Position numbers and translations under genes: made by a program. DNA of 64,000 nucleotides from Odiellus spinosus (taxonomy: Eukaryota; Arthropoda; Arachnida; Opiliones; Phalangiidae): contig OY987240.1 in the NCBI GenBank assembly GCA_963920705.1, forward strand, positions 5,978,766 through 6,042,765, in the 5' to 3' direction. The notes below the pieces were generated by a model, which was given only the letters and a program-made list of their open reading frames with translations, was not told the DNA's origin and made no database searches. Each line of letters starts with the position of its first letter. The stretch's first letter is position 1. This document shows, piece by piece, positions 1 through 64,000 of this stretch.

Positions 1-23
1 AGCCTAATTTGACAAATTAGGCT
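1..23. repeat. Perfect inverted repeat (hairpin)
   Basis: Two 10-base arms (1-10 AGCCTAATTT and 14-23 AAATTAGGCT) are exact reverse complements around a 3-base loop. It sits at the window edge, so it may be one end of something larger. No function assigned. Confidence 0.5.
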
Positions 24-369
24 TAGGTTTTATATGGCTTTTTAAAATCACGAGCACGAGCGCGCGCGCTTGATTTGGAGGCTATGGGTATTGAACTCTA
101 ATGACTTAATTTCTCCTTCTTCATATTTTTGCCGTTTATAGACTGTGACCAAACTAATCGGTATAAAATTATGAAATTAGTCTTAAAATAAAGCCTGTAA
201 AATATTTGGAAGCATTAGAAAATAAATCTGAAAGGTAAGTCTCTTGCAAAAAAACTAAATCCCATAGAATAACATTAATTTTCAATTTCTCCGCCTTAAA
301 AGTACTCTCCTTTTTAAAAATGAGTGAAATTCCGAACGACTTGCCATTCCGAACGGCAATAAGGAAGGT
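24..369. other. Unassigned AT-rich sequence
   Basis: No convincing gene. A minus-strand open frame here contains an LQET tetrapeptide reminiscent of LINE endonucleases, but no second motif supports it. The final part leads into the satellite that follows. Confidence 0.4.
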
Positions 370-2505
370 ATTAACATCAAAAATAATGAAAAAATTAATT
401 GGAATTTGGTTTAAAGGGCAATGGGGAAAATATAAAGATTTCGCTGCGGCTGTCGGAGGTATTAACATCAAATTTGCTGTAATAATTAATTTAAATTTGG
501 TTTAAAGGGCAATGGGGAAAATATAAAGATTTCATTGCGGCTGTCGGAGGTATTAACATCAAAATTGCTGAAATAATTAATTTAAATTTGGTTTAAAGGG
601 CAATGGGGAAAATATAAAGATTTCATTGCGGCTGTCGGAGGTATTAACATCAAAATTGCTGAAATAATTAATTTAAATTTGGTTTAAAGGGCAATGGGGA
701 AAATATAAAGATTTCACTGCGGCTGTCGGAGGTATTAACATCAAAATTGATGAAAAATTTAATTTAAATTTGGTTTAAAGGGCAATGGGGAAAATATAAT
801 GATTTCGCTGCGGCTGTCGGAGGTATTAACATCAAAATTGATGAAAAAATTAATTTTAATTGGGTTTAAAGGGCAATGGGGAAAATGTAGAGATCTGACT
901 GAATCAAGTGAGGCTGCCCCAGCTATTAACATCAAAAATTATGAAAAAATTAATTTTAATTGGGTTTAAAGGGCAATGGTAAAAATGTAGAAATTTGACT
1001 AAATCAAGTGCGGCTGCCCCAGCCATTAACATCAAAAATTATGAAAAAATTAATTTTAATTGGGTTTAAAGGGCAATGGTAAAAATGTAGAAATTTGACT
1101 AAATCAATTGCGGCTGCCCCAGCCATTAACATCAAAAATTATGAAAAAATTAATTTTAATTGGGTTTAAAGGGCAATGGTAAAAATGTAGAAATTTGACT
1201 AAATCAAGTGCGGCTGCCGCAGCTATTAACATCAAAAATTATGAAAAAATTTAGTTTAATTAGGTTTAAAGGGCAATGGTAAAAATGTAGAAGTTTGACT
1301 AAATCAAGTGCGGCTGCCCCAGCTATTAACATCAAAAATAAGGAAAAATTAATTTTAATTGGGATTAAAGGGCAATGGTAAAAATGTAGAGATTTGACTG
1401 AATCAAGTGCGGCTGCCCCAGCTATTAACATCAAAAATAAGGAAAAAATTAATTTTAATTGGGATTAAAGGGCAATGGTAAAAATGTAGAGATTTGACTG
1501 AATCAAGTGCGGCTGCACAAGCTATTAACATCAAAAATTATGAAAAAATTAATTTTAATTGGGTTTAAAGGGCAATGGTACAAATGTAGAGATCTGACTG
1601 AATCAAGTGCGGCTGCCCCAGCTATTAACATCAAAAATAATGTAAAAATTAATTTTAATTGGGATTAAAGGGCACTGGTAAAAATGTAGAGGTTTGACTG
1701 AATCAAGTGAGGCTGCCCCAGCTATTAACATCAAAAATAATGAAAAAATAAATTTTAATTGGGATTAAAGGGCACTGGTAAAAATGTAGAAATTTGACTG
1801 AATCAAGTGAGGCTGCCCCAGCTATTAACATCAAAAATTGTGAAATAATTAATTTTAATTGGGTTTAAAGGGCAATGGTAAAAATGTAGAGATCTGCCTG
1901 AATCAAGTGCGGCTGCCCCAGCTATTAACATCAAAAATAATGAAAAAATAAATTTTAATTGGGATTAAAGGGCACTGGTAAAAATGTAGAAATTTGACTG
2001 AATCAAGTGAGGCTGCCCCAGCTATTAACATCAAAAATTGTGAAATAATTAATTTTAATTGGGTTTAAAGGGCAATGGTAAAAATGTAGAGATCTGACTG
2101 AATCAAGTGCGGCTGCCCCAGCTATTAACATCAAAAATAATGTAAAATTTTTTTTTAATTGGAATTAAAGGGCAATGGTAAAAATATAGAGATTTGACTG
2201 AATCAAGTGTGGCTCCCCCAGCTATTAACATCAAAGATAATGTAAAAATTAATTTTAATTGGGATTAAAGGGCAATGGTAAAAATGTAGAGATCTGACTG
2301 AATCAAGTGAGGCTGCCCCAGCTATTAACATCAAAAATAATGTAAAAAATTTTTTTAATTGGGATTAAAGGGCAATGGTAAAAATGTAGAGATTTGACTG
2401 AATCAAGTGCGGCTGCCGCAGCTATTAACATCAAAAATTATGAAAAAATTAATTTTAATTGGGTTTAAAGGGCAATGGTAAAAATGTAGAGATTTGACTG
2501 AATCA
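370..2505. repeat. Satellite with 91-bp and 100-bp units
   Basis: About 22 head-to-tail units share the landmarks ATTAACATCAAA, TTTAAAGGGCAATGG and CGGCTG. Landmark positions 370, 461, 552, 643, 734 and 825 give five 91-bp units (GGCTGTCGGAGGT version). From 825 on, landmarks at 925, 1025, 1125, 1225, 1325 and so on give about 17 units of 99-100 bp (GGCTGCCCCAGCT version). Around 1741-2100 two alternating variants form a 200-bp dimer that is repeated. Open frames across it carry the same repeating peptide and are not genes. Confidence 0.9.
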
Positions 2506-2653
2506 CTTTTTAAAGGGCTAGTCTTTTAATATAGAAGTTAACACTTTCGTGTTAGACTGAAGTGACAGATATTATATCAAAAATGTCTTTGCGAACAAAG
2601 ACCCAGAAGGACATGTTATGGCCTTGAATGTCTGAAGTGACAGATATTTAATT
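2506..2653. other. Junction between satellite and tRNA array
   Basis: The last satellite unit breaks off near 2505. A 17-bp direct repeat (CTGAAGTGACAGATATT) lies at 2557-2573 and 2632-2648. No gene seen. The tRNA array begins abruptly at 2654 with the 3' acceptor strand (TAGGTAC) of a tRNA whose remainder is missing. Confidence 0.6.
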
Positions 2654-2738
2654 TAGGTACAATGTTAAACTTTCATTGAACTTCAGTATTTTATGTCATT
2701 TTTGCTTTTATAAAAGGTACAGTACTTTCAGATCTTAA

Positions 2739-2811
2739 GTATCTATGGTGTAGTGGTTATCACGTCCGCCTCACACGCGGAAGGACCCAGGTTCGAGCCC
2801 TGGTAGGCACA
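2739..2811 (+). tRNA. tRNA-Val(CAC), first full unit
   Basis: 73-nt cloverleaf with anticodon loop CTCACAC. One acceptor mismatch (A3-C70, 3' strand TAGGCAC). Other stems pair. Confidence 0.65.
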
Positions 2812-3274
2812 ATGTTAAACTTTCATTGAACTTCAGTATTTTATGTCGTTTTTGCTTTTATAAAAGGTACAGTACTTTCTGATCTTAAGTATCTATGGTG
2901 TAGTGGTTAACACGTCCGATTTACACGCGGAAGGACCCAGGTTCGAGCCTTGCTAGGTACAATGTTAAACGTTCATTGAACTTCAGTATTTTATGTCATT
3001 TATGCTTTTATAAAAGGTACAGTACTACCTGAACTTAAGTATCTATGGTATAGTGGTTATCACGTCTGCCTAACACGCGGAAGGACCCAGGTTGTATAAA
3101 AGATATACAACAGATGAAGGATAAGTATCTATAGTGTAGTGGTAATCACGACCGCCTTACACTCGGAAGGACCCAGGTTCGAGCCCTGGCAGGTACAATG
3201 TCAAACTTTCATTGAACTTTGGTATTTTATGTCATTTTTGCTTTTATAAAAGGTACAGTACTTCGTGATCATAA

Positions 3275-3347
3275 GTATCTATGGTGTAGTGGTTATCACG
3301 TCCGCCTCACACGCGGAGGGACCCAGGTTCGAGCCCTGGTAGGTACA
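3275..3347 (+). tRNA. tRNA-Val(CAC)
   Basis: All stems pair (acceptor GTATCTA/TAGGTAC with a T4-G69 wobble). The variable loop reads GGGAC instead of AGGAC. Confidence 0.78.
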
Positions 3348-3394
3348 ATGTTAAACTTTCATTGAACTTCAGTATTTTATGTCATTTTTGCTTT

Positions 3395-3401
3395 TATAAA
3401 A
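3395..3401 (+). promoter_or_regulatory. TATA-like element at -30 (representative)
   Basis: TATAAAA begins 30 bases before G1 of the tRNA at 3425. The same element at the same distance precedes most units: type 1 spacers read TATAAAAGGTACAGTAC and type 2 read TATAAAAGATATACAAC. A few units have TTTAAAA or TGTAAAA instead. Upstream TATA-like elements aid Pol III initiation on tRNA genes in some eukaryotes; use here is inferred. Confidence 0.6.
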
Positions 3402-3431
3402 GGTACAGTACTTTCTGATCTTAAGTATCTA

Positions 3432-3442
3432 TGGTGTAGTGG
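3432..3442 (+). promoter_or_regulatory. Pol III A box (representative)
   Basis: TGGTGTAGTGG at tRNA positions 8-18 fits the internal A box of tRNA genes. It is lost in the 3'-half units of the array. Confidence 0.7.
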
Positions 3443-3475
3443 TTATCACGTCCGCCTAACACGCGGAAGGACCCA

Positions 3476-3485
3476 GGTTCGAGCC
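3476..3485 (+). promoter_or_regulatory. Pol III B box (representative)
   Basis: GGTTCGAGCC at tRNA positions 52-61 matches the TFIIIC-binding B box consensus GGTTCGANNCC. It is intact in most full units and absent from the 5'-half units. Confidence 0.8.
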
Positions 3486-3524
3486 CTGGTAGATACAATG
3501 TTAAGATGTCATTGATCTTTGGTA

Positions 3525-3539
3525 TTTTATGTCATTTTT
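3525..3539 (+). terminator. Oligo-T Pol III terminators (representative)
   Basis: T4 at 3525-3528 and T5 at 3535-3539 lie about 28 and 38 bases after the tRNA at 3425. The arrangement TATTTTATGTCATTTTTGC recurs in nearly every spacer, so primary transcripts would carry a 3' trailer of about 30-40 nt. Confidence 0.6.
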
Positions 3540-4012
3540 GCTTTTATAAAAGATATACAACAGATGAAGGATAAGTATCTATGGTGTAGTGGTAATCACG
3601 TCCGCCTTACACGCGGAAGGGCCCTGGTAGGTACAATGTTAAGATTTCATTGATCTTTGGTATTTTATGTCATTTTTGCTTTTATAAAAGATATACAACA
3701 GGTGAGGGATAAGTATCTATGGCGTAGTGGTTATCACGTCCGAGTAACGCGCGGGAGGACCGAGGTTCGAGTCCTGGTAGGTACAATGTTGAACTTTCAT
3801 TGAACTTTGGTATTTTATGTCATTTTTGCTTTTATAAAAGATATACAACAGATGAAGGATAAATATCTATGGTGTAGTGGTAATCACGTCCGAGTAACGC
3901 GCGGGAGGACCGAGGTTCGAGTCCTGGTAGGTACAATGTTGAACTTTCATTGAACTTTGGTATTTTATGTCATTTTTGCTTTTATAAAAGGTACAGTATT
4001 TTCTGATCTTTA

Positions 4013-4085
4013 GTATCTATGGTGTAGTGGCTATCACGTCCGCCTCACACGCGGAAGGACCCAGGTTCGAGCCCTGGTAGGTACA
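4013..4085 (+). tRNA. tRNA-Val(CAC)
   Basis: Stems pair; the D loop reads GGCTATC rather than GGTTATC. Confidence 0.75.
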
Positions 4086-4162
4086 ATGTTAAACTTTCAT
4101 TGAACTTCAGTATTTTATGTCTTTTTTGCTTTTATAAAAGGTACAGTACTTTCTGATCTTAA

Positions 4163-4235
4163 GTATCTATGGTGTAGTGGTTATCACGTCCGCCTAACAC
4201 GCGGAAGGACCCAGGTTCGAGCCCTGGTAGATACA
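4163..4235 (+). tRNA. tRNA-Val(AAC)
   Basis: Identical in structure to the copy at 3425, with every stem Watson-Crick paired. Confidence 0.84.
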
Positions 4236-4309
4236 ATGTTAAGATTTCATTGATCTTTGGTATTTTATGTCATTTTTGTTTTTATAAAAGATATACAACA
4301 GAAGGGTGA

Positions 4310-4382
4310 GTATCTATTGTGTAGAGGTTATCACGTCCGCCTCACACGCGGAAGGACCCAGGTTCGAGCCCTGGTAGGTACA
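4310..4382 (+). tRNA. tRNA-Val(CAC)
   Basis: T9 instead of G9 and a D-loop G-to-A change (GTAGAGG); stems otherwise pair. Short GAAGGGTGA upstream spacer. Confidence 0.65.
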
Positions 4383-4459
4383 ATGTTAAACTTTCATTGA
4401 ACTTCAGTATTTTATGTCATTTTTGCTTTTATAAAAGGTACAGTACTTTCTGATCTTAA

Positions 4460-4532
4460 GTATCTATGGTGTAGTGGTTGTCACGTCCGCCTAACACGCG
4501 GAAGGACCCAGGTTCGAGCCCTGGTAGATACA
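4460..4532 (+). tRNA. tRNA-Val(AAC)
   Basis: Stems pair; D-arm position 21/22 changed (GGTTGTC). Confidence 0.75.
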
Positions 4533-4878
4533 ATGTTAGGATGTCATTGATCTTTGGTATTTTATGTCATTTTTGCTTTTATAAAAGATATACAACAGGT
4601 GAAGGATAAGTATCTATGGCGTAGTGGTTATCACGTCCGCCTAACGCGCGGAAGGACCGAGGTTCGAGTTCTGGTAGATACAATGTTAAGCTTTCATTGA
4701 TCTTTGGGATTTTATGTCATTTTTGCTTTTATAAAAGATATACAACAGAAGGTGTCCGCCTTACACGCGGAAGGACCCAGGTTCGAGCCCTGGTAGGTAC
4801 AATGTTGAACTTTCATTGAACTTTGGTATTTTATGTCATTTTTGCTTTTATAAAAGATATGCAACAGATGAAGGATAA

Positions 4879-4951
4879 GTATCTATGGTGTAGTGGTAGT
4901 CACGTCCGCCTTACACGCGGAAGGACCCAGGTTCGAGCCCTGGTAGGTACA
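4879..4951 (+). tRNA. tRNA-Val(TAC)
   Basis: Anticodon loop CTTACAC; stems pair; D loop reads GGTAGTC. Lead unit of the first complete 1.10-kb higher-order repeat. Confidence 0.75.
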
Positions 4952-5028
4952 ATGTTAAACTTTCATTGAACTTCAGTATTTTATGTCATTTTTGCTTTTT
5001 TAAAAGGTACAGTACTTTCTGATCTTAA

Positions 5029-5101
5029 GTATCTATGGTGTAGTGGTTATCACGTCCGATTGACACGCGGAAGGACCCAGGTTCGAGCCTTGCTAGGTAC
5101 A
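5029..5101 (+). pseudogene. tRNA-Val-like, anticodon GAC
   Basis: Loop TTGACAC would give a GAC (Val) anticodon, but the top anticodon pair and the T stem (CCAGG/CTTGC) are broken. Member of the degenerate class. Confidence 0.55.
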
Positions 5102-5264
5102 ATGTTAAACTTTCATTGAACTTCAGTATTTTATGTCATTTATGCTTTTATAAAAGGTGCAGTACTACCTAAACTTAAGTATCTATGGTATAGTGGTTAT
5201 CACGTCTGCCTAACACGCGGAAGGACCCAGGTTGTATAAAAGATATACAACAGATGAAGGATAA

Positions 5265-5337
5265 GTATCTATAGTGTAGTGGTAATCACGTCCGCCTTAC
5301 ACGCGGAAGTACCCAGGTTCGAACCCTGGTAGGTACA
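5265..5337 (+). tRNA. tRNA-Val(TAC), A9 family
   Basis: A at position 9, variable loop AGTAC and T loop TTCGAAC; all stems pair. It follows a 5'-half unit only 86 bp upstream. Confidence 0.75.
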
Positions 5338-5563
5338 ATGTTAAACTTTCATTGAACTTTGGTATTTTATGTCATTTTTGCTTTTTTAAAAGGTACAGTA
5401 CTTCGTGATCTTAAGTATCCGTGGTGTAGTGGTTATCACGTCCTTCTCACACGCGGAAGGAGCCAGGTTCGAGCCCTGGTAAGTACAATGTTAAACTTTC
5501 ATAGAACTTCAGTATTTTATGTCATTTTTGCTTTTTAAAAGGTACAGTACTATCTGATCTTAA

Positions 5564-5636
5564 GTATCTATGGTGTAGTGGTTATCACGTCCGCCTAACA
5601 CGCGGAAGGACCCAGGTTCGAGCCCTGGTAGATACA
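5564..5636 (+). tRNA. tRNA-Val(AAC)
   Basis: All stems Watson-Crick paired (TAGATAC). The upstream TATA is weakened to TTTAAAA. Confidence 0.82.
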
Positions 5637-5982
5637 ATGTTAAGATGTCATTGATCTTTGGTATTTTATGTCATTTTTGCTTTTATAAAAGATATACAAC
5701 AGGTGAAGGATAAGTATCTATGGCGTAGTGGTTATCACGTCCGCCTAACGCGCGGAAGGACCGAGGTCCGAGTCCTGGTAGATACAATGTTAAGCTTTCA
5801 TTGATCTTTGGGATTTTATGTCATTTTTGCTTTTATAAAAGATATACAACAGAAGGTGTCCGCCTTACACGCGGAAGGACCCAGGTTCGAGCCCTGGTAG
5901 GTACAATGTTGAACTTTCATTGAACTTTGGTATTTTATGTCATTTTTGCTTTTATAAAAGATATACAACAGATGAAGGATAA

Positions 5983-6055
5983 GTATCTATGGTGTAGTGG
6001 TAATCACGTCCGCCTTACACGCGGAAGGACCCAGGTTCGAGCCCTGGTAGGTACA
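5983..6055 (+). tRNA. tRNA-Val(TAC)
   Basis: Consensus TAC copy (D loop GGTAATC, T stem CCAGG/CCTGG). Lead unit of a 1104-bp repeat. Confidence 0.82.
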
Positions 6056-6367
6056 ATGTTAAACTTTCATTGAACTTCAGTATTTTATGTCATTTTTGCT
6101 TTTTTAAAAGGTACAGTACTTTTTGATCTTAAGTATCTATGGTGTAGTGGTTATCACGTCCGATTTACACGCGGAAGGACCCAGGTTCGAGCCTTGCTAG
6201 GTACAATGTTAAACTTTCATTGAACTTCAGTATTTATGTCATTTATGCTTTTATAAAAGGTACAGTACTACCTGAACTTAAGTATCTATGGTATAGTGGT
6301 TATCACGTCTGCCTAACACGCGGAAGGACCCAGGTTGTATAAAAGATATACAACAGCTGAAGGATAA

Positions 6368-6440
6368 GTATCTATAGTGTAGTGGTAATCACGTCCGCCT
6401 TACACGCGGAAGTACCCAGGTTCGAACCCTGGTAGGTACA
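6368..6440 (+). tRNA. tRNA-Val(TAC), A9 family
   Basis: All stems pair; T loop TTCGAAC. Confidence 0.75.
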
Positions 6441-6667
6441 ATGTTACACTTTCATTGAACTTTGGTATTTTATGTCATTTTTGCTTTTATAAAAGGTACA
6501 GTACTTCGTGATCTTAAGTATCTGTGGTGTAGTGGTTATCACGTCCTCCTCACACGCGGAAGGAGCCAGGTTCGAGCCCTGGTAAGTACAATGTTAAACT
6601 TTCATAGAACTTCAGTATTTTATGTCATTTTTGCTTTTATAAAAGGTACAGTACTATCTGATCTTAA

Positions 6668-6740
6668 GTATCTATGGTGTAGTGGTTATCACGTCCGCCT
6701 AACACGCGGAAGGACCCAGGTTCGAGCCCTGGTAGATACA
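6668..6740 (+). tRNA. tRNA-Val(AAC)
   Basis: All stems Watson-Crick paired. Confidence 0.84.
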
Positions 6741-7086
6741 ATGTTAAGATGTCATTGATCTTTGGTATTTTATGTCATTTTTGCTTTTATAAAAGATATA
6801 CAACAGGTGAAGGATAAGTATCTATGGCGTAGTGGTTATCACGTCCGCCTAACGCGCGGAAGGACCGAGGTTCGAGTCCTGGTAGATACAATGTTAAGCT
6901 TTCATTGATCTTTGGGATTTTATGTCATTTTTGCTTTTATAAAAGATATACAACAGAAGGTGTCCGCCTTACACGCGGAAGGACCCAGGTTCGAGCCCTG
7001 GTAGGTACAATGTTGAACTTTCATTGAACTTTGGTATTTTATGTCATTTTTGCTTTTATAAAAGATATACAACAGATGAAGGATAA

Positions 7087-7159
7087 GTATCTATGGTGTA
7101 GTGGTAATCACGTCCGCCTTACACGCGGAAGGACCCAGGTTCGAGCCCTGGTAGGTACA
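7087..7159 (+). tRNA. tRNA-Val(TAC)
   Basis: Consensus TAC copy, exactly 1104 bp after the one at 5983. Confidence 0.82.
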
Positions 7160-7471
7160 ATGTTAAACTTTCATTGAACTTCAGTATTTTATGTCATTTT
7201 TGCTTTTTTAAAAGGTACAGTACTTTCTGATCTTAAGTATCTATGGTGTAGTGGTTATCACGTCCGATTTACACGCGGAAGGACCCAGGTTCGAGCCTTG
7301 CTAGGTACAATGTTAAACTTTCATAGAACTTCAGTATTTATGTCATTTATGCTTTTATAAAAGGTACAGTACTACCTGAACTTAAGTATCTATGGTATAG
7401 TGGTTATCACGTCTGCCTAACACGCGGAAGGACCCAGGTTGTATAAAAGATATACAACAGCTGAAGGATAA

Positions 7472-7544
7472 GTATCTATAGTGTAGTGGTAATCACGTCC
7501 GCCTTACACGCGGAAGTACCCAGGTTCGAACCCTGGTAGGTGCA
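7472..7544 (+). tRNA. tRNA-Val(TAC), A9 family
   Basis: 3' strand TAGGTGC gives a T2-G71 wobble; other stems pair. Confidence 0.7.
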
Positions 7545-7771
7545 ATGTTAAACTTTCATTGAACTTTGGTATTTTATGTCATTTTTGCTTTTATAAAAGG
7601 TACAGTACTACCTGAACTTAAGTATCTATGGTATAGTGGTTATCACGTCCTCCTCACACGCGGAAGGACCCAGGTTCGAGCCCTGGTAAGTACAATGTTA
7701 AACTTTCATTGAACTTCAGTATTTTATGTCATTTTTGCTTTTATAAAAGGTACAGAACTTTCTGATCTTAA

Positions 7772-7844
7772 GTATCTATGGTGTAGTGGTTATCACGTCC
7801 GCCTAACACGCGGAAGGACCCAGGTTCGAGCCCTGGTAGATACA
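7772..7844 (+). tRNA. tRNA-Val(AAC)
   Basis: All stems Watson-Crick paired. Confidence 0.84.
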
Positions 7845-8190
7845 ATGTTAAGATGTCATTGATCTTTGGTATTTTATGTCATTTTTGCTTTTATAAAAGA
7901 TATACAACAGGTGAAGGATAAGTATCTATGGCGTAGTGGTTATCACGTCCGCCTAACGCGCGGAAGGACCGAGGTTCGAGTCCTGGTAGATACAATGTTA
8001 AGCTTTCATTGATCTTTGGGATTTTATGTCATTTTTGCTTTTATAAAAGATATACAACAGAAGGTGTCCGCCTTACACGCGGAAGGACCCAGGTTCGAGC
8101 CCTGGTAGGTACAATGTTGAACTTTCATTGAACTTTGGTATTTTATGTCATTTTTGCTTTTATAAAAGATATACAACAGATGAAGGATAA

Positions 8191-8263
8191 GTATCTATGG
8201 TGTAGTGGGAATCACGTCCGCCTTACACGCGGAAGGACCCAGGTTCGAGCCCTGGTAGGTACA
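8191..8263 (+). tRNA. tRNA-Val(TAC)
   Basis: Stems pair; D loop GTGGGAATC carries a T-to-G change. Confidence 0.7.
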
Positions 8264-8575
8264 ATGTTAAACTTTCATTGAACTTCAGTATTTTATGTCA
8301 TTTTTGCTTTTTTAAAAGGTACAGTACTTTCTGATCTTAAGTATCTATGGTGTAGTGGTTATCACGTCCGATTTACACGCGGAAGGACCCAGGTTCGAGC
8401 CTTGCTAGGTACAATGTTAAACTTTCATGGAACTTCAGTATTTATGTCATTTATGCTTTTATAAAAGGTACAGTACTACCTGAACTTTAGTATCTATGGT
8501 ATAGTGGTTATCACGTCTGCCTAACACGCGGAAGGACCCAGGTTGTATAAAAGATATACAACAGCTGAAGGATAA

Positions 8576-8648
8576 GTATCTATAGTGTAGTGGTAATCAC
8601 GTCCGCCTTACACGCGGAAGTACCCAGGTTCGAACCCTGGTAGGTACA
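8576..8648 (+). tRNA. tRNA-Val(TAC), A9 family
   Basis: All stems pair. Confidence 0.75.
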
Positions 8649-9144
8649 ATGTTAAACTTTCATTGAACTTTGGTATTTTATGTCATTTTTGCTTTTATAA
8701 AAGGTACAGTACTATCTGATCTTAAGTATCTATGGTGTAGTGGTTATCACGTCCTCCTAACACGCGGAAGGACCCAGGTTCGAGCCCTGGTAGATACAAT
8801 GTTAAGATGTCATTGATCTTTGGTATTTTATGTCATTTTTGCTTTTATAAAAGATATACAACAGGTGAAGGATAAGTATCTATGGCGTAGTGGTTATCAC
8901 GTCCGCCTAACGCGCGGAAGGACCGAGGTTCGAGTCCTGGTAGATACAATGTTAAGCTTTCATTGATCTTTGGGATTTTATGTCATTTTTGCTTTTATAA
9001 AAGATATACAACAGAAGGTGTCCGCCTTACACGCGGAAGGACCCAGGTTCGAGCCCTGGTAGGTACAATGTTGAACTTTCATTGAACTTTGGTATTTTAT
9101 GTCATTTTTGCTTTTATAAAAGATATACAACAGATGAAGGATAA

Positions 9145-9217
9145 GTATCTATGGTGTAGTGGTAATCACGTCCGCCTTACACGCGGAAGGACCCAGGTTC
9201 GAGCCCTGGTAGGTACA
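9145..9217 (+). tRNA. tRNA-Val(TAC)
   Basis: Consensus TAC copy. The preceding repeat is one unit shorter than usual. Confidence 0.82.
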
Positions 9218-9979
9218 ATGTTAAACTTTCATTGAACTTCAGTATTTTATGTCATTTTTGCTTTTTTAAAAGGTACAGTACTTTCTGATCTTAAGTATCT
9301 ATGGTGTAGTGGTTATCACGTCCGATTTACACGCGGAAGGACCCAGGTTCGAGCCTTGCTAGGTACAATGTTAAACTTTCATGGAACTTCAGTATTTATG
9401 TCATTTATGCTTTTATAAAAGGTACAGTACTACCTGAACTTAAGTATCTATGGTATAGTGGTTATCACGTCTGCCTAACACGCGGAAGGACCCAGGTTGT
9501 ATAAAAGATATACAACAGCTGAAGGATAAGTATCTATAGTGTAGTGGTAATCACGTCCGCCTTACACGCGGAAGTACTCAGGTTCGAACCCTGGTAGGTA
9601 CAATGTTAAACTTTCATTGAACTTTGGTATTTTATGTCATTTTTGCTTTTATAAAAGGTACAGTACTTCGTGATCTTAAGTATCTATGGTGTAGTGGTTA
9701 TCACGTCCTCCTCACACGCGGAAGGACCCAGGTTCGAGCCCTGGTAAGTACAATGTTAAACTTTCATTGAACTTCAGTATTTTATGTCATTTTTGCTTTT
9801 ATAAAAGGTACAGAACTTTCTGATCTTAAGTATCTATGGTGTAGTGGTTATCACGTCCGCCTAACACGCGGAAGGACCGAGGTTCGAGCCCTGGTAGGTA
9901 CAATGTTAAATTTTCATTGAACTTCAGTATTTTATGTCTTTTTTGCTTTTATAAAAGGTACAGTACTTTCTGATCTTAA

Positions 9980-10052
9980 GTATCTATGGTGTAGTGGTAA
10001 TCACGTCCGCCTTACACGCGGAAGGACCCAGGTTCGAGCCCTGGTAGGTACA
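9980..10052 (+). tRNA. tRNA-Val(TAC), recombinant flank
   Basis: TAC body (GGTAATC) preceded by the type 1 flank normally found with AAC and CAC genes, so an exchange probably joined the two. Confidence 0.8.
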
Positions 10053-11083
10053 ATGTTAAACTTTCATTGAACTTCAGTATTTTATGTCATTTTTGCTTTT
10101 TTAAAAGGTACAGTACTTTCTGATCTTAAGTATCTATGGTGTAGTGGTTATCACGTCCGATTTACACGCGGAAGGACCCAGGTTCGAGCCTTGCTAGGTA
10201 CAATGTTAAACTTTCATGGAACTTCAGTATTTATGTCATTTATGCTTTTATAAAAGGTACAGTACTACCTGAACTTAAGTATCTATGGTATAGTGGTTAT
10301 CACGTCTGCCTAACACGCGGAAGGACCCAGGTTGTATAAAAGATATACAACAGCTGAAGGATAAGTATCTATAGTGTAGTGGTAATCACGTCCGCCTTAC
10401 ACGCGGAAGTACTCAGGTTCGAACCCTGGTAGGTACAATGTTAAACTTTCATTGAACTTTGGTATTTTATGTCATTTTTGCTTTTATAAAAGGTACAGTA
10501 CTTCGTGATCTTAAGTATCTATGGTGTAGTGGTTATCACGTCCTCCTCACACGCGGAAGGACCCAGGTTCGAGCCCTGGTAAGTACAATGTTAAACTTTC
10601 ATTGAACTTCAGTATTTTATGTCATTTTTGCTTTTATAAAAGGTACAGAACTTTCTGATCTTAAGTATCTATGGTGTAGTGGTTATCACGTCCGCCTAAC
10701 ACGCGGAAGGACCCAGGTTCGAGCCATGGTAGATACAATGTTAAGATGTCATTGATCTTTGGTATTTTATGTCATTTTTGCTTTTATAAAAGATATACAA
10801 CAGGTGAAGGATAAGTATCTATGGCGTAGTGGTTATCACGTCCGCCTAACGCGCGGAAGGACCGAGGTTCGAGTCCTGGTAGATACAATGTTAAGCTTTC
10901 ATTGATCTTTGGGATTTTATGTCATTTTTGCTTTTATAAAAGATATACAACAGAAGGTGTCCGCCTTACACGCGGAAGGACCCAGGTTCGAGCCCTGGTA
11001 GGTACAATGTTGAACTTTCATTGAACTTTGGTATTTTATGTCATTTTTGCTTTTATAAAAGATATACAACAGATGAAGGATAA

Positions 11084-11156
11084 GTATCTATGGTGTAGTG
11101 GTAATCACGTCCGCCTTACACGCGGAAGGACCCAGGTTCGAGCCCTGGTAGGTACA
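11084..11156 (+). tRNA. tRNA-Val(TAC)
   Basis: Consensus TAC copy, 1104 bp after the one at 9980. Confidence 0.82.
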
Positions 11157-11768
11157 ATGTTAAACTTTCATTGAACTTCAGTATTTTATGTCATTTTTGC
11201 TTTTTTAAAAGGTACAGTACTTTCTGATCTTAAGTATCTATGGTGTAGTGGTTATCACGTCCGATTTACACGCGGATGGACCCAGGTTCGAGCCTTGCTA
11301 GGTACAATGTTAAACTTTCATTGAACTTCAGTATTTATGTCATTTATGCTTTTATAAAAGGTACAGTACTACCTGAACTTAAGTATCTATGGTATAGTGG
11401 TTATCACGTCTGCCTAACACGCGGAAGGACCCAGGTTGTATAAAAGATATACAACAGCTGAAGGATAAGTATCTATAGTGTAGTGGTAATCACGTCCGAC
11501 TTACACGCGGAAGTACCCAGGTTCGAACCCTGGTAGGTGCAATGTTAAACTTTCATTGAACTTTGGTATTTTATGTCATTTTTGCTTTTATAAAAGGTAC
11601 AGTACTTCGTGATCTTAAGTATCTATGGTGTAGTGGTTATCACGTCCTCCTCACACGCGGAAGGACCCAGGTTCGAGCCCTGGTAAGTACAATGTTAAAC
11701 TTTCATTGAACTTCAGTATTTTATGTCATTTTTGCTTTTATAAAAGGTACAGAACTTTCTGATCTTAA

Positions 11769-11841
11769 GTATCTATGGTGTAGTGGTTATCACGTCCGCC
11801 TAACACGCGGAAGGACCCAGGTTCGAGCCCTGGTAGATACA
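11769..11841 (+). tRNA. tRNA-Val(AAC)
   Basis: All stems Watson-Crick paired. Confidence 0.84.
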
Positions 11842-12186
11842 ATGTTAAGATGTCATTGATCTTTGGTATTTTATGTCATTTTTGCTTTTATAAAAGATAT
11901 ACAACAGGTGAAGGATAAGTATCTATGGCGTAGTGGTTATCACGTCCGCCTAACGCGCGGAAGGACCGAGGTTCGAGTCCTGGTAGATACAATGTTAAGC
12001 TTTCATTGATCTTTGAGATTTTATGTCATTTTTGCTTTTATAAAAGATATACAACAGAAGGTGTCCGCCTTACACGCGGAAGGACCCAGGTTCGAGCCCT
12101 GGTAGGTACAATGTTGAACTTCATTGAACTTTGGTATTTTATGTCATCTTTGCTTTTATAAAAGATATACAACAGATGAAGGATAA

Positions 12187-12259
12187 GTATCTATGGTGTA
12201 GTGGTAATCACGTCCGCCTTACACGCGGAAGGACCCAGGTTCGAGCCCTGGTAGGTACA
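12187..12259 (+). tRNA. tRNA-Val(TAC)
   Basis: Consensus TAC copy. Confidence 0.82.
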
Positions 12260-12571
12260 ATGTTAAACTTTCATTGAACTTCAGTATTTTATGTCATTTT
12301 TGCTTTTTTAAAAGGTACAGTACTTTCTGATCTTAAGTATCTATGGTGTAGTGGTTATCACGTCCGATTTACACGCGGAAGGACCCAGGTTCGAGCCTTG
12401 CTAGGTACAATGTTAAACTTTCATGGAACTTCAGTATTTATGTCATTTATGCTTTTATAAAAGGTACAGTACTACCTGAACTTAAGTATCTATGGTATAG
12501 TGGTTATCACGTCTGCCTAACACGCGGAAGGACCCAGGTTGTATAAAAGATATACAACAGCTGAAGGATAA

Positions 12572-12644
12572 GTATCTATGGTGTAGTGGTAATCACGTCC
12601 GCCTTACACGCGGAAGTACCCAGGTTCGAGCCCTGGTAGGTACA
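12572..12644 (+). tRNA. tRNA-Val(TAC), hybrid
   Basis: G9 and TTCGAGC of the main TAC family combined with variable loop AGTAC of the A9 family, in the A9 position of the repeat. Confidence 0.78.
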
Positions 12645-12956
12645 ATGTTAAACTTTCATTGAACTTCAGTATTTTATGTCATTTTTGCTTTTTTAAAAGG
12701 TACAGTACTTTCTGATCTTAAGTATCTATGGTGTAGTGGTTATCACGTCCGATTTACACGCGGAAGGACCCAGGTTCGAGCCTTGCTAGGTACAATGTTA
12801 AACTTTCATGGAACTTCAGTATTTATGTCATTTATGCTTTTATAAAAGGTACAGTACTACCTGAACTTAAGTATCTATGGTATAGTGGTTATCACGTCTG
12901 CCTAACACGCGGAAGGACCCAGGTTGTATAAAAGATATACAACAGCTGAAGGATAA

Positions 12957-13029
12957 GTATCTATAGTGTAGTGGTAATCACGTCCGCCTTACACGCGGAA
13001 GTACCCAGGTTCGAACCCTGGTAGGTACA
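12957..13029 (+). tRNA. tRNA-Val(TAC), A9 family
   Basis: All stems pair. Confidence 0.75.
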
Positions 13030-13256
13030 ATGTTAAACTTTCATTGAACTTTGGTATTTTATGTCATTTTTGCTTTTATAAAAGGTACAGTACTTCGTGA
13101 TCTTAAGTATCTATGGTGTAGTGGTTATCACGTCCTCCTCACACGCGGAAGGACCCAGGTGCGAGCCCTGGTAAGTACAATGTTAAACTTTCATTGAACT
13201 TCAGTATTTTATGTCATTTTTGCTTTTATAAAAGGTACAGAACTTTCTGATCTTAA

Positions 13257-13329
13257 GTATCTATGGTGTAGTGGTTATCACGTCCGCCTAACACGCGGAA
13301 GGACCCAGGTTCGAGCCCTGGTAGATACA
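13257..13329 (+). tRNA. tRNA-Val(AAC)
   Basis: All stems Watson-Crick paired. Confidence 0.84.
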
Positions 13330-14061
13330 ATGTTAAGATGTCATTGATCTTTGGTATTTTATGTCATTTTTGCTTTTATAAAAGATATACAACAGGTGAA
13401 GGATAAGTATCTATGGCGTAGTGGTTATCACGTCCGCCAAACGCGCGGAAGGACCGAGGTTCGAGTCCTGGTAGATACAATGTTAAGCTTTCATTGATCT
13501 ATGGGATTTTATGTCATTTTTGCTTTTATAAAAGATATACAACAGAAGGTGTCCGCCTTACACGCGGAAGGACCCAGGTTCGAGCCCTGGTAGGTATAAT
13601 GTTAAACTTTCATTGAACTTCGGTATTTTATGTCATTTATGCTTTTATAAAAGGTACAGTACTACCTGAACTTAAGTATCAATGGTATAGTGGTTATCAC
13701 GTCTGCCTAACACGCGGAAGGACCCAGGTTGTATAAAAGATATACAACAGCCGAAGGATAAGTATCTATAGTGTAGTTGTAATCACGTCCGCCTTACACG
13801 CGGAAGTACCCAGGTTCGAACCCTGGTAGGTACAATGTTAAACTTTCATTGAACTTTGGTATTTTATGTCATTTTTGCTTTTATAAAAGGTACAGTACTT
13901 CGTGATCTTAAGTATCTATGGTGTAGTGGTTATCACGTCCTCCTCACACGCGGAAGGACCCAGGTTCGTGCCCTGGTAGGTACAATGTTGAACTTTCATT
14001 GAACTTTGGTATTTTATGTCATTTTTGCTTTTATAAAAGATATACAACAGATGAAGGATAA

Positions 14062-14134
14062 GTATCTATAGTGTAGTGGTAATCACGTCCGCCTTACACG
14101 CGGAAGTACCCAGGTTCGAACCCTGGTAGGTACA
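14062..14134 (+). tRNA. tRNA-Val(TAC), A9 family
   Basis: All stems pair. Here the A9 body has the full type 2 flank rather than following a 5'-half unit. Confidence 0.75.
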
Positions 14135-14361
14135 ATGTTAAACTTTCATTGAACTTTGGTATTTTATGTCATTTTTGCTTTTATAAAAGGTACAGTACTT
14201 CGTGATCTTAAGTATCTATGGTGTAGTGGTTATCACGTCCTCCTCACACGCGGAAGGACCCAGGTTCGAGCCCTGGTAAGTACAATGTTAAACTTTCATT
14301 GAACTTCAGTATTTTATGTCATTTTTGCTTTTATAAAAGGTACAGAACTTTCTGATCTTAA

Positions 14362-14434
14362 GTATCTATGGTGTAGTGGTTATCACGTCCGCCTAACACG
14401 CGGAAGGACCCAGGTTCGAGCCCTGGTAGATACA
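14362..14434 (+). tRNA. tRNA-Val(AAC)
   Basis: All stems Watson-Crick paired. Confidence 0.84.
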
Positions 14435-15166
14435 ATGTTAAGATGTCATTGATCTTTGGTATTTTATGTCATTTTTGCTTTTATAAAAGATATACAACAG
14501 GTGAAGGATAAGTATCTATGGCGTAGTGGTTATCACGTCCGCCTAACGCGCGGAAGGACCGAGGTTCGAGTCCTGGTAGATACAATGTTAAGCTTTCATT
14601 GATCTTTGGGATTTTATGTCATTTTTGCTTTTATAAAAGATATACAACAGAAGGTGTCCGCCTTACACGCGGAAGGACCCAGGTTCGAGCCCTGGTAGGT
14701 ACAATGTTAAACTTTCATTGAACTTCGGTATTTTATGTCATTTATGCTTTTATAAAAGGTACAGTACTACCTGAACTTAAGTATCAATGGTATAGTGGTT
14801 ATCACGTCTGCCTAACACGCGGAAGGACCCAGGTTGTATAAAAGATATACAACAGCCGAAGGATAAGTATCTATAGTGTAGTTGTAATCACGTCCGCCTT
14901 ACACGCGGAAGTACCCAGGTTCGAACCCTGGTAGGTACAATGTTAAACTTTCATTGAACATTGGTATTTTATGTCATTTTTGCTTTTATAAAAGGTACAG
15001 TACTTCGTGATCTTAGGTATCTATGGTGTAGTGGTTATCACGTCCTCCTCACACGCGGAAGGACCCAGGTTCGTGCCCTGGTAGGTACAATGTTGAACTT
15101 TCATTGAACTTTGGTATTTTATGTCATTTTTGCTTTTATAAAAGATATACAACAGATGAAGGATAA

Positions 15167-15239
15167 GTATCTATGGTGTAGTGGTAATCACGTCCGCCTT
15201 ACACGCGGAAGGACCCAGGTTCGAGCCCTGGTAGGTACA
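15167..15239 (+). tRNA. tRNA-Val(TAC)
   Basis: Consensus TAC copy. Confidence 0.82.
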
Positions 15240-15904
15240 ATGTTAAACTTTCATTGAACTTCAGTATTTTATGTCATTTTTGCTTTTTTAAAAGGTACAG
15301 TACTTTCTGATCTTAAGTATCTATGGTGTAGTGGTTATCACGTCCGATTTACACGCGGAAGGACCCAGGTTCGAGCCTTGCTAGGTACAATGTTAAACTT
15401 TCATTTAACTTCAGTATTTTATGTCATTTATGCTTTTATAAAAGGTACAGTACTACCTGAACTTAAGTATCTATGGTATAGTGGTTATCACGTCTGCCTA
15501 ACACGCGGAAGGACCCAGGTTGTATAAAAGATATACAACAGCTGAAGGATAAGTATCTATAGTGTAATGGTAATCACGTCCGCCTTACACGCGGAAGTAC
15601 CCAGGTTCGAACCCTGGTAGGTACAATGTTAAACTTTCATTGAACTTTGGTATTTTATGTCATTTTTGCTTTTATAAAAGGTACAGTACTTCGTGATCTT
15701 AAGTATCTATGGTGTAGTGGTTATCACGTCCTCCTCACACGCGGAAGGACCCAGGTTCGAGCCCTGGTAGGTACAATGTTGAACTTTCATTGAACTTTGG
15801 TATTTTATGTCATTTTTGCTTTTATAAAAGATATACAACAGATGAAGGATAAGTATCTATGGTGTAGTGGTAATCACGTCCGCCTTACACGCGGAAGGAC
15901 CCAG

Positions 15905-15912
15905 GTTCGAGC
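15905..15912. repeat. Left 8-bp target duplication of the P-like element
   Basis: GTTCGAGC, the core of the tRNA B box. Identical to 17796-17803. Confidence 0.85.
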
Positions 15913-15947
15913 CATAGATATGAAAAATAAGCTAGATCCACTACCCT
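15913..15947 (+). repeat. Left terminal inverted repeat of the P-like element
   Basis: 35 bp beginning CATAGATATG; matches the reverse complement of 17759-17795. Confidence 0.82.
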
Positions 15948-16224
15948 CACGGCCAACCGGGGGGGAAAACGTCGGGAACCGAAGGCTGCCATTTGAGGGA
16001 CATTATGTATTTAGCGCCATCTAGTCAAGAAGGATCAGACACTTTAAAAGGGAAAAACCGCGGGAAATTTGAAGGGATGAATTCTCGTTTATGAAAGCGC
16101 GGGAAACCTAAAGATGCTAATAGGCCATTTGAGTAAAAGCAAAAGCGCGGGAAATTACAAAATGATTAAGCAACTTTTTGAGGTTTGAGAGCTTGGGTAA
16201 AGGCGAAATAATAGAAGACTAAAA

Positions 16225-16545
16225 ATGGTTAAAAGTTGTGCTTTTTGCAATGTAAACGCAATAAGAGAGTCGGGAAGGAACAAAAGTGTTCATTTCATAG
16301 GTATAAAAAAACATTTTAATATAATCAAAATGTACAATAACCGAGGTGCATTTTTATTATTAAGATTTCTTCTGGGCAATAGTGAGTTGCAAAGAAAATG
16401 GATAGCTGTGGTAGATCGAGACAATTGGAATCCATCTTCATATGATTCAGTGCGTAGTGAACATTTCCAGGAGGAAGAAATTTATGTTCAAAACGGAAAA
16501 CACTATCTTAGAGATAATATTGTTCCAACAAAGGTTAATAACTAA
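16225..16545 (+). pseudogene. THAP DNA-binding domain of P-type transposase (degraded)
   Basis: An open frame of 106 residues resembles the THAP zinc finger at the N-terminus of P-element and THAP9-type transposases, which binds the transposon ends. Visible landmarks: the N-terminal pair CAFC (Cys5, Cys8), a central KW (RKWIAVV), SEHF near residues 79-82 and a VPT motif near the end (IVPTK). The third zinc ligand, normally Cys just before S-x-HF, is Arg here (SVRSEHF), so the C2CH site lacks one ligand. The stretch between the first Cys pair and the KW is also longer than usual, so extra sequence may be included. The start ATG at 16225 fits THAP proteins, which usually begin a few residues before the first Cys. 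Function is probably lost. Confidence 0.72.
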
Positions 16546-16559
16546 AATTAAGTGGTTGA

Positions 16560-17312
16560 TTGTGCAAAGATAACGTAAAGGGATGGTGCGGGGAATACTT
16601 CTCCGGCTTCGTTGACTATGGCATATCGGATGCTCTTGGGACCTTTTGTGTTTGCTGGGATATGGTTTCCAATAACAGCCGAGATAGCCAAACTATTGCG
16701 TCACAGGACTTTGGTATTTATGTTAGTAGCTATCAACTGTAGTTGTAAAATACCTCTTGAGTATTTCTTGCTTGATGGTACACCGGGCGGCTCTTGACGC
16801 AGCTTGTGAAAGAATGTTTAGCCAGGATCAACGCCACTGGAGTTAAGTGCGTGCCTTTGGTTAGCGACGGCTTAAGCAGCAATTTAACTATGGCCAAAAC
16901 ATTGGGAGCAAATTTGGATACAGAATATTTGGACCCCAGTTTCTCAAATCCTGCGAATCCAATGGGACATAGAATTTATTTAATCCTTAATGGAGGATTA
17001 AAACAGCCATCAAAAAGTGTTTTACAAATCTGCGCTTTGACAGAGTCATACATTCGGCAAAACGTTTCTGTTGATATGAAATCAAAAAACATTTCACTAT
17101 CCATTGAAATTGCTGTTATGCGAAAGTTGGTAAATGCAAATGTATTTAGCGAGCTTCAAGAGCACATGTTCGATTTTGAAGTTGGTATCGAACACCATCG
17201 TAATAGATTAATGAAAAACATTATTAATTTGTACACAAAGGTTCGCCTTCACAAAATAGCCAAAGATAAGAACCTACAATTAAAAAAGCAAGCCATTAGA
17301 CATAACTATTAA
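16560..17312 (+). pseudogene. P-type transposase catalytic region, frameshifted and deleted
   Basis: Pieces of a P/THAP9-like transposase run collinearly but in different frames. GFVDYGISDALGT is near 16605-16645. In a second frame LVFMLVAINC and KIPLEYFLLDG run to about 16790. In a third frame (16794-17312) come LVKECLARINATGVK, VSDGLSSNLTMAKTLGA, RIYLIL and a C-terminal part ending KVRLHKIAKDKNL. These match the order of the family's RNase H-like core. The segment after YLIL, where the family has a Cys-His/Met motif and a long insertion domain, is missing and a C-terminal stretch follows directly, so there is an internal deletion. About 250 codons remain of the 700 or more usual. Not a functional gene. 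Confidence 0.72.
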
Positions 17313-17758
17313 AATTATTTTTGTTTGAAGGGAAATAAAGCCTGTTAAATACCTTTATAATTCCGCTTCCCTGTAATTTATTTTGTGGATTCTTTTCAAC
17401 GCCGGTACATAAATCTTCTTTTACTAAAACTAACAAGTAGCATCCTAATAATATTAATTATAACAATAATAAAAGGAATCAGGAGTCTAAAATAACGTTG
17501 CTTCCATTACAACGGAGGCAAGAAATATAAAATTTTCAACAATATCTGTGCTTTCGGCTTTTATAGCAGACGAAATACGTGTTCGCCATATTTTAGTTTT
17601 TATTCGTAGCATCAGATGGCGCGAGCATACACATGAAGGGGGTTGCTCATATGGGGGCGAAAGTGAATTAAATAATTCAGTTCTCGCCCGTCAGATGGCG
17701 CGGAAAACGGATTGTCCCTCAAATGGCAGCCACCTGGGTCTGTCGTACCCCCCCCCAT
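17313..17758. other. 3' non-coding part of the P-like element
   Basis: No gene. Holds AT-rich sequence, CAGATGGCGC-type motifs (about 17613-17622 and 17692-17701) and the inner inverted repeat at 17713-17731. Confidence 0.6.
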
Positions 17759-17795
17759 AGGGCAGTGGGTCTAGCTTATTTTTCATATGTCTATG
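17759..17795 (-). repeat. Right terminal inverted repeat of the P-like element
   Basis: 37 bp; in reverse it begins CATAGACATATG. Just inside it lies a 9-C run. Confidence 0.82.
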
Positions 17796-17803
17796 GTTCG
17801 AGC
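17796..17803. repeat. Right 8-bp target duplication of the P-like element
   Basis: GTTCGAGC, directly after the element's final TATG and continuing into CCTGGTAGATAC of the interrupted tRNA. Confidence 0.85.
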
Positions 17804-18043
17804 CCTGGTAGATACAATGTTAAGATTTCATTGATCTTTGGTATTTTATGTCATTTTTGCTTTTATAAAAGATATACAACGGGTGAAGGATAAGTATCTA
17901 TGGCGTAGTGGTTATCACGTCCGCCTAACGCGCGGAAGGACCGAGGTTCGAGTCCTGGTAGATACAATGTTAAGCTTTCATTGATCTTTGGGATTTTATG
18001 TCATTTTTGCTTTTATAAAAGATATACAACAGATGAAGGATAA

Positions 18044-18116
18044 GTATCTATGGTGTAGTGGTAATCACGTCCGCCTTACACGCGGAAGGACCCAGGTTCG
18101 AGCCCTGGTAGGTACA
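18044..18116 (+). tRNA. tRNA-Val(TAC)
   Basis: Consensus TAC copy. Confidence 0.82.
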
Positions 18117-18429
18117 ATGTTAAACTTTCATTGAACTTCAGTATTTTATGTCATTTTTGGTTTTTTAAAAGGTACAGTACTTTCTGATCTTAAGTATCTA
18201 TGGTGTAGTGGTTATCACGTCCGATTTACACGCGGAAGGACCCAGGTTCGAGCCTTGCTAGGTACAATGTTAAACTTTCATTGAACTTCAGTATTTTATG
18301 TCATTTATGCTTTTATAAAAGGTACAGTACTACCTGAACTTTAGTATCTATGGTAAAGTGGTTAACACGTCTGCCTAACACGCGGAAGGACCCAGGTTGT
18401 ATAAAAGATATACAACAGCTGAAGGATAA

Positions 18430-18502
18430 GTATCTATAGTGTAGTGGTAATCACGTCCGCCTTACACGCGGAAGTACCCAGGTTCGAACCCTGGTAGGTA
18501 CA
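18430..18502 (+). tRNA. tRNA-Val(TAC), A9 family
   Basis: All stems pair. Confidence 0.75.
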
Positions 18503-19029
18503 ATGTTAAACTTTCATTGAACTTTGGTATTTTATGTCATTTTTGCTTTTATAAAAGGTACAGTACTTCGTGATCTTAAGTATCTATGGTGTAGTGGTTA
18601 TCACGTCCTCCTCACACGCGGAAGGACCCAGGTTCGAGCCCTGGTAAGTACAATGTTAAACTTTCATTGAACTTCAGTATTTTATGTCATTTTTGCTTTT
18701 ATAAAAGGTACAGTACTTTCTGATCTTAAGTATCTATAGTGTAGTGGTAATCACGTCCGCCTTACACGCGGAAGTACCCAGGTTCGAACCCTTGTAGGTA
18801 CAATGTTAAACTTTCATTGAACTTTGGTATTTTATGTCATTTTTGCTTTTATAAAAGGTACAGTACTTCGTGATCTTAAGTATCTATGGTGTAGTGGTTA
18901 TCACGTCCTCCTCACACGCGGAAGGACCCAGGTTCGAGCCCTGGTAAGTACAATGTTAAACTTTCATTGAACTTCAGTATTTTATGTCATTTTTGCTTTT
19001 ATAAAAGGTACAGTACTTTCTGATCTTAA

Positions 19030-19102
19030 GTATCTATGGTGTAGTGGTTATCACGTCCGCCTAACACGCGGAAGGACCCAGGTTCGAGCCCTGGTAGATA
19101 CA
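19030..19102 (+). tRNA. tRNA-Val(AAC)
   Basis: All stems Watson-Crick paired. Confidence 0.84.
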
Positions 19103-19429
19103 ATGTTAAGATTTCATTGATCTTTGGTATTTTATGTCACTTTTGCTTTTATAAAAGATATACAACAGGTGATAGATAAGTATCTATGGCGTAGTGGTTA
19201 TCACGTCCGCCTAACGCGCGGAAGAACCGAGGTTCGAGTCCTGGTAGATACAATGTTAAGCTTTCTTTGGGATTTTATGTCATTTTTGCTTTTATAAAAG
19301 ATATACAACAGAAGGTGTCTGCCTTACACGCGGAAGGACCCAGGTAGGTACAATGTTGAACTTTCATTGAACTTTGGTATTTTATGTCATTTTTGCTTTT
19401 ATAAAAGATATACAACAGATGAAGGATAA

Positions 19430-19502
19430 GTATCTATGGTGTAGTGGTAATCACGTCCGCCTTTCACGCGGAAGGACCCAGGTTCGAGCCCTGGTAGGTA
19501 CA
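19430..19502 (+). tRNA. tRNA-Val body with anticodon TTC
   Basis: All stems pair but the loop reads CTTTCAC, a Glu-type (GAA codon) anticodon on a valine body. One A-to-T change from the TAC family explains it. Confidence 0.65.
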
Positions 19503-19815
19503 ATGTTAAACTTTCATTGAACTTCAGTATTTTATGTCATTTTTGCTTTTATAAAAGGTACAGTACTTTCTGATCTTAAGTATCTATGGTGTAGTGGTTA
19601 TCACGTCCGTTTTACACGCGGAAGGATCCAGGTTGGAGCCTTGCTAGGTACAATGTTAAACTTTCATTGAACTTCAGTATTTTATGTCATTTATGCTTTT
19701 ATAAAAGGTACAGTACTACCTGATCTTAAGTATCTATGGTATAGTGGTTATCACGTCTGCCAAACACGCGGAAGGACCCAGGTTGTATAAAAGATATACA
19801 ACAAATGAAGGATAA

Positions 19816-19888
19816 GTATCTGTAGTGTAGTGGTAATCACGTCCGCCTTACACGCGGAAGGACCCAGGTTCGAGCCCTGGTAGGTACA
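19816..19888 (+). tRNA. tRNA-Val(TAC)
   Basis: A9; acceptor GTATCTG gives a G7-T66 wobble; other stems pair. Confidence 0.72.
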
Positions 19889-19965
19889 ATGTTAAACTTT
19901 CATTGAACTTTGGTATTTTATGTCATTTTTGCTTTTATAAAAGGTGCAGTACTTCGTGATCTTGA

Positions 19966-20038
19966 GTATCTATGGTGTAGTGGTTATCACGTCCTCCTCA
20001 AACGCGGAAGGACCCAGGTTCGAGCCCTGGTAGGTACA
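19966..20038 (+). pseudogene. tRNA-Val-like, anticodon CAA
   Basis: Loop CTCAAAC would read a Leu codon (TTG). The anticodon stem has one mismatch (TCCTC/GCGGA). Confidence 0.55.
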
Positions 20039-20115
20039 ATGTTAAACTTTCATTGAACTTCAGTATTTTATGTCATTTTTGCTTTTATAAAAGGTACAGT
20101 ACTTTCTGATCTTAA

Positions 20116-20188
20116 GTATCTATGGTGTAGTGGTTATCACGTCCGCCTAACACGCGGAAGGACCCAGGTTCGAGCCCTGGTAGATACA
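20116..20188 (+). tRNA. tRNA-Val(AAC)
   Basis: All stems Watson-Crick paired. Confidence 0.84.
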
Positions 20189-20262
20189 ATGTTAAGATTT
20201 CATTGATCTTTGGTATTTTATGTCATTTTTGTTTTTATAAAAGATATACGACAGAAGGGTAA

Positions 20263-20335
20263 GTATCTATGGTGTAGTGGTTATCACTTCCGCCTCACAC
20301 GCGGAAGGACCCAGGTTCGAACCCTGGTAGGTACA
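20263..20335 (+). tRNA. tRNA-Val(CAC)
   Basis: G26 is T; stems pair; T loop TTCGAAC. Upstream spacer type 3 (ACAGAAGGGTAA). Confidence 0.75.
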
Positions 20336-21356
20336 ATGTTAACCTTTCATTGAACTTCAGTATTTTATGTCATTTTTGCTTTTATAAAAGGTACAGTACT
20401 TTCTGATCTTAAGTAACTATGGTGTAGTGGTTATCACGTCCGTTTTACACGCGGAAGGATCCAGGTTCGAGCCTTGCTAGGTACAATGTTAAACTTTCAT
20501 TGAACTTCAGTATTTTATGTCATTTATGCTTTTATAAAAGGTACAGTACTACCTGAACTTAAGTATCTATGGTATAGTGGTTATCACGTCTGCCTAACAC
20601 GCGGAAGGACCCAGGTTGTATAAAAGATATACAACAGATGAAGGATAAGTATCTACAGTGTAGTGGTAATCACGTCCGCCTTACACGCGGTAGGACCAAT
20701 ATTCGAGCCCTGGTAGGTACAATGTTGAACTTTGGTATTTTATGTCATTTTTGCTTTTATAAAAGATATACAAAATCTGTAGCATAAGTATCTATGGTGT
20801 AGTGGTTATCACGTCCGCCTCACACGCGGAAGGTCTCAGGATCGAGCCATGGTAGGTACAATGTTGAACTTTAATTGAGCTTCGGTATTTTATGTCATTT
20901 TTGCTTTTATAAAAGATATACAGCAGGTGAAGGAAAAGTATCTATGGCGTAGTGGTTATCACGTCCGCCTAACGCGCGGAAGGACTGAGGTTCGAGTCCT
21001 GGTAGATACAATGATAAGCGTTCATTGATTTTTGGGATTTTATGTCATTTTTCCTTTTATAAAAGATATACAACAGAAGGTGTCCGCCTTACACGCGGAA
21101 GGACCCAGGTTCGAGCCCTGGTAGGTACAATGTTGAACTTTCATTGAACTTTGGTATTTTATGTCATTTTTGCTTTTGTAAAAGATATACAACAGATGAA
21201 GGATAAGTATCTATGGTGTAGTGGTAATCAAGTCCGCCTTACACGCGGAAGGACCCATTTTCGAGCCCTGGTAGGTACAATGTTAAACTTTCATTGAACT
21301 TCAGTATTTTATGTCATTTTTGCTTTTATAAAAGGTACAGTACTTTCTGATCTTAA

Positions 21357-21429
21357 GTATATATGGTGTAGTGGTTATCACGTCCGCCTCACACGCGGAA
21401 GGACCCAGGTTCGAGCCCTGGTAGGTACA
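21357..21429 (+). tRNA. tRNA-Val(CAC), one acceptor mismatch
   Basis: Acceptor GTATATA leaves A5-G68 unpaired; all else as consensus. Confidence 0.62.
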
Positions 21430-21643
21430 ATGTTAAACTTTCATTGAACTTCAGTATTTTATGTCATTTTTGCTTTTATAAAAGGTACAGTACTTTCTGA
21501 TTTTAAGTGTCTATGGTGTAGTGGTTATCACGTCCGCCTAACACGCGGAAGGACCCTGGTAGATACAATGTTTAAATTTCATTGATCTTTGGTATTTTAT
21601 GTCATTTTGCTTTTATAAAAGGTAAAGTATTTCTTGATCTTAA

Positions 21644-21716
21644 GTATATATGGTGTAGTGGTTATCACGTCCGCCTATCACGTGGAGGGATTCAGGTTCG
21701 AGTCCTGGTAGATAAT
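21644..21716 (+). pseudogene. tRNA-Val-like, anticodon ATC
   Basis: Loop CTATCAC gives ATC, which would read the Asp codon GAT. Acceptor mismatches (GTATATA/TAGATAA). Founder-like member of a four-copy subfamily. Confidence 0.6.
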
Positions 21717-21790
21717 ATGTTAAGCTTTCCTAGATCTTTGGTATTTTATGTCATTTTTGTTTTTATAAAAGATATACAACAGAAGGGTAA

Positions 21791-21863
21791 GTATCTATGG
21801 TGTAGTGGTTATCACGTCCGCCTTACACGCGGAAGGACCCAGGTTCGAGCCCTGGTAGGTACA
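21791..21863 (+). tRNA. tRNA-Val(TAC)
   Basis: TAC anticodon with the GGTTATC D loop usual for CAC/AAC copies; spacer type 3; stems pair. Confidence 0.8.
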
Positions 21864-21940
21864 ATGTTACACTTTCATTGAACTTTGGTATTTTATGTCA
21901 TTTTTGCTTTTATAAAAGGTACAGTACTTTCTGATCTTAA

Positions 21941-22013
21941 GTATCTATGGTGTAGTGGTTATCACGTCCGCCTAACACGCGGAAGGACCCAGGTTCGAGC
22001 CCTGGTAGATACA
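21941..22013 (+). tRNA. tRNA-Val(AAC)
   Basis: All stems Watson-Crick paired. Confidence 0.84.
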
Positions 22014-22209
22014 ATGTTAAGCTTTCATTGATCTTTGGGATTTTATGTATTTTTTGCTTTTATAAAAGATATACAACAGAAGGTGTCCGCCTTACACGCG
22101 GAAGGACCCAGGTTCGAGCCCTGGTAGGTACAATGTTGAACTTTCATTGAACTTTGGTATTTTATGTCATTTTTGCTTTTGTAAAAGATATACAACAGAT
22201 GAAGGATAA

Positions 22210-22282
22210 GTATCTATGGTGTAGTGGTAATCACGTCCGCCTTACACGCGGAAGGACCCAGGTTCGAGCCCTGGTAGGTACA
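22210..22282 (+). tRNA. tRNA-Val(TAC)
   Basis: Consensus TAC body; upstream TATAAAA is TGTAAAA here. Confidence 0.8.
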
Positions 22283-22359
22283 ATGTTAAACTTTCATTGA
22301 ACTTTGGTATTTTATGTCATTTTTGCTTTTATAAAAGGTACAGTACTTTCTGATCTTAA

Positions 22360-22432
22360 GTATCTATGGTGTAGTGGTTATCACGTCCGCCTAACACGCG
22401 GAAGGACCCAGGTTCGAGCCCTGGTAGATACA
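22360..22432 (+). tRNA. tRNA-Val(AAC)
   Basis: All stems Watson-Crick paired. Confidence 0.84.
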
Positions 22433-22628
22433 ATGTTAAGTTTTCATTGATCTTTGGGATTTTATGTAATTTTTGCTTTTATAAAAGATATACAACAGAA
22501 GGTGTCCGCCTTACACGCGGAAGGACCCAGGTTCGAGCCCTGGTAGGTACAATGTTGAACTTTCATTGAACTTTGGTATTTTATGTCATTTTTGCTTTTG
22601 TAAAAGATATACAACAGATGAAGGATAA

Positions 22629-22701
22629 GTATCTATGGTGTAGTGGTAATCACGTCCGCCTTACACGCGGAAGGACCCAGGTTCGAGCCCTGGTAGGTAC
22701 A
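22629..22701 (+). tRNA. tRNA-Val(TAC)
   Basis: Consensus TAC body; TGTAAAA upstream. Confidence 0.8.
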
Positions 22702-22928
22702 ATGTTAAACTTTCATTGAACTTCAGTATTTTATGTCATTTTTGCTTTTATAAAAGGTACAGTACTTTCTGATCTTAAGTATCTATGGTGTAGTGGTTAT
22801 CACGTCCGCCTTACACTCGGTAGGACCCAGGTTCGAGCCCTGGTAGGTACAATGTTAAACTTTCATTGAACTTCAGTATTTTATGTCATTTTTGCTTTTA
22901 TAAAAGGTACAGTACTTTCTGATCTTAA

Positions 22929-23001
22929 GTATCTATGGTGTAGTGGTTATCACGTCCGCCTAACACGCGGAAGGACCCAGGTTCGAGCCCTGGTAGATAC
23001 A
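22929..23001 (+). tRNA. tRNA-Val(AAC)
   Basis: All stems Watson-Crick paired; opens the 1313-bp repeat. Confidence 0.84.
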
Positions 23002-23077
23002 ATGTTAAGATTTCATTGATCTTTGGTATTTTATGTCATTTTGCTTTTATAAAAGGTACAGTACTTCATGATCTTAA

Positions 23078-23150
23078 GTATATATGGTGTAGTGGTTATC
23101 ACGTCCGCCTATCACGCGGAGGGATTCAAGTTCGTGCCCTGGTAGATAAT
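23078..23150 (+). pseudogene. tRNA-Val-like, anticodon ATC
   Basis: CTATCAC loop as at 21644; T loop TTCGTGC and T stem (TCAAG) damaged. Confidence 0.55.
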
Positions 23151-23224
23151 ATGTTAAGCTTTCCTTGATCTTTGGTATTTTATGTCATTTTTGTTTTTAT
23201 AAAATATATATAACAGAAGGGTAA

Positions 23225-23297
23225 GTATCTATGGTGTAGTGGTTATCACGTCCGCCTTACACGCGGAAGGACCCAGGTTCGAGCCCTGGTAGGTACA
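23225..23297 (+). tRNA. tRNA-Val(TAC)
   Basis: Spacer type 3, GGTTATC D loop; stems pair. Confidence 0.8.
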
Positions 23298-23374
23298 ATG
23301 TTAAACTTTCATTGAACTTTGGTATTTTATGTCATTTTTGCTTTTATAAAAGGTACAGCACTTCGTGATCTTAA

Positions 23375-23447
23375 GTATCTATGGTGTAGTGGTTATCACG
23401 TCCGCCTCACACGCGGAAGGACCCAGGTTCGAGCCCTGGTAGGTACA
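23375..23447 (+). tRNA. tRNA-Val(CAC)
   Basis: Consensus CAC copy, stems pair (T4-G69 wobble). Confidence 0.83.
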
Positions 23448-23524
23448 ATGTTAAACTTTCATTGAACTTCAGTATTTTATGTCATTTTTGCTTTTATAAA
23501 AGGTACAGTACTTTCTGATCTTAA

Positions 23525-23597
23525 GTATCTATGGTGTAGTGGTTATCACGTCCGCCTAACACGCGGAAGGACCCAGGTTCGAGCCCTGGTAGATACA
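23525..23597 (+). tRNA. tRNA-Val(AAC)
   Basis: All stems Watson-Crick paired. Confidence 0.84.
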
Positions 23598-24090
23598 ATG
23601 TTAAGATTTCATTGATCTTTGATATTTTATGTCATTTTTGTTTTTATAAAAGATATACAAGAGAAGGGTAAGTATCTATGGTGTAGTGGTTATCACGTCC
23701 GCCAAACACGCGGAAGGACCCAGGTTCGAGCCCTGGTAGATACAATGTTAAGATTTCATTGATCTTTGGTATTTTATGTCATTTTTGTTTTTATAAAAGG
23801 TACAGTACTTTCTGATCTTAAGTGTCCATGGTTTAGTTGTTATCACGTCCGCCTAACACGCGGAAGGACCCAGGTTCGAGCCCTTGTAGATACAATGTTA
23901 AGCTTTCATTGATCTTTGGGATTTTATGTAATTTTTGCTTTTATAAAAGATATACAACAGAAGGTGTCCGCCTTACACGCGGAAGGACCCAGGTTCGAGC
24001 CCTGGTAGGTACAATGTTGAACTTTCATTGAACTTTGGTATTTTATGTCATTTTTGCTTTTGTAAAAGATATACAACAGATGAAGGATAA

Positions 24091-24163
24091 GTATCTATGG
24101 TGTAGTGGTAATCACGTCCGCCTTACACGCGGAAGGACCCAGGTTCGAGCCCTGGTAGGTACA
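24091..24163 (+). tRNA. tRNA-Val(TAC)
   Basis: Consensus TAC copy; TGTAAAA upstream. Confidence 0.8.
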
Positions 24164-24390
24164 ATGTTAAACTTTCATTGAACTTCAGTATTTTATGTCA
24201 TTTTTGCTTTTATAAAAGGTACAGTACTTTCTGATCTTAAGTATCTATGGTGTAGTGGTTATCACGTCCACCTAACACGCGGAAGGACCCAGGTTCGAAC
24301 CCTGGTAGATACAATGTTAAGATTTCATTGATCTTTGGTATTTTATGTCATTTTTGCTTTTATAAAAGGTACAGTACTTCCTGATCTTAA

Positions 24391-24463
24391 GTATATATGG
24401 TGTAGTGGTTATCACGTCCGCCTATCACGCGGAGGGATTCAGGTTCGAGCACTGGTAGATAAT
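24391..24463 (+). pseudogene. tRNA-Val-like, anticodon ATC
   Basis: CTATCAC loop with intact TCCGC/GCGGA stem; T stem TCAGG/ACTGG and acceptor ends mismatched. Confidence 0.55.
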
Positions 24464-24537
24464 ATATTAAGCTTTCCTTGATCTTTGGTATTTTATGTCA
24501 TTTTTGTTTTTATAAAATATATATAACAGAAGGGTAA

Positions 24538-24610
24538 GTATCTATGGTGTAGTGGTTATCACGTCCGCCTTACACGCGGAAGGACCCAGGTTCGAGCCCT
24601 GGTAGGTACA
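24538..24610 (+). tRNA. tRNA-Val(TAC)
   Basis: 1313 bp after the copy at 23225; stems pair. Confidence 0.8.
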
Positions 24611-24687
24611 ATGTTAAACTTTCATTGAACTTTGGTATTTTATGTCATTTTTGCTTTTATAAAAGGTACAGCACTTCGTGATCTTAA

Positions 24688-24760
24688 GTATCTATGGTGT
24701 AGTGGTTATCACGTCCGCCTCACACGCGGAAGGACCCAGGTTCGAGCCCTGGTAGGTACA
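24688..24760 (+). tRNA. tRNA-Val(CAC)
   Basis: 1313 bp after the copy at 23375; stems pair. Confidence 0.83.
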
Positions 24761-24837
24761 ATGTTAAACTTTCATTGAACTTCAGTATTTTATGTCATTT
24801 TTGCTTTTATAAAAGGTACAGTACTTTCTGATCTTAA

Positions 24838-24910
24838 GTATCTATGGTGTAGTGGTTATCACGTCCGCCTAACACGCGGAAGGACCCAGGTTCGAGCCCT
24901 GGTAGATACA
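24838..24910 (+). tRNA. tRNA-Val(AAC)
   Basis: All stems Watson-Crick paired. Confidence 0.84.
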
Positions 24911-24984
24911 ATGTTAAGATTTCATTGATCTTTGGTATTTTATGTCATTTTTGTTTTTATAAAAGATATACAACAGAAGGGTAA

Positions 24985-25057
24985 GTATCTATGGTGTAGT
25001 GGTTATCACGTCCGCCTAACACGCGGAAGGACCCAGGTTCGAGCCCTGGTAGATACA
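24985..25057 (+). tRNA. tRNA-Val(AAC)
   Basis: Equivalent of the T33-mutated copy at 23672, but here T33 is normal and every stem pairs. Confidence 0.83.
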
Positions 25058-25403
25058 ATGTTAAGATTTCATTGATCTTTGGTATTTTATGTCATTTTTG
25101 TTTTTATAAAAGGTACAGTACTTCCTGATCTTAAGTGTCCATGGTGTAGTTGTTATCACGTCCGCCTAACACGCGGAAGGACCCAGGTTCGAGCCCTTGT
25201 AGATACAATGTTAAGCTTTCGTTGATCTTTGGGATTTTATGTAATTTTTGCTTTTATAAAAGATATACAACAGAAGGTGTCCGCCTTACACGCGGAAGGA
25301 CCCAGGTTCGAGCCCTGGTAGGTACAATGTTGAACTTTCATTGAACTTTGGTATTTTATGTCATTTTTGCTTTTGTAAAAGATATACAACAGATGAAGGA
25401 TAA

Positions 25404-25476
25404 GTATCTATGGTGTAGTGGTAATCACGTCCGCCTTACACGCGGAAGGACCCAGGTTCGAGCCCTGGTAGGTACA
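25404..25476 (+). tRNA. tRNA-Val(TAC)
   Basis: 1313 bp after the copy at 24091. Confidence 0.8.
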
Positions 25477-25703
25477 ATGTTAAACTTTCATTGAACTTCA
25501 GTATTTTATGTCATTTTTGCTTTTATAAAAGGTACAGTACTTTCTGATCTTAAGTATCTATGGTGTAGTGGTTATCACGTCCGCCTCACACTCGGAAGGA
25601 CCCAGGTTCGAGCCCTGGTAGGTACAATGTTAAACTTTCATTAAACTTCAGTATTTTATGTCATTTTTGCTTTTATAAAAGGTACAGTACTTTCTGATCT
25701 TAA

Positions 25704-25776
25704 GTATCTATGGTGTAGTGGTTATCACGTCCGCCTAACACGCGGAAGGACCCAGGTTCGAGCCCTGGTAGATACA
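25704..25776 (+). tRNA. tRNA-Val(AAC)
   Basis: All stems Watson-Crick paired. Confidence 0.84.
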
Positions 25777-25852
25777 ATGTTAAGATTTCATTGATCTTTG
25801 GTATTTTATGTCATTTTGCTTTTATAAAAGGTACAGTACATCCTGATCTTAA

Positions 25853-25925
25853 GTATATATGGTGTAGTGGTTATCACGTCCGCCTATCACGCGGAGGGAT
25901 TCAGGTTCGAGCCCTGGTAGATAAT
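25853..25925 (+). pseudogene. tRNA-Val-like, anticodon ATC
   Basis: Best-preserved ATC copy: anticodon stem TCCGC/GCGGA paired, T stem TCAGG/CCTGG paired with one wobble, T loop TTCGAGC intact. The acceptor (GTATATA/TAGATAA) has two mismatches and T73 replaces A73. Confidence 0.6.
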
Positions 25926-25999
25926 ATGTTAAGCTTTCCTTGATCTTTGGTATTTTATGTCATTTTTGTTTTTATAAAAGATATACAACAGAAGGGTAA

Positions 26000-26072
26000 G
26001 TATCTATGGTGTAGTGGTTATCACGTCCGCCTTACACGCGGAAGGACCCAGGTTCGAGCCCTGGTAGGTACA
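26000..26072 (+). tRNA. tRNA-Val(TAC)
   Basis: Spacer type 3 copy; stems pair. Confidence 0.8.
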
Positions 26073-26296
26073 ATGTTAAACTTTCATTGAACTTCAGTAT
26101 TTTATGTCATTTTTGCTTTTATAAAAGGTACAGTACTTCCTGATCTTAAGTGTCCATGGTGTAGTGGTTATCACGTCCTCCTAACACGCGGAAGGACCCA
26201 GGTTCGAGCCCTGGTAGATACAATGTTAAGATTTCATTGATCTTTGGTATTTTATGTCATTTTTGTTTTTATAAAAGATATACAACAGAAGGGTAA

Positions 26297-26369
26297 GTAT
26301 CTATGGTGTAGTGGTTATCACGTCCGCCTCACACGCGGAAGGACCCAGGTTCGAGCCCTGGTAGGTACA
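26297..26369 (+). tRNA. tRNA-Val(CAC)
   Basis: Spacer type 3 copy; stems pair. Last intact unit before the Harbinger-like element. Confidence 0.82.
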
Positions 26370-26447
26370 ATGTTAAGCTTTCATTGATCTTTGGGATTTA
26401 ATGTAATTTTTGCTTTTATAAAAGATATACAACAGAAGGTGTCCGCC

Positions 26448-26450
26448 TTA
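26448..26450. repeat. Left TTA target duplication
   Basis: TTA of the anticodon loop CTTACAC; repeated at 27333-27335. Confidence 0.75.
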
Positions 26451-26738
26451 AGGCGCGTTCAGACTATCCAACTTTAGTCAGCTGACAAATGACAGACTTG
26501 TCGGGCCGAGTTGTCACACAATTCAGTCAGGTCAGGTGGCGCGTTCACACCACCCAACTAGTCGGGCCGACTACCCTTGGCCCACAAGAGGGCGTACAAA
26601 GCTGTGCAGAAACAATAACCAACAGGAACGATCATTTTAGAGACGTCTGCATAGGGGTTTCGCTTTCACCGATTTTTATTGTTTCATTACTTTCGTAACA
26701 CGTCATTTCGATTGATAATTATTAAAAATCCGAAAGTG

Positions 26739-26921
26739 ATGAATCTTGACGAAGATAGTCGTAGGAAAAAAACAGTAGCTTTGATGGGGATTGCCATTTT
26801 AATTGATAGAAAAGAAAAACGAAAAGAAATGAAGAAACAACGTTCGGTGTGGGTTAAGCCTTGGTTAGTTCGAAGGAAAGAAAAAGGAGCGTTCTCTTTG
26901 GTAAATGAGTTATTCCAATGA
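26739..26921 (+). pseudogene. N-terminal fragment of Harbinger (HARBI1-type) transposase
   Basis: A 60-codon reading frame, MNLDEDSRRKK to the stop after NELFQ. It contains RSVWVKPWLVRRKEKGAFS, close to the W-V-(R/K)-PWL-x-R-x-x-x-GA motif near the start of PIF/Harbinger (HARBI1-like) transposases, just upstream of the DDE domain. The DDE catalytic part is missing, so this is a leftover first exon or an internally deleted copy. The open frame extends upstream to another ATG at 26679, but the residues before MNLDED look unrelated, so the later start is preferred. A basic stretch (RKEKRKEMKK) precedes the motif. Confidence 0.65.
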
Positions 26922-27250
26922 CATTTCTACATTTAAGAAAATAATAAAGCTATATTAATATACAAAGAGGAAAAACCATCAAAACTTCATATTATTTACC
27001 CCATTCTTTTTATTAGCTGCCATTTTGCCAAGGCCCGAATTTCCGAAATAGTATTTGACTCTTTTAACAACTGTACTCTCTCTCTCGCGGAGTCGCGCTG
27101 AAAAAAATACGACACGTGCCCTATGACGTAATGTTTTCCCCTCTTTTGATTGGTTTCCTTCTTCTCCGATTTTAGTCGGCCCGACTCAAATCGCCTACCT
27201 ACCCGATTAAAATCCGAGCTTCGACCTGACAATAGTACGGTCTGGTGAAA
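26922..27250. other. Non-coding interior of the Harbinger-like element
   Basis: AT-rich, no gene seen; a minus-strand open frame at 26996-27232 has no recognisable features. Sequence resembling the left inner region (TAGTCGGCCCGACT type) returns near 27173-27186. Confidence 0.5.
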
Positions 27251-27332
27251 CGTTCACATTGCCTGACAAACTAGACCGACTAGTCAGTCTGGGTTTGTCA
27301 GCTGACTAAAGTTGGATAGTCTGAATGGGCCT

Positions 27333-27335
27333 TTA
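27333..27335. repeat. Right TTA target duplication
   Basis: TTA followed by CACGCGGAAGG, the continuation of the interrupted tRNA unit. Confidence 0.75.
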
Positions 27336-28154
27336 CACGCGGAAGGACCCAGGTTCGAGCCCTGGTAGGTACAATGTTGAACTTTCATTGAACTTTGGTA
27401 TTTTATGTCATTTTTGCTTTTATAAAAGATATACAACAGATGAAGGATAAGTATCTATGGTGTAGTGGTAATCACGTCCTGGTTACACGCGGAAGGGCCC
27501 TGGTAGGTACAATGTTAAGATTTCATTGATCTTTGGTATTTTATGTCATTTTTGCTTTTATAAAAGATATACAACAGGTGAAGGATAAGTATCTATGGCG
27601 TAGTGGTTATCACGTCCGCCTAACGCGCGGAAGGACCGAGATTCGAGTCCTGGTAGATACAATGTTAAGCTTTCTTAGATCTTTGGGATTTTATGTCATT
27701 TTTGCTTTTATAAAAGTTATACAACAGAAGGTGTCCGCCTTACACGCGGAAGGACCCAGGTTCGAGCCCTGGTAGGTACAATGTTGAACTTTCATTGAAC
27801 TTTGGTATTTTATGTCATTTTTGCTTTTATAAAAGATATACAACAGACGAAGGATAAGTATCTATGGTGTATTGGTAATCACGTCCGCCTTACACGCGGA
27901 AGGACCCAGGTTCGAGCCCTTGTAGGTACAATTTTAAACTTTCATTGAACTTCAGTATTTTATGTCATTTTTGCTTTTATAAAAGGTACAGTACTTCCTG
28001 ATCTTAAGTGTCCATGGTGTAGTGGTTATCACGTCCGCCTAACACGCGGAAGGACCCAGGTTCGAGCCCTGGTAGATACAATGTTAAGATTTCATTGATC
28101 TTTGGTATTTTATGTCATTTTTGTTTTTATAAAAGATATACAACAGAAGGGTAA

Positions 28155-28227
28155 GTATCTATGGTGTAGTGGTTATCACGTCCGCCTCACACGCGGAAGG
28201 ACCCAGGTTCGAGCCCTGGTAGGTACA
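28155..28227 (+). tRNA. tRNA-Val(CAC)
   Basis: Spacer type 3 copy; stems pair. Confidence 0.82.
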
Positions 28228-28980
28228 ATGTTAAGCTTTCATTGATCTTTGGGATTTAATGTAATTTTTGCTTTTATAAAAGATATACAACAGAAGGTGT
28301 CCGCCTTACACGCGGAAGGACCCAGGTTCGAGCCCTGGTAGGTACAATGTTGAACTTTCATTGAACTTTGGTATTTTATGTCATTTTTGCTTTTATAAAA
28401 GATATACAACAGATGAAGGATAAGTATCTATGGTGTAGTGGTAATCACGTCCTGGTTACACGCGGAAGGGCCCTGGTAGGTACAATGTTAAGATTTCATT
28501 GATCTTTGGTATTTTATGTCATTTTTGCTTTTATAAAAGATATACAACAGGTGAAGGATAAGTATCTATGGCGTAGTGGTTATCACGTCCGCCTAACGCG
28601 CGGAAGGACCGAGGTTCGAGTCCTGGAAGATACAATGTTAAGCTTTCTTAGATCTTTGGGATTTTATGTCATTTTTGCTTTTATAAAAGTTATACAACAG
28701 AAGGTGTCCGCCTTACACGCGGAAGGACCCAGGTTCGAGCCCTGGTAGGTACAATGTTGAACTTTCATTGAACTTTGGTATTTTATGTCATTTTTGCTTT
28801 TATAAAAGATATACAACAGACGAAGGATAAGTATCTATGGTGTATTGGTAATCACGTCCTCCTTACACGCGGAAGGACCCAGGTTCGAGCCCTGGTAGGT
28901 ACAATTTTAAACTTTCATTGAACTTCAGTATTTTATGTCATTTTTGCTTTTATAAAAGGTACAGTATTTTCTGATCTTAA

Positions 28981-29053
28981 GTATCTATGGTGTAGTGGTT
29001 ATCACGTCCGCCTCACACGCGGAAGGACCCAGGTTCGAGCCCTGGTAGGTGCA
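28981..29053 (+). tRNA. tRNA-Val(CAC)
   Basis: 3' strand TAGGTGC gives a T2-G71 wobble; other stems pair. Confidence 0.75.
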
Positions 29054-30743
29054 ATGTTAAACTTTCATTGAACTTCAGTATTTTATGTCATTTTTGCTTT
29101 TATAAAAGGTACAGTACTTTCTGGTCTTAAGTGTCCATGGTGTAGTGGTTATCACGTCCGCCTAACACGCGGAAGGACCCAGGTTCGAGCCCTGGTAGAT
29201 ACAATGTTAAGCTTTCATTGATCTTTGGGATTTTATGTAATTTTTGCTTTTATAAAAGATATACAACAGAAGGTGTCCGCCTTACACGCGGAAGGACCCA
29301 GGTTCGAGCCCTGGTAGGTACAATGTTGAACTTTCATTGAACTTTGGTATTTTATGTCATTTTTGCTTTTATAAAAGATATACAACAGAAGGTGTCCGCC
29401 TTACACGCGGAAGGACCCAGGTTCGAGCCCTGGTAGGTACAATGTTGAACTTTCATTGAACTTTGGTATTTTATGTCATTTTTGCTTTTATAAAAGATAT
29501 ACAACAGACGAAGGATAAGTATCTATGGTGTATTGGTAATCACGTCCGCCTTACACGCGGAAGGACCCAGGTTCGAGCCCTGGTAGGTACAATTTTAAAC
29601 TTTCATTGAACTTCAGTATTTTATGTCATTTTTGCTTTTATAAAAGGTACAGTATTTTCTGATCCTAAGTATCTATGGTGTAGTGGTTATCACGGCCGCC
29701 TCACACGCGGAAGGACCCAGGTTCGAGCCCTGGTAGGTACAATGTTAAACTTTCATTGAACTTCAGTATTTTATGTCATTTTTGCTTTTATAAAAGGTAC
29801 AGTACTTTCTGATTTTAAGTATCTATGGTGTAGTGGTTATCACGTCCGATTTACACGCGGAAGGACCCAGGTTCGAGCCTTGCTAGGAACAATGTTAAAC
29901 TTTCATTGAACTTCAGTATTTTATGTCATTTATGCTTTTATAAAAGGTACAGTACTACCTAAACTTAAGTATCTATGGTATAGTGGTTATCACGTCTGCC
30001 TAACACGCGGAAGGACCCAGGTTGTATAAAAGATATACAACAGATGAAGGATAAGTATCTATAGTGTAGTGGTAATCATGTCCGCCTTACACGCGGAAGG
30101 ACCCAGGTTCGAACCCTGGTAGGTACAATGTTAAACTTTCATTTAACTATGGTATTTTATGTCATTTTTGCTTTTATAAAAGGTACAGTAGTTCGTGATC
30201 TTAAGTATCTATGGTGTAGTGGTTATCACGTCCGCCTCACACGCGGAAGGACTCAGGTTCGAGACTGGTAGGTACAATGTTGAACTTTAATTGAGCTTCG
30301 GTATTTTATGTCATTTTTCCTTTTATAAAAGATATACAGCAGGTGAAGGATAAGTATCTATGGCGTAGTGGTTATCACGTCCGCCTAACGCGCGGAAGGA
30401 CCGAGGTTCGAGTCCTGGTAGATACAATGTTAAGCTTTCATTAATTTTTGGGATTTTATGTCATTTTTCCTTTTATAAAAGATATACAACAGAAGGTGTC
30501 CGCCTTACACGCGGAAGGACCGAGGTTCGAGTCCTGGTAGATACAATGTTAAGCTTTCATTAATTTTTGGTATTTTATGTCATTTTTGCTTTTGTAAAAG
30601 ATATACAACAGACGAAGGATAAGTATCTATGGTGTAGTGGTAATCACGTCCGCCTTACACGCGGAAGGACCCAGGTTCGAGCCTTGCTAGGAACAATGTT
30701 AAACTTTCATTGAACTTCAGTATTTTATGTCATTTATGCTTTT

Positions 30744-33700
30744 TACCTCCCCGACTGAACTTTAGTTCAGGGGGAGGTGTTACACTGATCGTGTCTGTGT
30801 GTCTGTGTGTGTGTCACTTCTCACTTCCTGTGTAAACGGAAGTCACGTGACCTGGCTCGTGGAGCCAAAAGTCTAGAGACGTAATCATACCAGCTTATCG
30901 TTCAATTCCGGGGAATTACCTCCTTTAAGCGTGGCTGCCACATAGAGTTTCAGGTGTCGTGCAAAGACATACAACAGGACGTCTCCCATTGCACATCATC
31001 GCCTTCCACCATCCACTTTATGGTCGAACCTCGATGCTGAACAGGCGAAGGCGATTACAAGCAGTGGGACGTCTCCCACTGTCATAATCACCTCCGACCA
31101 TCCCCACAACAAGGTCCAACCTCCAGTTTCCGATCTCAGCGTTCCATACTAGCGAGGCGTCCCCCACTAGTACAGTTCACATCAACCTTCCACTGACTCC
31201 AAACATCGCCCCACCAATGGGTAAATTGCGTCGCCAAGCGCCTAGAGATCAAGAATCAGCAAGACATTGAAAGGGGGGGGGGTTTCCCCCTAACTTATGG
31301 CCACCACGCACGGTTACTTCAATTAATATAGGCCTTCGAACGGTTTATATAGCATCTTTTTGGAACGAATGCAAATTAGCCTCATGGTGTGATATCGATA
31401 GGGAAATGAAACACAATATTAATTTATATTATAAATAAAAATATCGGGATGGTTAAATTTAATCTAATTAATAAGAAAGTCGAAAAATTAATTTAAAATT
31501 CGAGATAGTTTAGAAGTTATTTGAGAATTTGTGCAAAAATTTAAAGAAATTTGACCGATTAATGGCAGTTTGAGTTGGCAGCATGCGCCTAAGCTATTTT
31601 CCATATATATCATTTACTCGAAAAAGCAAAGGTATAACGGGTAGTATAGGCTTATCTCTGGTGCAAACTTAGGGTGGATTGAAGAATATAAATAAAGGTG
31701 CGTTTACACGGGTATGGAAGATTGAAATGACATAATTTAGATAAGCGATAAAGGCGCGTTCACAGGGATAAATTTATGATTATAAGGACATTGGAAATTG
31801 TTATTAATATATTTTTGGTTCATTTCGATTGAATTATAAGGGAATCAGCTTTATTTACCGGGATAAACTGTTTTCTTCTAGCGAAGTTGGAAACAGTATG
31901 TAGGAACTTGGCTATAAAAAGAAGTTTCTAGCTCGCATTTTCAATTAAAGTTTTTCAATTTCTCGCCCGTTTCCGATACTGCATAAAGCACTAAAACTTC
32001 GATAATGAGTTCGATTTCTCGCTCATTTGCGAAAATGTCGCGTGTACGTGAGGGTATAATTCACGAGAAACGCTGGATTTGCAGAAAATTCTTCATTAAT
32101 GTTTGTAATTTCTCGCCAGTAAATGTCTAAGTGACTTCCTTGCCTCTATCTGTTCATTAGTATGCGCAAAATAAAGTCGCTTAATCTGATTGGATATGTC
32201 ATAAATTCGCGCCAGACTTTTATTTTGACGTTTATTTTCGACCTTTAGAGTATACTTAAAAACGAGGCAAATGGTGAGGCAGGGTTAAAATTCTAATTAA
32301 TTGATTGGAACTTAATAAGAGCTTCGATTTTACTCGATTCAACTTTAACCAGTTCAAGGGGAATTGCAATACACCATGGTGTATAAGATTTAAAGGTGAG
32401 GCTGATTGATACAAAATGTTAAACCACTTAAGAAAAATTATAGTCGTGAAACTCTCCTTGAACAGAAGTAGAGTAGGTTTCACGTGTATTTGTGACTAGC
32501 GTAAAATCGAGTTTGCCAGCACGCGAGTATGTTTAACTCCCTAAATTTAAAGTCGGAAACCCTTTTCTCAAGAATATCAAAATCGCTTTGATATTCTTGG
32601 GAGAATCAGCTTTATGTATGGGGAATTACTGTAATCTTTGGCAAACTTGCGAACAGTAGCGTAAGAATTGGTTTAAAGAACTAGCACGGTCTTTCAAATT
32701 ATTTTGTAGAATTCTCGCGCGTGTGCAGATCGAACCAGGTAATTCGTGCCATAATTTACAGTTGACGAACTTTCTTAAACCGGATTGACATTGAAATTTC
32801 TCGTGTTTTATTTGGTATATCTGATATGGTTGACCATAGAGTGAAATGTAGAAAGAGTGGGGAAGAGAGTCATGTGATTGGATCTCTTAATAAGTTTTAA
32901 CTAAATTTCATACATTTCTGCACATGAATTTAATGTTAATCTCAGTAGAACACGGCTTTTAAGGCCTACTGTCGTGTATTTCCGGGAACGTTTTAGCTAG
33001 TGTGGAGTCACGTAAAATGACATTTGTTTCACAACTTGGTATATTTTTACTCAGGTCCACCCTGTCAGAAAAAAATTATAAAAAATTGATGGTGGGGCCA
33101 AAAAAGAGACATCCCTTCCTCACTCAAAGCATTATACCTCAAAAACATGCGTTTTAAGACGTGGGCTTATAAGGTATCTGTAGGTCGTGTAGCACCAAAA
33201 AGCGAAATTGTACGTCACAGTCCGTAGTATAACGTGTTATGCGGAAAGCTAATTCGTTAATTGTTTTTTATTGAATGTGTTTACTTATTGTTATTTAGGC
33301 GATACCGAGGTAAAACTTGATTTTGATCAAACATTTTGCCTAATAGCGTTACTTGGGCGACAAATACTCTAGTTTTCTAAACGGCGATATGTTTTTACTG
33401 GAAGACCTTGACCTTGCTTATCTAAATTTAAATTTATTGAACGTTAAATCGTTTCATTTTTTTTTTTGAAATCTTCGACTAAGCTTGTTCTCTCGAGATT
33501 TTGCTGGTTGAAATTTTAAACTGAGTTTCATTGGTTTGAATACGATTTATTGGTAAGAAAAAATTTTGAATTTGAATTATTTTTTTTAATGTTATAGATT
33601 TTAATACATTAAAATATCCATTTCTTAGGATATTTTCGTTCAATCGAGTTGTACAAAGATTACCCTTTATTGAAAAATTTAAATTTGTTATATTATTATT

Positions 33701-34388
33701 CTATTGTTTTGAACTCACTCTTTAGTAGTGGTAAGAGACATATTTTTGATTTGTTTTACTTCGTTCATTTGATATTTTATTTGATAATTTTTCTGCGCTT
33801 AAATTGTTTCGTGTAAAGGCTAATTTTACACATTACTGAAGATTGCTAATTTCATTTGTTTAGTTTTAATATTGTTTTTGGGACTGGAATATTTATTTTG
33901 AAATCAAAGCGGTTATCCGATTTATTTTTCCTCTTATTTTCTAGTTAATTTTGGTTTTGCGTAGTCAGTAATTTTACGCATTATTGAATCTCCGATTTAT
34001 TAATTGATGGATTTGAATATTTTACCTCAACCACCTTGATAAAATAGTAGGCAAGTTTTTCTCCTATTTTGAGATCAATTTTTTTAAACTTCTATATATT
34101 AGCGAGATTCGGGACTCCCTGACTTAATTTCGCTGTAGCCGAGGCGTTTACGCTAGCGGTGAACACTCTCGCTTGTGCGAGAAAAATAAAAACTTGCTCG
34201 CTCCTGCCAAGCGAGATACCGTTTTTATTAAAGCGAGTTTTGTCAAGGTTAGTTAAAACCTTTTTGGCTTCCAATGTTAATCTTGCTCCCTATGCACAGA
34301 CACACTTTTCGTCAATTTTAATAATGTAGGTAAGGTTAGGTTAGATCACGTGGGTGTCGGGGAGGTACTATTTTGGTTTCCCAACTTG
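30744..34388. mobile_element. Helentron-like non-autonomous element, copy A (3645 bp)
   Basis: Starts TACCTCCCCGAC, ends GGTTTCCCAACTTG. The same 12-mer is present inverted (GTCGGGGAGGTA) at 34358-34369, about 19 bp inside the right end, so the inverted termini are asymmetric. The left end folds as a hairpin (CCTCCCC-GACTGAAC-TTTA-GTTCAG-GGGGAGG). The right end has a short stem TTGG/CCAA. A (TGTC)n-like microsatellite (about 30789-30813) follows the left end. Insertion occurred in a T-run next to TAT of the spacer (GCTTTTATAAAA) without a clear target duplication. These are features reported for Helentron-derived elements (HINEs), but no Rep/helicase is present, so the class is inferred. It contains a 13-bp perfect hairpin (32569-32581/32587-32599), a long poly-G run near 31275 and TTAGG motifs near the right end. 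No credible gene; small open frames are unconvincing. Confidence 0.6.
32569..32599. repeat. Perfect 13-bp inverted repeat in copy A
   Basis: CAAGAATATCAAA and TTTGATATTCTTG separated by 5 bases. Present in copy B, decayed in copy C. Confidence 0.6.
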
Positions 34389-35190
34389 TATAAAAGGTAC
34401 AGTACTACCTGAACTTAAGTATCTATGGTATAGTGGTTATCACGTCTGCCTAACACGCGGAAGGACCCAGGTTGTATAAAAGATATACAACAGATGAAGG
34501 ATAAGTATCTATAGTGTAGTGGTAATCATGTCCGCCTTACACGCGGAAGGACCCAGGTTCGAGCCCTGGTAGGTAAAATTTTAAACTTTCATTGAACTTC
34601 AGTATTTTATGTCATTTTTGCTTTTATAAAAGGTACAGTATTTTCTGATCCTAAGTATCTATGGTGTAGTGGTTATCACGTCCGCCTCACACGCGGAAGG
34701 ACGCAGGTTCGAGCCCTGGTAGGTACAATGTTAAACTTTCATTGAACTTCAGTATTTTATGTCATTTTTGGTTTTATAAAAGGTACAGTACTTTCTGATC
34801 TTAAGTATCTATGGTGTAGTGGTTATCACGTCCGATTTACACGCGGAAGGACCCAGGTTCGAGCCTTGCTAGGAACAATGTTAAACTTTCATTGAACTTC
34901 AGTATTTTATGTCATTTATGCTTTTATAAAAGGTACAGTACTACCTGAACTTAAGTATCTATGGTATAGTGGTCATCACGTCTGCCTAACACGCGGAAGG
35001 ACCCAGGTTGTATAAAAGATATACAACAGATGAAGGATAAGTATCTATAGTGTAGTGGTAATCATGTCCGCCTTACACGCGGAAGGACCCAGGTTCGAAC
35101 CCTGGTAGGTACAATGTTAAACTTTCATTTAACTATGGTATTTTATGTCATTTTTGCTTTTATAAAAGGTACAGTAGTTCGTGATCTTAA

Positions 35191-35263
35191 GTATCTATGG
35201 TGTAGTGGTTATCACGTCCGCCTCACACGCGGAAGGACTCAGGTTCGAGCCCTGGTAGGTACA
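35191..35263 (+). tRNA. tRNA-Val(CAC)
   Basis: T stem TCAGG/CCTGG has a T49-G65 wobble; other stems pair. Same change at 36307. Confidence 0.7.
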
Positions 35264-35609
35264 ATGTTGAACTTTAATTGAGCTTCGGCATTTTATGTCA
35301 TTTTTGCTTTTATAAAAGATATACAGCAGGTGAAGGATAAGTATCTATGGCGTAGTGGTTATCACGTCCGCCTAACGCGCGGAAGGACCGAGGTTCGAGT
35401 CCTGGTAGATACAATGTTAAGCTTTCATTGATTTTTGGGATTTTATGTCATTTTTCCTTTTATAAAAGATATACAACAGAAGGTGTCCGCCTTACACGCG
35501 GAAGGACCCAGGTTCGAGCCCTGGTAGGTACAATGTTGAACTTTCATTGAACTTTGGTATTTTATGTCATTTTTGCTTTTGTAAAAGATATACAACAGAT
35601 GTAGGATAA

Positions 35610-35682
35610 GTATCTATGGTGTAGTGGTAATCACGTCCGCCTTACACGCGGAAGGACCCAGGTTCGAGCCCTGGTAGGTACA
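35610..35682 (+). tRNA. tRNA-Val(TAC)
   Basis: Consensus TAC body; TGTAAAA upstream. Confidence 0.8.
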
Positions 35683-35759
35683 ATGTTAAACTTTCATTGA
35701 ACTTCAGTATTTTATGTCATTTTTGCTTTTATAAAAGGTACAGTACTTTCTGATCTTAA

Positions 35760-35832
35760 GTATCTATGGTGTAGTGGTTATCACGTCCGCCTCACACGCG
35801 GAAGGACCCAGGTTCGAGCCCTGGTAGGTACA
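35760..35832 (+). tRNA. tRNA-Val(CAC)
   Basis: Consensus CAC copy. Confidence 0.83.
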
Positions 35833-36306
35833 ATGTTAAACTTTCATTGAACTTCAGTATTTTATGTCATTTTTGCTTTTATAAAAGGTACAGTACTTTC
35901 TGATCTTAAGTATCTATGGTGTAGTGGTTATCACGTCCGATTTACACGCGGAAGGACGCAGGTTCGAGCCTTGCTAGGTACAATGTTAAACTTTCATTGA
36001 ACTTCAGTATTTTATGTCATTTATGCTTTTATAAAAGGTACAGTACTACCTGAACTTAAGTATCTATGGTATAGTGGTTATCACGTCTGCCTAACACGCG
36101 GAAGGACCCAGGTTGTATAAAAGATATACAACAGATGAAGGATAAGTATCTATAGTGTAGTGGTAATCATGTCCGCCTTACACGGAAGATACACGCGGAA
36201 GGACCCAGGTTCGAACCCTGGTAGGTACAATGTTAAACTTTCATTTAACTATGGTATTTTATGTCATTTTTGCTTTTATAAAAGGTACAGTAGTTCGTGA
36301 TCTTAA

Positions 36307-36379
36307 GTATCTATGGTGTAGTGGTTATCACGTCCGCCTCACACGCGGAAGGACTCAGGTTCGAGCCCTGGTAGGTACA
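36307..36379 (+). tRNA. tRNA-Val(CAC)
   Basis: T49-G65 wobble; otherwise consensus. Confidence 0.7.
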
Positions 36380-38924
36380 ATGTTGAACTTTAATTGAGCT
36401 TCGGTATTTTATGTCATTTTTCCTTTTATAAAAGATATACAGCAGTTGAAGGATAAGTGGTTATCACGTCCGCCTAACGCGCGGAAGGACCGAGGTTCGA
36501 GTCCTGGTAGATACAATGTTAAGCTTTCATTAATTTTTGGGATTTTATGTCATTTTTCCTTTTATAAAAGATATACAACAGAAGGTGTCCGCCTTACACG
36601 CGGAAGGACCCAGGTTCGAGCCCTGGTAGGTACAATGTTGAACTTTCATTGAACTTTGGTATTTTATGTCATTTTTGCTTTTGTAAAAGATATACAACAG
36701 ACGAAGGATAAGTATCTATGGTGTAGTGGTAATCACGTCCGCCTTACACGCGGAACAATGTTAAACTTTCATTGAACTTCAGTATTTTATGTCATTTATG
36801 CTTTTTACCTCCCCGACTGAACTTTAGTTCAGGGGGAGGTGTTACACTGATCGTGTCTGTGTGTCTGTGTGTGTGTCACTTCTCACTTCCTGTGTAAACG
36901 GAAGTCACGTGACCTGGCTCGTGGAGCCAAAAGTCTAGAGACGTAATCATACCAGCTTATCGTTCAATTCCGGGGAATTACCTCCTTTAAGCGTGGCTGC
37001 CACATAGAGTTTCAGGTGTCGTGCAAAGACATACAACAGGACGTCTCCCATTGCACATCATCGCCTTCCACCATCCACTTTATGGTCGAACCTCGATGCT
37101 GAACAGGCGAAGGCGATTACAAGCAGTGGGACGTCTCCCACTGTCATAATCACCTCCGACCATCCCCACAACAAGGTCCAACCTCCAGTTTCCGATCTCA
37201 GCGTTCCATACTAGCGAGGCGTCCCCCACTAGTACAGTTCACATCAACCTTCCACTGACTCCAAACATCGCCCCACCAATGGGTAAATTGCGTCGCCAAG
37301 CGCCTAGAGATCAAGAATCAGCAAGACATTGAAAGGGGGGGGGGGTTTTTCCCCCTAACTTCATGGCCACCACGCACGGTTACTTCAATTAAAATAGGCC
37401 TTCGAACGGTTTATATAGCATCTTTTTGGAACGAATGCAAATTAGCCTCATGGTGTGATATCGATAGGGAAATGAAACACAATATTAATTTATATTATAA
37501 ATAAAAATATCGGGATGGTTAAATTTAATCTAATTAATAAGAAAGTCGAAAAATTAATTTAAAATTCGAGATAGTTTAGAAGTTATTTGAGAATTTGTGC
37601 AAAAATTTAAAGAAATTTGACCGATTAATGGCAGTTTGAGTTGGCAGCATGCGCCTAAGCTATTTTCCATATATATCATTTACTCGAAAAAGCAAAGGTA
37701 TAACGGGTAGTATAGGCTTATCTCTGGTGCAAACTTAGGGTGGATTGAAGAATATAAATAAAGGTGCGTTTACACGGGTATGGAAGATTGAAATGACATA
37801 ATTTAGATAAGCGATAAAGGCGCGTTCACAGGGATAAATTTATGATTATAAGGACATTGGAAATTGTTATTAATATATTTTTGGTTCATTTCGATTGAAT
37901 TATAAGGGAATCAGCTTTATTTACCGGGATAAACTGTTTTCTTCTAGCGAAGTTGGAAACAGTATGTAGGAACTTGGCTCTAAAAAGAAGTTTCTAGCTC
38001 GCATTTTCAATTAAAGTTTTTCAATTTCTCGCCTGTTTCCGATACTGCATAAAGCACTAAAACTTCGATAATGAGTTCGATTTCTCGCTCATTTGCGAAA
38101 ATGTCGCGTGTACGTGAGGGTATAATTCACGAGAAACGCTGGATTTGCAGAAAATTCTTCATTAATGTTTGTAATTTCTCGCCAGTAAATGTCTAAGTGA
38201 CTTCCTTGCCTCTATCTGTTCATTAGTATGCGCAAAATAAAGTCGCTTAATCTGATTGGATATGTCATAAATTCGCGCCAGACTTTTATTTTGACGTTTA
38301 TTTTCGACCTTTAGAGTATACTTAAAAACGAGGCAAATGGTGAGGCAGGGTTAAAATTCTAATTAATTGATTGGAACTTAATAAGAGCTTCGATTTTACT
38401 CGATTCAACTTTAACCAGTTCAAGGGGAATTGCAATACACCATGGTGTATAAGATTTAAAGGTGAGGCTGATTGATACAAAATGTTAAACCACTTAAGAA
38501 AAATTATAGTCGTGAAACTCTCCTTGAACAGAAGTAGAGTAGGTTTCACGTGTATTTGTGACTAGCGTAAAATCGAGTTTGCCAGCACGCGAGTATGTTT
38601 AACTCCCTAAATTTAAAGTCGGAAACCCTTTTCTCAAGAATATCAAAATCGCTTTGATATTCTTGGGAGAATCAGCTTTATGTATGGGGAATTACTGTAA
38701 TCTTTGGCAAACTTGCGAACAGTAGCGTAAGAATTGGTTTAAAGAACTAGCACGGTCTTTCAAATTATTTTGTAGAATTCTCGCGCGTGTGCAGATCGAA
38801 CCAGGTAATTCGTGCCATAATTTACAGTTGACGAACTTTCTTAAACCGGATTGACATTGAAATTTCTCGTGTTTTTACCTCCCCGACTGAACTTTAGTTC
38901 AGGGGGAGGTGTTACACTGGTCGT

Positions 38925-38996
38925 GTCTGTGTGTCTGTCTGTGTGTCTGTCTGTGTGTCTGTCTGTGTGTCTGTCTGTGTGTCTGTCTGTGTGTGT
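38925..38996. repeat. TGTGTCTG microsatellite in copy C
   Basis: Alternating TGTG and TCTG repeats, with a roughly 12-bp period (TGTGTGTCTGTC), expanded relative to A and B. The minus-strand reading DRHTDRHT is a repeat artefact. Confidence 0.8.
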
Positions 38997-40393
38997 AAGC
39001 GGATATCCTGTGTAAACGGAAGTCACGTGACCTAGCTCGTGGAGCCAAAAGTCTAGAGACGTAATCATACCAGCTTATCGTTCAATTCCGGGGAATTACC
39101 TCCTTTAAGCGTGGCTGCCACATTGAGTTTCAAGTGTCGTGCAAAGACATACAACAGGACGTCTCCCATTGCACATCATCGCATTCCACCATCGAACCTC
39201 GATGCTGAACAGCCGAAGGCGATTACAAGCAATGGGACGTCTCCCACTGTCATAATCACCTCCGACCATCCCCGCACCAAGGTCCAACCTCCAGTTTCCG
39301 ATCTCAGCGTTCCATACTAGCGAGGCGTCCCCCACTAGTACAGTTCACATCAACCTTCCACTGACTCCAAACATCGCCCCACCAATGGGTAAATTGCGTC
39401 GCCAAGCGCCTAGAGATCAAGAATCAGCAAGACATTGAAAGGGGGGGGTTTTCCCCCTAACTTCATGGCCATCACGCACGGTTACTTCGATTAATATAGC
39501 CCTTCGAAAGGTTTATATAGTATCTTTTTGGAACGTATGCAAATTAGCCTCATGGGGTGATTTTGTTTGATATTGTTTAGGGAAATGAAACGCAATATTA
39601 ATTTATATTATAATTAAAAATATTAAAATGGTTCATCTTAATCTAATTAATTAGAAAGTCGAAAAATTAATTTAAAATTCGAGATAGTTTAGAAGTTATT
39701 TGAGAATTTATGCAAAAATTTAAAGAAATTTGACCGATTAATGGCAGTTTTAGTTGGCAGCATGCGCCTAAGCTATTTTCCATATATATCATTTACTCGA
39801 AAAAGCAAAGGTATAACGGGCAGTATAGGCTTATCTCTGGTGCAAACTTGGGGTGGATTGAAGAACTTAAATAAAGGTGCGTTTACACGGGTATGGAAGA
39901 TTGAAACAACATAATTTAGATAAGAGATAAGACAATAATAACTTCGATTATACTCGGTGAATTTTTAACCAGTTCAAGGGGAATTGGTGTATAAGATTTG
40001 AAGCTGAGGCGGATTTATGCATAATGTTAAACCACTTAAGAAAAATGATAGTCGTGAAAACTCTCCTCGAACAGAAGTAGAGTAGGTTTCCAGTGTATTT
40101 GTGACACGTGTAAAATCGAGTTCGCCAGCACGCGAGTATGTGTAGACCACTAAATTTGAAGTCGGAAACCTCTTTACGCATGGAAAATATCAATGTGATT
40201 TTTTTTGATATTCTTGGGAGAATCAGCTTCATGTATAGGGAAATATCGTAATCTTCTGGCAAACTTGCAAACAGTGGCGTATTTGGTTTTAATTACTGGT
40301 ACGGATTTTCAAATTAATTTTTTTATAATTTTCGCGCGTTTCGCAAATGTATTTCGTGCGAAATTGTGTACATGCGCAGAGCGAACCAGGTTA

Positions 40394-41150
40394 ACGCGGA
40401 TACACACAGACCTGTTTTTACGCGTTTCACGCTCGTGAACTCATAGAAGTACCATTAGCACGCGCGAGCGAGGTGCAAACCACTCTAGAAAAATTTTGTA
40501 CACCTGATTCCAGATTCATTTGATTGTCAGTGATTCCGAATCAATTCGCGTGATTCCGAATTGATTCGTGATTCCGAATCGATTCTCGTGATTCCGAATC
40601 GATTCGCGTGATTCCGAATCGATTCGCGTGATTCCGTATCGATTCGCGTGATTCCGTATCGATTCGCGTGATTCCGTATCGATTCTCGTGATTCCGAATC
40701 GATTCGCGTGATTCCGAATCGATTCGCGTGATTCCGAATCGATTCGCGTGATTCCGTATCGATTCTCCTGATTCCGAATCGATTCGCGTGATTCCGAATC
40801 GATTCGCGTGATTCCGTATCGATTCTCCTGATTCCGAATCGATTCGCGTGATTCCGAATCGATTCGCGTGATTCCGTATCGATTCTCGTGATTCCGAATC
40901 GATTCGCGTGATTCCGAATCGATTCGCGTGATTCCGAATCGATTCGCGTGATTCCGTATCGATTCTCCTGATTCCGAATCGATTCGCGTGATTCCGAATC
41001 GATTCGCGTGATTCCGTATCGATTCTCCTGATTCCGAATCGATTCGCGTGATTCCATTTAGTTTGTACATCTGATTCCAAGAGTGGTTTGCCCATTGCCC
41101 CTCGCGCGTGACCGTGAAAAGCGTGAAAATAGGTCTGTGTGAATCCGGCT
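40394..41150. mobile_element. Harbinger-type MITE (757 bp) inside copy C
   Basis: Left end ACGCGGATACACACAGACC and right end in reverse AGCCGGATTCACACAGACC; the inverted similarity continues through a TTTTTACGCG/ATTTTCACGC segment and a CAAACCACTCT segment. A TTA target duplication is at 40391-40393 and 41151-41153. Copies A and B serve as the empty site: A reads GAACCAGGTAATTCGTGCC where C without the MITE would read GAACCAGGTTAGTCATGCC. Interior is a minisatellite; no transposase. TIR style and TTA duplication point to PIF/Harbinger. Confidence 0.8.
40532..41055. repeat. 20-bp palindromic minisatellite in the MITE
   Basis: About 26 copies of GATTCCGAATCGATTCGCGT; each contains the 12-bp palindrome CGAATCGATTCG or a close variant. 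Variants (GAA/GTA, CGCG/CTCG/CTCC) recur with a 60-bp super-period; for example 40741-40800 and 40801-40860 are identical. Because 20 is not a multiple of 3 and the unit lacks stops, all three minus-strand frames stay open and give the same rotating 20-residue peptide. These are not genes. Confidence 0.9.
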
Positions 41151-44100
41151 TTAGTCATGCCACAATTAACAATTGACGAACTTTCTTAAACCGGATTGAC
41201 ATTGAAATTTCTCGTGTTTTAATAGTCATGTATGATATGGTTGACCCAAGAGTGAAATGTAGACAGAGTGAGGAAAAGAATCACGTGATTGGATCTCGTG
41301 ATGACTGCTAGTTTTAGTTTCACACTTTTTCATACATGAATTTAATGTTAATCCCAATTAAGTATAATAGAACCAGGCTTTTAATGCCTACTGTCGTGTA
41401 TTTCCGGTAACATTTTAGCTAGTGTGGAGTCACGTAAAATGACGTTTGTTTCACAACTTGGTATATTTTTACTCAGGCCTGCCCTGTCAGAAAAAAAAAA
41501 TATAAAAAATTTATGGTAGGGCCAAAAGAGAAACATCTATTCTTTACTCACAGCATTATCACCAAAAAACGTGTTTTTAGACGTAGGCTTATAAGGTATC
41601 TGTAGGTCGTGTAGCACCAAAAAGCGAAATTGTACGTCACAGTTCGTAGTTTAGCGTGTTATGCGGAAAGCTTATTCGTTAATTGTTTATTGAATATGTT
41701 TATTTACGGTTATATGACGATACCGAGGTCATAACTTGATTTTGATGAAATATTTTGCCTAATGACGTTACTTGGTCTACAAATACTCTAGTTTTCTTAA
41801 CGCCGATATTATTTTACTGAGGGACCTTGACCTTGCTTATCTAAATTTTAATTTATTGAACGTAAAATCGTTTCATTTCTTTTGAAATCTTCGACGAAGT
41901 TTGTTCTCTAGAGATTTGACTCGTTGAAATTTTAAATTAAGTTTCATTCGTTTGAATACAATTTATTGGTAAGGAAGTAATTTTGAATTTGAATCATTTA
42001 TTTGATGCGTTTATTATTTGTTTGGACATTTTTGGTATATTTTCATTGACCTGAACTCTAATTTTTATTACTGAGTTGTGACTGAAATATTAGTTTGGAA
42101 ATCAAAAGGTTTTTTTTTTCTGACTCATTTTTCTCTGTAGTAATTTTTTGTTTTCGTAAAAGAGTTATTAATGCCTACTGTCGTTTATTTTCGGTGATGT
42201 TTTAGCTAGTGTGTAGTCACGTAAAATAACGTTTGTTTCACAACTTGTGTTGTATACTGAAGCCATGTATACGTTCAATTTGATATAACATTTTGCCTTT
42301 TCACGTTACTTGGTCTACAAATACTCTACAACCGTCAAAATTCTGATATGGTTTTAAAAGAAGAACCTTGACCTTGTGTATTTAATCTCATATCGAGATT
42401 AAATGTTTTTCGCATCTAATTTTAATTGGTTTATCAATATGTTATTTGTATAGATATTTTTTTTAAGATTTTATATTTTTTAGATTAAAATCAATTTATT
42501 ATTCCAGAAGATTTTGTAGAATCTAGTTCTCAGGATTACCGGTGTTGAAAATTTATTTTGCTAATGTTATCTTGATGTCTGTGTTTTCTGCCCGCTATTT
42601 GGTAGTGGTAAGATTAATATTTTTAATTTTAATTAATTGACTTATTTGGCGTTTATTTGATAATTTGCTTTACTTAAATTGTTCGTGTAAGGGCTATTTT
42701 ACATATTACCAAAGATTGCTAATTTCAGTTGTCTTAATTCTGATTTTTTTGTTTTAATACTGAATTATGGACTGGATTATTTATCTTGAAATCTATGTGG
42801 TTATATCTTATTTATTTTCCTTTTTTTCTCTAGTTAGGTTTGGTTTTAAGTAGAGAATTATTTAGGGTTGTGTTGGTATACTGAAGAAATGCATATAGGT
42901 TCAATGTGATATAATATTTTGCCTATTTCGCTGTTTCTTCTACTCATCCAATACTCTACATTTCTTTTCATCTTTTATTTTAGGTAGGGTTAGGTTAGGT
43001 TAGATTACCTTAACGTCGGGGTCGGGGAGGTTATATTTTGGTTTCCCAACTTGTATTTGGTATATCTGATATGGTTGACCATAGAGTGAAATGTAGAAAG
43101 AGTGGGGAAGAGAGTCATGTGATTGGATCTCTTAATAAGTTTTAACTAAATTTCATACATTTCTGCACATGAATTTAATGTTAATCTCAGTAGAACACGG
43201 CTTTTAAGGCCTACTGTCGTGTATTTCCGGGAACGTTTTAGCTAGTGTGGAGTCACGTAAAATGACATTTGTTTCACAACTTGGTATATTTTTACTCAGG
43301 TCCACCCTGTCAGAAAAAAATTATAAAAAATTGATGGTGGGGCCAAAAAAGAGACATCCCTTCCTCACTCAAAGCATTATACCTCAAAAACATGCGTTTT
43401 AAGACGTGGGCTTATAAGGTATCTGTAGGTCGTGTAGCACCAAAAAGCGAAATTGTACGTCACAGTCCGTAGTATAGCGTGTTATGCGGAAAGCTAATTC
43501 GTTAATTGTTTTTTATTGAATGTGTTTACTTATTGTTATTTAGGCGATACCGAGGTAAAACTTGATTTTGATCAAACATTTTGCCTAATAGCGTTACTTG
43601 GGCGACAAATACTCTAGTTTTCTAAACGGCGATATGTTTTTACTGGAAGACCTTGACCTTGCTTATCTAAATTTAAATTTATTGAACGTTAAATCGTTTC
43701 ATTTTTTTTTTTGAAATCTTCGACTAAGCTTGTTCTCTCGAGATTTTGCTGGTTGAAATTTTAAACTGAGTTTCATTGGTTTGAATACGATTTATTGGTA
43801 AGAAAAAATTTTGAATTTGAATTATTTTTTTTAATGTTATAGATTTTAATACATTTAAATATCCATTTCTTAGGATATTTTCGTTCAATCGAGTTGTACA
43901 AAGATTACCCTTTATTGAAAAATTTAAATTTGTTATATTATTATTCTATTGTTTTGAACTCACTCTTTAGTAGTGGTAAGAGACATATTTTTGATTTGTT
44001 TTACTTCGTTCATTTGATATTTTATTTGATAATTTTTCTGCGCTTAAATTGTTTCGTGTAAAGGCTAATTTTACACATTACTGAAGATTGCTAATTTCAT

Positions 44101-45854
44101 TTGTTTAGTTTTAATATTGTTTTTGGGACTGGAATATTTATTTTGAAATCAAAGCGGTTATCCGATTTATTTTTCCTCTTATTTTCTAGTTAATTTTGGT
44201 TTTGCGTAGTCAGTAATTTTACGCATTATTGAATCTCCGATTTATTAATTGATGGATTTGAATATTTTACCTCAACCACCTTGATAAAATAGTAGGCAAG
44301 TTTTTCTCCTATTTTGAGATCAATTTTTTTAAACTTCTATATATTAGCGAGATTCGGGACTCCCTGACTTAATTTCGCTGTAGCCGAGGCGTTTACGCTA
44401 GCGGTGAACACTCTCGCTTGTGCGAGAAAAATAAAAACTTGCTCGCTCCTGCCAAGCGAGATACCGTTTTTATTAAAGCGAGTTTTGTCAAGGTTAGTTA
44501 AAACCTTTTTGGCTTCCAATGTTAATCTTGCTCCCTATGCACAGACACACTTTTCGTCAATTTTAATAGTGTAGGTAAGGTTAGGTTAGATCACGTGGGT
44601 GTCGGGGAGGTACTATTTTGGTTTCCCAACTTGTATAAAAGGTACAGTACTACCTGAACTTAAGTATCTATGGTATAGTGGTTATCACGTCTGCCTAACA
44701 CGCGGAAGGACCCAGGTTGTATAAAAGATATACAACAGATGAAGGGTAAGTATCTATAGTGTAGTGGTAATCATGTCCGCCTTACACGCGTAAGGACCCA
44801 GGCTCGAGCCCTGGTAGGTACAATTTTAAACTTTCATTGAACTTCAGTATTTTATGTCATTTTTGCTTTTATAAAAGGTACAGTATTTTCTGATCCTAAG
44901 TATCTATGGTGTAGTGGTTATCACGTCCGCCTCACACGCGGAAGGACGCAGGTTCGAGCCCTGGTAGGTACAATGTTAAACTTTCATTGAACTTCAGTAT
45001 TTTATGTCATTTTTGCTTTTATAAAAGGTACAGTACTTTCTGATCTTAAGTATCTATGGTGTAGTGGTTATCACGTCCGATTTACACGCGGAAGGACCCA
45101 GGTTCGAGCCTTGCTAGGAACAATGTTAAACTTTCATTGAACTTCAGTATTTTATGTCATTTATGCTTTTATAAAAGGTACAGTACTACCTGAACTTAAG
45201 TATCTATGGTATAGTGGTCATCACGTCTGCCTAACACGCGGAAGGACCCAGGTTGTATAAAAGATATACAACAGATGAAGGATAAGTATCTATAGTGTAG
45301 TGGTAATCATGTCCGCCTTACACGCGGAAGGACCCAGGTTCGAACCCTGGTAGGTACAATGTTAAACTTTCATTTAACTATGGTATTTTATGTCATTTTT
45401 GCTTTTATAAAAGGTACAGTAGTTCGTAATCTTAAGTATCTATGGTGTAGTGGTTATCACATCCGCCTCACACGCGGAAGGACTCAGGTTCGAGCCCTGG
45501 TAGGTACAATGTTGAACTTTAATTCAGCTTCGGCATTTTATGTCATTTTTGCTTTTATAAAAGATATACAGCGGGTGAAGGATAAGTATCTATGGCGTAG
45601 TGGTTATCACGTCCGCCTAACGCGCGGAAGGACCGAGGTTCGAGTCCTGGTAGATACAATGTTAAGCTTTCATTGATTTTTGGGATTTTATGTCATTTTT
45701 CCTTTTATAAAAGATATACAACAGAAGGTGTCCGCCTTACACGCGGAAGGACCCAGGTTCGAGCCCTGGTAGGTACAATGTTGAACTTTCATTGAACTTT
45801 GGTATTTTATGTCATTTTTGCTTTTGTAAAAGATATACAACAGATGAAGGATAA

Positions 45855-45927
45855 GTATCTATGGTGTAGTGGTAATCACGTCCGCCTTACACGCGGAAGG
45901 ACCCAGGTTCGAGCCCTGGTAGGTACA
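45855..45927 (+). tRNA. tRNA-Val(TAC)
   Basis: Duplicate of 35610 (offset 10245). Confidence 0.8.
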
Positions 45928-46151
45928 ATGTTAAACTTTCATTGAACTTCAGTATTTTATGTCATTTTTGCTTTTATAAAAGGTACAGTACTTTCTGATC
46001 TTAAGTATCTATGGTGTAGTGGTTATCACGTCCGATTTACACGCGGAAGGGCCCAGGTTCGAGCCTTGCTAGGAATGTTAAACTTTCATTGAACTTCAGT
46101 ATTTTATGTCATTTATGCTTTTATAAAAGGTACAGTACTACCTGAACTTAA

Positions 46152-46224
46152 GTATCTATGGTATAGTGGTTATCACGTCTGCCTAACACGCGGAAGGACC
46201 CAGGTTCGAACCCTGGTAGGTACA
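46152..46224 (+). tRNA. tRNA-Val(AAC), exchange product
   Basis: 5' half matches the 5'-half units (GGTATAGTGG, TCTGC stem) and 3' half matches the A9 family (TTCGAACCC). All stems pair with one wobble. It is a complete gene where other repeats have a half unit followed by an A9 unit. Confidence 0.75.
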
Positions 46225-47167
46225 GTATTAAACTTTCATTGAACTATGGTATTTTATGTCATTTTTGCTTTTATAAAAGGTACAGTACTTCGTGATCTTA
46301 AGTATCTATGGTGTAGTGGTTATCACGTCCGCCTCACACGCGGAAGGGCTCAGGTTCGAGCCCTGGTAGGTACAATGTTGAACTTTAATTGAGCTTCGGT
46401 ATTTTATGTCATTTTTGCTTTTATAAAAGATATACAGCAGGTGAAGGATAAGTATCTATGGCGTAGTGGTTATCACGTCCGCCTAACGCGCGGAAGGACC
46501 GAGGTTCGAGTCCTGGTAGAAACAATGTTAAGCTTTCATTGATTTTTGGGATTTTATGTCATTTTTCCTTTTATAAAAGATATACAACAGAAGGTGTCCG
46601 CCTTACACGCGGAAGGACCCAGGTTCGAGCCCTGGTAGGTACAATGTTGAACTTTCATTGAACTTTGGTATTTTATGTCATTTTTGCTTTTGTAAAAGAT
46701 ATACAACAGGTGAAGGATAAGTATCTATGGTGTAGTGGTTATCACGTCCGACGTACACGCGGAAGGACTCAGGTTCCTGCCCTGGTAGGTACAATGTTAA
46801 ACTTTCATTGAACTTTGGTATTTTATGTCATTTTTGCTTTTATAAAAGGTACAGTACCTCGTGATCTTAAGTATCTATGGTGTAGTGGTTATCACGTCCG
46901 CCTCACACGCGGAAGGACCCAGGTTCGAGCAATGGTAGGTACAATGTTAAACTTTCATTGAACTTCAGTATTTTATGTCATTTTTGCTTTTATAAAAGGT
47001 AGAGTACTCTCTGATTTTAAGTATCTATGGTGTAGTGGTTATCACGTCCGCCTAACACGCGGAAGGACCCAGGTTCGAGCCCTGGTAGACACAATGTTAA
47101 GATTTCATTGATCTTTGGTATTTTATGTCATTTTTGTTTTTATAAAAGATATACAATAGAAGGGTAA

Positions 47168-47240
47168 GTATCTATGGTGTAGTGGTTATCACGTCCGCCT
47201 TACACGCGGAAGGACCCAGGTTCGAGCCCTGGTGGGTACA
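47168..47240 (+). tRNA. tRNA-Val(TAC)
   Basis: 3' strand TGGGTAC gives a T6-G67 wobble; spacer type 3. Confidence 0.75.
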
Positions 47241-47874
47241 ATGTTAAACTTTCATTGAACTTTGGTATTTTATGTCATTTTTGCTTTTATAAAAGGTACA
47301 GTACTTCGTGATCTTAAGTATCTATGGTGTAGTGGTTATAACGTCCGCCTCACACGCGGAAGGACCCAGGTTCGAGCCCTGGTAGGTACAATGTTAAACT
47401 TTCATTGAACTTCAGTATTTTATGTCATTTTTGCTTTTATAAAAGGTACAGTACTTTCTGATCTTAAGTGTCCATGGTGTAGTGGTTATCACGTCCGCAT
47501 AACACGCGGAAGGACCCAGGTTCGAGCCCTGGTAGATACAATGTTAAGCTTTCATTGATCTTTGGGATTTTATGTAGTTTTTGCTTTTATAAAAGATATA
47601 CAACAGAAGGTGTCCGCCTTACACGCGGAAGGACCCAGGTTCGAGCCCTGGTAGGTACAATGTTGAACTTCCATTGCACTTTGGTATTTTATGTCATTTT
47701 TGCTTTTATAAAAGATATACAACAGATGAAGGATAAGTATCTATGGTGTAGTGGTAATCACGTCCGCCTTACACGCCGAAGGGCCCTGGTAGGTACAATG
47801 TTAAGATTTCATTGATCTTTGGTATTTTATGTCATTTTTGCTTTTATAAAAGATATACAACAGGTGAAGGATAA

Positions 47875-47947
47875 GTATCTATGGCGTAGTGGTTATCACG
47901 TCCGCCTAACGCGCGGAAGAACCCAGGTTCGAGCCCTGGTAGGTACA
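47875..47947 (+). tRNA. tRNA-Val(AAC), GCG-family hybrid
   Basis: GGCGTAG body and CTAACGC loop of the GCG family, but with the consensus T stem CCAGG/CCTGG, so the usual mismatch of that family is absent. Confidence 0.75.
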
Positions 47948-48174
47948 ATGTTGAACTTTCATTGAACTTTGGTATTTTATGTCATTTTTGCTTTTATAAA
48001 AGATATACAACAGATGAAGGATAAGTATCTATGGTGTATTGGTAATCACGTCCGTCTTACACGCGGAAGGACCCAGGTTCGAGCCCTGGAAGGTACAATT
48101 TTAAACTTCCATTGAACTTCAGTATTTTATGTCATTTTTGCTTTTATAAAAGGTACAGTATTTTCTGATCTTAA

Positions 48175-48247
48175 GTATCTATGGTGTAGTGGTTATCACG
48201 TCCGCCTCACACGCGGAAGGACCCAGGTTCGAGCCCTGGTAGGTACA
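48175..48247 (+). tRNA. tRNA-Val(CAC)
   Basis: Consensus CAC copy. Confidence 0.83.
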
Positions 48248-48324
48248 ATGTTAAACTTTCATTGAACTTCAGTATTTTATGTCTTTTTTGCTTTTATAAA
48301 AGGTACAGTACTTTCTGATATTAA

Positions 48325-48397
48325 GTATCTATGGTGTAGCGGTTATCACGTCCGCCTAACACGCGGAAGGACCCAGGTTCGAGCCCTGGTAGATACA
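48325..48397 (+). tRNA. tRNA-Val(AAC)
   Basis: Stems pair; D loop AGCGG instead of AGTGG. Confidence 0.78.
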
Positions 48398-49004
48398 ATG
48401 TTAAGATTTCATTGATCTTTGGTATTTTATGTCATTTTTGTTTTTATAAAAGATATACAACAGAAGGGTAAGTATCTTTGGTGTAGTGGTTATCACGTCC
48501 GCCTCACACGCGGAAGGACCCAGGTTCGAGCCCTGGTAGGTACAATGTTAAACTTTCATTGAACTTCAGTATTTTATGTCATTTTTGCTTTTATAAAAGG
48601 TACAGTACTTTCTGATCTTAAGTATCTATGGTGTAGTGGTTATCACGTCGAATTTACACGCGGAAGGACCCAGGTTCGAGCCTTGCTAGGAACAATGTTA
48701 AACTTTCATTGAACTTCAGTATTTTATGTCATTTATGCTTTTATAAAAGGTACAGTACTACCTGAACTTAAGTATCTATGGTATAGTGGTTATCACGTCT
48801 GCCTAACACGCGGAAGGACCCAGGTTGTATAAAAGATATACAACAGATGAAGGATAAGTATCTATGGTGTAGTGGTAATCACGTCCGCCTTACACGCGGA
48901 AGGACCCAGGTTCGCGCCCTGGTAGATACAATGTTAAGATTTCATTGATCTTAGGTATTTTATGTCATTTTTGTTTTTATAAAAGATATACAACAGAAGG
49001 GTAA

Positions 49005-49077
49005 GTATCTATTGTGTAGTGGTTATCACGTCCGCCTCACACGCGGAAGGACCCAGGTTCGAGCCCTGGTAGGTACA
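49005..49077 (+). tRNA. tRNA-Val(CAC)
   Basis: T9 variant (CTATTGTG); stems pair. Confidence 0.75.
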
Positions 49078-49304
49078 ATGTTGAACTTTCATTGAACTTT
49101 GGTATTTTATGTCATTTTTGCTTTTATAAAAGATATACAACAGATGAAGGATAAGTATCTATGGTGTAGTGGTAATCACGTCCGCCTTACACGGGGAAGG
49201 ACCCAGGTTCGAGCCCTGGTAGGTACAATGTTAAACTTTCATTGAACTTCAGTATTTTATGTCATTTTTGCTTTTATAAAAGGTACAGTACTTTCTGATC
49301 TTAA

Positions 49305-49377
49305 GTATCTATGGTGTAGTGGTTATCACGTCCGCCTCTCACGCGGAAGGACCCAGGTTCGAGCCCTGGTAGGTACA
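49305..49377 (+). tRNA. tRNA-Val body with anticodon CTC
   Basis: Loop CTCTCAC would read the Glu codon GAG; all stems pair. One base from CAC. Confidence 0.62.
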
Positions 49378-49454
49378 ATGTTTAACTTTCATTGAACTTC
49401 AGTATTTTATGTCATTTATGCTTTTATAAAAGGTACAGTACTACCTGAACTTAA

Positions 49455-49527
49455 GTATCTATGGTATAGTGGTTATCACGTCCGCCTAACAAGCGGAAGG
49501 ACCCAGGTTCGAGCCCTGGTAGATACA
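49455..49527 (+). tRNA. tRNA-Val(AAC)
   Basis: GGTATAGTGG D arm, loop CTAACAA; stems pair. Confidence 0.75.
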
Positions 49528-49744
49528 ATGTTAAGATTTCTTTGGTATTTTATGTCATTTTTGTTTTTATAAAAGATATACAACAGAAGGGTAAGTATCT
49601 ATGGTGTAGTGGTTATCACGGCCGCCTCACACGCGGAAGGACCCAGGTTCGAGCCCTGGTAGGTACAATGTTGAACTTTCATTGAACTTTGGTATTTTAT
49701 GTCATTTTTGCTTTTATAAAAGATATACAACAGTTGAAGGATAA

Positions 49745-49817
49745 GTATCTATGGTGTAGTGGTAATCACGTCCGCCTTACACGCGGAAGGACCCAGGTTC
49801 GAGCCCTGGTAGGTACA
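49745..49817 (+). tRNA. tRNA-Val(TAC)
   Basis: Consensus TAC copy. Confidence 0.82.
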
Positions 49818-49894
49818 ATGTTAAACTTTCGTTGAACTTCAGTATTTTATGTAATTTTTGCTTTTATAAAAGGTACAGTACTTTCTGATCTTAA

Positions 49895-49967
49895 GTATCT
49901 ATGGTGTAGTGGTTATCACGTCCGCCTCATGCGCGGAAGGACCCAGGTTCAAGCCCTGGTAGGTACA
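49895..49967 (+). tRNA. tRNA-Val body with anticodon CAT
   Basis: Loop CTCATGC gives a Met-type CAT anticodon; stems pair, but the T loop is TTCAAGC so the B box is weakened. Confidence 0.58.
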
Positions 49968-50130
49968 ATGTTAAACTTTCATTGAACTTCAGTTTTTTAT
50001 GTCATTTATGCTTTTATAAAAGGTACAGTACTACCTGAACTTAAGTATCTATGGTATAGTGGTTATCACGTCTGCCTAACACGCGGAAGGACCCAGGTTG
50101 TATAAAAGATATACAACAGATGAAGTATAA

Positions 50131-50203
50131 GTATCTATGGTGTAGTGGTAATCACGTCCGCCTTACACGCGGAAGGACCCAGGTTCGAGCCCTGGTAGGT
50201 ACA
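50131..50203 (+). tRNA. tRNA-Val(TAC)
   Basis: Consensus TAC body following a 5'-half unit. Confidence 0.82.
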
Positions 50204-50280
50204 ATTTTAAACTTTCATTGAACTTCAGTATTTTATGTCATTTTTGCTTTTATAAAAGGTACAGTACTTTCTAATATTAA

Positions 50281-50353
50281 GTATCTATGGTGTAGTGGTT
50301 ATCACGTCCGCCTAACACGCGGAAGGACCCAGGTTCGAGCCCTGGTAGATATA
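50281..50353 (+). tRNA. tRNA-Val(AAC)
   Basis: 3' strand TAGATAT leaves a G1-T72 wobble; other stems pair. Confidence 0.72.
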
Positions 50354-50427
50354 ATGTTAAGATTTCATTGATCTTTGGTATTTTATGTCATTTTTGTTTT
50401 TATAAAAGATATGCAACAGAAGGGTAA

Positions 50428-50500
50428 GTATCTATTGTGTAGTGGTTATCACGTCCGCCTCACACGCGGAAGGACCCAGGTTCGAGCCCTGGTAGGTACA
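50428..50500 (+). tRNA. tRNA-Val(CAC)
   Basis: T9 variant; stems pair. Confidence 0.75.
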
Positions 50501-50577
50501 ATTTTAAACTTTCATTGAACTTCAGTATTTTATGTCATTTTTGCTTTTATAAAAGGTACAGTATTTTCTGATCCTAA

Positions 50578-50650
50578 GTATCTATGGTGTAGTGGTTATC
50601 ACGTCCGCCTCAAACGCGGAAGGACCCAGGTTCGAGCCCTGGTAGGTACA
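50578..50650 (+). tRNA. tRNA-Val body with anticodon CAA
   Basis: Loop CTCAAAC (Leu TTG type) on a fully paired valine body. Confidence 0.6.
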
Positions 50651-51112
50651 ATGTTAAACTTTCATTGATCTTCAGTATTTTATGTCATTTTTGCTTTTAT
50701 AAAAGGTACAGTACTTTCTGACCTAAGTATCTATGGTGTAGTGGTTATCACGTCGAATTTACACGCGGAAGGACCCAGGTTCGAGCCTTGCTAGGAACAA
50801 TGTTAAACTTTCATTGAACTTCAGTATTTTATGTCATTTATGCTTTTATAAAAGGTACAGTACTACCTGAACTTAAGTATCTATGGTATAGTGGTTATCA
50901 CGTCTGCCTAACACGCGGAAGGACCCAGGTTGTATAAAAGATATACAACAGATTAAGGATAAGTATCTATAGTGTAATGGTACTCATGTCCGACTTACAC
51001 GCGGAAGGACCCAGGTTCGAGCCCTGGTAGGTACAATGTTAAACTTTCATTGAACTATGGTATTTTATGTCATTTTTGCTTTTATAAAAGGTACAGTACT
51101 TCGTGATCTTAA

Positions 51113-51185
51113 GTATCTATGGTGTAGTGGTTATCACGTCCGCCTAACACGCGGAAGGGCCCAGGTTCGAGCCCTGGTAGATACA
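51113..51185 (+). tRNA. tRNA-Val(AAC)
   Basis: Variable loop AGGGC; stems pair. Confidence 0.8.
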
Positions 51186-51262
51186 ATGTTAAGATTTCAT
51201 TGATCTTTGGTATTTTATGTCATTTTTGCTTTTATAAAAGATATACAACAGATGAAGGATAA

Positions 51263-51335
51263 GTATCTATGGTGTAGTGGTAATCACGTCCGCCTTACAC
51301 GCGGAAGGACCCAGGTTCGAGCCCTGGTAGGTACA
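51263..51335 (+). tRNA. tRNA-Val(TAC)
   Basis: Consensus TAC copy. Confidence 0.82.
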
Positions 51336-51412
51336 ATGTTAAACTTTCATTGAACTTCAGTATTTTATGTCATTTTTGCTTTTATAAAAGGTACAGTACT
51401 TTCCGATTTTAA

Positions 51413-51485
51413 GTATCTATGGTGTAGTGGTTATCACGTCCGCCTCACACGCGGTAGGACCCAGGTTCGAGCCCTGGTAGGTACA
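51413..51485 (+). tRNA. tRNA-Val(CAC)
   Basis: Variable loop TGGAC; stems pair. Confidence 0.78.
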
Positions 51486-51562
51486 ATGTTAAACTTTCAT
51501 TGAACTTCAGTATTTTATGTCATTTTTGCTTTTATAAAAGGTACAGTACTTTCTGATCTTAA

Positions 51563-51635
51563 GTATTTATGGTGTAGTGGTTATCACGTCCGCCTCACAC
51601 GCGGAAGGACCCAGGTTCGAGCCCTGGTAGGTACA
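51563..51635 (+). tRNA. tRNA-Val(CAC)
   Basis: Acceptor GTATTTA gives a T5-G68 wobble; other stems pair. Confidence 0.76.
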
Positions 51636-51798
51636 ATGTTAAACTTTCATTGAACTTCAGTATTTTATGTCATTTATGCTTTTATAAAAGGTACAGTACT
51701 ACCTGAACTTAAGTATCTATGGTATAGTGGTTATCACGTCTGCCTAACACGCGGAAGGACCCAGGTTGTATAAAAGATATACAACAGATTAAGGATAA

Positions 51799-51871
51799 GT
51801 ATCTATAGTGTAGTGGTAATCACGTCCGCCTTACACGCGGAAGGACCCAGGTTCGAGCCCTGGTAGATACA
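51799..51871 (+). tRNA. tRNA-Val(TAC)
   Basis: A9 with TTCGAGC and TAGATAC; stems pair. Confidence 0.76.
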
Positions 51872-52095
51872 ATGTTAAGATTTCATTGATCTTTGGTATT
51901 TTATGTCATTTTTGTTTTTATAAAAGATATACAACAGAAGGGTAAGTATCTATTGTGTAGTGGTTATTACGTCCGCCTCACACGCGGAAGGACCCAGGTT
52001 CGAGCCCTGGTAGGTACAATGTTGTACTTTCATTGAACTTTGGTATTTTATGTCATTTTTGCTTTTATAAAAGATATACAACAGATGAAGGATAA

Positions 52096-52168
52096 GTATC
52101 TATGGTGTAGTGGTAATCACGTCCGCCTTACACGCGGAAGGACCCAGGTTCGAGCCCTGGTAGGTACA
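52096..52168 (+). tRNA. tRNA-Val(TAC)
   Basis: Consensus TAC copy. Confidence 0.82.
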
Positions 52169-52836
52169 ATGTTAAACTTTCATTGAACTTCAGTATTTTA
52201 TGTCATTTTTGCTTTTATAAAAGGTACAGTACTTTCTGACCTAAGTATCTATGGTGTAGTGGTTATCACGTCGAATTTACACGCGGAAGGACCCAGGTTC
52301 GAGCCTTGCTAGGAATAATGTTAAACTTTCATTGAACTTCAGTATTTTATGTCCTTTATGCTTTTATAAAAGGTACAGTACTACCTGAACTTAAGTATCT
52401 ATGGTATAGTGGTTATCACGTCTGCCTAACACGCGGAAGGACCCCGGTTGTATAAAAGATATACAACAGATTAAGGATAAGTATCTATAGTGTAATGGTA
52501 CTCATGTCCGACTTACACGCGGAAGGACCCAGGTTCGAGCCCTGGTAGGTACAATGTTAAACTTTCATTGAACTATGGTATTTTATGTCATTTTTGCTTT
52601 TATAAAAGGTACAGTACTTCGTGATCTTAAGTATCTATGGTGTAGTGGTTATGTCATTTATGCTTTTATAAAAGGTACAGTACTACCTGAACTTAAGTAT
52701 CTATGGTATAGTAGTTATCACGTCCGCCTAACACGCGGAAGGACCCAGGTTCGAGCCCTGGTAGATACAATGTTAAGATTTCTTTGGTATTTTATGTCAT
52801 TTTTGTTTTTATAAAAGATATACAACAGAAGGGTAA

Positions 52837-52909
52837 GTATCTATGGTGTAGTGGTTATCACGTCCGCCTCACACGCGGAAGGACCCAGGTTCGAGCCCTG
52901 GTAGGTACA
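52837..52909 (+). tRNA. tRNA-Val(CAC)
   Basis: Spacer type 3 copy; stems pair. Confidence 0.82.
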
Positions 52910-52986
52910 ATGTTGAACTTTCATTGAACTTTGGTATTTTATGTCATTTTTGCTTATATAAAAGATATACAACAGATGAAGGATAA

Positions 52987-53059
52987 GTATCTATGGTGTA
53001 GTGGTAATCACGTCCGCCTTACACGCGGAAGGACCCAGGTTCGAGCCCTGGTAGGTACA
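52987..53059 (+). tRNA. tRNA-Val(TAC)
   Basis: Consensus body; the upstream T-run before TATAAAA is altered (GCTTATATAAAA). Confidence 0.81.
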
Positions 53060-53286
53060 ATGTTAAACTTTCATTGAACTTCAGTATTTTATGTCATTTT
53101 TGCTTTTATAAAAGGTACAGTACTTTCTGATCTTAAGTAACTATCGTGTAGTGGTTATCACGTCCGCCTCACACGCGGAAGGACCCAGGTTCGAGCCCTG
53201 GTAGGTACAATGTTAAACTTTCATTGAACTTCAGTATTTTATGTCATTTATGCTTTTATAAAAGGTACAGTACTACCTGAACTTAA

Positions 53287-53359
53287 GTATCTATGGTATA
53301 GTGGTTATCACGTCCGCCTAACACGCGGAAGGACCCAGGTTCGAGCCCTGGTAGATACA
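53287..53359 (+). tRNA. tRNA-Val(AAC)
   Basis: GGTATAGTGG D arm, consensus anticodon and T arms; all stems pair. Confidence 0.82.
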
Positions 53360-53980
53360 ATGTTAAGATTTCTTTGGGTTTTTATGTCATTTTTGTTTTT
53401 ATAAAAGATATACAACAGAAGGGTAAGTATCTATGGTGTAGTGGTTATCACGTCCGCCTCACACGCGGAAGGACCCAGGTGCGAGCCCTGGTAGGTACAA
53501 TGTTAAACTTTCATTGAACTTCAGTATTTTATGTCATTTTTGCTTTTATAAAAGGTACAGTACTTTCTGATCTTAAGTATCTATGGTGTAGTGGTTATCA
53601 CGTCCGCCTCACACGCGGAAGGACCCAGGTTCGAGCTAAAAGATTTTTGTTTTTATAAAAGATATACAACAGAAAGGTAAGTGACTATGGTGTAGTGGTT
53701 ATCACGTCCGCCTCACACGCGGAAGGACCCAGGTTCGAGCCCTGGTAGGTACAATGTTGAACTTTCATTGAACTTTGGTATTTTATGTCATTTTTGCTTT
53801 TATAAAAGATATACAACAGATGAAGGATAAGTATCTATGGTGTAGTGGTAATCACGTCCGCCTTACACGCGGAAGGACGCAGGTTCGAGCCCTGGTAGGT
53901 ACAATGTTAAACTTTCATTGAACTTCAGTATTTTATGTCATTTTTGCTTTTATAAAAGGTACAGTACTTTCTGATCTTAA

Positions 53981-54053
53981 GTATCTATCGTGTAGTGGTT
54001 ATCACGTCCGCCTCACACGCGGAAGGACCCAGGTTCGAGCCCTGGTAGGTACA
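53981..54053 (+). tRNA. tRNA-Val(CAC)
   Basis: C9 variant (CTATCGTG); stems pair. Confidence 0.76.
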
Positions 54054-54216
54054 ATGTTAAACTTTCTTTGAACTTCAGTATTTTATGTCATTTATGCTTT
54101 TATAAAAGGTACAGTACTACCTAAACTTAAGTATCTATGGTATAGTGGTTATCACGTCTGCCTAACACGCGGAAGGACCCAGGTTGTATAAAAGATATAC
54201 AACACATGAAGGATAA

Positions 54217-54289
54217 GTATCTATGGTGTAGTGGTAATCACGTCCGCCTTACACGCGGAAGGACCCAGGTTCGAGCCCTGGTAGGTACA
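54217..54289 (+). tRNA. tRNA-Val(TAC)
   Basis: Consensus TAC body after a 5'-half unit. Confidence 0.82.
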
Positions 54290-54366
54290 ATTTTAAACTT
54301 TCATTGAACTTCAGTATTTTATGTCATTTATGCTTTTATAAAAGGTACAGTACTACCTGAACTTAA

Positions 54367-54439
54367 GTATCTATGGTATAGTGGTTATCACGTCCGCCTA
54401 ACACGCGGAAGGACCCAGGTTCGAGCCCTGGTAGATACA
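54367..54439 (+). tRNA. tRNA-Val(AAC)
   Basis: GGTATAGTGG D arm; all stems pair. Confidence 0.82.
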
Positions 54440-54910
54440 ATGTTAAGATTTCTTTGGTATTTTATGTCATTTTTGTTTTTATAAAAGATATACAACAGAA
54501 GGGTAAGTATCTATGGTGTAGTGGTTATCACGTCCGCCTCACACGCGGAAGGACCCAGGTGCGAGCCCTGGTAGGTACAATGTTAAACTTTCATTGAACT
54601 TCAGTATTTTATGTCATTTTTGCTTTTATAAAAGGTACAGTACTTTCTGATCTTAAGCATCTATGGTGTAGTGGTTATCACGTCCGCCTCACACGCGGAA
54701 GGACCCAGGTTCGAGCTAAAAGATTTTTGTTTTTATAAAAGATATACAACAGAAGGGTAAGTGACTATGGTGTAGTGGTTATCACGTCCGCCTCACACGT
54801 GGAAGGACCCAGGTTCGAGCCCTGGTAGGTACAATGTTGAACTTTCATTGAACTTTGGTATTTTATGTCATTTTTGCTTTTATAAAAGATATACTACAGA
54901 TGAAGGATAA

Positions 54911-54983
54911 GTATCTATGGTGTAGTGGTAATCACGTCCGCCTTACACGCGGAAGGACCCAGGTTCGAGCCCTGGTAGGTACA
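54911..54983 (+). tRNA. tRNA-Val(TAC)
   Basis: Consensus TAC copy; same place in the repeat as 56288, 57665, 59042. Confidence 0.82.
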
Positions 54984-55060
54984 ATGTTAAACTTTCATTG
55001 AACTTCAGTATTTTATGTCATTTTTGCTTTTATAAAAGGTACAGTACTTTCTGATCTTAA

Positions 55061-55133
55061 GTATCTATCGTGTAGTGGTTATCACGTCCGCCTCACACGC
55101 GGAAGGACCCAGGTTCGAGCCCTGGTAGGTACA
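55061..55133 (+). tRNA. tRNA-Val(CAC)
   Basis: C9 variant; stems pair. Confidence 0.76.
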
Positions 55134-55296
55134 ATGTTAAACTTTCATTGAACTTCAGTATTTTATGTCATTTATGCTTTTATAAAAGGTACAGTACTAC
55201 CTAAACTTAAGTATCTATGGTATAGTGGTTATCACGTCTGCCTAACACGCGGAAGGACCCAGGTTGTATAAAAGATATACAACACATGAAGGATAA

Positions 55297-55369
55297 GTAT
55301 CTATGGTGTAGTGGTAATCACGTCCGCCTTACACGCGGAAGGACCCAGGTTCGAGCCCTGGTAGGTACA
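55297..55369 (+). tRNA. tRNA-Val(TAC)
   Basis: Consensus TAC body after a 5'-half unit. Confidence 0.82.
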
Positions 55370-55593
55370 ATTTTAAACTTTCATTGAACTTCAGTATTTT
55401 ATGTCATTTTTGCTTTTATAAAAGGTACAGTACTTTCTGATATTAAGTATCTATGGTGTAGTGGTTATCACGTCCGCCTAACACGCGGAAGGACGCAGGT
55501 TCGAGCCCTGGTAGATATAATGTTAAGATTTCTTTGATCTTTGGTATTTTATGTCATTTTTGTTTTTATAAAAGATATACAACAGAAGGGTAA

Positions 55594-55666
55594 GTATCTA
55601 TTGTGTAGTGGTTATCACGTCCGCCTCACACGCGGAAGGACCCAGGTTCGAGCCCTGGTAGGTACA
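55594..55666 (+). tRNA. tRNA-Val(CAC)
   Basis: T9 variant; stems pair. Confidence 0.75.
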
Positions 55667-55743
55667 ATGTTAAACTTTCATTGAACTTCAGTATTTTATG
55701 TCATTTATGCTTTTATAAAAGGTACAGTACTACCTGAACTTAA

Positions 55744-55816
55744 GTATCTATGGTATAGTGGTTATCACGTCCGCCTAACACGCGGAAGGACCCAGGTTCG
55801 AGCCCTGGTAGATACA
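55744..55816 (+). tRNA. tRNA-Val(AAC)
   Basis: GGTATAGTGG D arm; all stems pair. Confidence 0.82.
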
Positions 55817-55883
55817 ATGTTAAGATTTCTTTGGTATTTTATGTCATTTTTGTTTTTATAAAAGATATACAACTGAAGGGTAA

Positions 55884-55956
55884 GTATCTATGGTGTAGTG
55901 GTTATCACGTCCGCCTCACACGCGGAAGGACCCAGGTTCGAGCCCTGGTAGGTACA
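55884..55956 (+). tRNA. tRNA-Val(CAC)
   Basis: Spacer type 3 copy; stems pair. Confidence 0.82.
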
Positions 55957-56287
55957 ATGTTAAACTTTCATTGAACTTCAGTATTTTATGTCATTTTTGC
56001 TTTTATAAAAGGTACAGTACTTTCTGATCTTAAGTATCTATGGTGTAGTGGTTATCACGTCCGCCTCACACGCGGAAGGACCCAGGTTCGAGCTAAAAGA
56101 TTTTTGTTTTTATAAAAGATATACAACAGAAGGGTAAGTAACTATGGTGTAGTGGTTATCACGTCCGCCTCACACGCGGAAGGACCCAGGTTCGAGCCCT
56201 GGTAGGTACAATGTTGAACTTTCATTGAACTTTGGTATTTTATGTCATTTTTGCTTTTATAAAAGATATACAACAGATGAAGGATAA

Positions 56288-56360
56288 GTATCTATGGTGT
56301 AGTGGTAATCACGTCCGCCTTACACGCGGAAGGACCCAGGTTCGAGCCCTGGTAGGTACA
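56288..56360 (+). tRNA. tRNA-Val(TAC)
   Basis: Consensus TAC; 1377 bp after 54911. Confidence 0.82.
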
Positions 56361-56673
56361 ATGTTAAACTTTCATTGAACTTCAGTATTTTATGTCATTT
56401 TTGCTTTTATAAAAGGTACAGTACTTTCTGATCTTAAGTATCTATCGTGTAGTGGTTATCACGTCCGCCTCACACGCGGAAGGACCCAGGTTCGAGCATT
56501 GGTAGGTACAATGTTAAACTTTCATTGAACTTCAGTATTTTATGTCATTTATGCTTTTATAAAAGGTACAGTACTACCTAAACTTAAGTATCTATGGTAT
56601 AGTGGTTATCACGTCTGCCTAACACGCGGAAGGACCCAGGTTGTATAAAAGATATACAACACATTAAGGATAA

Positions 56674-56746
56674 GTATCTATGGTGTAGTGGTAATCACGT
56701 CCGCCTTACACGCGGAAGGACCCAGGTTCGAGCCCTGGTAGGTACA
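56674..56746 (+). tRNA. tRNA-Val(TAC)
   Basis: 1377 bp after 55297; stems pair. Confidence 0.82.
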
Positions 56747-56970
56747 ATTTTAAACTTTCATTGAACTTCAGTATTTTATGTCATTTTTGCTTTTATAAAA
56801 GGTACAGTACTTTCTGATATTAAGTATCTATGGTGTAGTGGTTATCACGTCCGCCTAACACGCGGAAGGACGCAGGTTCGAGCCCTGGTAGATATAATGT
56901 TAAGATTTCTTTGATCTTTGGTATTTTATGTCATTTTTGTTTTTATAAAAGATATACAACAGAAGGGTAA

Positions 56971-57043
56971 GTATCTATTGTGTAGTGGTTATCACGTCCG
57001 CCTCACACGCGGAAGGACCCAGGTTCGAGCCCTGGTAGGTACA
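56971..57043 (+). tRNA. tRNA-Val(CAC)
   Basis: T9 variant; 1377 bp after 55594. Confidence 0.75.
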
Positions 57044-57120
57044 ATGTTAAACTTTCATTGAACTTCAGTATTTTATGTCATTTATGCTTTTATAAAAGGT
57101 ACAGTACTACCTGAACTTAA

Positions 57121-57193
57121 GTATCTATGGTATAGTGGTTATCACGTCCGCCTAACACGCGGAAGGACCCAGGTTCGAGCCCTGGTAGATACA
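57121..57193 (+). tRNA. tRNA-Val(AAC)
   Basis: 1377 bp after 55744; all stems pair. Confidence 0.82.
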
Positions 57194-57664
57194 ATGTTAA
57201 GATTTCTTTGGTATTTTATGTCATTTTTGTTTTTATAAAAGATATACAACAGAAGGGTAAGAATCTATGGTGTAGTGGTTATCACGTCCGCCTCACACGC
57301 GGAAGGACCCAGGTTCGAGCCCTGGTAGGTACAATGTTAAACTTTCATTGAACTTCAGTATTTTATGTCATTTTTGCTTTTATAAAAGGTACAGTACTTT
57401 CTGATCTTAAGTATCTATGGTGTAGTGGTTATCACGTCCGCCTCACACGCGGAAGGACCCAGGTTCGAGCTAAAAGATTTTTGTTTTTATAAAAGATATA
57501 CAACAGAAGGGTAAGTAACTATGGTGTAGTGGTTATCACGTCCGCCTCACACGCGGAAGGACCCAGGTTCGAGCCCTGGTAGGTACAATGTTGAACTTTC
57601 ATTGAACTTTGGTATTTTATGTCATTTTTGCTTTTATAAAAGATATACAACAGATGAAGGATAA

Positions 57665-57737
57665 GTATCTATGGTGTAGTGGTAATCACGTCCGCCTTAC
57701 ACGCGGAAGGACCCAGGTTCGAGCCCTGGTAGGTACA
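57665..57737 (+). tRNA. tRNA-Val(TAC)
   Basis: 1377 bp after 56288. Confidence 0.82.
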
Positions 57738-58050
57738 ATGTTAAACTTTCATTGAACTTCAGTATTTTATGTCATTTTTGCTTTTATAAAAGGTACAGTA
57801 CTTTCTGATCTTAAGTATCTATCGTGTAGTGGTTATCACGTCCGCCTCACACGCGGAAGGACCCAGGTTCGAGCATTGGTAGGTACAATGTTAAACTTTC
57901 ATTGAACTTCAGTATTTTATGTCATTTATGCTTTTATAAAAGGTACAGTACTACCTAAACTTAAGTATCTATGGTATAGTGGTTATCACGTCTGCCTAAC
58001 ACGCGGAAGGACCCAGGTTGTATAAAAGATATACAACACATGAAGGATAA

Positions 58051-58123
58051 GTATCTATGGTGTAGTGGTAATCACGTCCGCCTTACACGCGGAAGGACCC
58101 AGGTTCGAGCCCTGGTAGGTACA
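58051..58123 (+). tRNA. tRNA-Val(TAC)
   Basis: 1377 bp after 56674. Confidence 0.82.
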
Positions 58124-58347
58124 ATTTTAAACTTTCATTGAACTTCAGTATTTTATGTCATTTTTGCTTTTATAAAAGGTACAGTACTCTCTGATATTAA
58201 GTATCTATGGTGTAGTGGTTATCACGTCCGCCTAACACGCGGAAGGACGCAGGTTCGAGCCCTGGTAGATATAATGTTAAGATTTCTTTGATCTTTGGTA
58301 TTTTATGTCATTTTTGTTTTTATAAAAGATATACAACAGAAGGGTAA

Positions 58348-58420
58348 GTATCTATTGTGTAGTGGTTATCACGTCCGCCTCACACGCGGAAGGACCCAGG
58401 TTCGAGCCCTGGTAGGTACA
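58348..58420 (+). tRNA. tRNA-Val(CAC)
   Basis: T9 variant; 1377 bp after 56971. Confidence 0.75.
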
Positions 58421-58497
58421 ATGTTAAACTTTCATTGAACTTCAGTATTTTATGTCATTTATGCTTTTATAAAAGGTACAGTACTACCTGAACTTAA

Positions 58498-58570
58498 GTA
58501 TCTATGGTATAGTGGTTATCACGTCCGCCTAACACGCGGAAGGACCCAGGTTCGAGCCCTGGTAGATACA
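58498..58570 (+). tRNA. tRNA-Val(AAC)
   Basis: 1377 bp after 57121; all stems pair. Confidence 0.82.
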
Positions 58571-58637
58571 ATGTTAAGATTTCTTTGGTATTTTATGTCA
58601 TTTTTGTTTTTATAAAAGATATACAACAGAAGGGTAA

Positions 58638-58710
58638 GTATCTATGGTGTAGTGGTTATCACGTCCGCCTCACACGCGGAAGGACCCAGGTTCGAGCCCT
58701 GGTAGGTACA
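58638..58710 (+). tRNA. tRNA-Val(CAC)
   Basis: Consensus CAC; the equivalent at 57261 has an acceptor mismatch (GAATCTA). Confidence 0.82.
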
Positions 58711-59041
58711 ATGTTAAACTTTCATTGAACTTCAGTATTTTATGTCATTTTTGCTTTTATAAAAGGTACAGTACTTTCTGATCTTAAGTATCTATGGTGT
58801 AGTGGTTATCACGTCCGCCTCACACGCGGAAGGACCCAGGTTCGAGCTAAAAGATTTTTGTTTTTATAAAAGATATACAACAGAAGGGTAAGTAACTATG
58901 GTGTAGTGGTTATCACGTCCGCCTCACACGCGGAAGGACCCAGGTTCGAGCCCTGGTAGGTACAATGTTGAACTTTCATTGAACTTTGGTATTTTATGTC
59001 ATTTTTGCTTTTATAAAAGATATACAACAGATGAAGGATAA

Positions 59042-59114
59042 GTATCTATGGTGTAGTGGTAATCACGTCCGCCTTACACGCGGAAGGACCCAGGTTCGAG
59101 CCCTGGTAGGTACA
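59042..59114 (+). tRNA. tRNA-Val(TAC)
   Basis: 1377 bp after 57665. Confidence 0.82.
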
Positions 59115-59724
59115 ATGTTAAACTTTCATTGAACTTCAGTATTTTATGTCATTTTTGCTTTTATAAAAGGTACAGTACTTTCTGATCTTAAGTATCTATC
59201 GTGTAGTGGTTATCACGTCCGACTCACACGCGGAAGGACCCAGGTTCGAGCCTTGGTAGGTACAATGTTAAACTTTCATTGAACTTCAGTATTTTATGTC
59301 ATTTATGCTTTTATAAAAGGTACAGTACTACCTAAACTTAAGTATCTATGGTATAGTGGTTATCACGTCTGCCTAACACGCGGAAGGACCCAGGTTGTAT
59401 AAAAGATATACAACACATGAAGGATAAGTATCTATGGTGTAGTGGTAATCACGTCCGCCTTACTCGCGGAAGGACCCAGGTTCGAGCCCTGGTAGGTACA
59501 ATTTTAAACTTTCATTGAACTTCAGTATTTTATGTCATTTTTGCTTTTATAAAAGGTACAGAACTTTCTGATATTAAGTATCTATGGTGTAGTGGTTATC
59601 ACGTCCGCCTAACACGCGGAAGGACGCAGGTTCGAGCCCTGGTAGATATAATGTTAAGATTTCTTTGATCTTTGGTATTTTATGTCATTTTTGTTTTTAT
59701 AAAAGATATACAACAGAAGGGTAA

Positions 59725-59797
59725 GTATCTATTGTGTAGTGGTTATCACGTCCGCCTCACACGCGGAAGGACCCAGGTTCGAGCCCTGGTAGGTACA
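59725..59797 (+). tRNA. tRNA-Val(CAC)
   Basis: T9 variant; 1377 bp after 58348. Confidence 0.75.
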
Positions 59798-59874
59798 ATG
59801 TTAAACTTTCATTGAACTTCAGTATTTTATGTCATTTATGCTTTTATAAAAGGTACAGTACTACCTGAACTTAA

Positions 59875-59947
59875 GTATCTATGGTATAGTGGTTATCACG
59901 TCCGCCTAACACGCGGAAGGACCCAGGTTCGAGCCCTGGTAGATACA
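59875..59947 (+). tRNA. tRNA-Val(AAC)
   Basis: 1377 bp after 58498. Confidence 0.82.
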
Positions 59948-60014
59948 ATGTTAAGATTTCTTTGGTATTTTATGTCATTTTTGTTTTTATAAAAGATATA
60001 CAACAGAAGGGTAA

Positions 60015-60087
60015 GTATCTATGGTGTAGTGGTTATCACGTCCGCCTCACACGCGGAAGGACCCAGGTTCGAGCCCTGGTAGGTACA
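60015..60087 (+). tRNA. tRNA-Val(CAC)
   Basis: 1377 bp after 58638. Confidence 0.82.
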
Positions 60088-60418
60088 ATGTTAAACTTTC
60101 ATTGAACTTCAGTATTTTATGTCATTTTTGCTTTTATAAAAGGTACAGTACTTTCTGATCTTAAGTATCTATGGTGTAGTGGTTATCACGTCCGCCTCAC
60201 ACGCGGAAGGACCCAGGTTCGAGCTAAAAGATTTTTGTTTTTATAAAAGATATACAACAGAAGGGTAAGTAACTATGGTGTAGTGGTTATCACGTCCGCC
60301 TCACACGCGGAAGGACACAGGTTCGAGCCCTGGTAGGTACAATGTTGAACTTTCATTGAACTTTGGTATTTTATGTCATTTTTGCTTTTATAAAAGATAT
60401 ACAACAGATGAAGGATAA

Positions 60419-60491
60419 GTATCTATGGTGTAGTGGTAATCACGTCCGCCTTTCACGCGGAAGGACCCAGGTTCGAGCCCTGGTAGGTACA
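60419..60491 (+). tRNA. tRNA-Val body with anticodon TTC
   Basis: Loop CTTTCAC (Glu GAA type); stems pair. The three equivalents 1377, 2754 and 4131 bp upstream have TAC, so the change is recent. Confidence 0.62.
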
Positions 60492-60568
60492 ATGTTAAAC
60501 TTTCATTGAACTTCAGTATTTTATGTCATTTTTGCTTTTATAAAAGGTACAGTACTTTCTGATCTTAA

Positions 60569-60641
60569 GTATCTATCGTGTAGTGGTTATCACGTCCGCC
60601 TCACACGCGGAAGGACCCAGGTTCGAGCCTTGGTAGGTACA
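60569..60641 (+). tRNA. tRNA-Val(CAC)
   Basis: C9 variant; T stem CCAGG/CTTGG has a G52-T62 wobble. Last unit before the LINE. Confidence 0.72.
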
Positions 60642-60668
60642 ATGTTAAACTTTCATTGAACTTCAGTA

Positions 60669-60700
60669 TTATAATAATAATAATAATAATAATAATAATT
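60669..60700 (-). repeat. (ATT)n tail of the LINE
   Basis: About ten TAA/ATT triplets directly at the junction between the tRNA spacer and the LINE 3' UTR. Confidence 0.85.
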
Positions 60701-60876
60701 TTATTAGGTATCTTTGGAATGACAAAGTACATGGGTGGCAGAAGTCGATTACGACTTTTATGCCAGTGCATAAAGTTTAGAATTTATGATTAAATACGAT
60801 TTACATTAGGTGTTGTATTATAAAATAAAAAAAAAAAAAGAAAAGAACAGAGAAAAAGAGGACATAATTATTGATA
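60701..60876 (-). other. LINE 3' untranslated region
   Basis: Between the tail and the ORF2 stop. Contains a long A-run on the plus strand near 60827-60840. No gene. Confidence 0.6.
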
Positions 60877-63601
60877 TCATTTAGATAGCGAGTTATATAC
60901 TAAAGATTTGAATTGAGGTAGAGTAATAGGGCAGGGGGGATCTAGTTGATTAAATAAATTAGCTCCTTTGCAAAATATCGAGTTAAGCTTTAGTGAAGTA
61001 CGTGCAAAGGGGATATGAATTAAAAAATGTTTGCGCATAAAATATCTAGACATCTTACTGTATTCGAAGGGGGTGTTTGTTTCCAAGGTAAGACTTTTGT
61101 AAATATGGATTAGCATGGAGAATGAGTATAATGTATCGATGGGTAATATATTTAGATATTGAAAGATAGGGCGTGAATGGGCCAGGTAAGATTCATTAAC
61201 AACAGTTCTTATTGATCTTTTTTGTAATAGCAGAAGTCTTGTTAAATTGCTCTTTGAGGTATTTCCCCAGACTGATAGACAGTAGTAGATATGGGGATGT
61301 ATGAGGGAATAATATAGTTGTTTTTTAATGTTTTCGTTAAGTATCCTTTTATTCTTATAAATAAGATATGTCCCATATGAAACCTTTTTTGCAGTAAAGT
61401 TAACATGGACTGACCATTGTAGGTGCGGATCGAACCATAGTCCAAGATATTTATAGGAAGTAACTTCTGTTAGGACGGTGTTACCGATTTGGACTTGATT
61501 AGTATAAAGGCGGGCTTTATTTATATTCGAAAATATCATATATACGGTCTTATTCTCATTCAGGTCCAAAAAGTTGTCCGTTAACCATTTTTTAATTTTA
61601 TCTAAATACAGGTTTACTCGTATAACTAATAGGTCCAGGTCTGGTCCCCCCAACAGAAGAAAGGTATCGTCAGCGTAAAGCGTCAGTGTGTCATTGTCAT
61701 CGATATGTGTAATATCATTGATAAAGATATTAAATAGTAGGGGGGATAAAATAGAGCCCTGGGGGACGCCCTTATGTACAAATTGAATGTTGGATAAGAT
61801 CCCATTTAGTCTCGTTTGGGTGTAGCGGGTCGTAAGATACGATACGATCCACTCACGACATATGCCTCGAATTCCACTATTTTCTAGTTTTAGTATCAAG
61901 TGTTGGTGTTGGACCGTGTCAAATGCCTTTCGGAGATCTAAAAATACTCCGAGGGCATAATTATTTGCGTCAAGATGATTTATAATTTTTTTATAGACAT
62001 TTATAAGTGCCGTTTCACAGCTTGATTTTTCTTTAAATCCAAATTGTTTTTGCGAGATAGTATTGAATTTTGTGTAAAATTTAGACAGTCTAACAAAGAA
62101 ACACTTCTCATAAATTTTAGCGAAAACTGACAACATTGATATTGGTCTGTAACTGTTGGGATCATTTTTATTCCCTTTTTTAAAGATAGGTGTAATTATA
62201 GCGTGTTTCAAGCAGTTAGGGAAAATACCCAGTCGGAATGAATGATTTATTAGAACAGTTAGTGGAGGAGCCAGATATTGCGCAGCTTCCCTAATTATCT
62301 TGGGTGAAATATCATCGTATCCAGGAGCCGAAGCAGCTTTAAGATTCTTGAGGATAGCGAAAATCTCTGCCTCATCCACCTCGAATAGTACCATTGAATT
62401 AGATAATCGGTCAGGGTGATTAAGATTATTATTCGTAATTGGATTTATAGAGTTAACATGGGTGGGAGTAAAGGAATGATTAAAGTCATTCGCTGTTAGG
62501 GTAGTCTCTAATTTGCCCCCCTTTCTGTTTTTACTGATGAGTTCATTGATTAGCTTCCACGATTTTTTAGGATTACTGCCGTGCAGGCTGAGCTCTTTTC
62601 TATAGTAAGATATACGTGCATTCCTAGTAAGGTTGTTGCAGACGTTACGAGAGGCTTTATACTGAGCAATATTAGTCGCCGTTGGTTTACGTTTGGAGAG
62701 AGCTCTTTGACGGTTTCTGGTTTTAAGTGCATCTAAAACTGGCTTGGTGATCCATTTATGTGAATCACTTGATTTAACTTCGTAGAAGGGAAAACATTCG
62801 TTATATTTTGTCGTAACAAACTGAGAGAATATGCCAAAAGAGCGGTTGCCATCATCATTTGTAATATCTAATATTTCATTCCAGTTAGCTTGATTGAGAT
62901 ATTCGATAAATTTGGAAATATTAAGTTTGGAGAAGTTTCTAATCTGGAATTTTGTTCTCTTGGTAAGTGTAATATCGATATTAAGGTGTAAAGTATAGTG
63001 ATCAGTGATATCAGTTTTCAAGACGCGCGAGACAATTGGTAAGTTAGTGTAAGAGTGATCTATAAGAGTCTTGGAGGTCGCCGTAGTCCTAGTGGGTTCC
63101 ACTATCAGTTGAACTAGTCCATAACTTAGAGTGATATCTATTATTTTGGTTGCTGATGGACTTGTTTTTAGTAAATCAATATTGAAATCACCTACTATTA
63201 TTTTTTTGCTAGACGGGGGTCCTAGGTTTCCTAGAAGACCTTCAAATTCATTGAAAAAATTTTCCAAGTTGTTATCACTTCTATAAACAACTGAGATATA
63301 GATATCGGAGACTCTTATAGTAAAAATTTCGCAGCCATTTTGCATAACACAGGCATGATCAACAACTTCGTATTCTATTTGTTTGCTAATGTAGAAACCA
63401 ACACCCCCCCCCTAATTTATGAACTCGGCCATGTCCCGCAAAACTGTAATTGGGAATAAGATCTGAATAAGGGCCTTTAAACCAGGTTTCCGAAAGCGCA
63501 TATATATCAGGGTCATTATCTAATAAGTTTCTACATTCAAGTATTAAATCTAAGACATTTGCGTTCGCACTTCTAATATTATTAAAGATTAAATTAATCA
63601 T
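60877..63601 (-). pseudogene. LINE ORF2: endonuclease and reverse transcriptase, one frameshift
   Basis: The main open piece (63345 to 60877) encodes 822 residues. It has the latter part of an APE-type endonuclease: VGDFNIDLL (residues 51-59), LIDHSYTN (94-101) and TDHY (114-117). The reverse transcriptase domain follows: ITPIFKKGNKNDPNSYRPIS (384-403), QKQFGFK (432-438), catalytic FLDLRKAFD (468-476, Asp at 470), GVPQGSILSPLLF (526-538), YADD (557-560) and KYLGLWFD. The N-terminal endonuclease part (NNIRSANANVLD, LSETWFKG) is in another frame at 63601 to about 63413. The two frames meet at a nine-base C run (63404-63412; G on the coding strand) that is one base too long or two too short. The rest is intact, so the break is young, polymorphic or a sequencing error. 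ORF2 would cut target DNA and reverse-transcribe the element RNA. No RNase H motif was recognised. Confidence 0.85.
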
Positions 63602-63650
63602 ACAAAAGGAAAAAAAAGAAGAAAATATTTAGGAATTTGTTTTGGTTAAT

Positions 63651-64000
63651 TTAGCTCTCTGTTTGAGAAATTGAGCCTGTGGCAAAGTTGTATTTGTATG
63701 ATATAGTTCCTATCTTAATTTCATTTACTGCAGTCCATTTATAGTTTTCGGGGGCTTTGGTTTTAGCTAGTTGGCAAAGTTTAAAGCGGGCCAGTTGTTG
63801 ATCAGAAGTATAGTCATGTTCGAGATATATTCTAGTGCCCTTCAGAAGTGTATTGTTTTTTAATAACTTCATTTTTTCATCAAAGGTATCAGCTTTATAA
63901 ACTACTGTTCTTGATTTATTAGTTGTAAATGGACCTTTCCTGAATACTTGAGCAGGGGTTACTCTTACTGTGATTTTAAGGGTGTCTGTGAATAAATCGT
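63651..64000 (-). CDS. LINE ORF1 protein, C-terminal part (partial)
   Basis: The frame is open from the window edge to a TAA at 63651-63653, about 115 codons, ending ATGSISQTES. Visible features: VVYKADTFDEKMKLLKNN, LKGTRIYLEHDYT and a basic LARFKLCQLAKTKAPENYKW segment. This looks like the C-terminal region of ORF1 proteins of LINEs, which bind the element RNA, but no zinc knuckle lies in the visible part. The ORF1 stop is about 50 bases before the ORF2 start at 63601, a normal arrangement. An internal ATG at 63872 is not the real start because the same frame continues upstream to the edge. Confidence 0.65.
   Translation of the reverse strand, partial: DLFTDTLKITVRVTPAQVFRKGPFTTNKSRTVVYKADTFDEKMKLLKNNTLLKGTRIYLEHDYTSDQQLARFKLCQLAKTKAPENYKWTAVNEIKIGTISYKYNFATGSISQTES

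Follow-up and report, generated by a model that had tools for sequence, protein, structure and literature searches.

A tandem array of over 1,000 valine tRNA units in Odiellus spinosus: a candidate tRNA-derived satellite

A valine tRNA body of the AAC/CAC type is repeated together with its spacer more than 1,000 times in tandem on one chromosome of Odiellus spinosus, and a chance origin of this array is ruled out. We hold with moderate confidence that it is a tRNA-derived satellite, which keeps part of the RNA polymerase III (Pol III) signals, namely T-runs, TATA and the B-box core but not the A box, whilst the tRNA fold drifts. The array apparently captures a gene in the course of turning into a satellite, while the genome retains ordinary genes of that type.

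Extent and organization of the array

In the window, the whole 64,000-nucleotide stretch of DNA analysed, BLAST identifies 316 tRNA-Val body matches and 286 spacer matches, all on the forward strand, in five blocks with a summed length of 43.8 kb (Table 1). The original prediction of about 315 same-strand units occupying 43-44 kb is borne out, as is that of roughly 100 complete cloverleaves, there being 239 complete 73-mers, among them 114 free of mispairs over 20 scored pairs. The anticodons of these 239 bodies are TAC (93), CAC (68), AAC (67) and others (11). ARAGORN reports 237 tRNAs in the window and 230 matches to Rfam RF00005 lie at or above the gathering threshold; the best scores 69.1 bits and the best 150 of the 230 all score at least 55.5 bits.

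The array was originally placed at positions 2,654 to 60,668 of the window, limits which proved too narrow. It continues on contig C18 of the 443-Mb genome, where a stretch of 237,765 bp contains 1,061 body matches on the same strand, about 150 kb of array spanning C18 5,832,680 to 6,049,675, and 819 tRNAs according to ARAGORN. Beyond this stretch further array matches occur on C18 between 5.64 and 6.65 Mb, and one body match is found on C195. Contigs C17 and C18 start in other short tandem repeats and (TTAGG)n is present at one end of each of three contigs inspected, as would fit an arthropod.

The most frequent unit spacing is 150 bp and truncated units recur along with full ones. Different stretches show higher-order periods of 1,104, 1,313 and 1,377 bp, and longer repeats of 11.6-13.2 kb contain inserts that are 99.8-100% alike. 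The satellite-like, head-to-tail order proposed at the outset is correct in that the units are in tandem; the higher-order periods and recurring truncated units do not fit a plain monomer array. What is expected of a satellite was found, a short unit in a long head-to-tail array with higher-order repeats of the kind left by unequal exchange.

The elements inserted in the array have multiplied together with it. When the element nested within the largest insert is compared with three inserts lying upstream of the window, its longest matches are 99.1-99.5% identical, and a related copy of the 100-bp tandem repeat is carried inside an insert at C18:5861989-5866513.

Table 1. Positions of array blocks, inserts and example units in the window
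Positions	Strand	Feature	Details
366..2505	+	Separate 100-bp tandem repeat	Breaks up the tRNA array
2662..15913	+	Array block 1	1,104-bp higher-order repeat
2739..2811	+	First intact tRNA-Val body (CAC)	Illustrates the 73-nt body
2838..2866	+	Example of the 29-bp spacer block	T-runs with TATAAAAG at the end, at about -30 relative to the following tRNA; one variant base in this copy
5265..5337	+	High-scoring tRNA-Val copy (TAC)	66.8 bits
15914..17794	+	DNA transposon remnant between blocks	30-nt inverted repeats (93%) near ends; THAP9-type transposase fragment
17795..26427	+	Array block 2	1,313-bp period in the 18-31 kb stretch
26450..27333		0.9-kb inserted element	40-nt terminal inverted repeats (95%)
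27335..30743	+	Array block 3	
30744..34384		3.6-kb inserted element	>99.6% alike to the two outer parts of the 36806-44629 insert
34385..36805	+	Array block 4	
36806..44629		Copy of the 3.6-kb element	Second element nested inside
44630..60673	+	Array block 5	1,377-bp higher-order repeat

A conserved spacer block and a drifting tRNA fold

Of 1,067 body matches 1,038 are in full register and 813 of those passed as intact, a set chosen on body similarity and hence biased towards making the body look conserved. The TATA motif TATAAAAG occurs within 40 bp upstream of 750 of the 813, starting at -30 in 642, and TTTT within 60 bp downstream of 811. A B box is present in 717 and an A box in 708. Alignment of the 706 intact units with the next unit at 130-152 bp (396 unique sequences) and a minimum spanning tree place 2.4 substitutions per site in the 29-bp spacer block, as opposed to 7.9 in both the remaining spacer and the tRNA body, a level of conservation reached by none of 20,000 permutations. 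Block divergence is lower than that of body and trailer in all 44 subsamples of a test using 704 of the 706 units. T sites display 1.25 substitutions per site within the block and 7.2 elsewhere, and T and A sites outside it change several times more often than those inside. The B-box core, positions 53-57, averages 2.6 substitutions per site. The A box (7.4) and whole B box (7.1) do not exceed the remaining body in conservation, and constraint is thus seen in only some of the Pol III signals.

Could such a pattern arise in a neutral satellite, the unit being without a role and the block conserved through a bias in local mutation or gene conversion? Higher-order repeats and truncated units are the expected product of unequal exchange, and the lack of special conservation in the A box and of retained stem pairing, described below, also speaks for it. 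Single-copy variants, which may include assembly errors, are however equally frequent in block and body (0.59 and 0.58 per site) whilst multi-copy variants are rarer in the block (0.55 compared to 1.76; Fisher p=0.003), evidence against a mutational cold spot; together with the greater change at T and A positions beyond the block this makes a plain cold spot unlikely. The singleton test of block against trailer alone gives only p=0.051. Biased conversion is a possible cause of block conservation and we judge the neutral explanation as a whole unlikely.

Truncated units at the commonest spacing, 70 of 113 three-prime and 78 of 107 five-prime, were also compared. In the 70 three-prime-truncated units TATA has no variants over eight sites and the 55-nt body remnant has 13. 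The block contrast, to the benefit of the neutral explanation, is not seen in the 78 five-prime-truncated units, an impure class with few events that includes at least 15 one-base-shifted full bodies; the downstream block there carries four single-copy and four multi-copy alleles, the body remnant 10 and one. In 58 peripheral units the block is again the most conserved part (2.7%), with the body at 6.3%, position 34 included, clearly below the trailer at 12.8%. On average the body diverges by 0.035, about half the 0.076 of the trailer, which leaves room for some constraint on it.

Stem substitutions display no preference for pairing, the pair being kept in 72 of 255 changes to previously intact pairs compared to 80.5 expected. 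A further 63 substitutions, in pairs already broken, were set apart; 53 restored pairing and 10 did not. At least one mispair is present in 448 of the 813 intact copies and 365 have none. The anticodons are near-equal in number (CAC 267, AAC 256, TAC 254) with GAC in one copy. We set aside the near-absence of G34 as proof of selection, as the three anticodon classes may represent three founder lineages. Position 34 accounts for 32 tree events, more than any other tabulated group in the body, and recombination may be responsible for them. In single-sequence folding, which is weak evidence, the minimum-energy structure of the two array variants tried (CAC and TAC) is not a cloverleaf, whereas that of the dispersed gene resembles one. 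The corresponding centroid folds retain three or four arms, however, and none of the z-scores is notable; minimum-energy z-scores of individual tRNAs were uninformative as a test.

Dispersed valine tRNA genes and the role of the array

Five AAC genes dispersed off C18, of the source type, have the same 73-nt body and unrelated flanks. Four CAC matches and one TAC mini-cluster also lie off C18, and the idea that the array is the sole source of valine tRNA in the genome is rejected. The proposed comparison with other tRNA-Val genes has yielded a distinguishing base, though not the one anticipated. The GTATCTA acceptor, put forward as a diagnostic mark of the array, is common to the array and the dispersed AAC and TAC genes examined and does not serve that purpose. 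Position 47 separates the sets, T47 being present in all seven dispersed genes examined (five AAC, two TAC) and in only three of the 813 array copies; none of the 813 is identical to a dispersed AAC gene. A tRNA-derived SINE is rejected for want of dispersal across chromosomes, since the first 100 of 894 exact spacer-block matches, in contig order, start on C18, leaving none on C1-C17.

The original prediction offered a tRNA supply locus as one option. The array would then be a genuine family of genes supplying valine tRNA in bulk or to particular tissues, with pseudogenes as by-catch, in the manner of the Arabidopsis Ser-Tyr-Tyr cluster. The balanced anticodons with a single GAC, the mispair-free copies, Rfam scores of up to 69.1 bits, promoter and terminator signals in 708-811 of the 813 copies and a body that diverges half as much as the trailer are all consistent with this. 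The Arabidopsis cluster likewise has flank-enriched pseudogenes and is expressed in special cells (PMC12308677). Valine genes off C18 and stem substitutions that ignore pairing weaken the case, as do the number of mispaired copies, the differences from the dispersed AAC gene noted above and, to a small degree, the non-cloverleaf folds. Some of the array may still produce valine tRNA, but the dispersed genes can cover the ordinary need. We regard a supply locus as improbable, on a par with the neutral explanation.

A satellite born from a tRNA gene, another of the options first listed, is supported by tandem units that all lie on one strand, by the higher-order repeats, by inserts that were amplified and by a source-type gene elsewhere in the genome. 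On this preferred reading most units would still be able to assemble a Pol III complex and this assembly, not the finished tRNA, would be the property retained as the units spread, since conservation is seen in the terminator/TATA block and not in stem pairing. Occupied tRNA units would most likely act as fork-pausing, recombination-prone sites, at which unequal exchange could bring about continued expansion and homogenisation of units still bearing the signals. A stronger form of the proposal, that the Pol III promoter and terminator drive their own copy number, fork pausing leading to unequal exchange and mainly units with an intact TATA/T-run block being multiplied, would make the array a self-amplifying satellite to which the RNA product is irrelevant. 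We consider this speculative and rather doubtful. The array provides a clean test of transcription signals versus RNA product in deciding which repeats spread, and would also allow the effect of hundreds of adjacent Pol III units on replication and chromatin to be tested.

TFIIIC binding alone does not require T-run conservation, which counts against the array being a chromatin element (the TFIIIC-dense domain among the options first listed), that is a dense row of TFIIIC/TFIIIB sites kept for the benefit of the host as a boundary, clustering centre or pericentromere-like domain. The A box, no more conserved than the body, is a further difficulty. TATA, T-runs and B-box core are nevertheless the quietest parts of the unit, and the array occupies a mid-chromosome domain of about 1 Mb, where a different tandem repeat and multiplied inserts are likewise present in the part read. 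In humans a tandem repeat of tRNA genes has been implicated as a boundary via CTCF (PMC4041453). Taken together such a role appears a poor prospect.

Comparison with other tRNA arrays

No title or abstract among the literature records listed concerned a valine tRNA satellite. The tRNA expansions of zebrafish and African clawed frog are tandem in layout and involve many isotypes, unlike the single-isotype, short-unit satellite described here. Zebrafish has 10,471 tRNA loci and the frog 3,457 (PMC9858662), and the genome carrying the valine array resembles them in having thousands.

In Entamoeba histolytica almost all tRNA genes are arrayed, in 25 array units of up to five tRNA genes each that make up over 10% of the genome, with no clear evidence of pseudogene copies (PMC2652664). 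The two systems share a tandem arrangement, high copy number, dispersed genes for some tRNAs and an obscure function. The valine array differs in serving one amino acid, with one tRNA per unit of about 150 bp and many mispaired copies. Many multi-tRNA units holding nearly all tRNA genes, the Entamoeba pattern, are not what is observed; there is one tRNA per unit, and single Lys, Thr, Arg, Cys, Ala and Val genes lie outside the array (63 tRNA candidates of the genome scored).

The Arabidopsis Ser-Tyr-Tyr cluster comprises 54 Tyr genes, clustered in units of three genes and two isotypes (PMC12308677). Both it and the valine array are clusters beside dispersed genes of the same isotype, with a core and variable flanks with pseudogenes; the valine array is distinguished by over 1,000 copies, one isotype, three anticodons and a 150-bp unit. 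The human 1q23.3 tRNA VNTR has a 7.3-kb unit in 9-43 copies with a conserved CTCF site, tRNA genes occupying less than 6% of the unit (PMC4041453), and resembles the valine array in that its tRNA genes form part of a large tandem repeat.

The valine array is not a single case, since C17 carries an array of tRNA-Ala. This second array too has a single isotype on one strand and mixed anticodons (TGC and CGC in the part read), with a unit of about 160 bp. It extends over only about 20 kb and, unlike the valine array, has a body far less diverged than the spacer, 0.0156 compared to 0.0629 or a quarter, over 16 aligned units. The alanine array offers a comparison for the valine array, one in which the tRNA bodies look better preserved.

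Extent and architecture of the valine tRNA array

In the window, 316 matches to a valine tRNA body and 286 to the spacer lie on the + strand throughout, in five array blocks with a summed length of 43.8 kb. ARAGORN finds 237 tRNAs and Rfam 230 tRNA matches at or above the gathering threshold. There are 239 complete 73-mers, 114 of them without a mispair over the 20 pairs scored, so the original prediction of about 315 units, roughly 100 folding as complete cloverleaves, was approximately correct.

The window corresponds to C18:5978766-6042765. The contiguous 237,765 bp of contig C18 enclosing it hold 1,061 body matches, on the + strand only, and 819 tRNAs according to ARAGORN. Array DNA amounts to 149.7 kb, between positions 5,832,680 and 6,049,675. 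Further body matches, part of them on the minus strand, occur on C18 at 5.64-5.78 Mb and 6.20-6.65 Mb; sequence was read at 5.636, 5.775-5.788, 6.206-6.213 and 6.281-6.284 Mb, the remaining sites being matches only. Our analysis is based on one assembly (443 Mb, 286 contigs), in which a 26-mer from the spacer block has 842 exact matches in forward and 52 in reverse orientation. Of these, 613 fall in the 237,765-bp stretch, and scaling from the counts suggests roughly 1,550 array bodies in the whole genome. In contig order, the first 100 places listed for the 26-mer begin on C18; therefore contigs C1-C17 carry no exact copy.

The unit comprises the 73-nt body and, most often, 77 bp of spacer. 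Among 813 intact bodies, selected from 1,038 in full register, 750 have TATAAAAG within 40 bp upstream (starting 30 bp ahead of the body in 642 of those) and 811 have TTTT within 60 bp downstream. The B box GGTTCGANNC is present in 717 and the A box in 708. Three anticodons are almost equally frequent, CAC (267), AAC (256) and TAC (254), with a single GAC and 35 others. The 3′ test is failed by 115 of the 1,038 bodies and the 5′ test by 110, the latter an impure group with at least 15 full bodies shifted by one base; most failing bodies are truncated units, themselves repeated.

Three parts of the window display higher-order periods of 1,104, 1,313 and 1,377 bp. Upstream of the window the periods are 11.6-13.2 kb and three 3.9-kb inserts share 99.8-100% identity, indicating that the inserts were copied together with the array, and recently.

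Substitution in the spacer block, body and stems

Substitution rates come from a minimum spanning tree that connects 396 unique units, with the alignment set chosen by body similarity and unit length. The tRNA body comes out at 7.9 substitutions per site, the trailer at 6.7 and the leader at 9.4. The 29-bp block ATTTTATGTCATTTTTGCTTTTATAAAAG has 2.4, a value matched relative to other spacer in 0 of 20,000 permutations, and its TATA part 1.4. T sites carry 1.25 substitutions in the block as opposed to 7.2 elsewhere. Block divergence is below that of both body and trailer in all 44 subsamples, each consisting of 16 units. Single-copy variants per site are similar in block (0.59) and body (0.58), whereas multi-copy variants are three times rarer in the block; block mutations look as if they arise yet fail to spread. 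Fisher tests of the block variant spectrum give p values of 0.003 against body, 0.051 against trailer and 7e-5 against leader.

Stem substitutions keep pairing in 72 of 255 cases compared to 80.5 expected, so there is no excess of pair-keeping, and stems and loops of the array bodies do not differ (p=0.48). The sole quiet part of the boxes is the B-box core, positions 53-57, at about 2.6 substitutions per site. TATA variants number 0 in the three-prime-truncated class.

Most likely, unequal exchange amplified a Pol III unit into a satellite; at copy level, the terminator/TATA block would be retained together with the B-box core, and the RNA fold would not. Several observations count against this reading. 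The A box (7.4) and whole B box (7.1) are no more conserved than the body, and mean divergence of the body is half that of the trailer. In peripheral units, divergence rises from block (2.7%) to body (6.3%) to trailer (12.8%). The block-body contrast is absent in the five-prime-truncated class, which is impure.

Fork pausing at the tRNA units may have driven the unequal exchange. Passages of one article on yeast (PMC5413955) describe tRNA genes as obstructing replication forks and causing R-loop damage; the helicases Pif1 and Rrm3 act there and are stated to suppress direct-repeat recombination at tDNAs. The explanations offered for the array overlap and are not mutually exclusive.

Source genes and other tandem tRNA genes

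C5 and C6 carry five dispersed AAC genes that have a single common 73-nt body and unrelated flanks; four CAC matches, on C2 and C6, are each known from the matched 32-mer alone. Six TAC-query matches spaced 147-153 bp form a mini-cluster at C6:19454241-19455042, and the two units read (311 bases) are tRNA-Val(TAC) with an anticodon stem and spacer unlike those of the array. The distance between this cluster and dispersed tRNA-Val genes is about 68 kb.

No array body is identical to the dispersed AAC gene. A47 separates them (T47 occurs in 3 of 813 array bodies and 5 of 42 full peripheral bodies), and position 69 is usually G in the array (A69 in 212 of 813). The commonest array TAC bodies have an anticodon arm of AAC/CAC type, so they probably arose by a change at position 34 or recombination.

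A second single-isotype array, of tRNA-Ala, occupies C17 8,320,234-8,340,190; its spacer gives 78 exact matches, every one on C17 and the + strand. The 2.6 kb read (C17:8320300-8322900) contain 17 tRNAs with mixed TGC or CGC anticodons, mostly spaced 159-160 bp. Divergence over 16 aligned units is 0.0156 in the body and 0.0629 in the spacer, and several copies score 70.7 bits. The tRNA-Ala array looks more like a cluster of working genes.

Tandem tRNA genes are also described in Entamoeba arrays, the Arabidopsis SYY cluster, the human 1q23.3 VNTR and plant tandem duplicates, the last with clusters of identical genes reaching at most 26 (part of PMC12652284). The C18 array has a single isotype with three anticodons and over 1,000 copies of a 150-bp unit, in which folds have decayed and flanking signals are conserved; none of these other cases, in the portions consulted, unites all of those features.

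Neighbouring repeats and contig ends

Other repeats and mobile elements in the window
Feature	Window position	Strand	Details
100-bp tandem repeat	366-2505		about 22 copies; inside tRNA array domain
DNA transposon remnant	15914-17794		30-nt inverted repeats near ends; THAP9-type transposase fragment
20-bp minisatellite	40530-41055		26 copies; inside nested element
Non-LTR retrotransposon	60877-63411	-	844-aa open frame; reverse transcriptase and endonuclease domains

A relative of the 100-bp repeat sits in an insert at C18:5861989-5866513. The minus strand of the minisatellite contains three open frames that overlap, and the retrotransposon adjoins the last array block of the window. Three contigs examined, C1, C17 and C18, each carry (TTAGG)n on one end, a repeat that points to an arthropod; C1 starts with AGGTC-type repeats, C17 with 21-bp and C18 with 14-bp tandem repeats.
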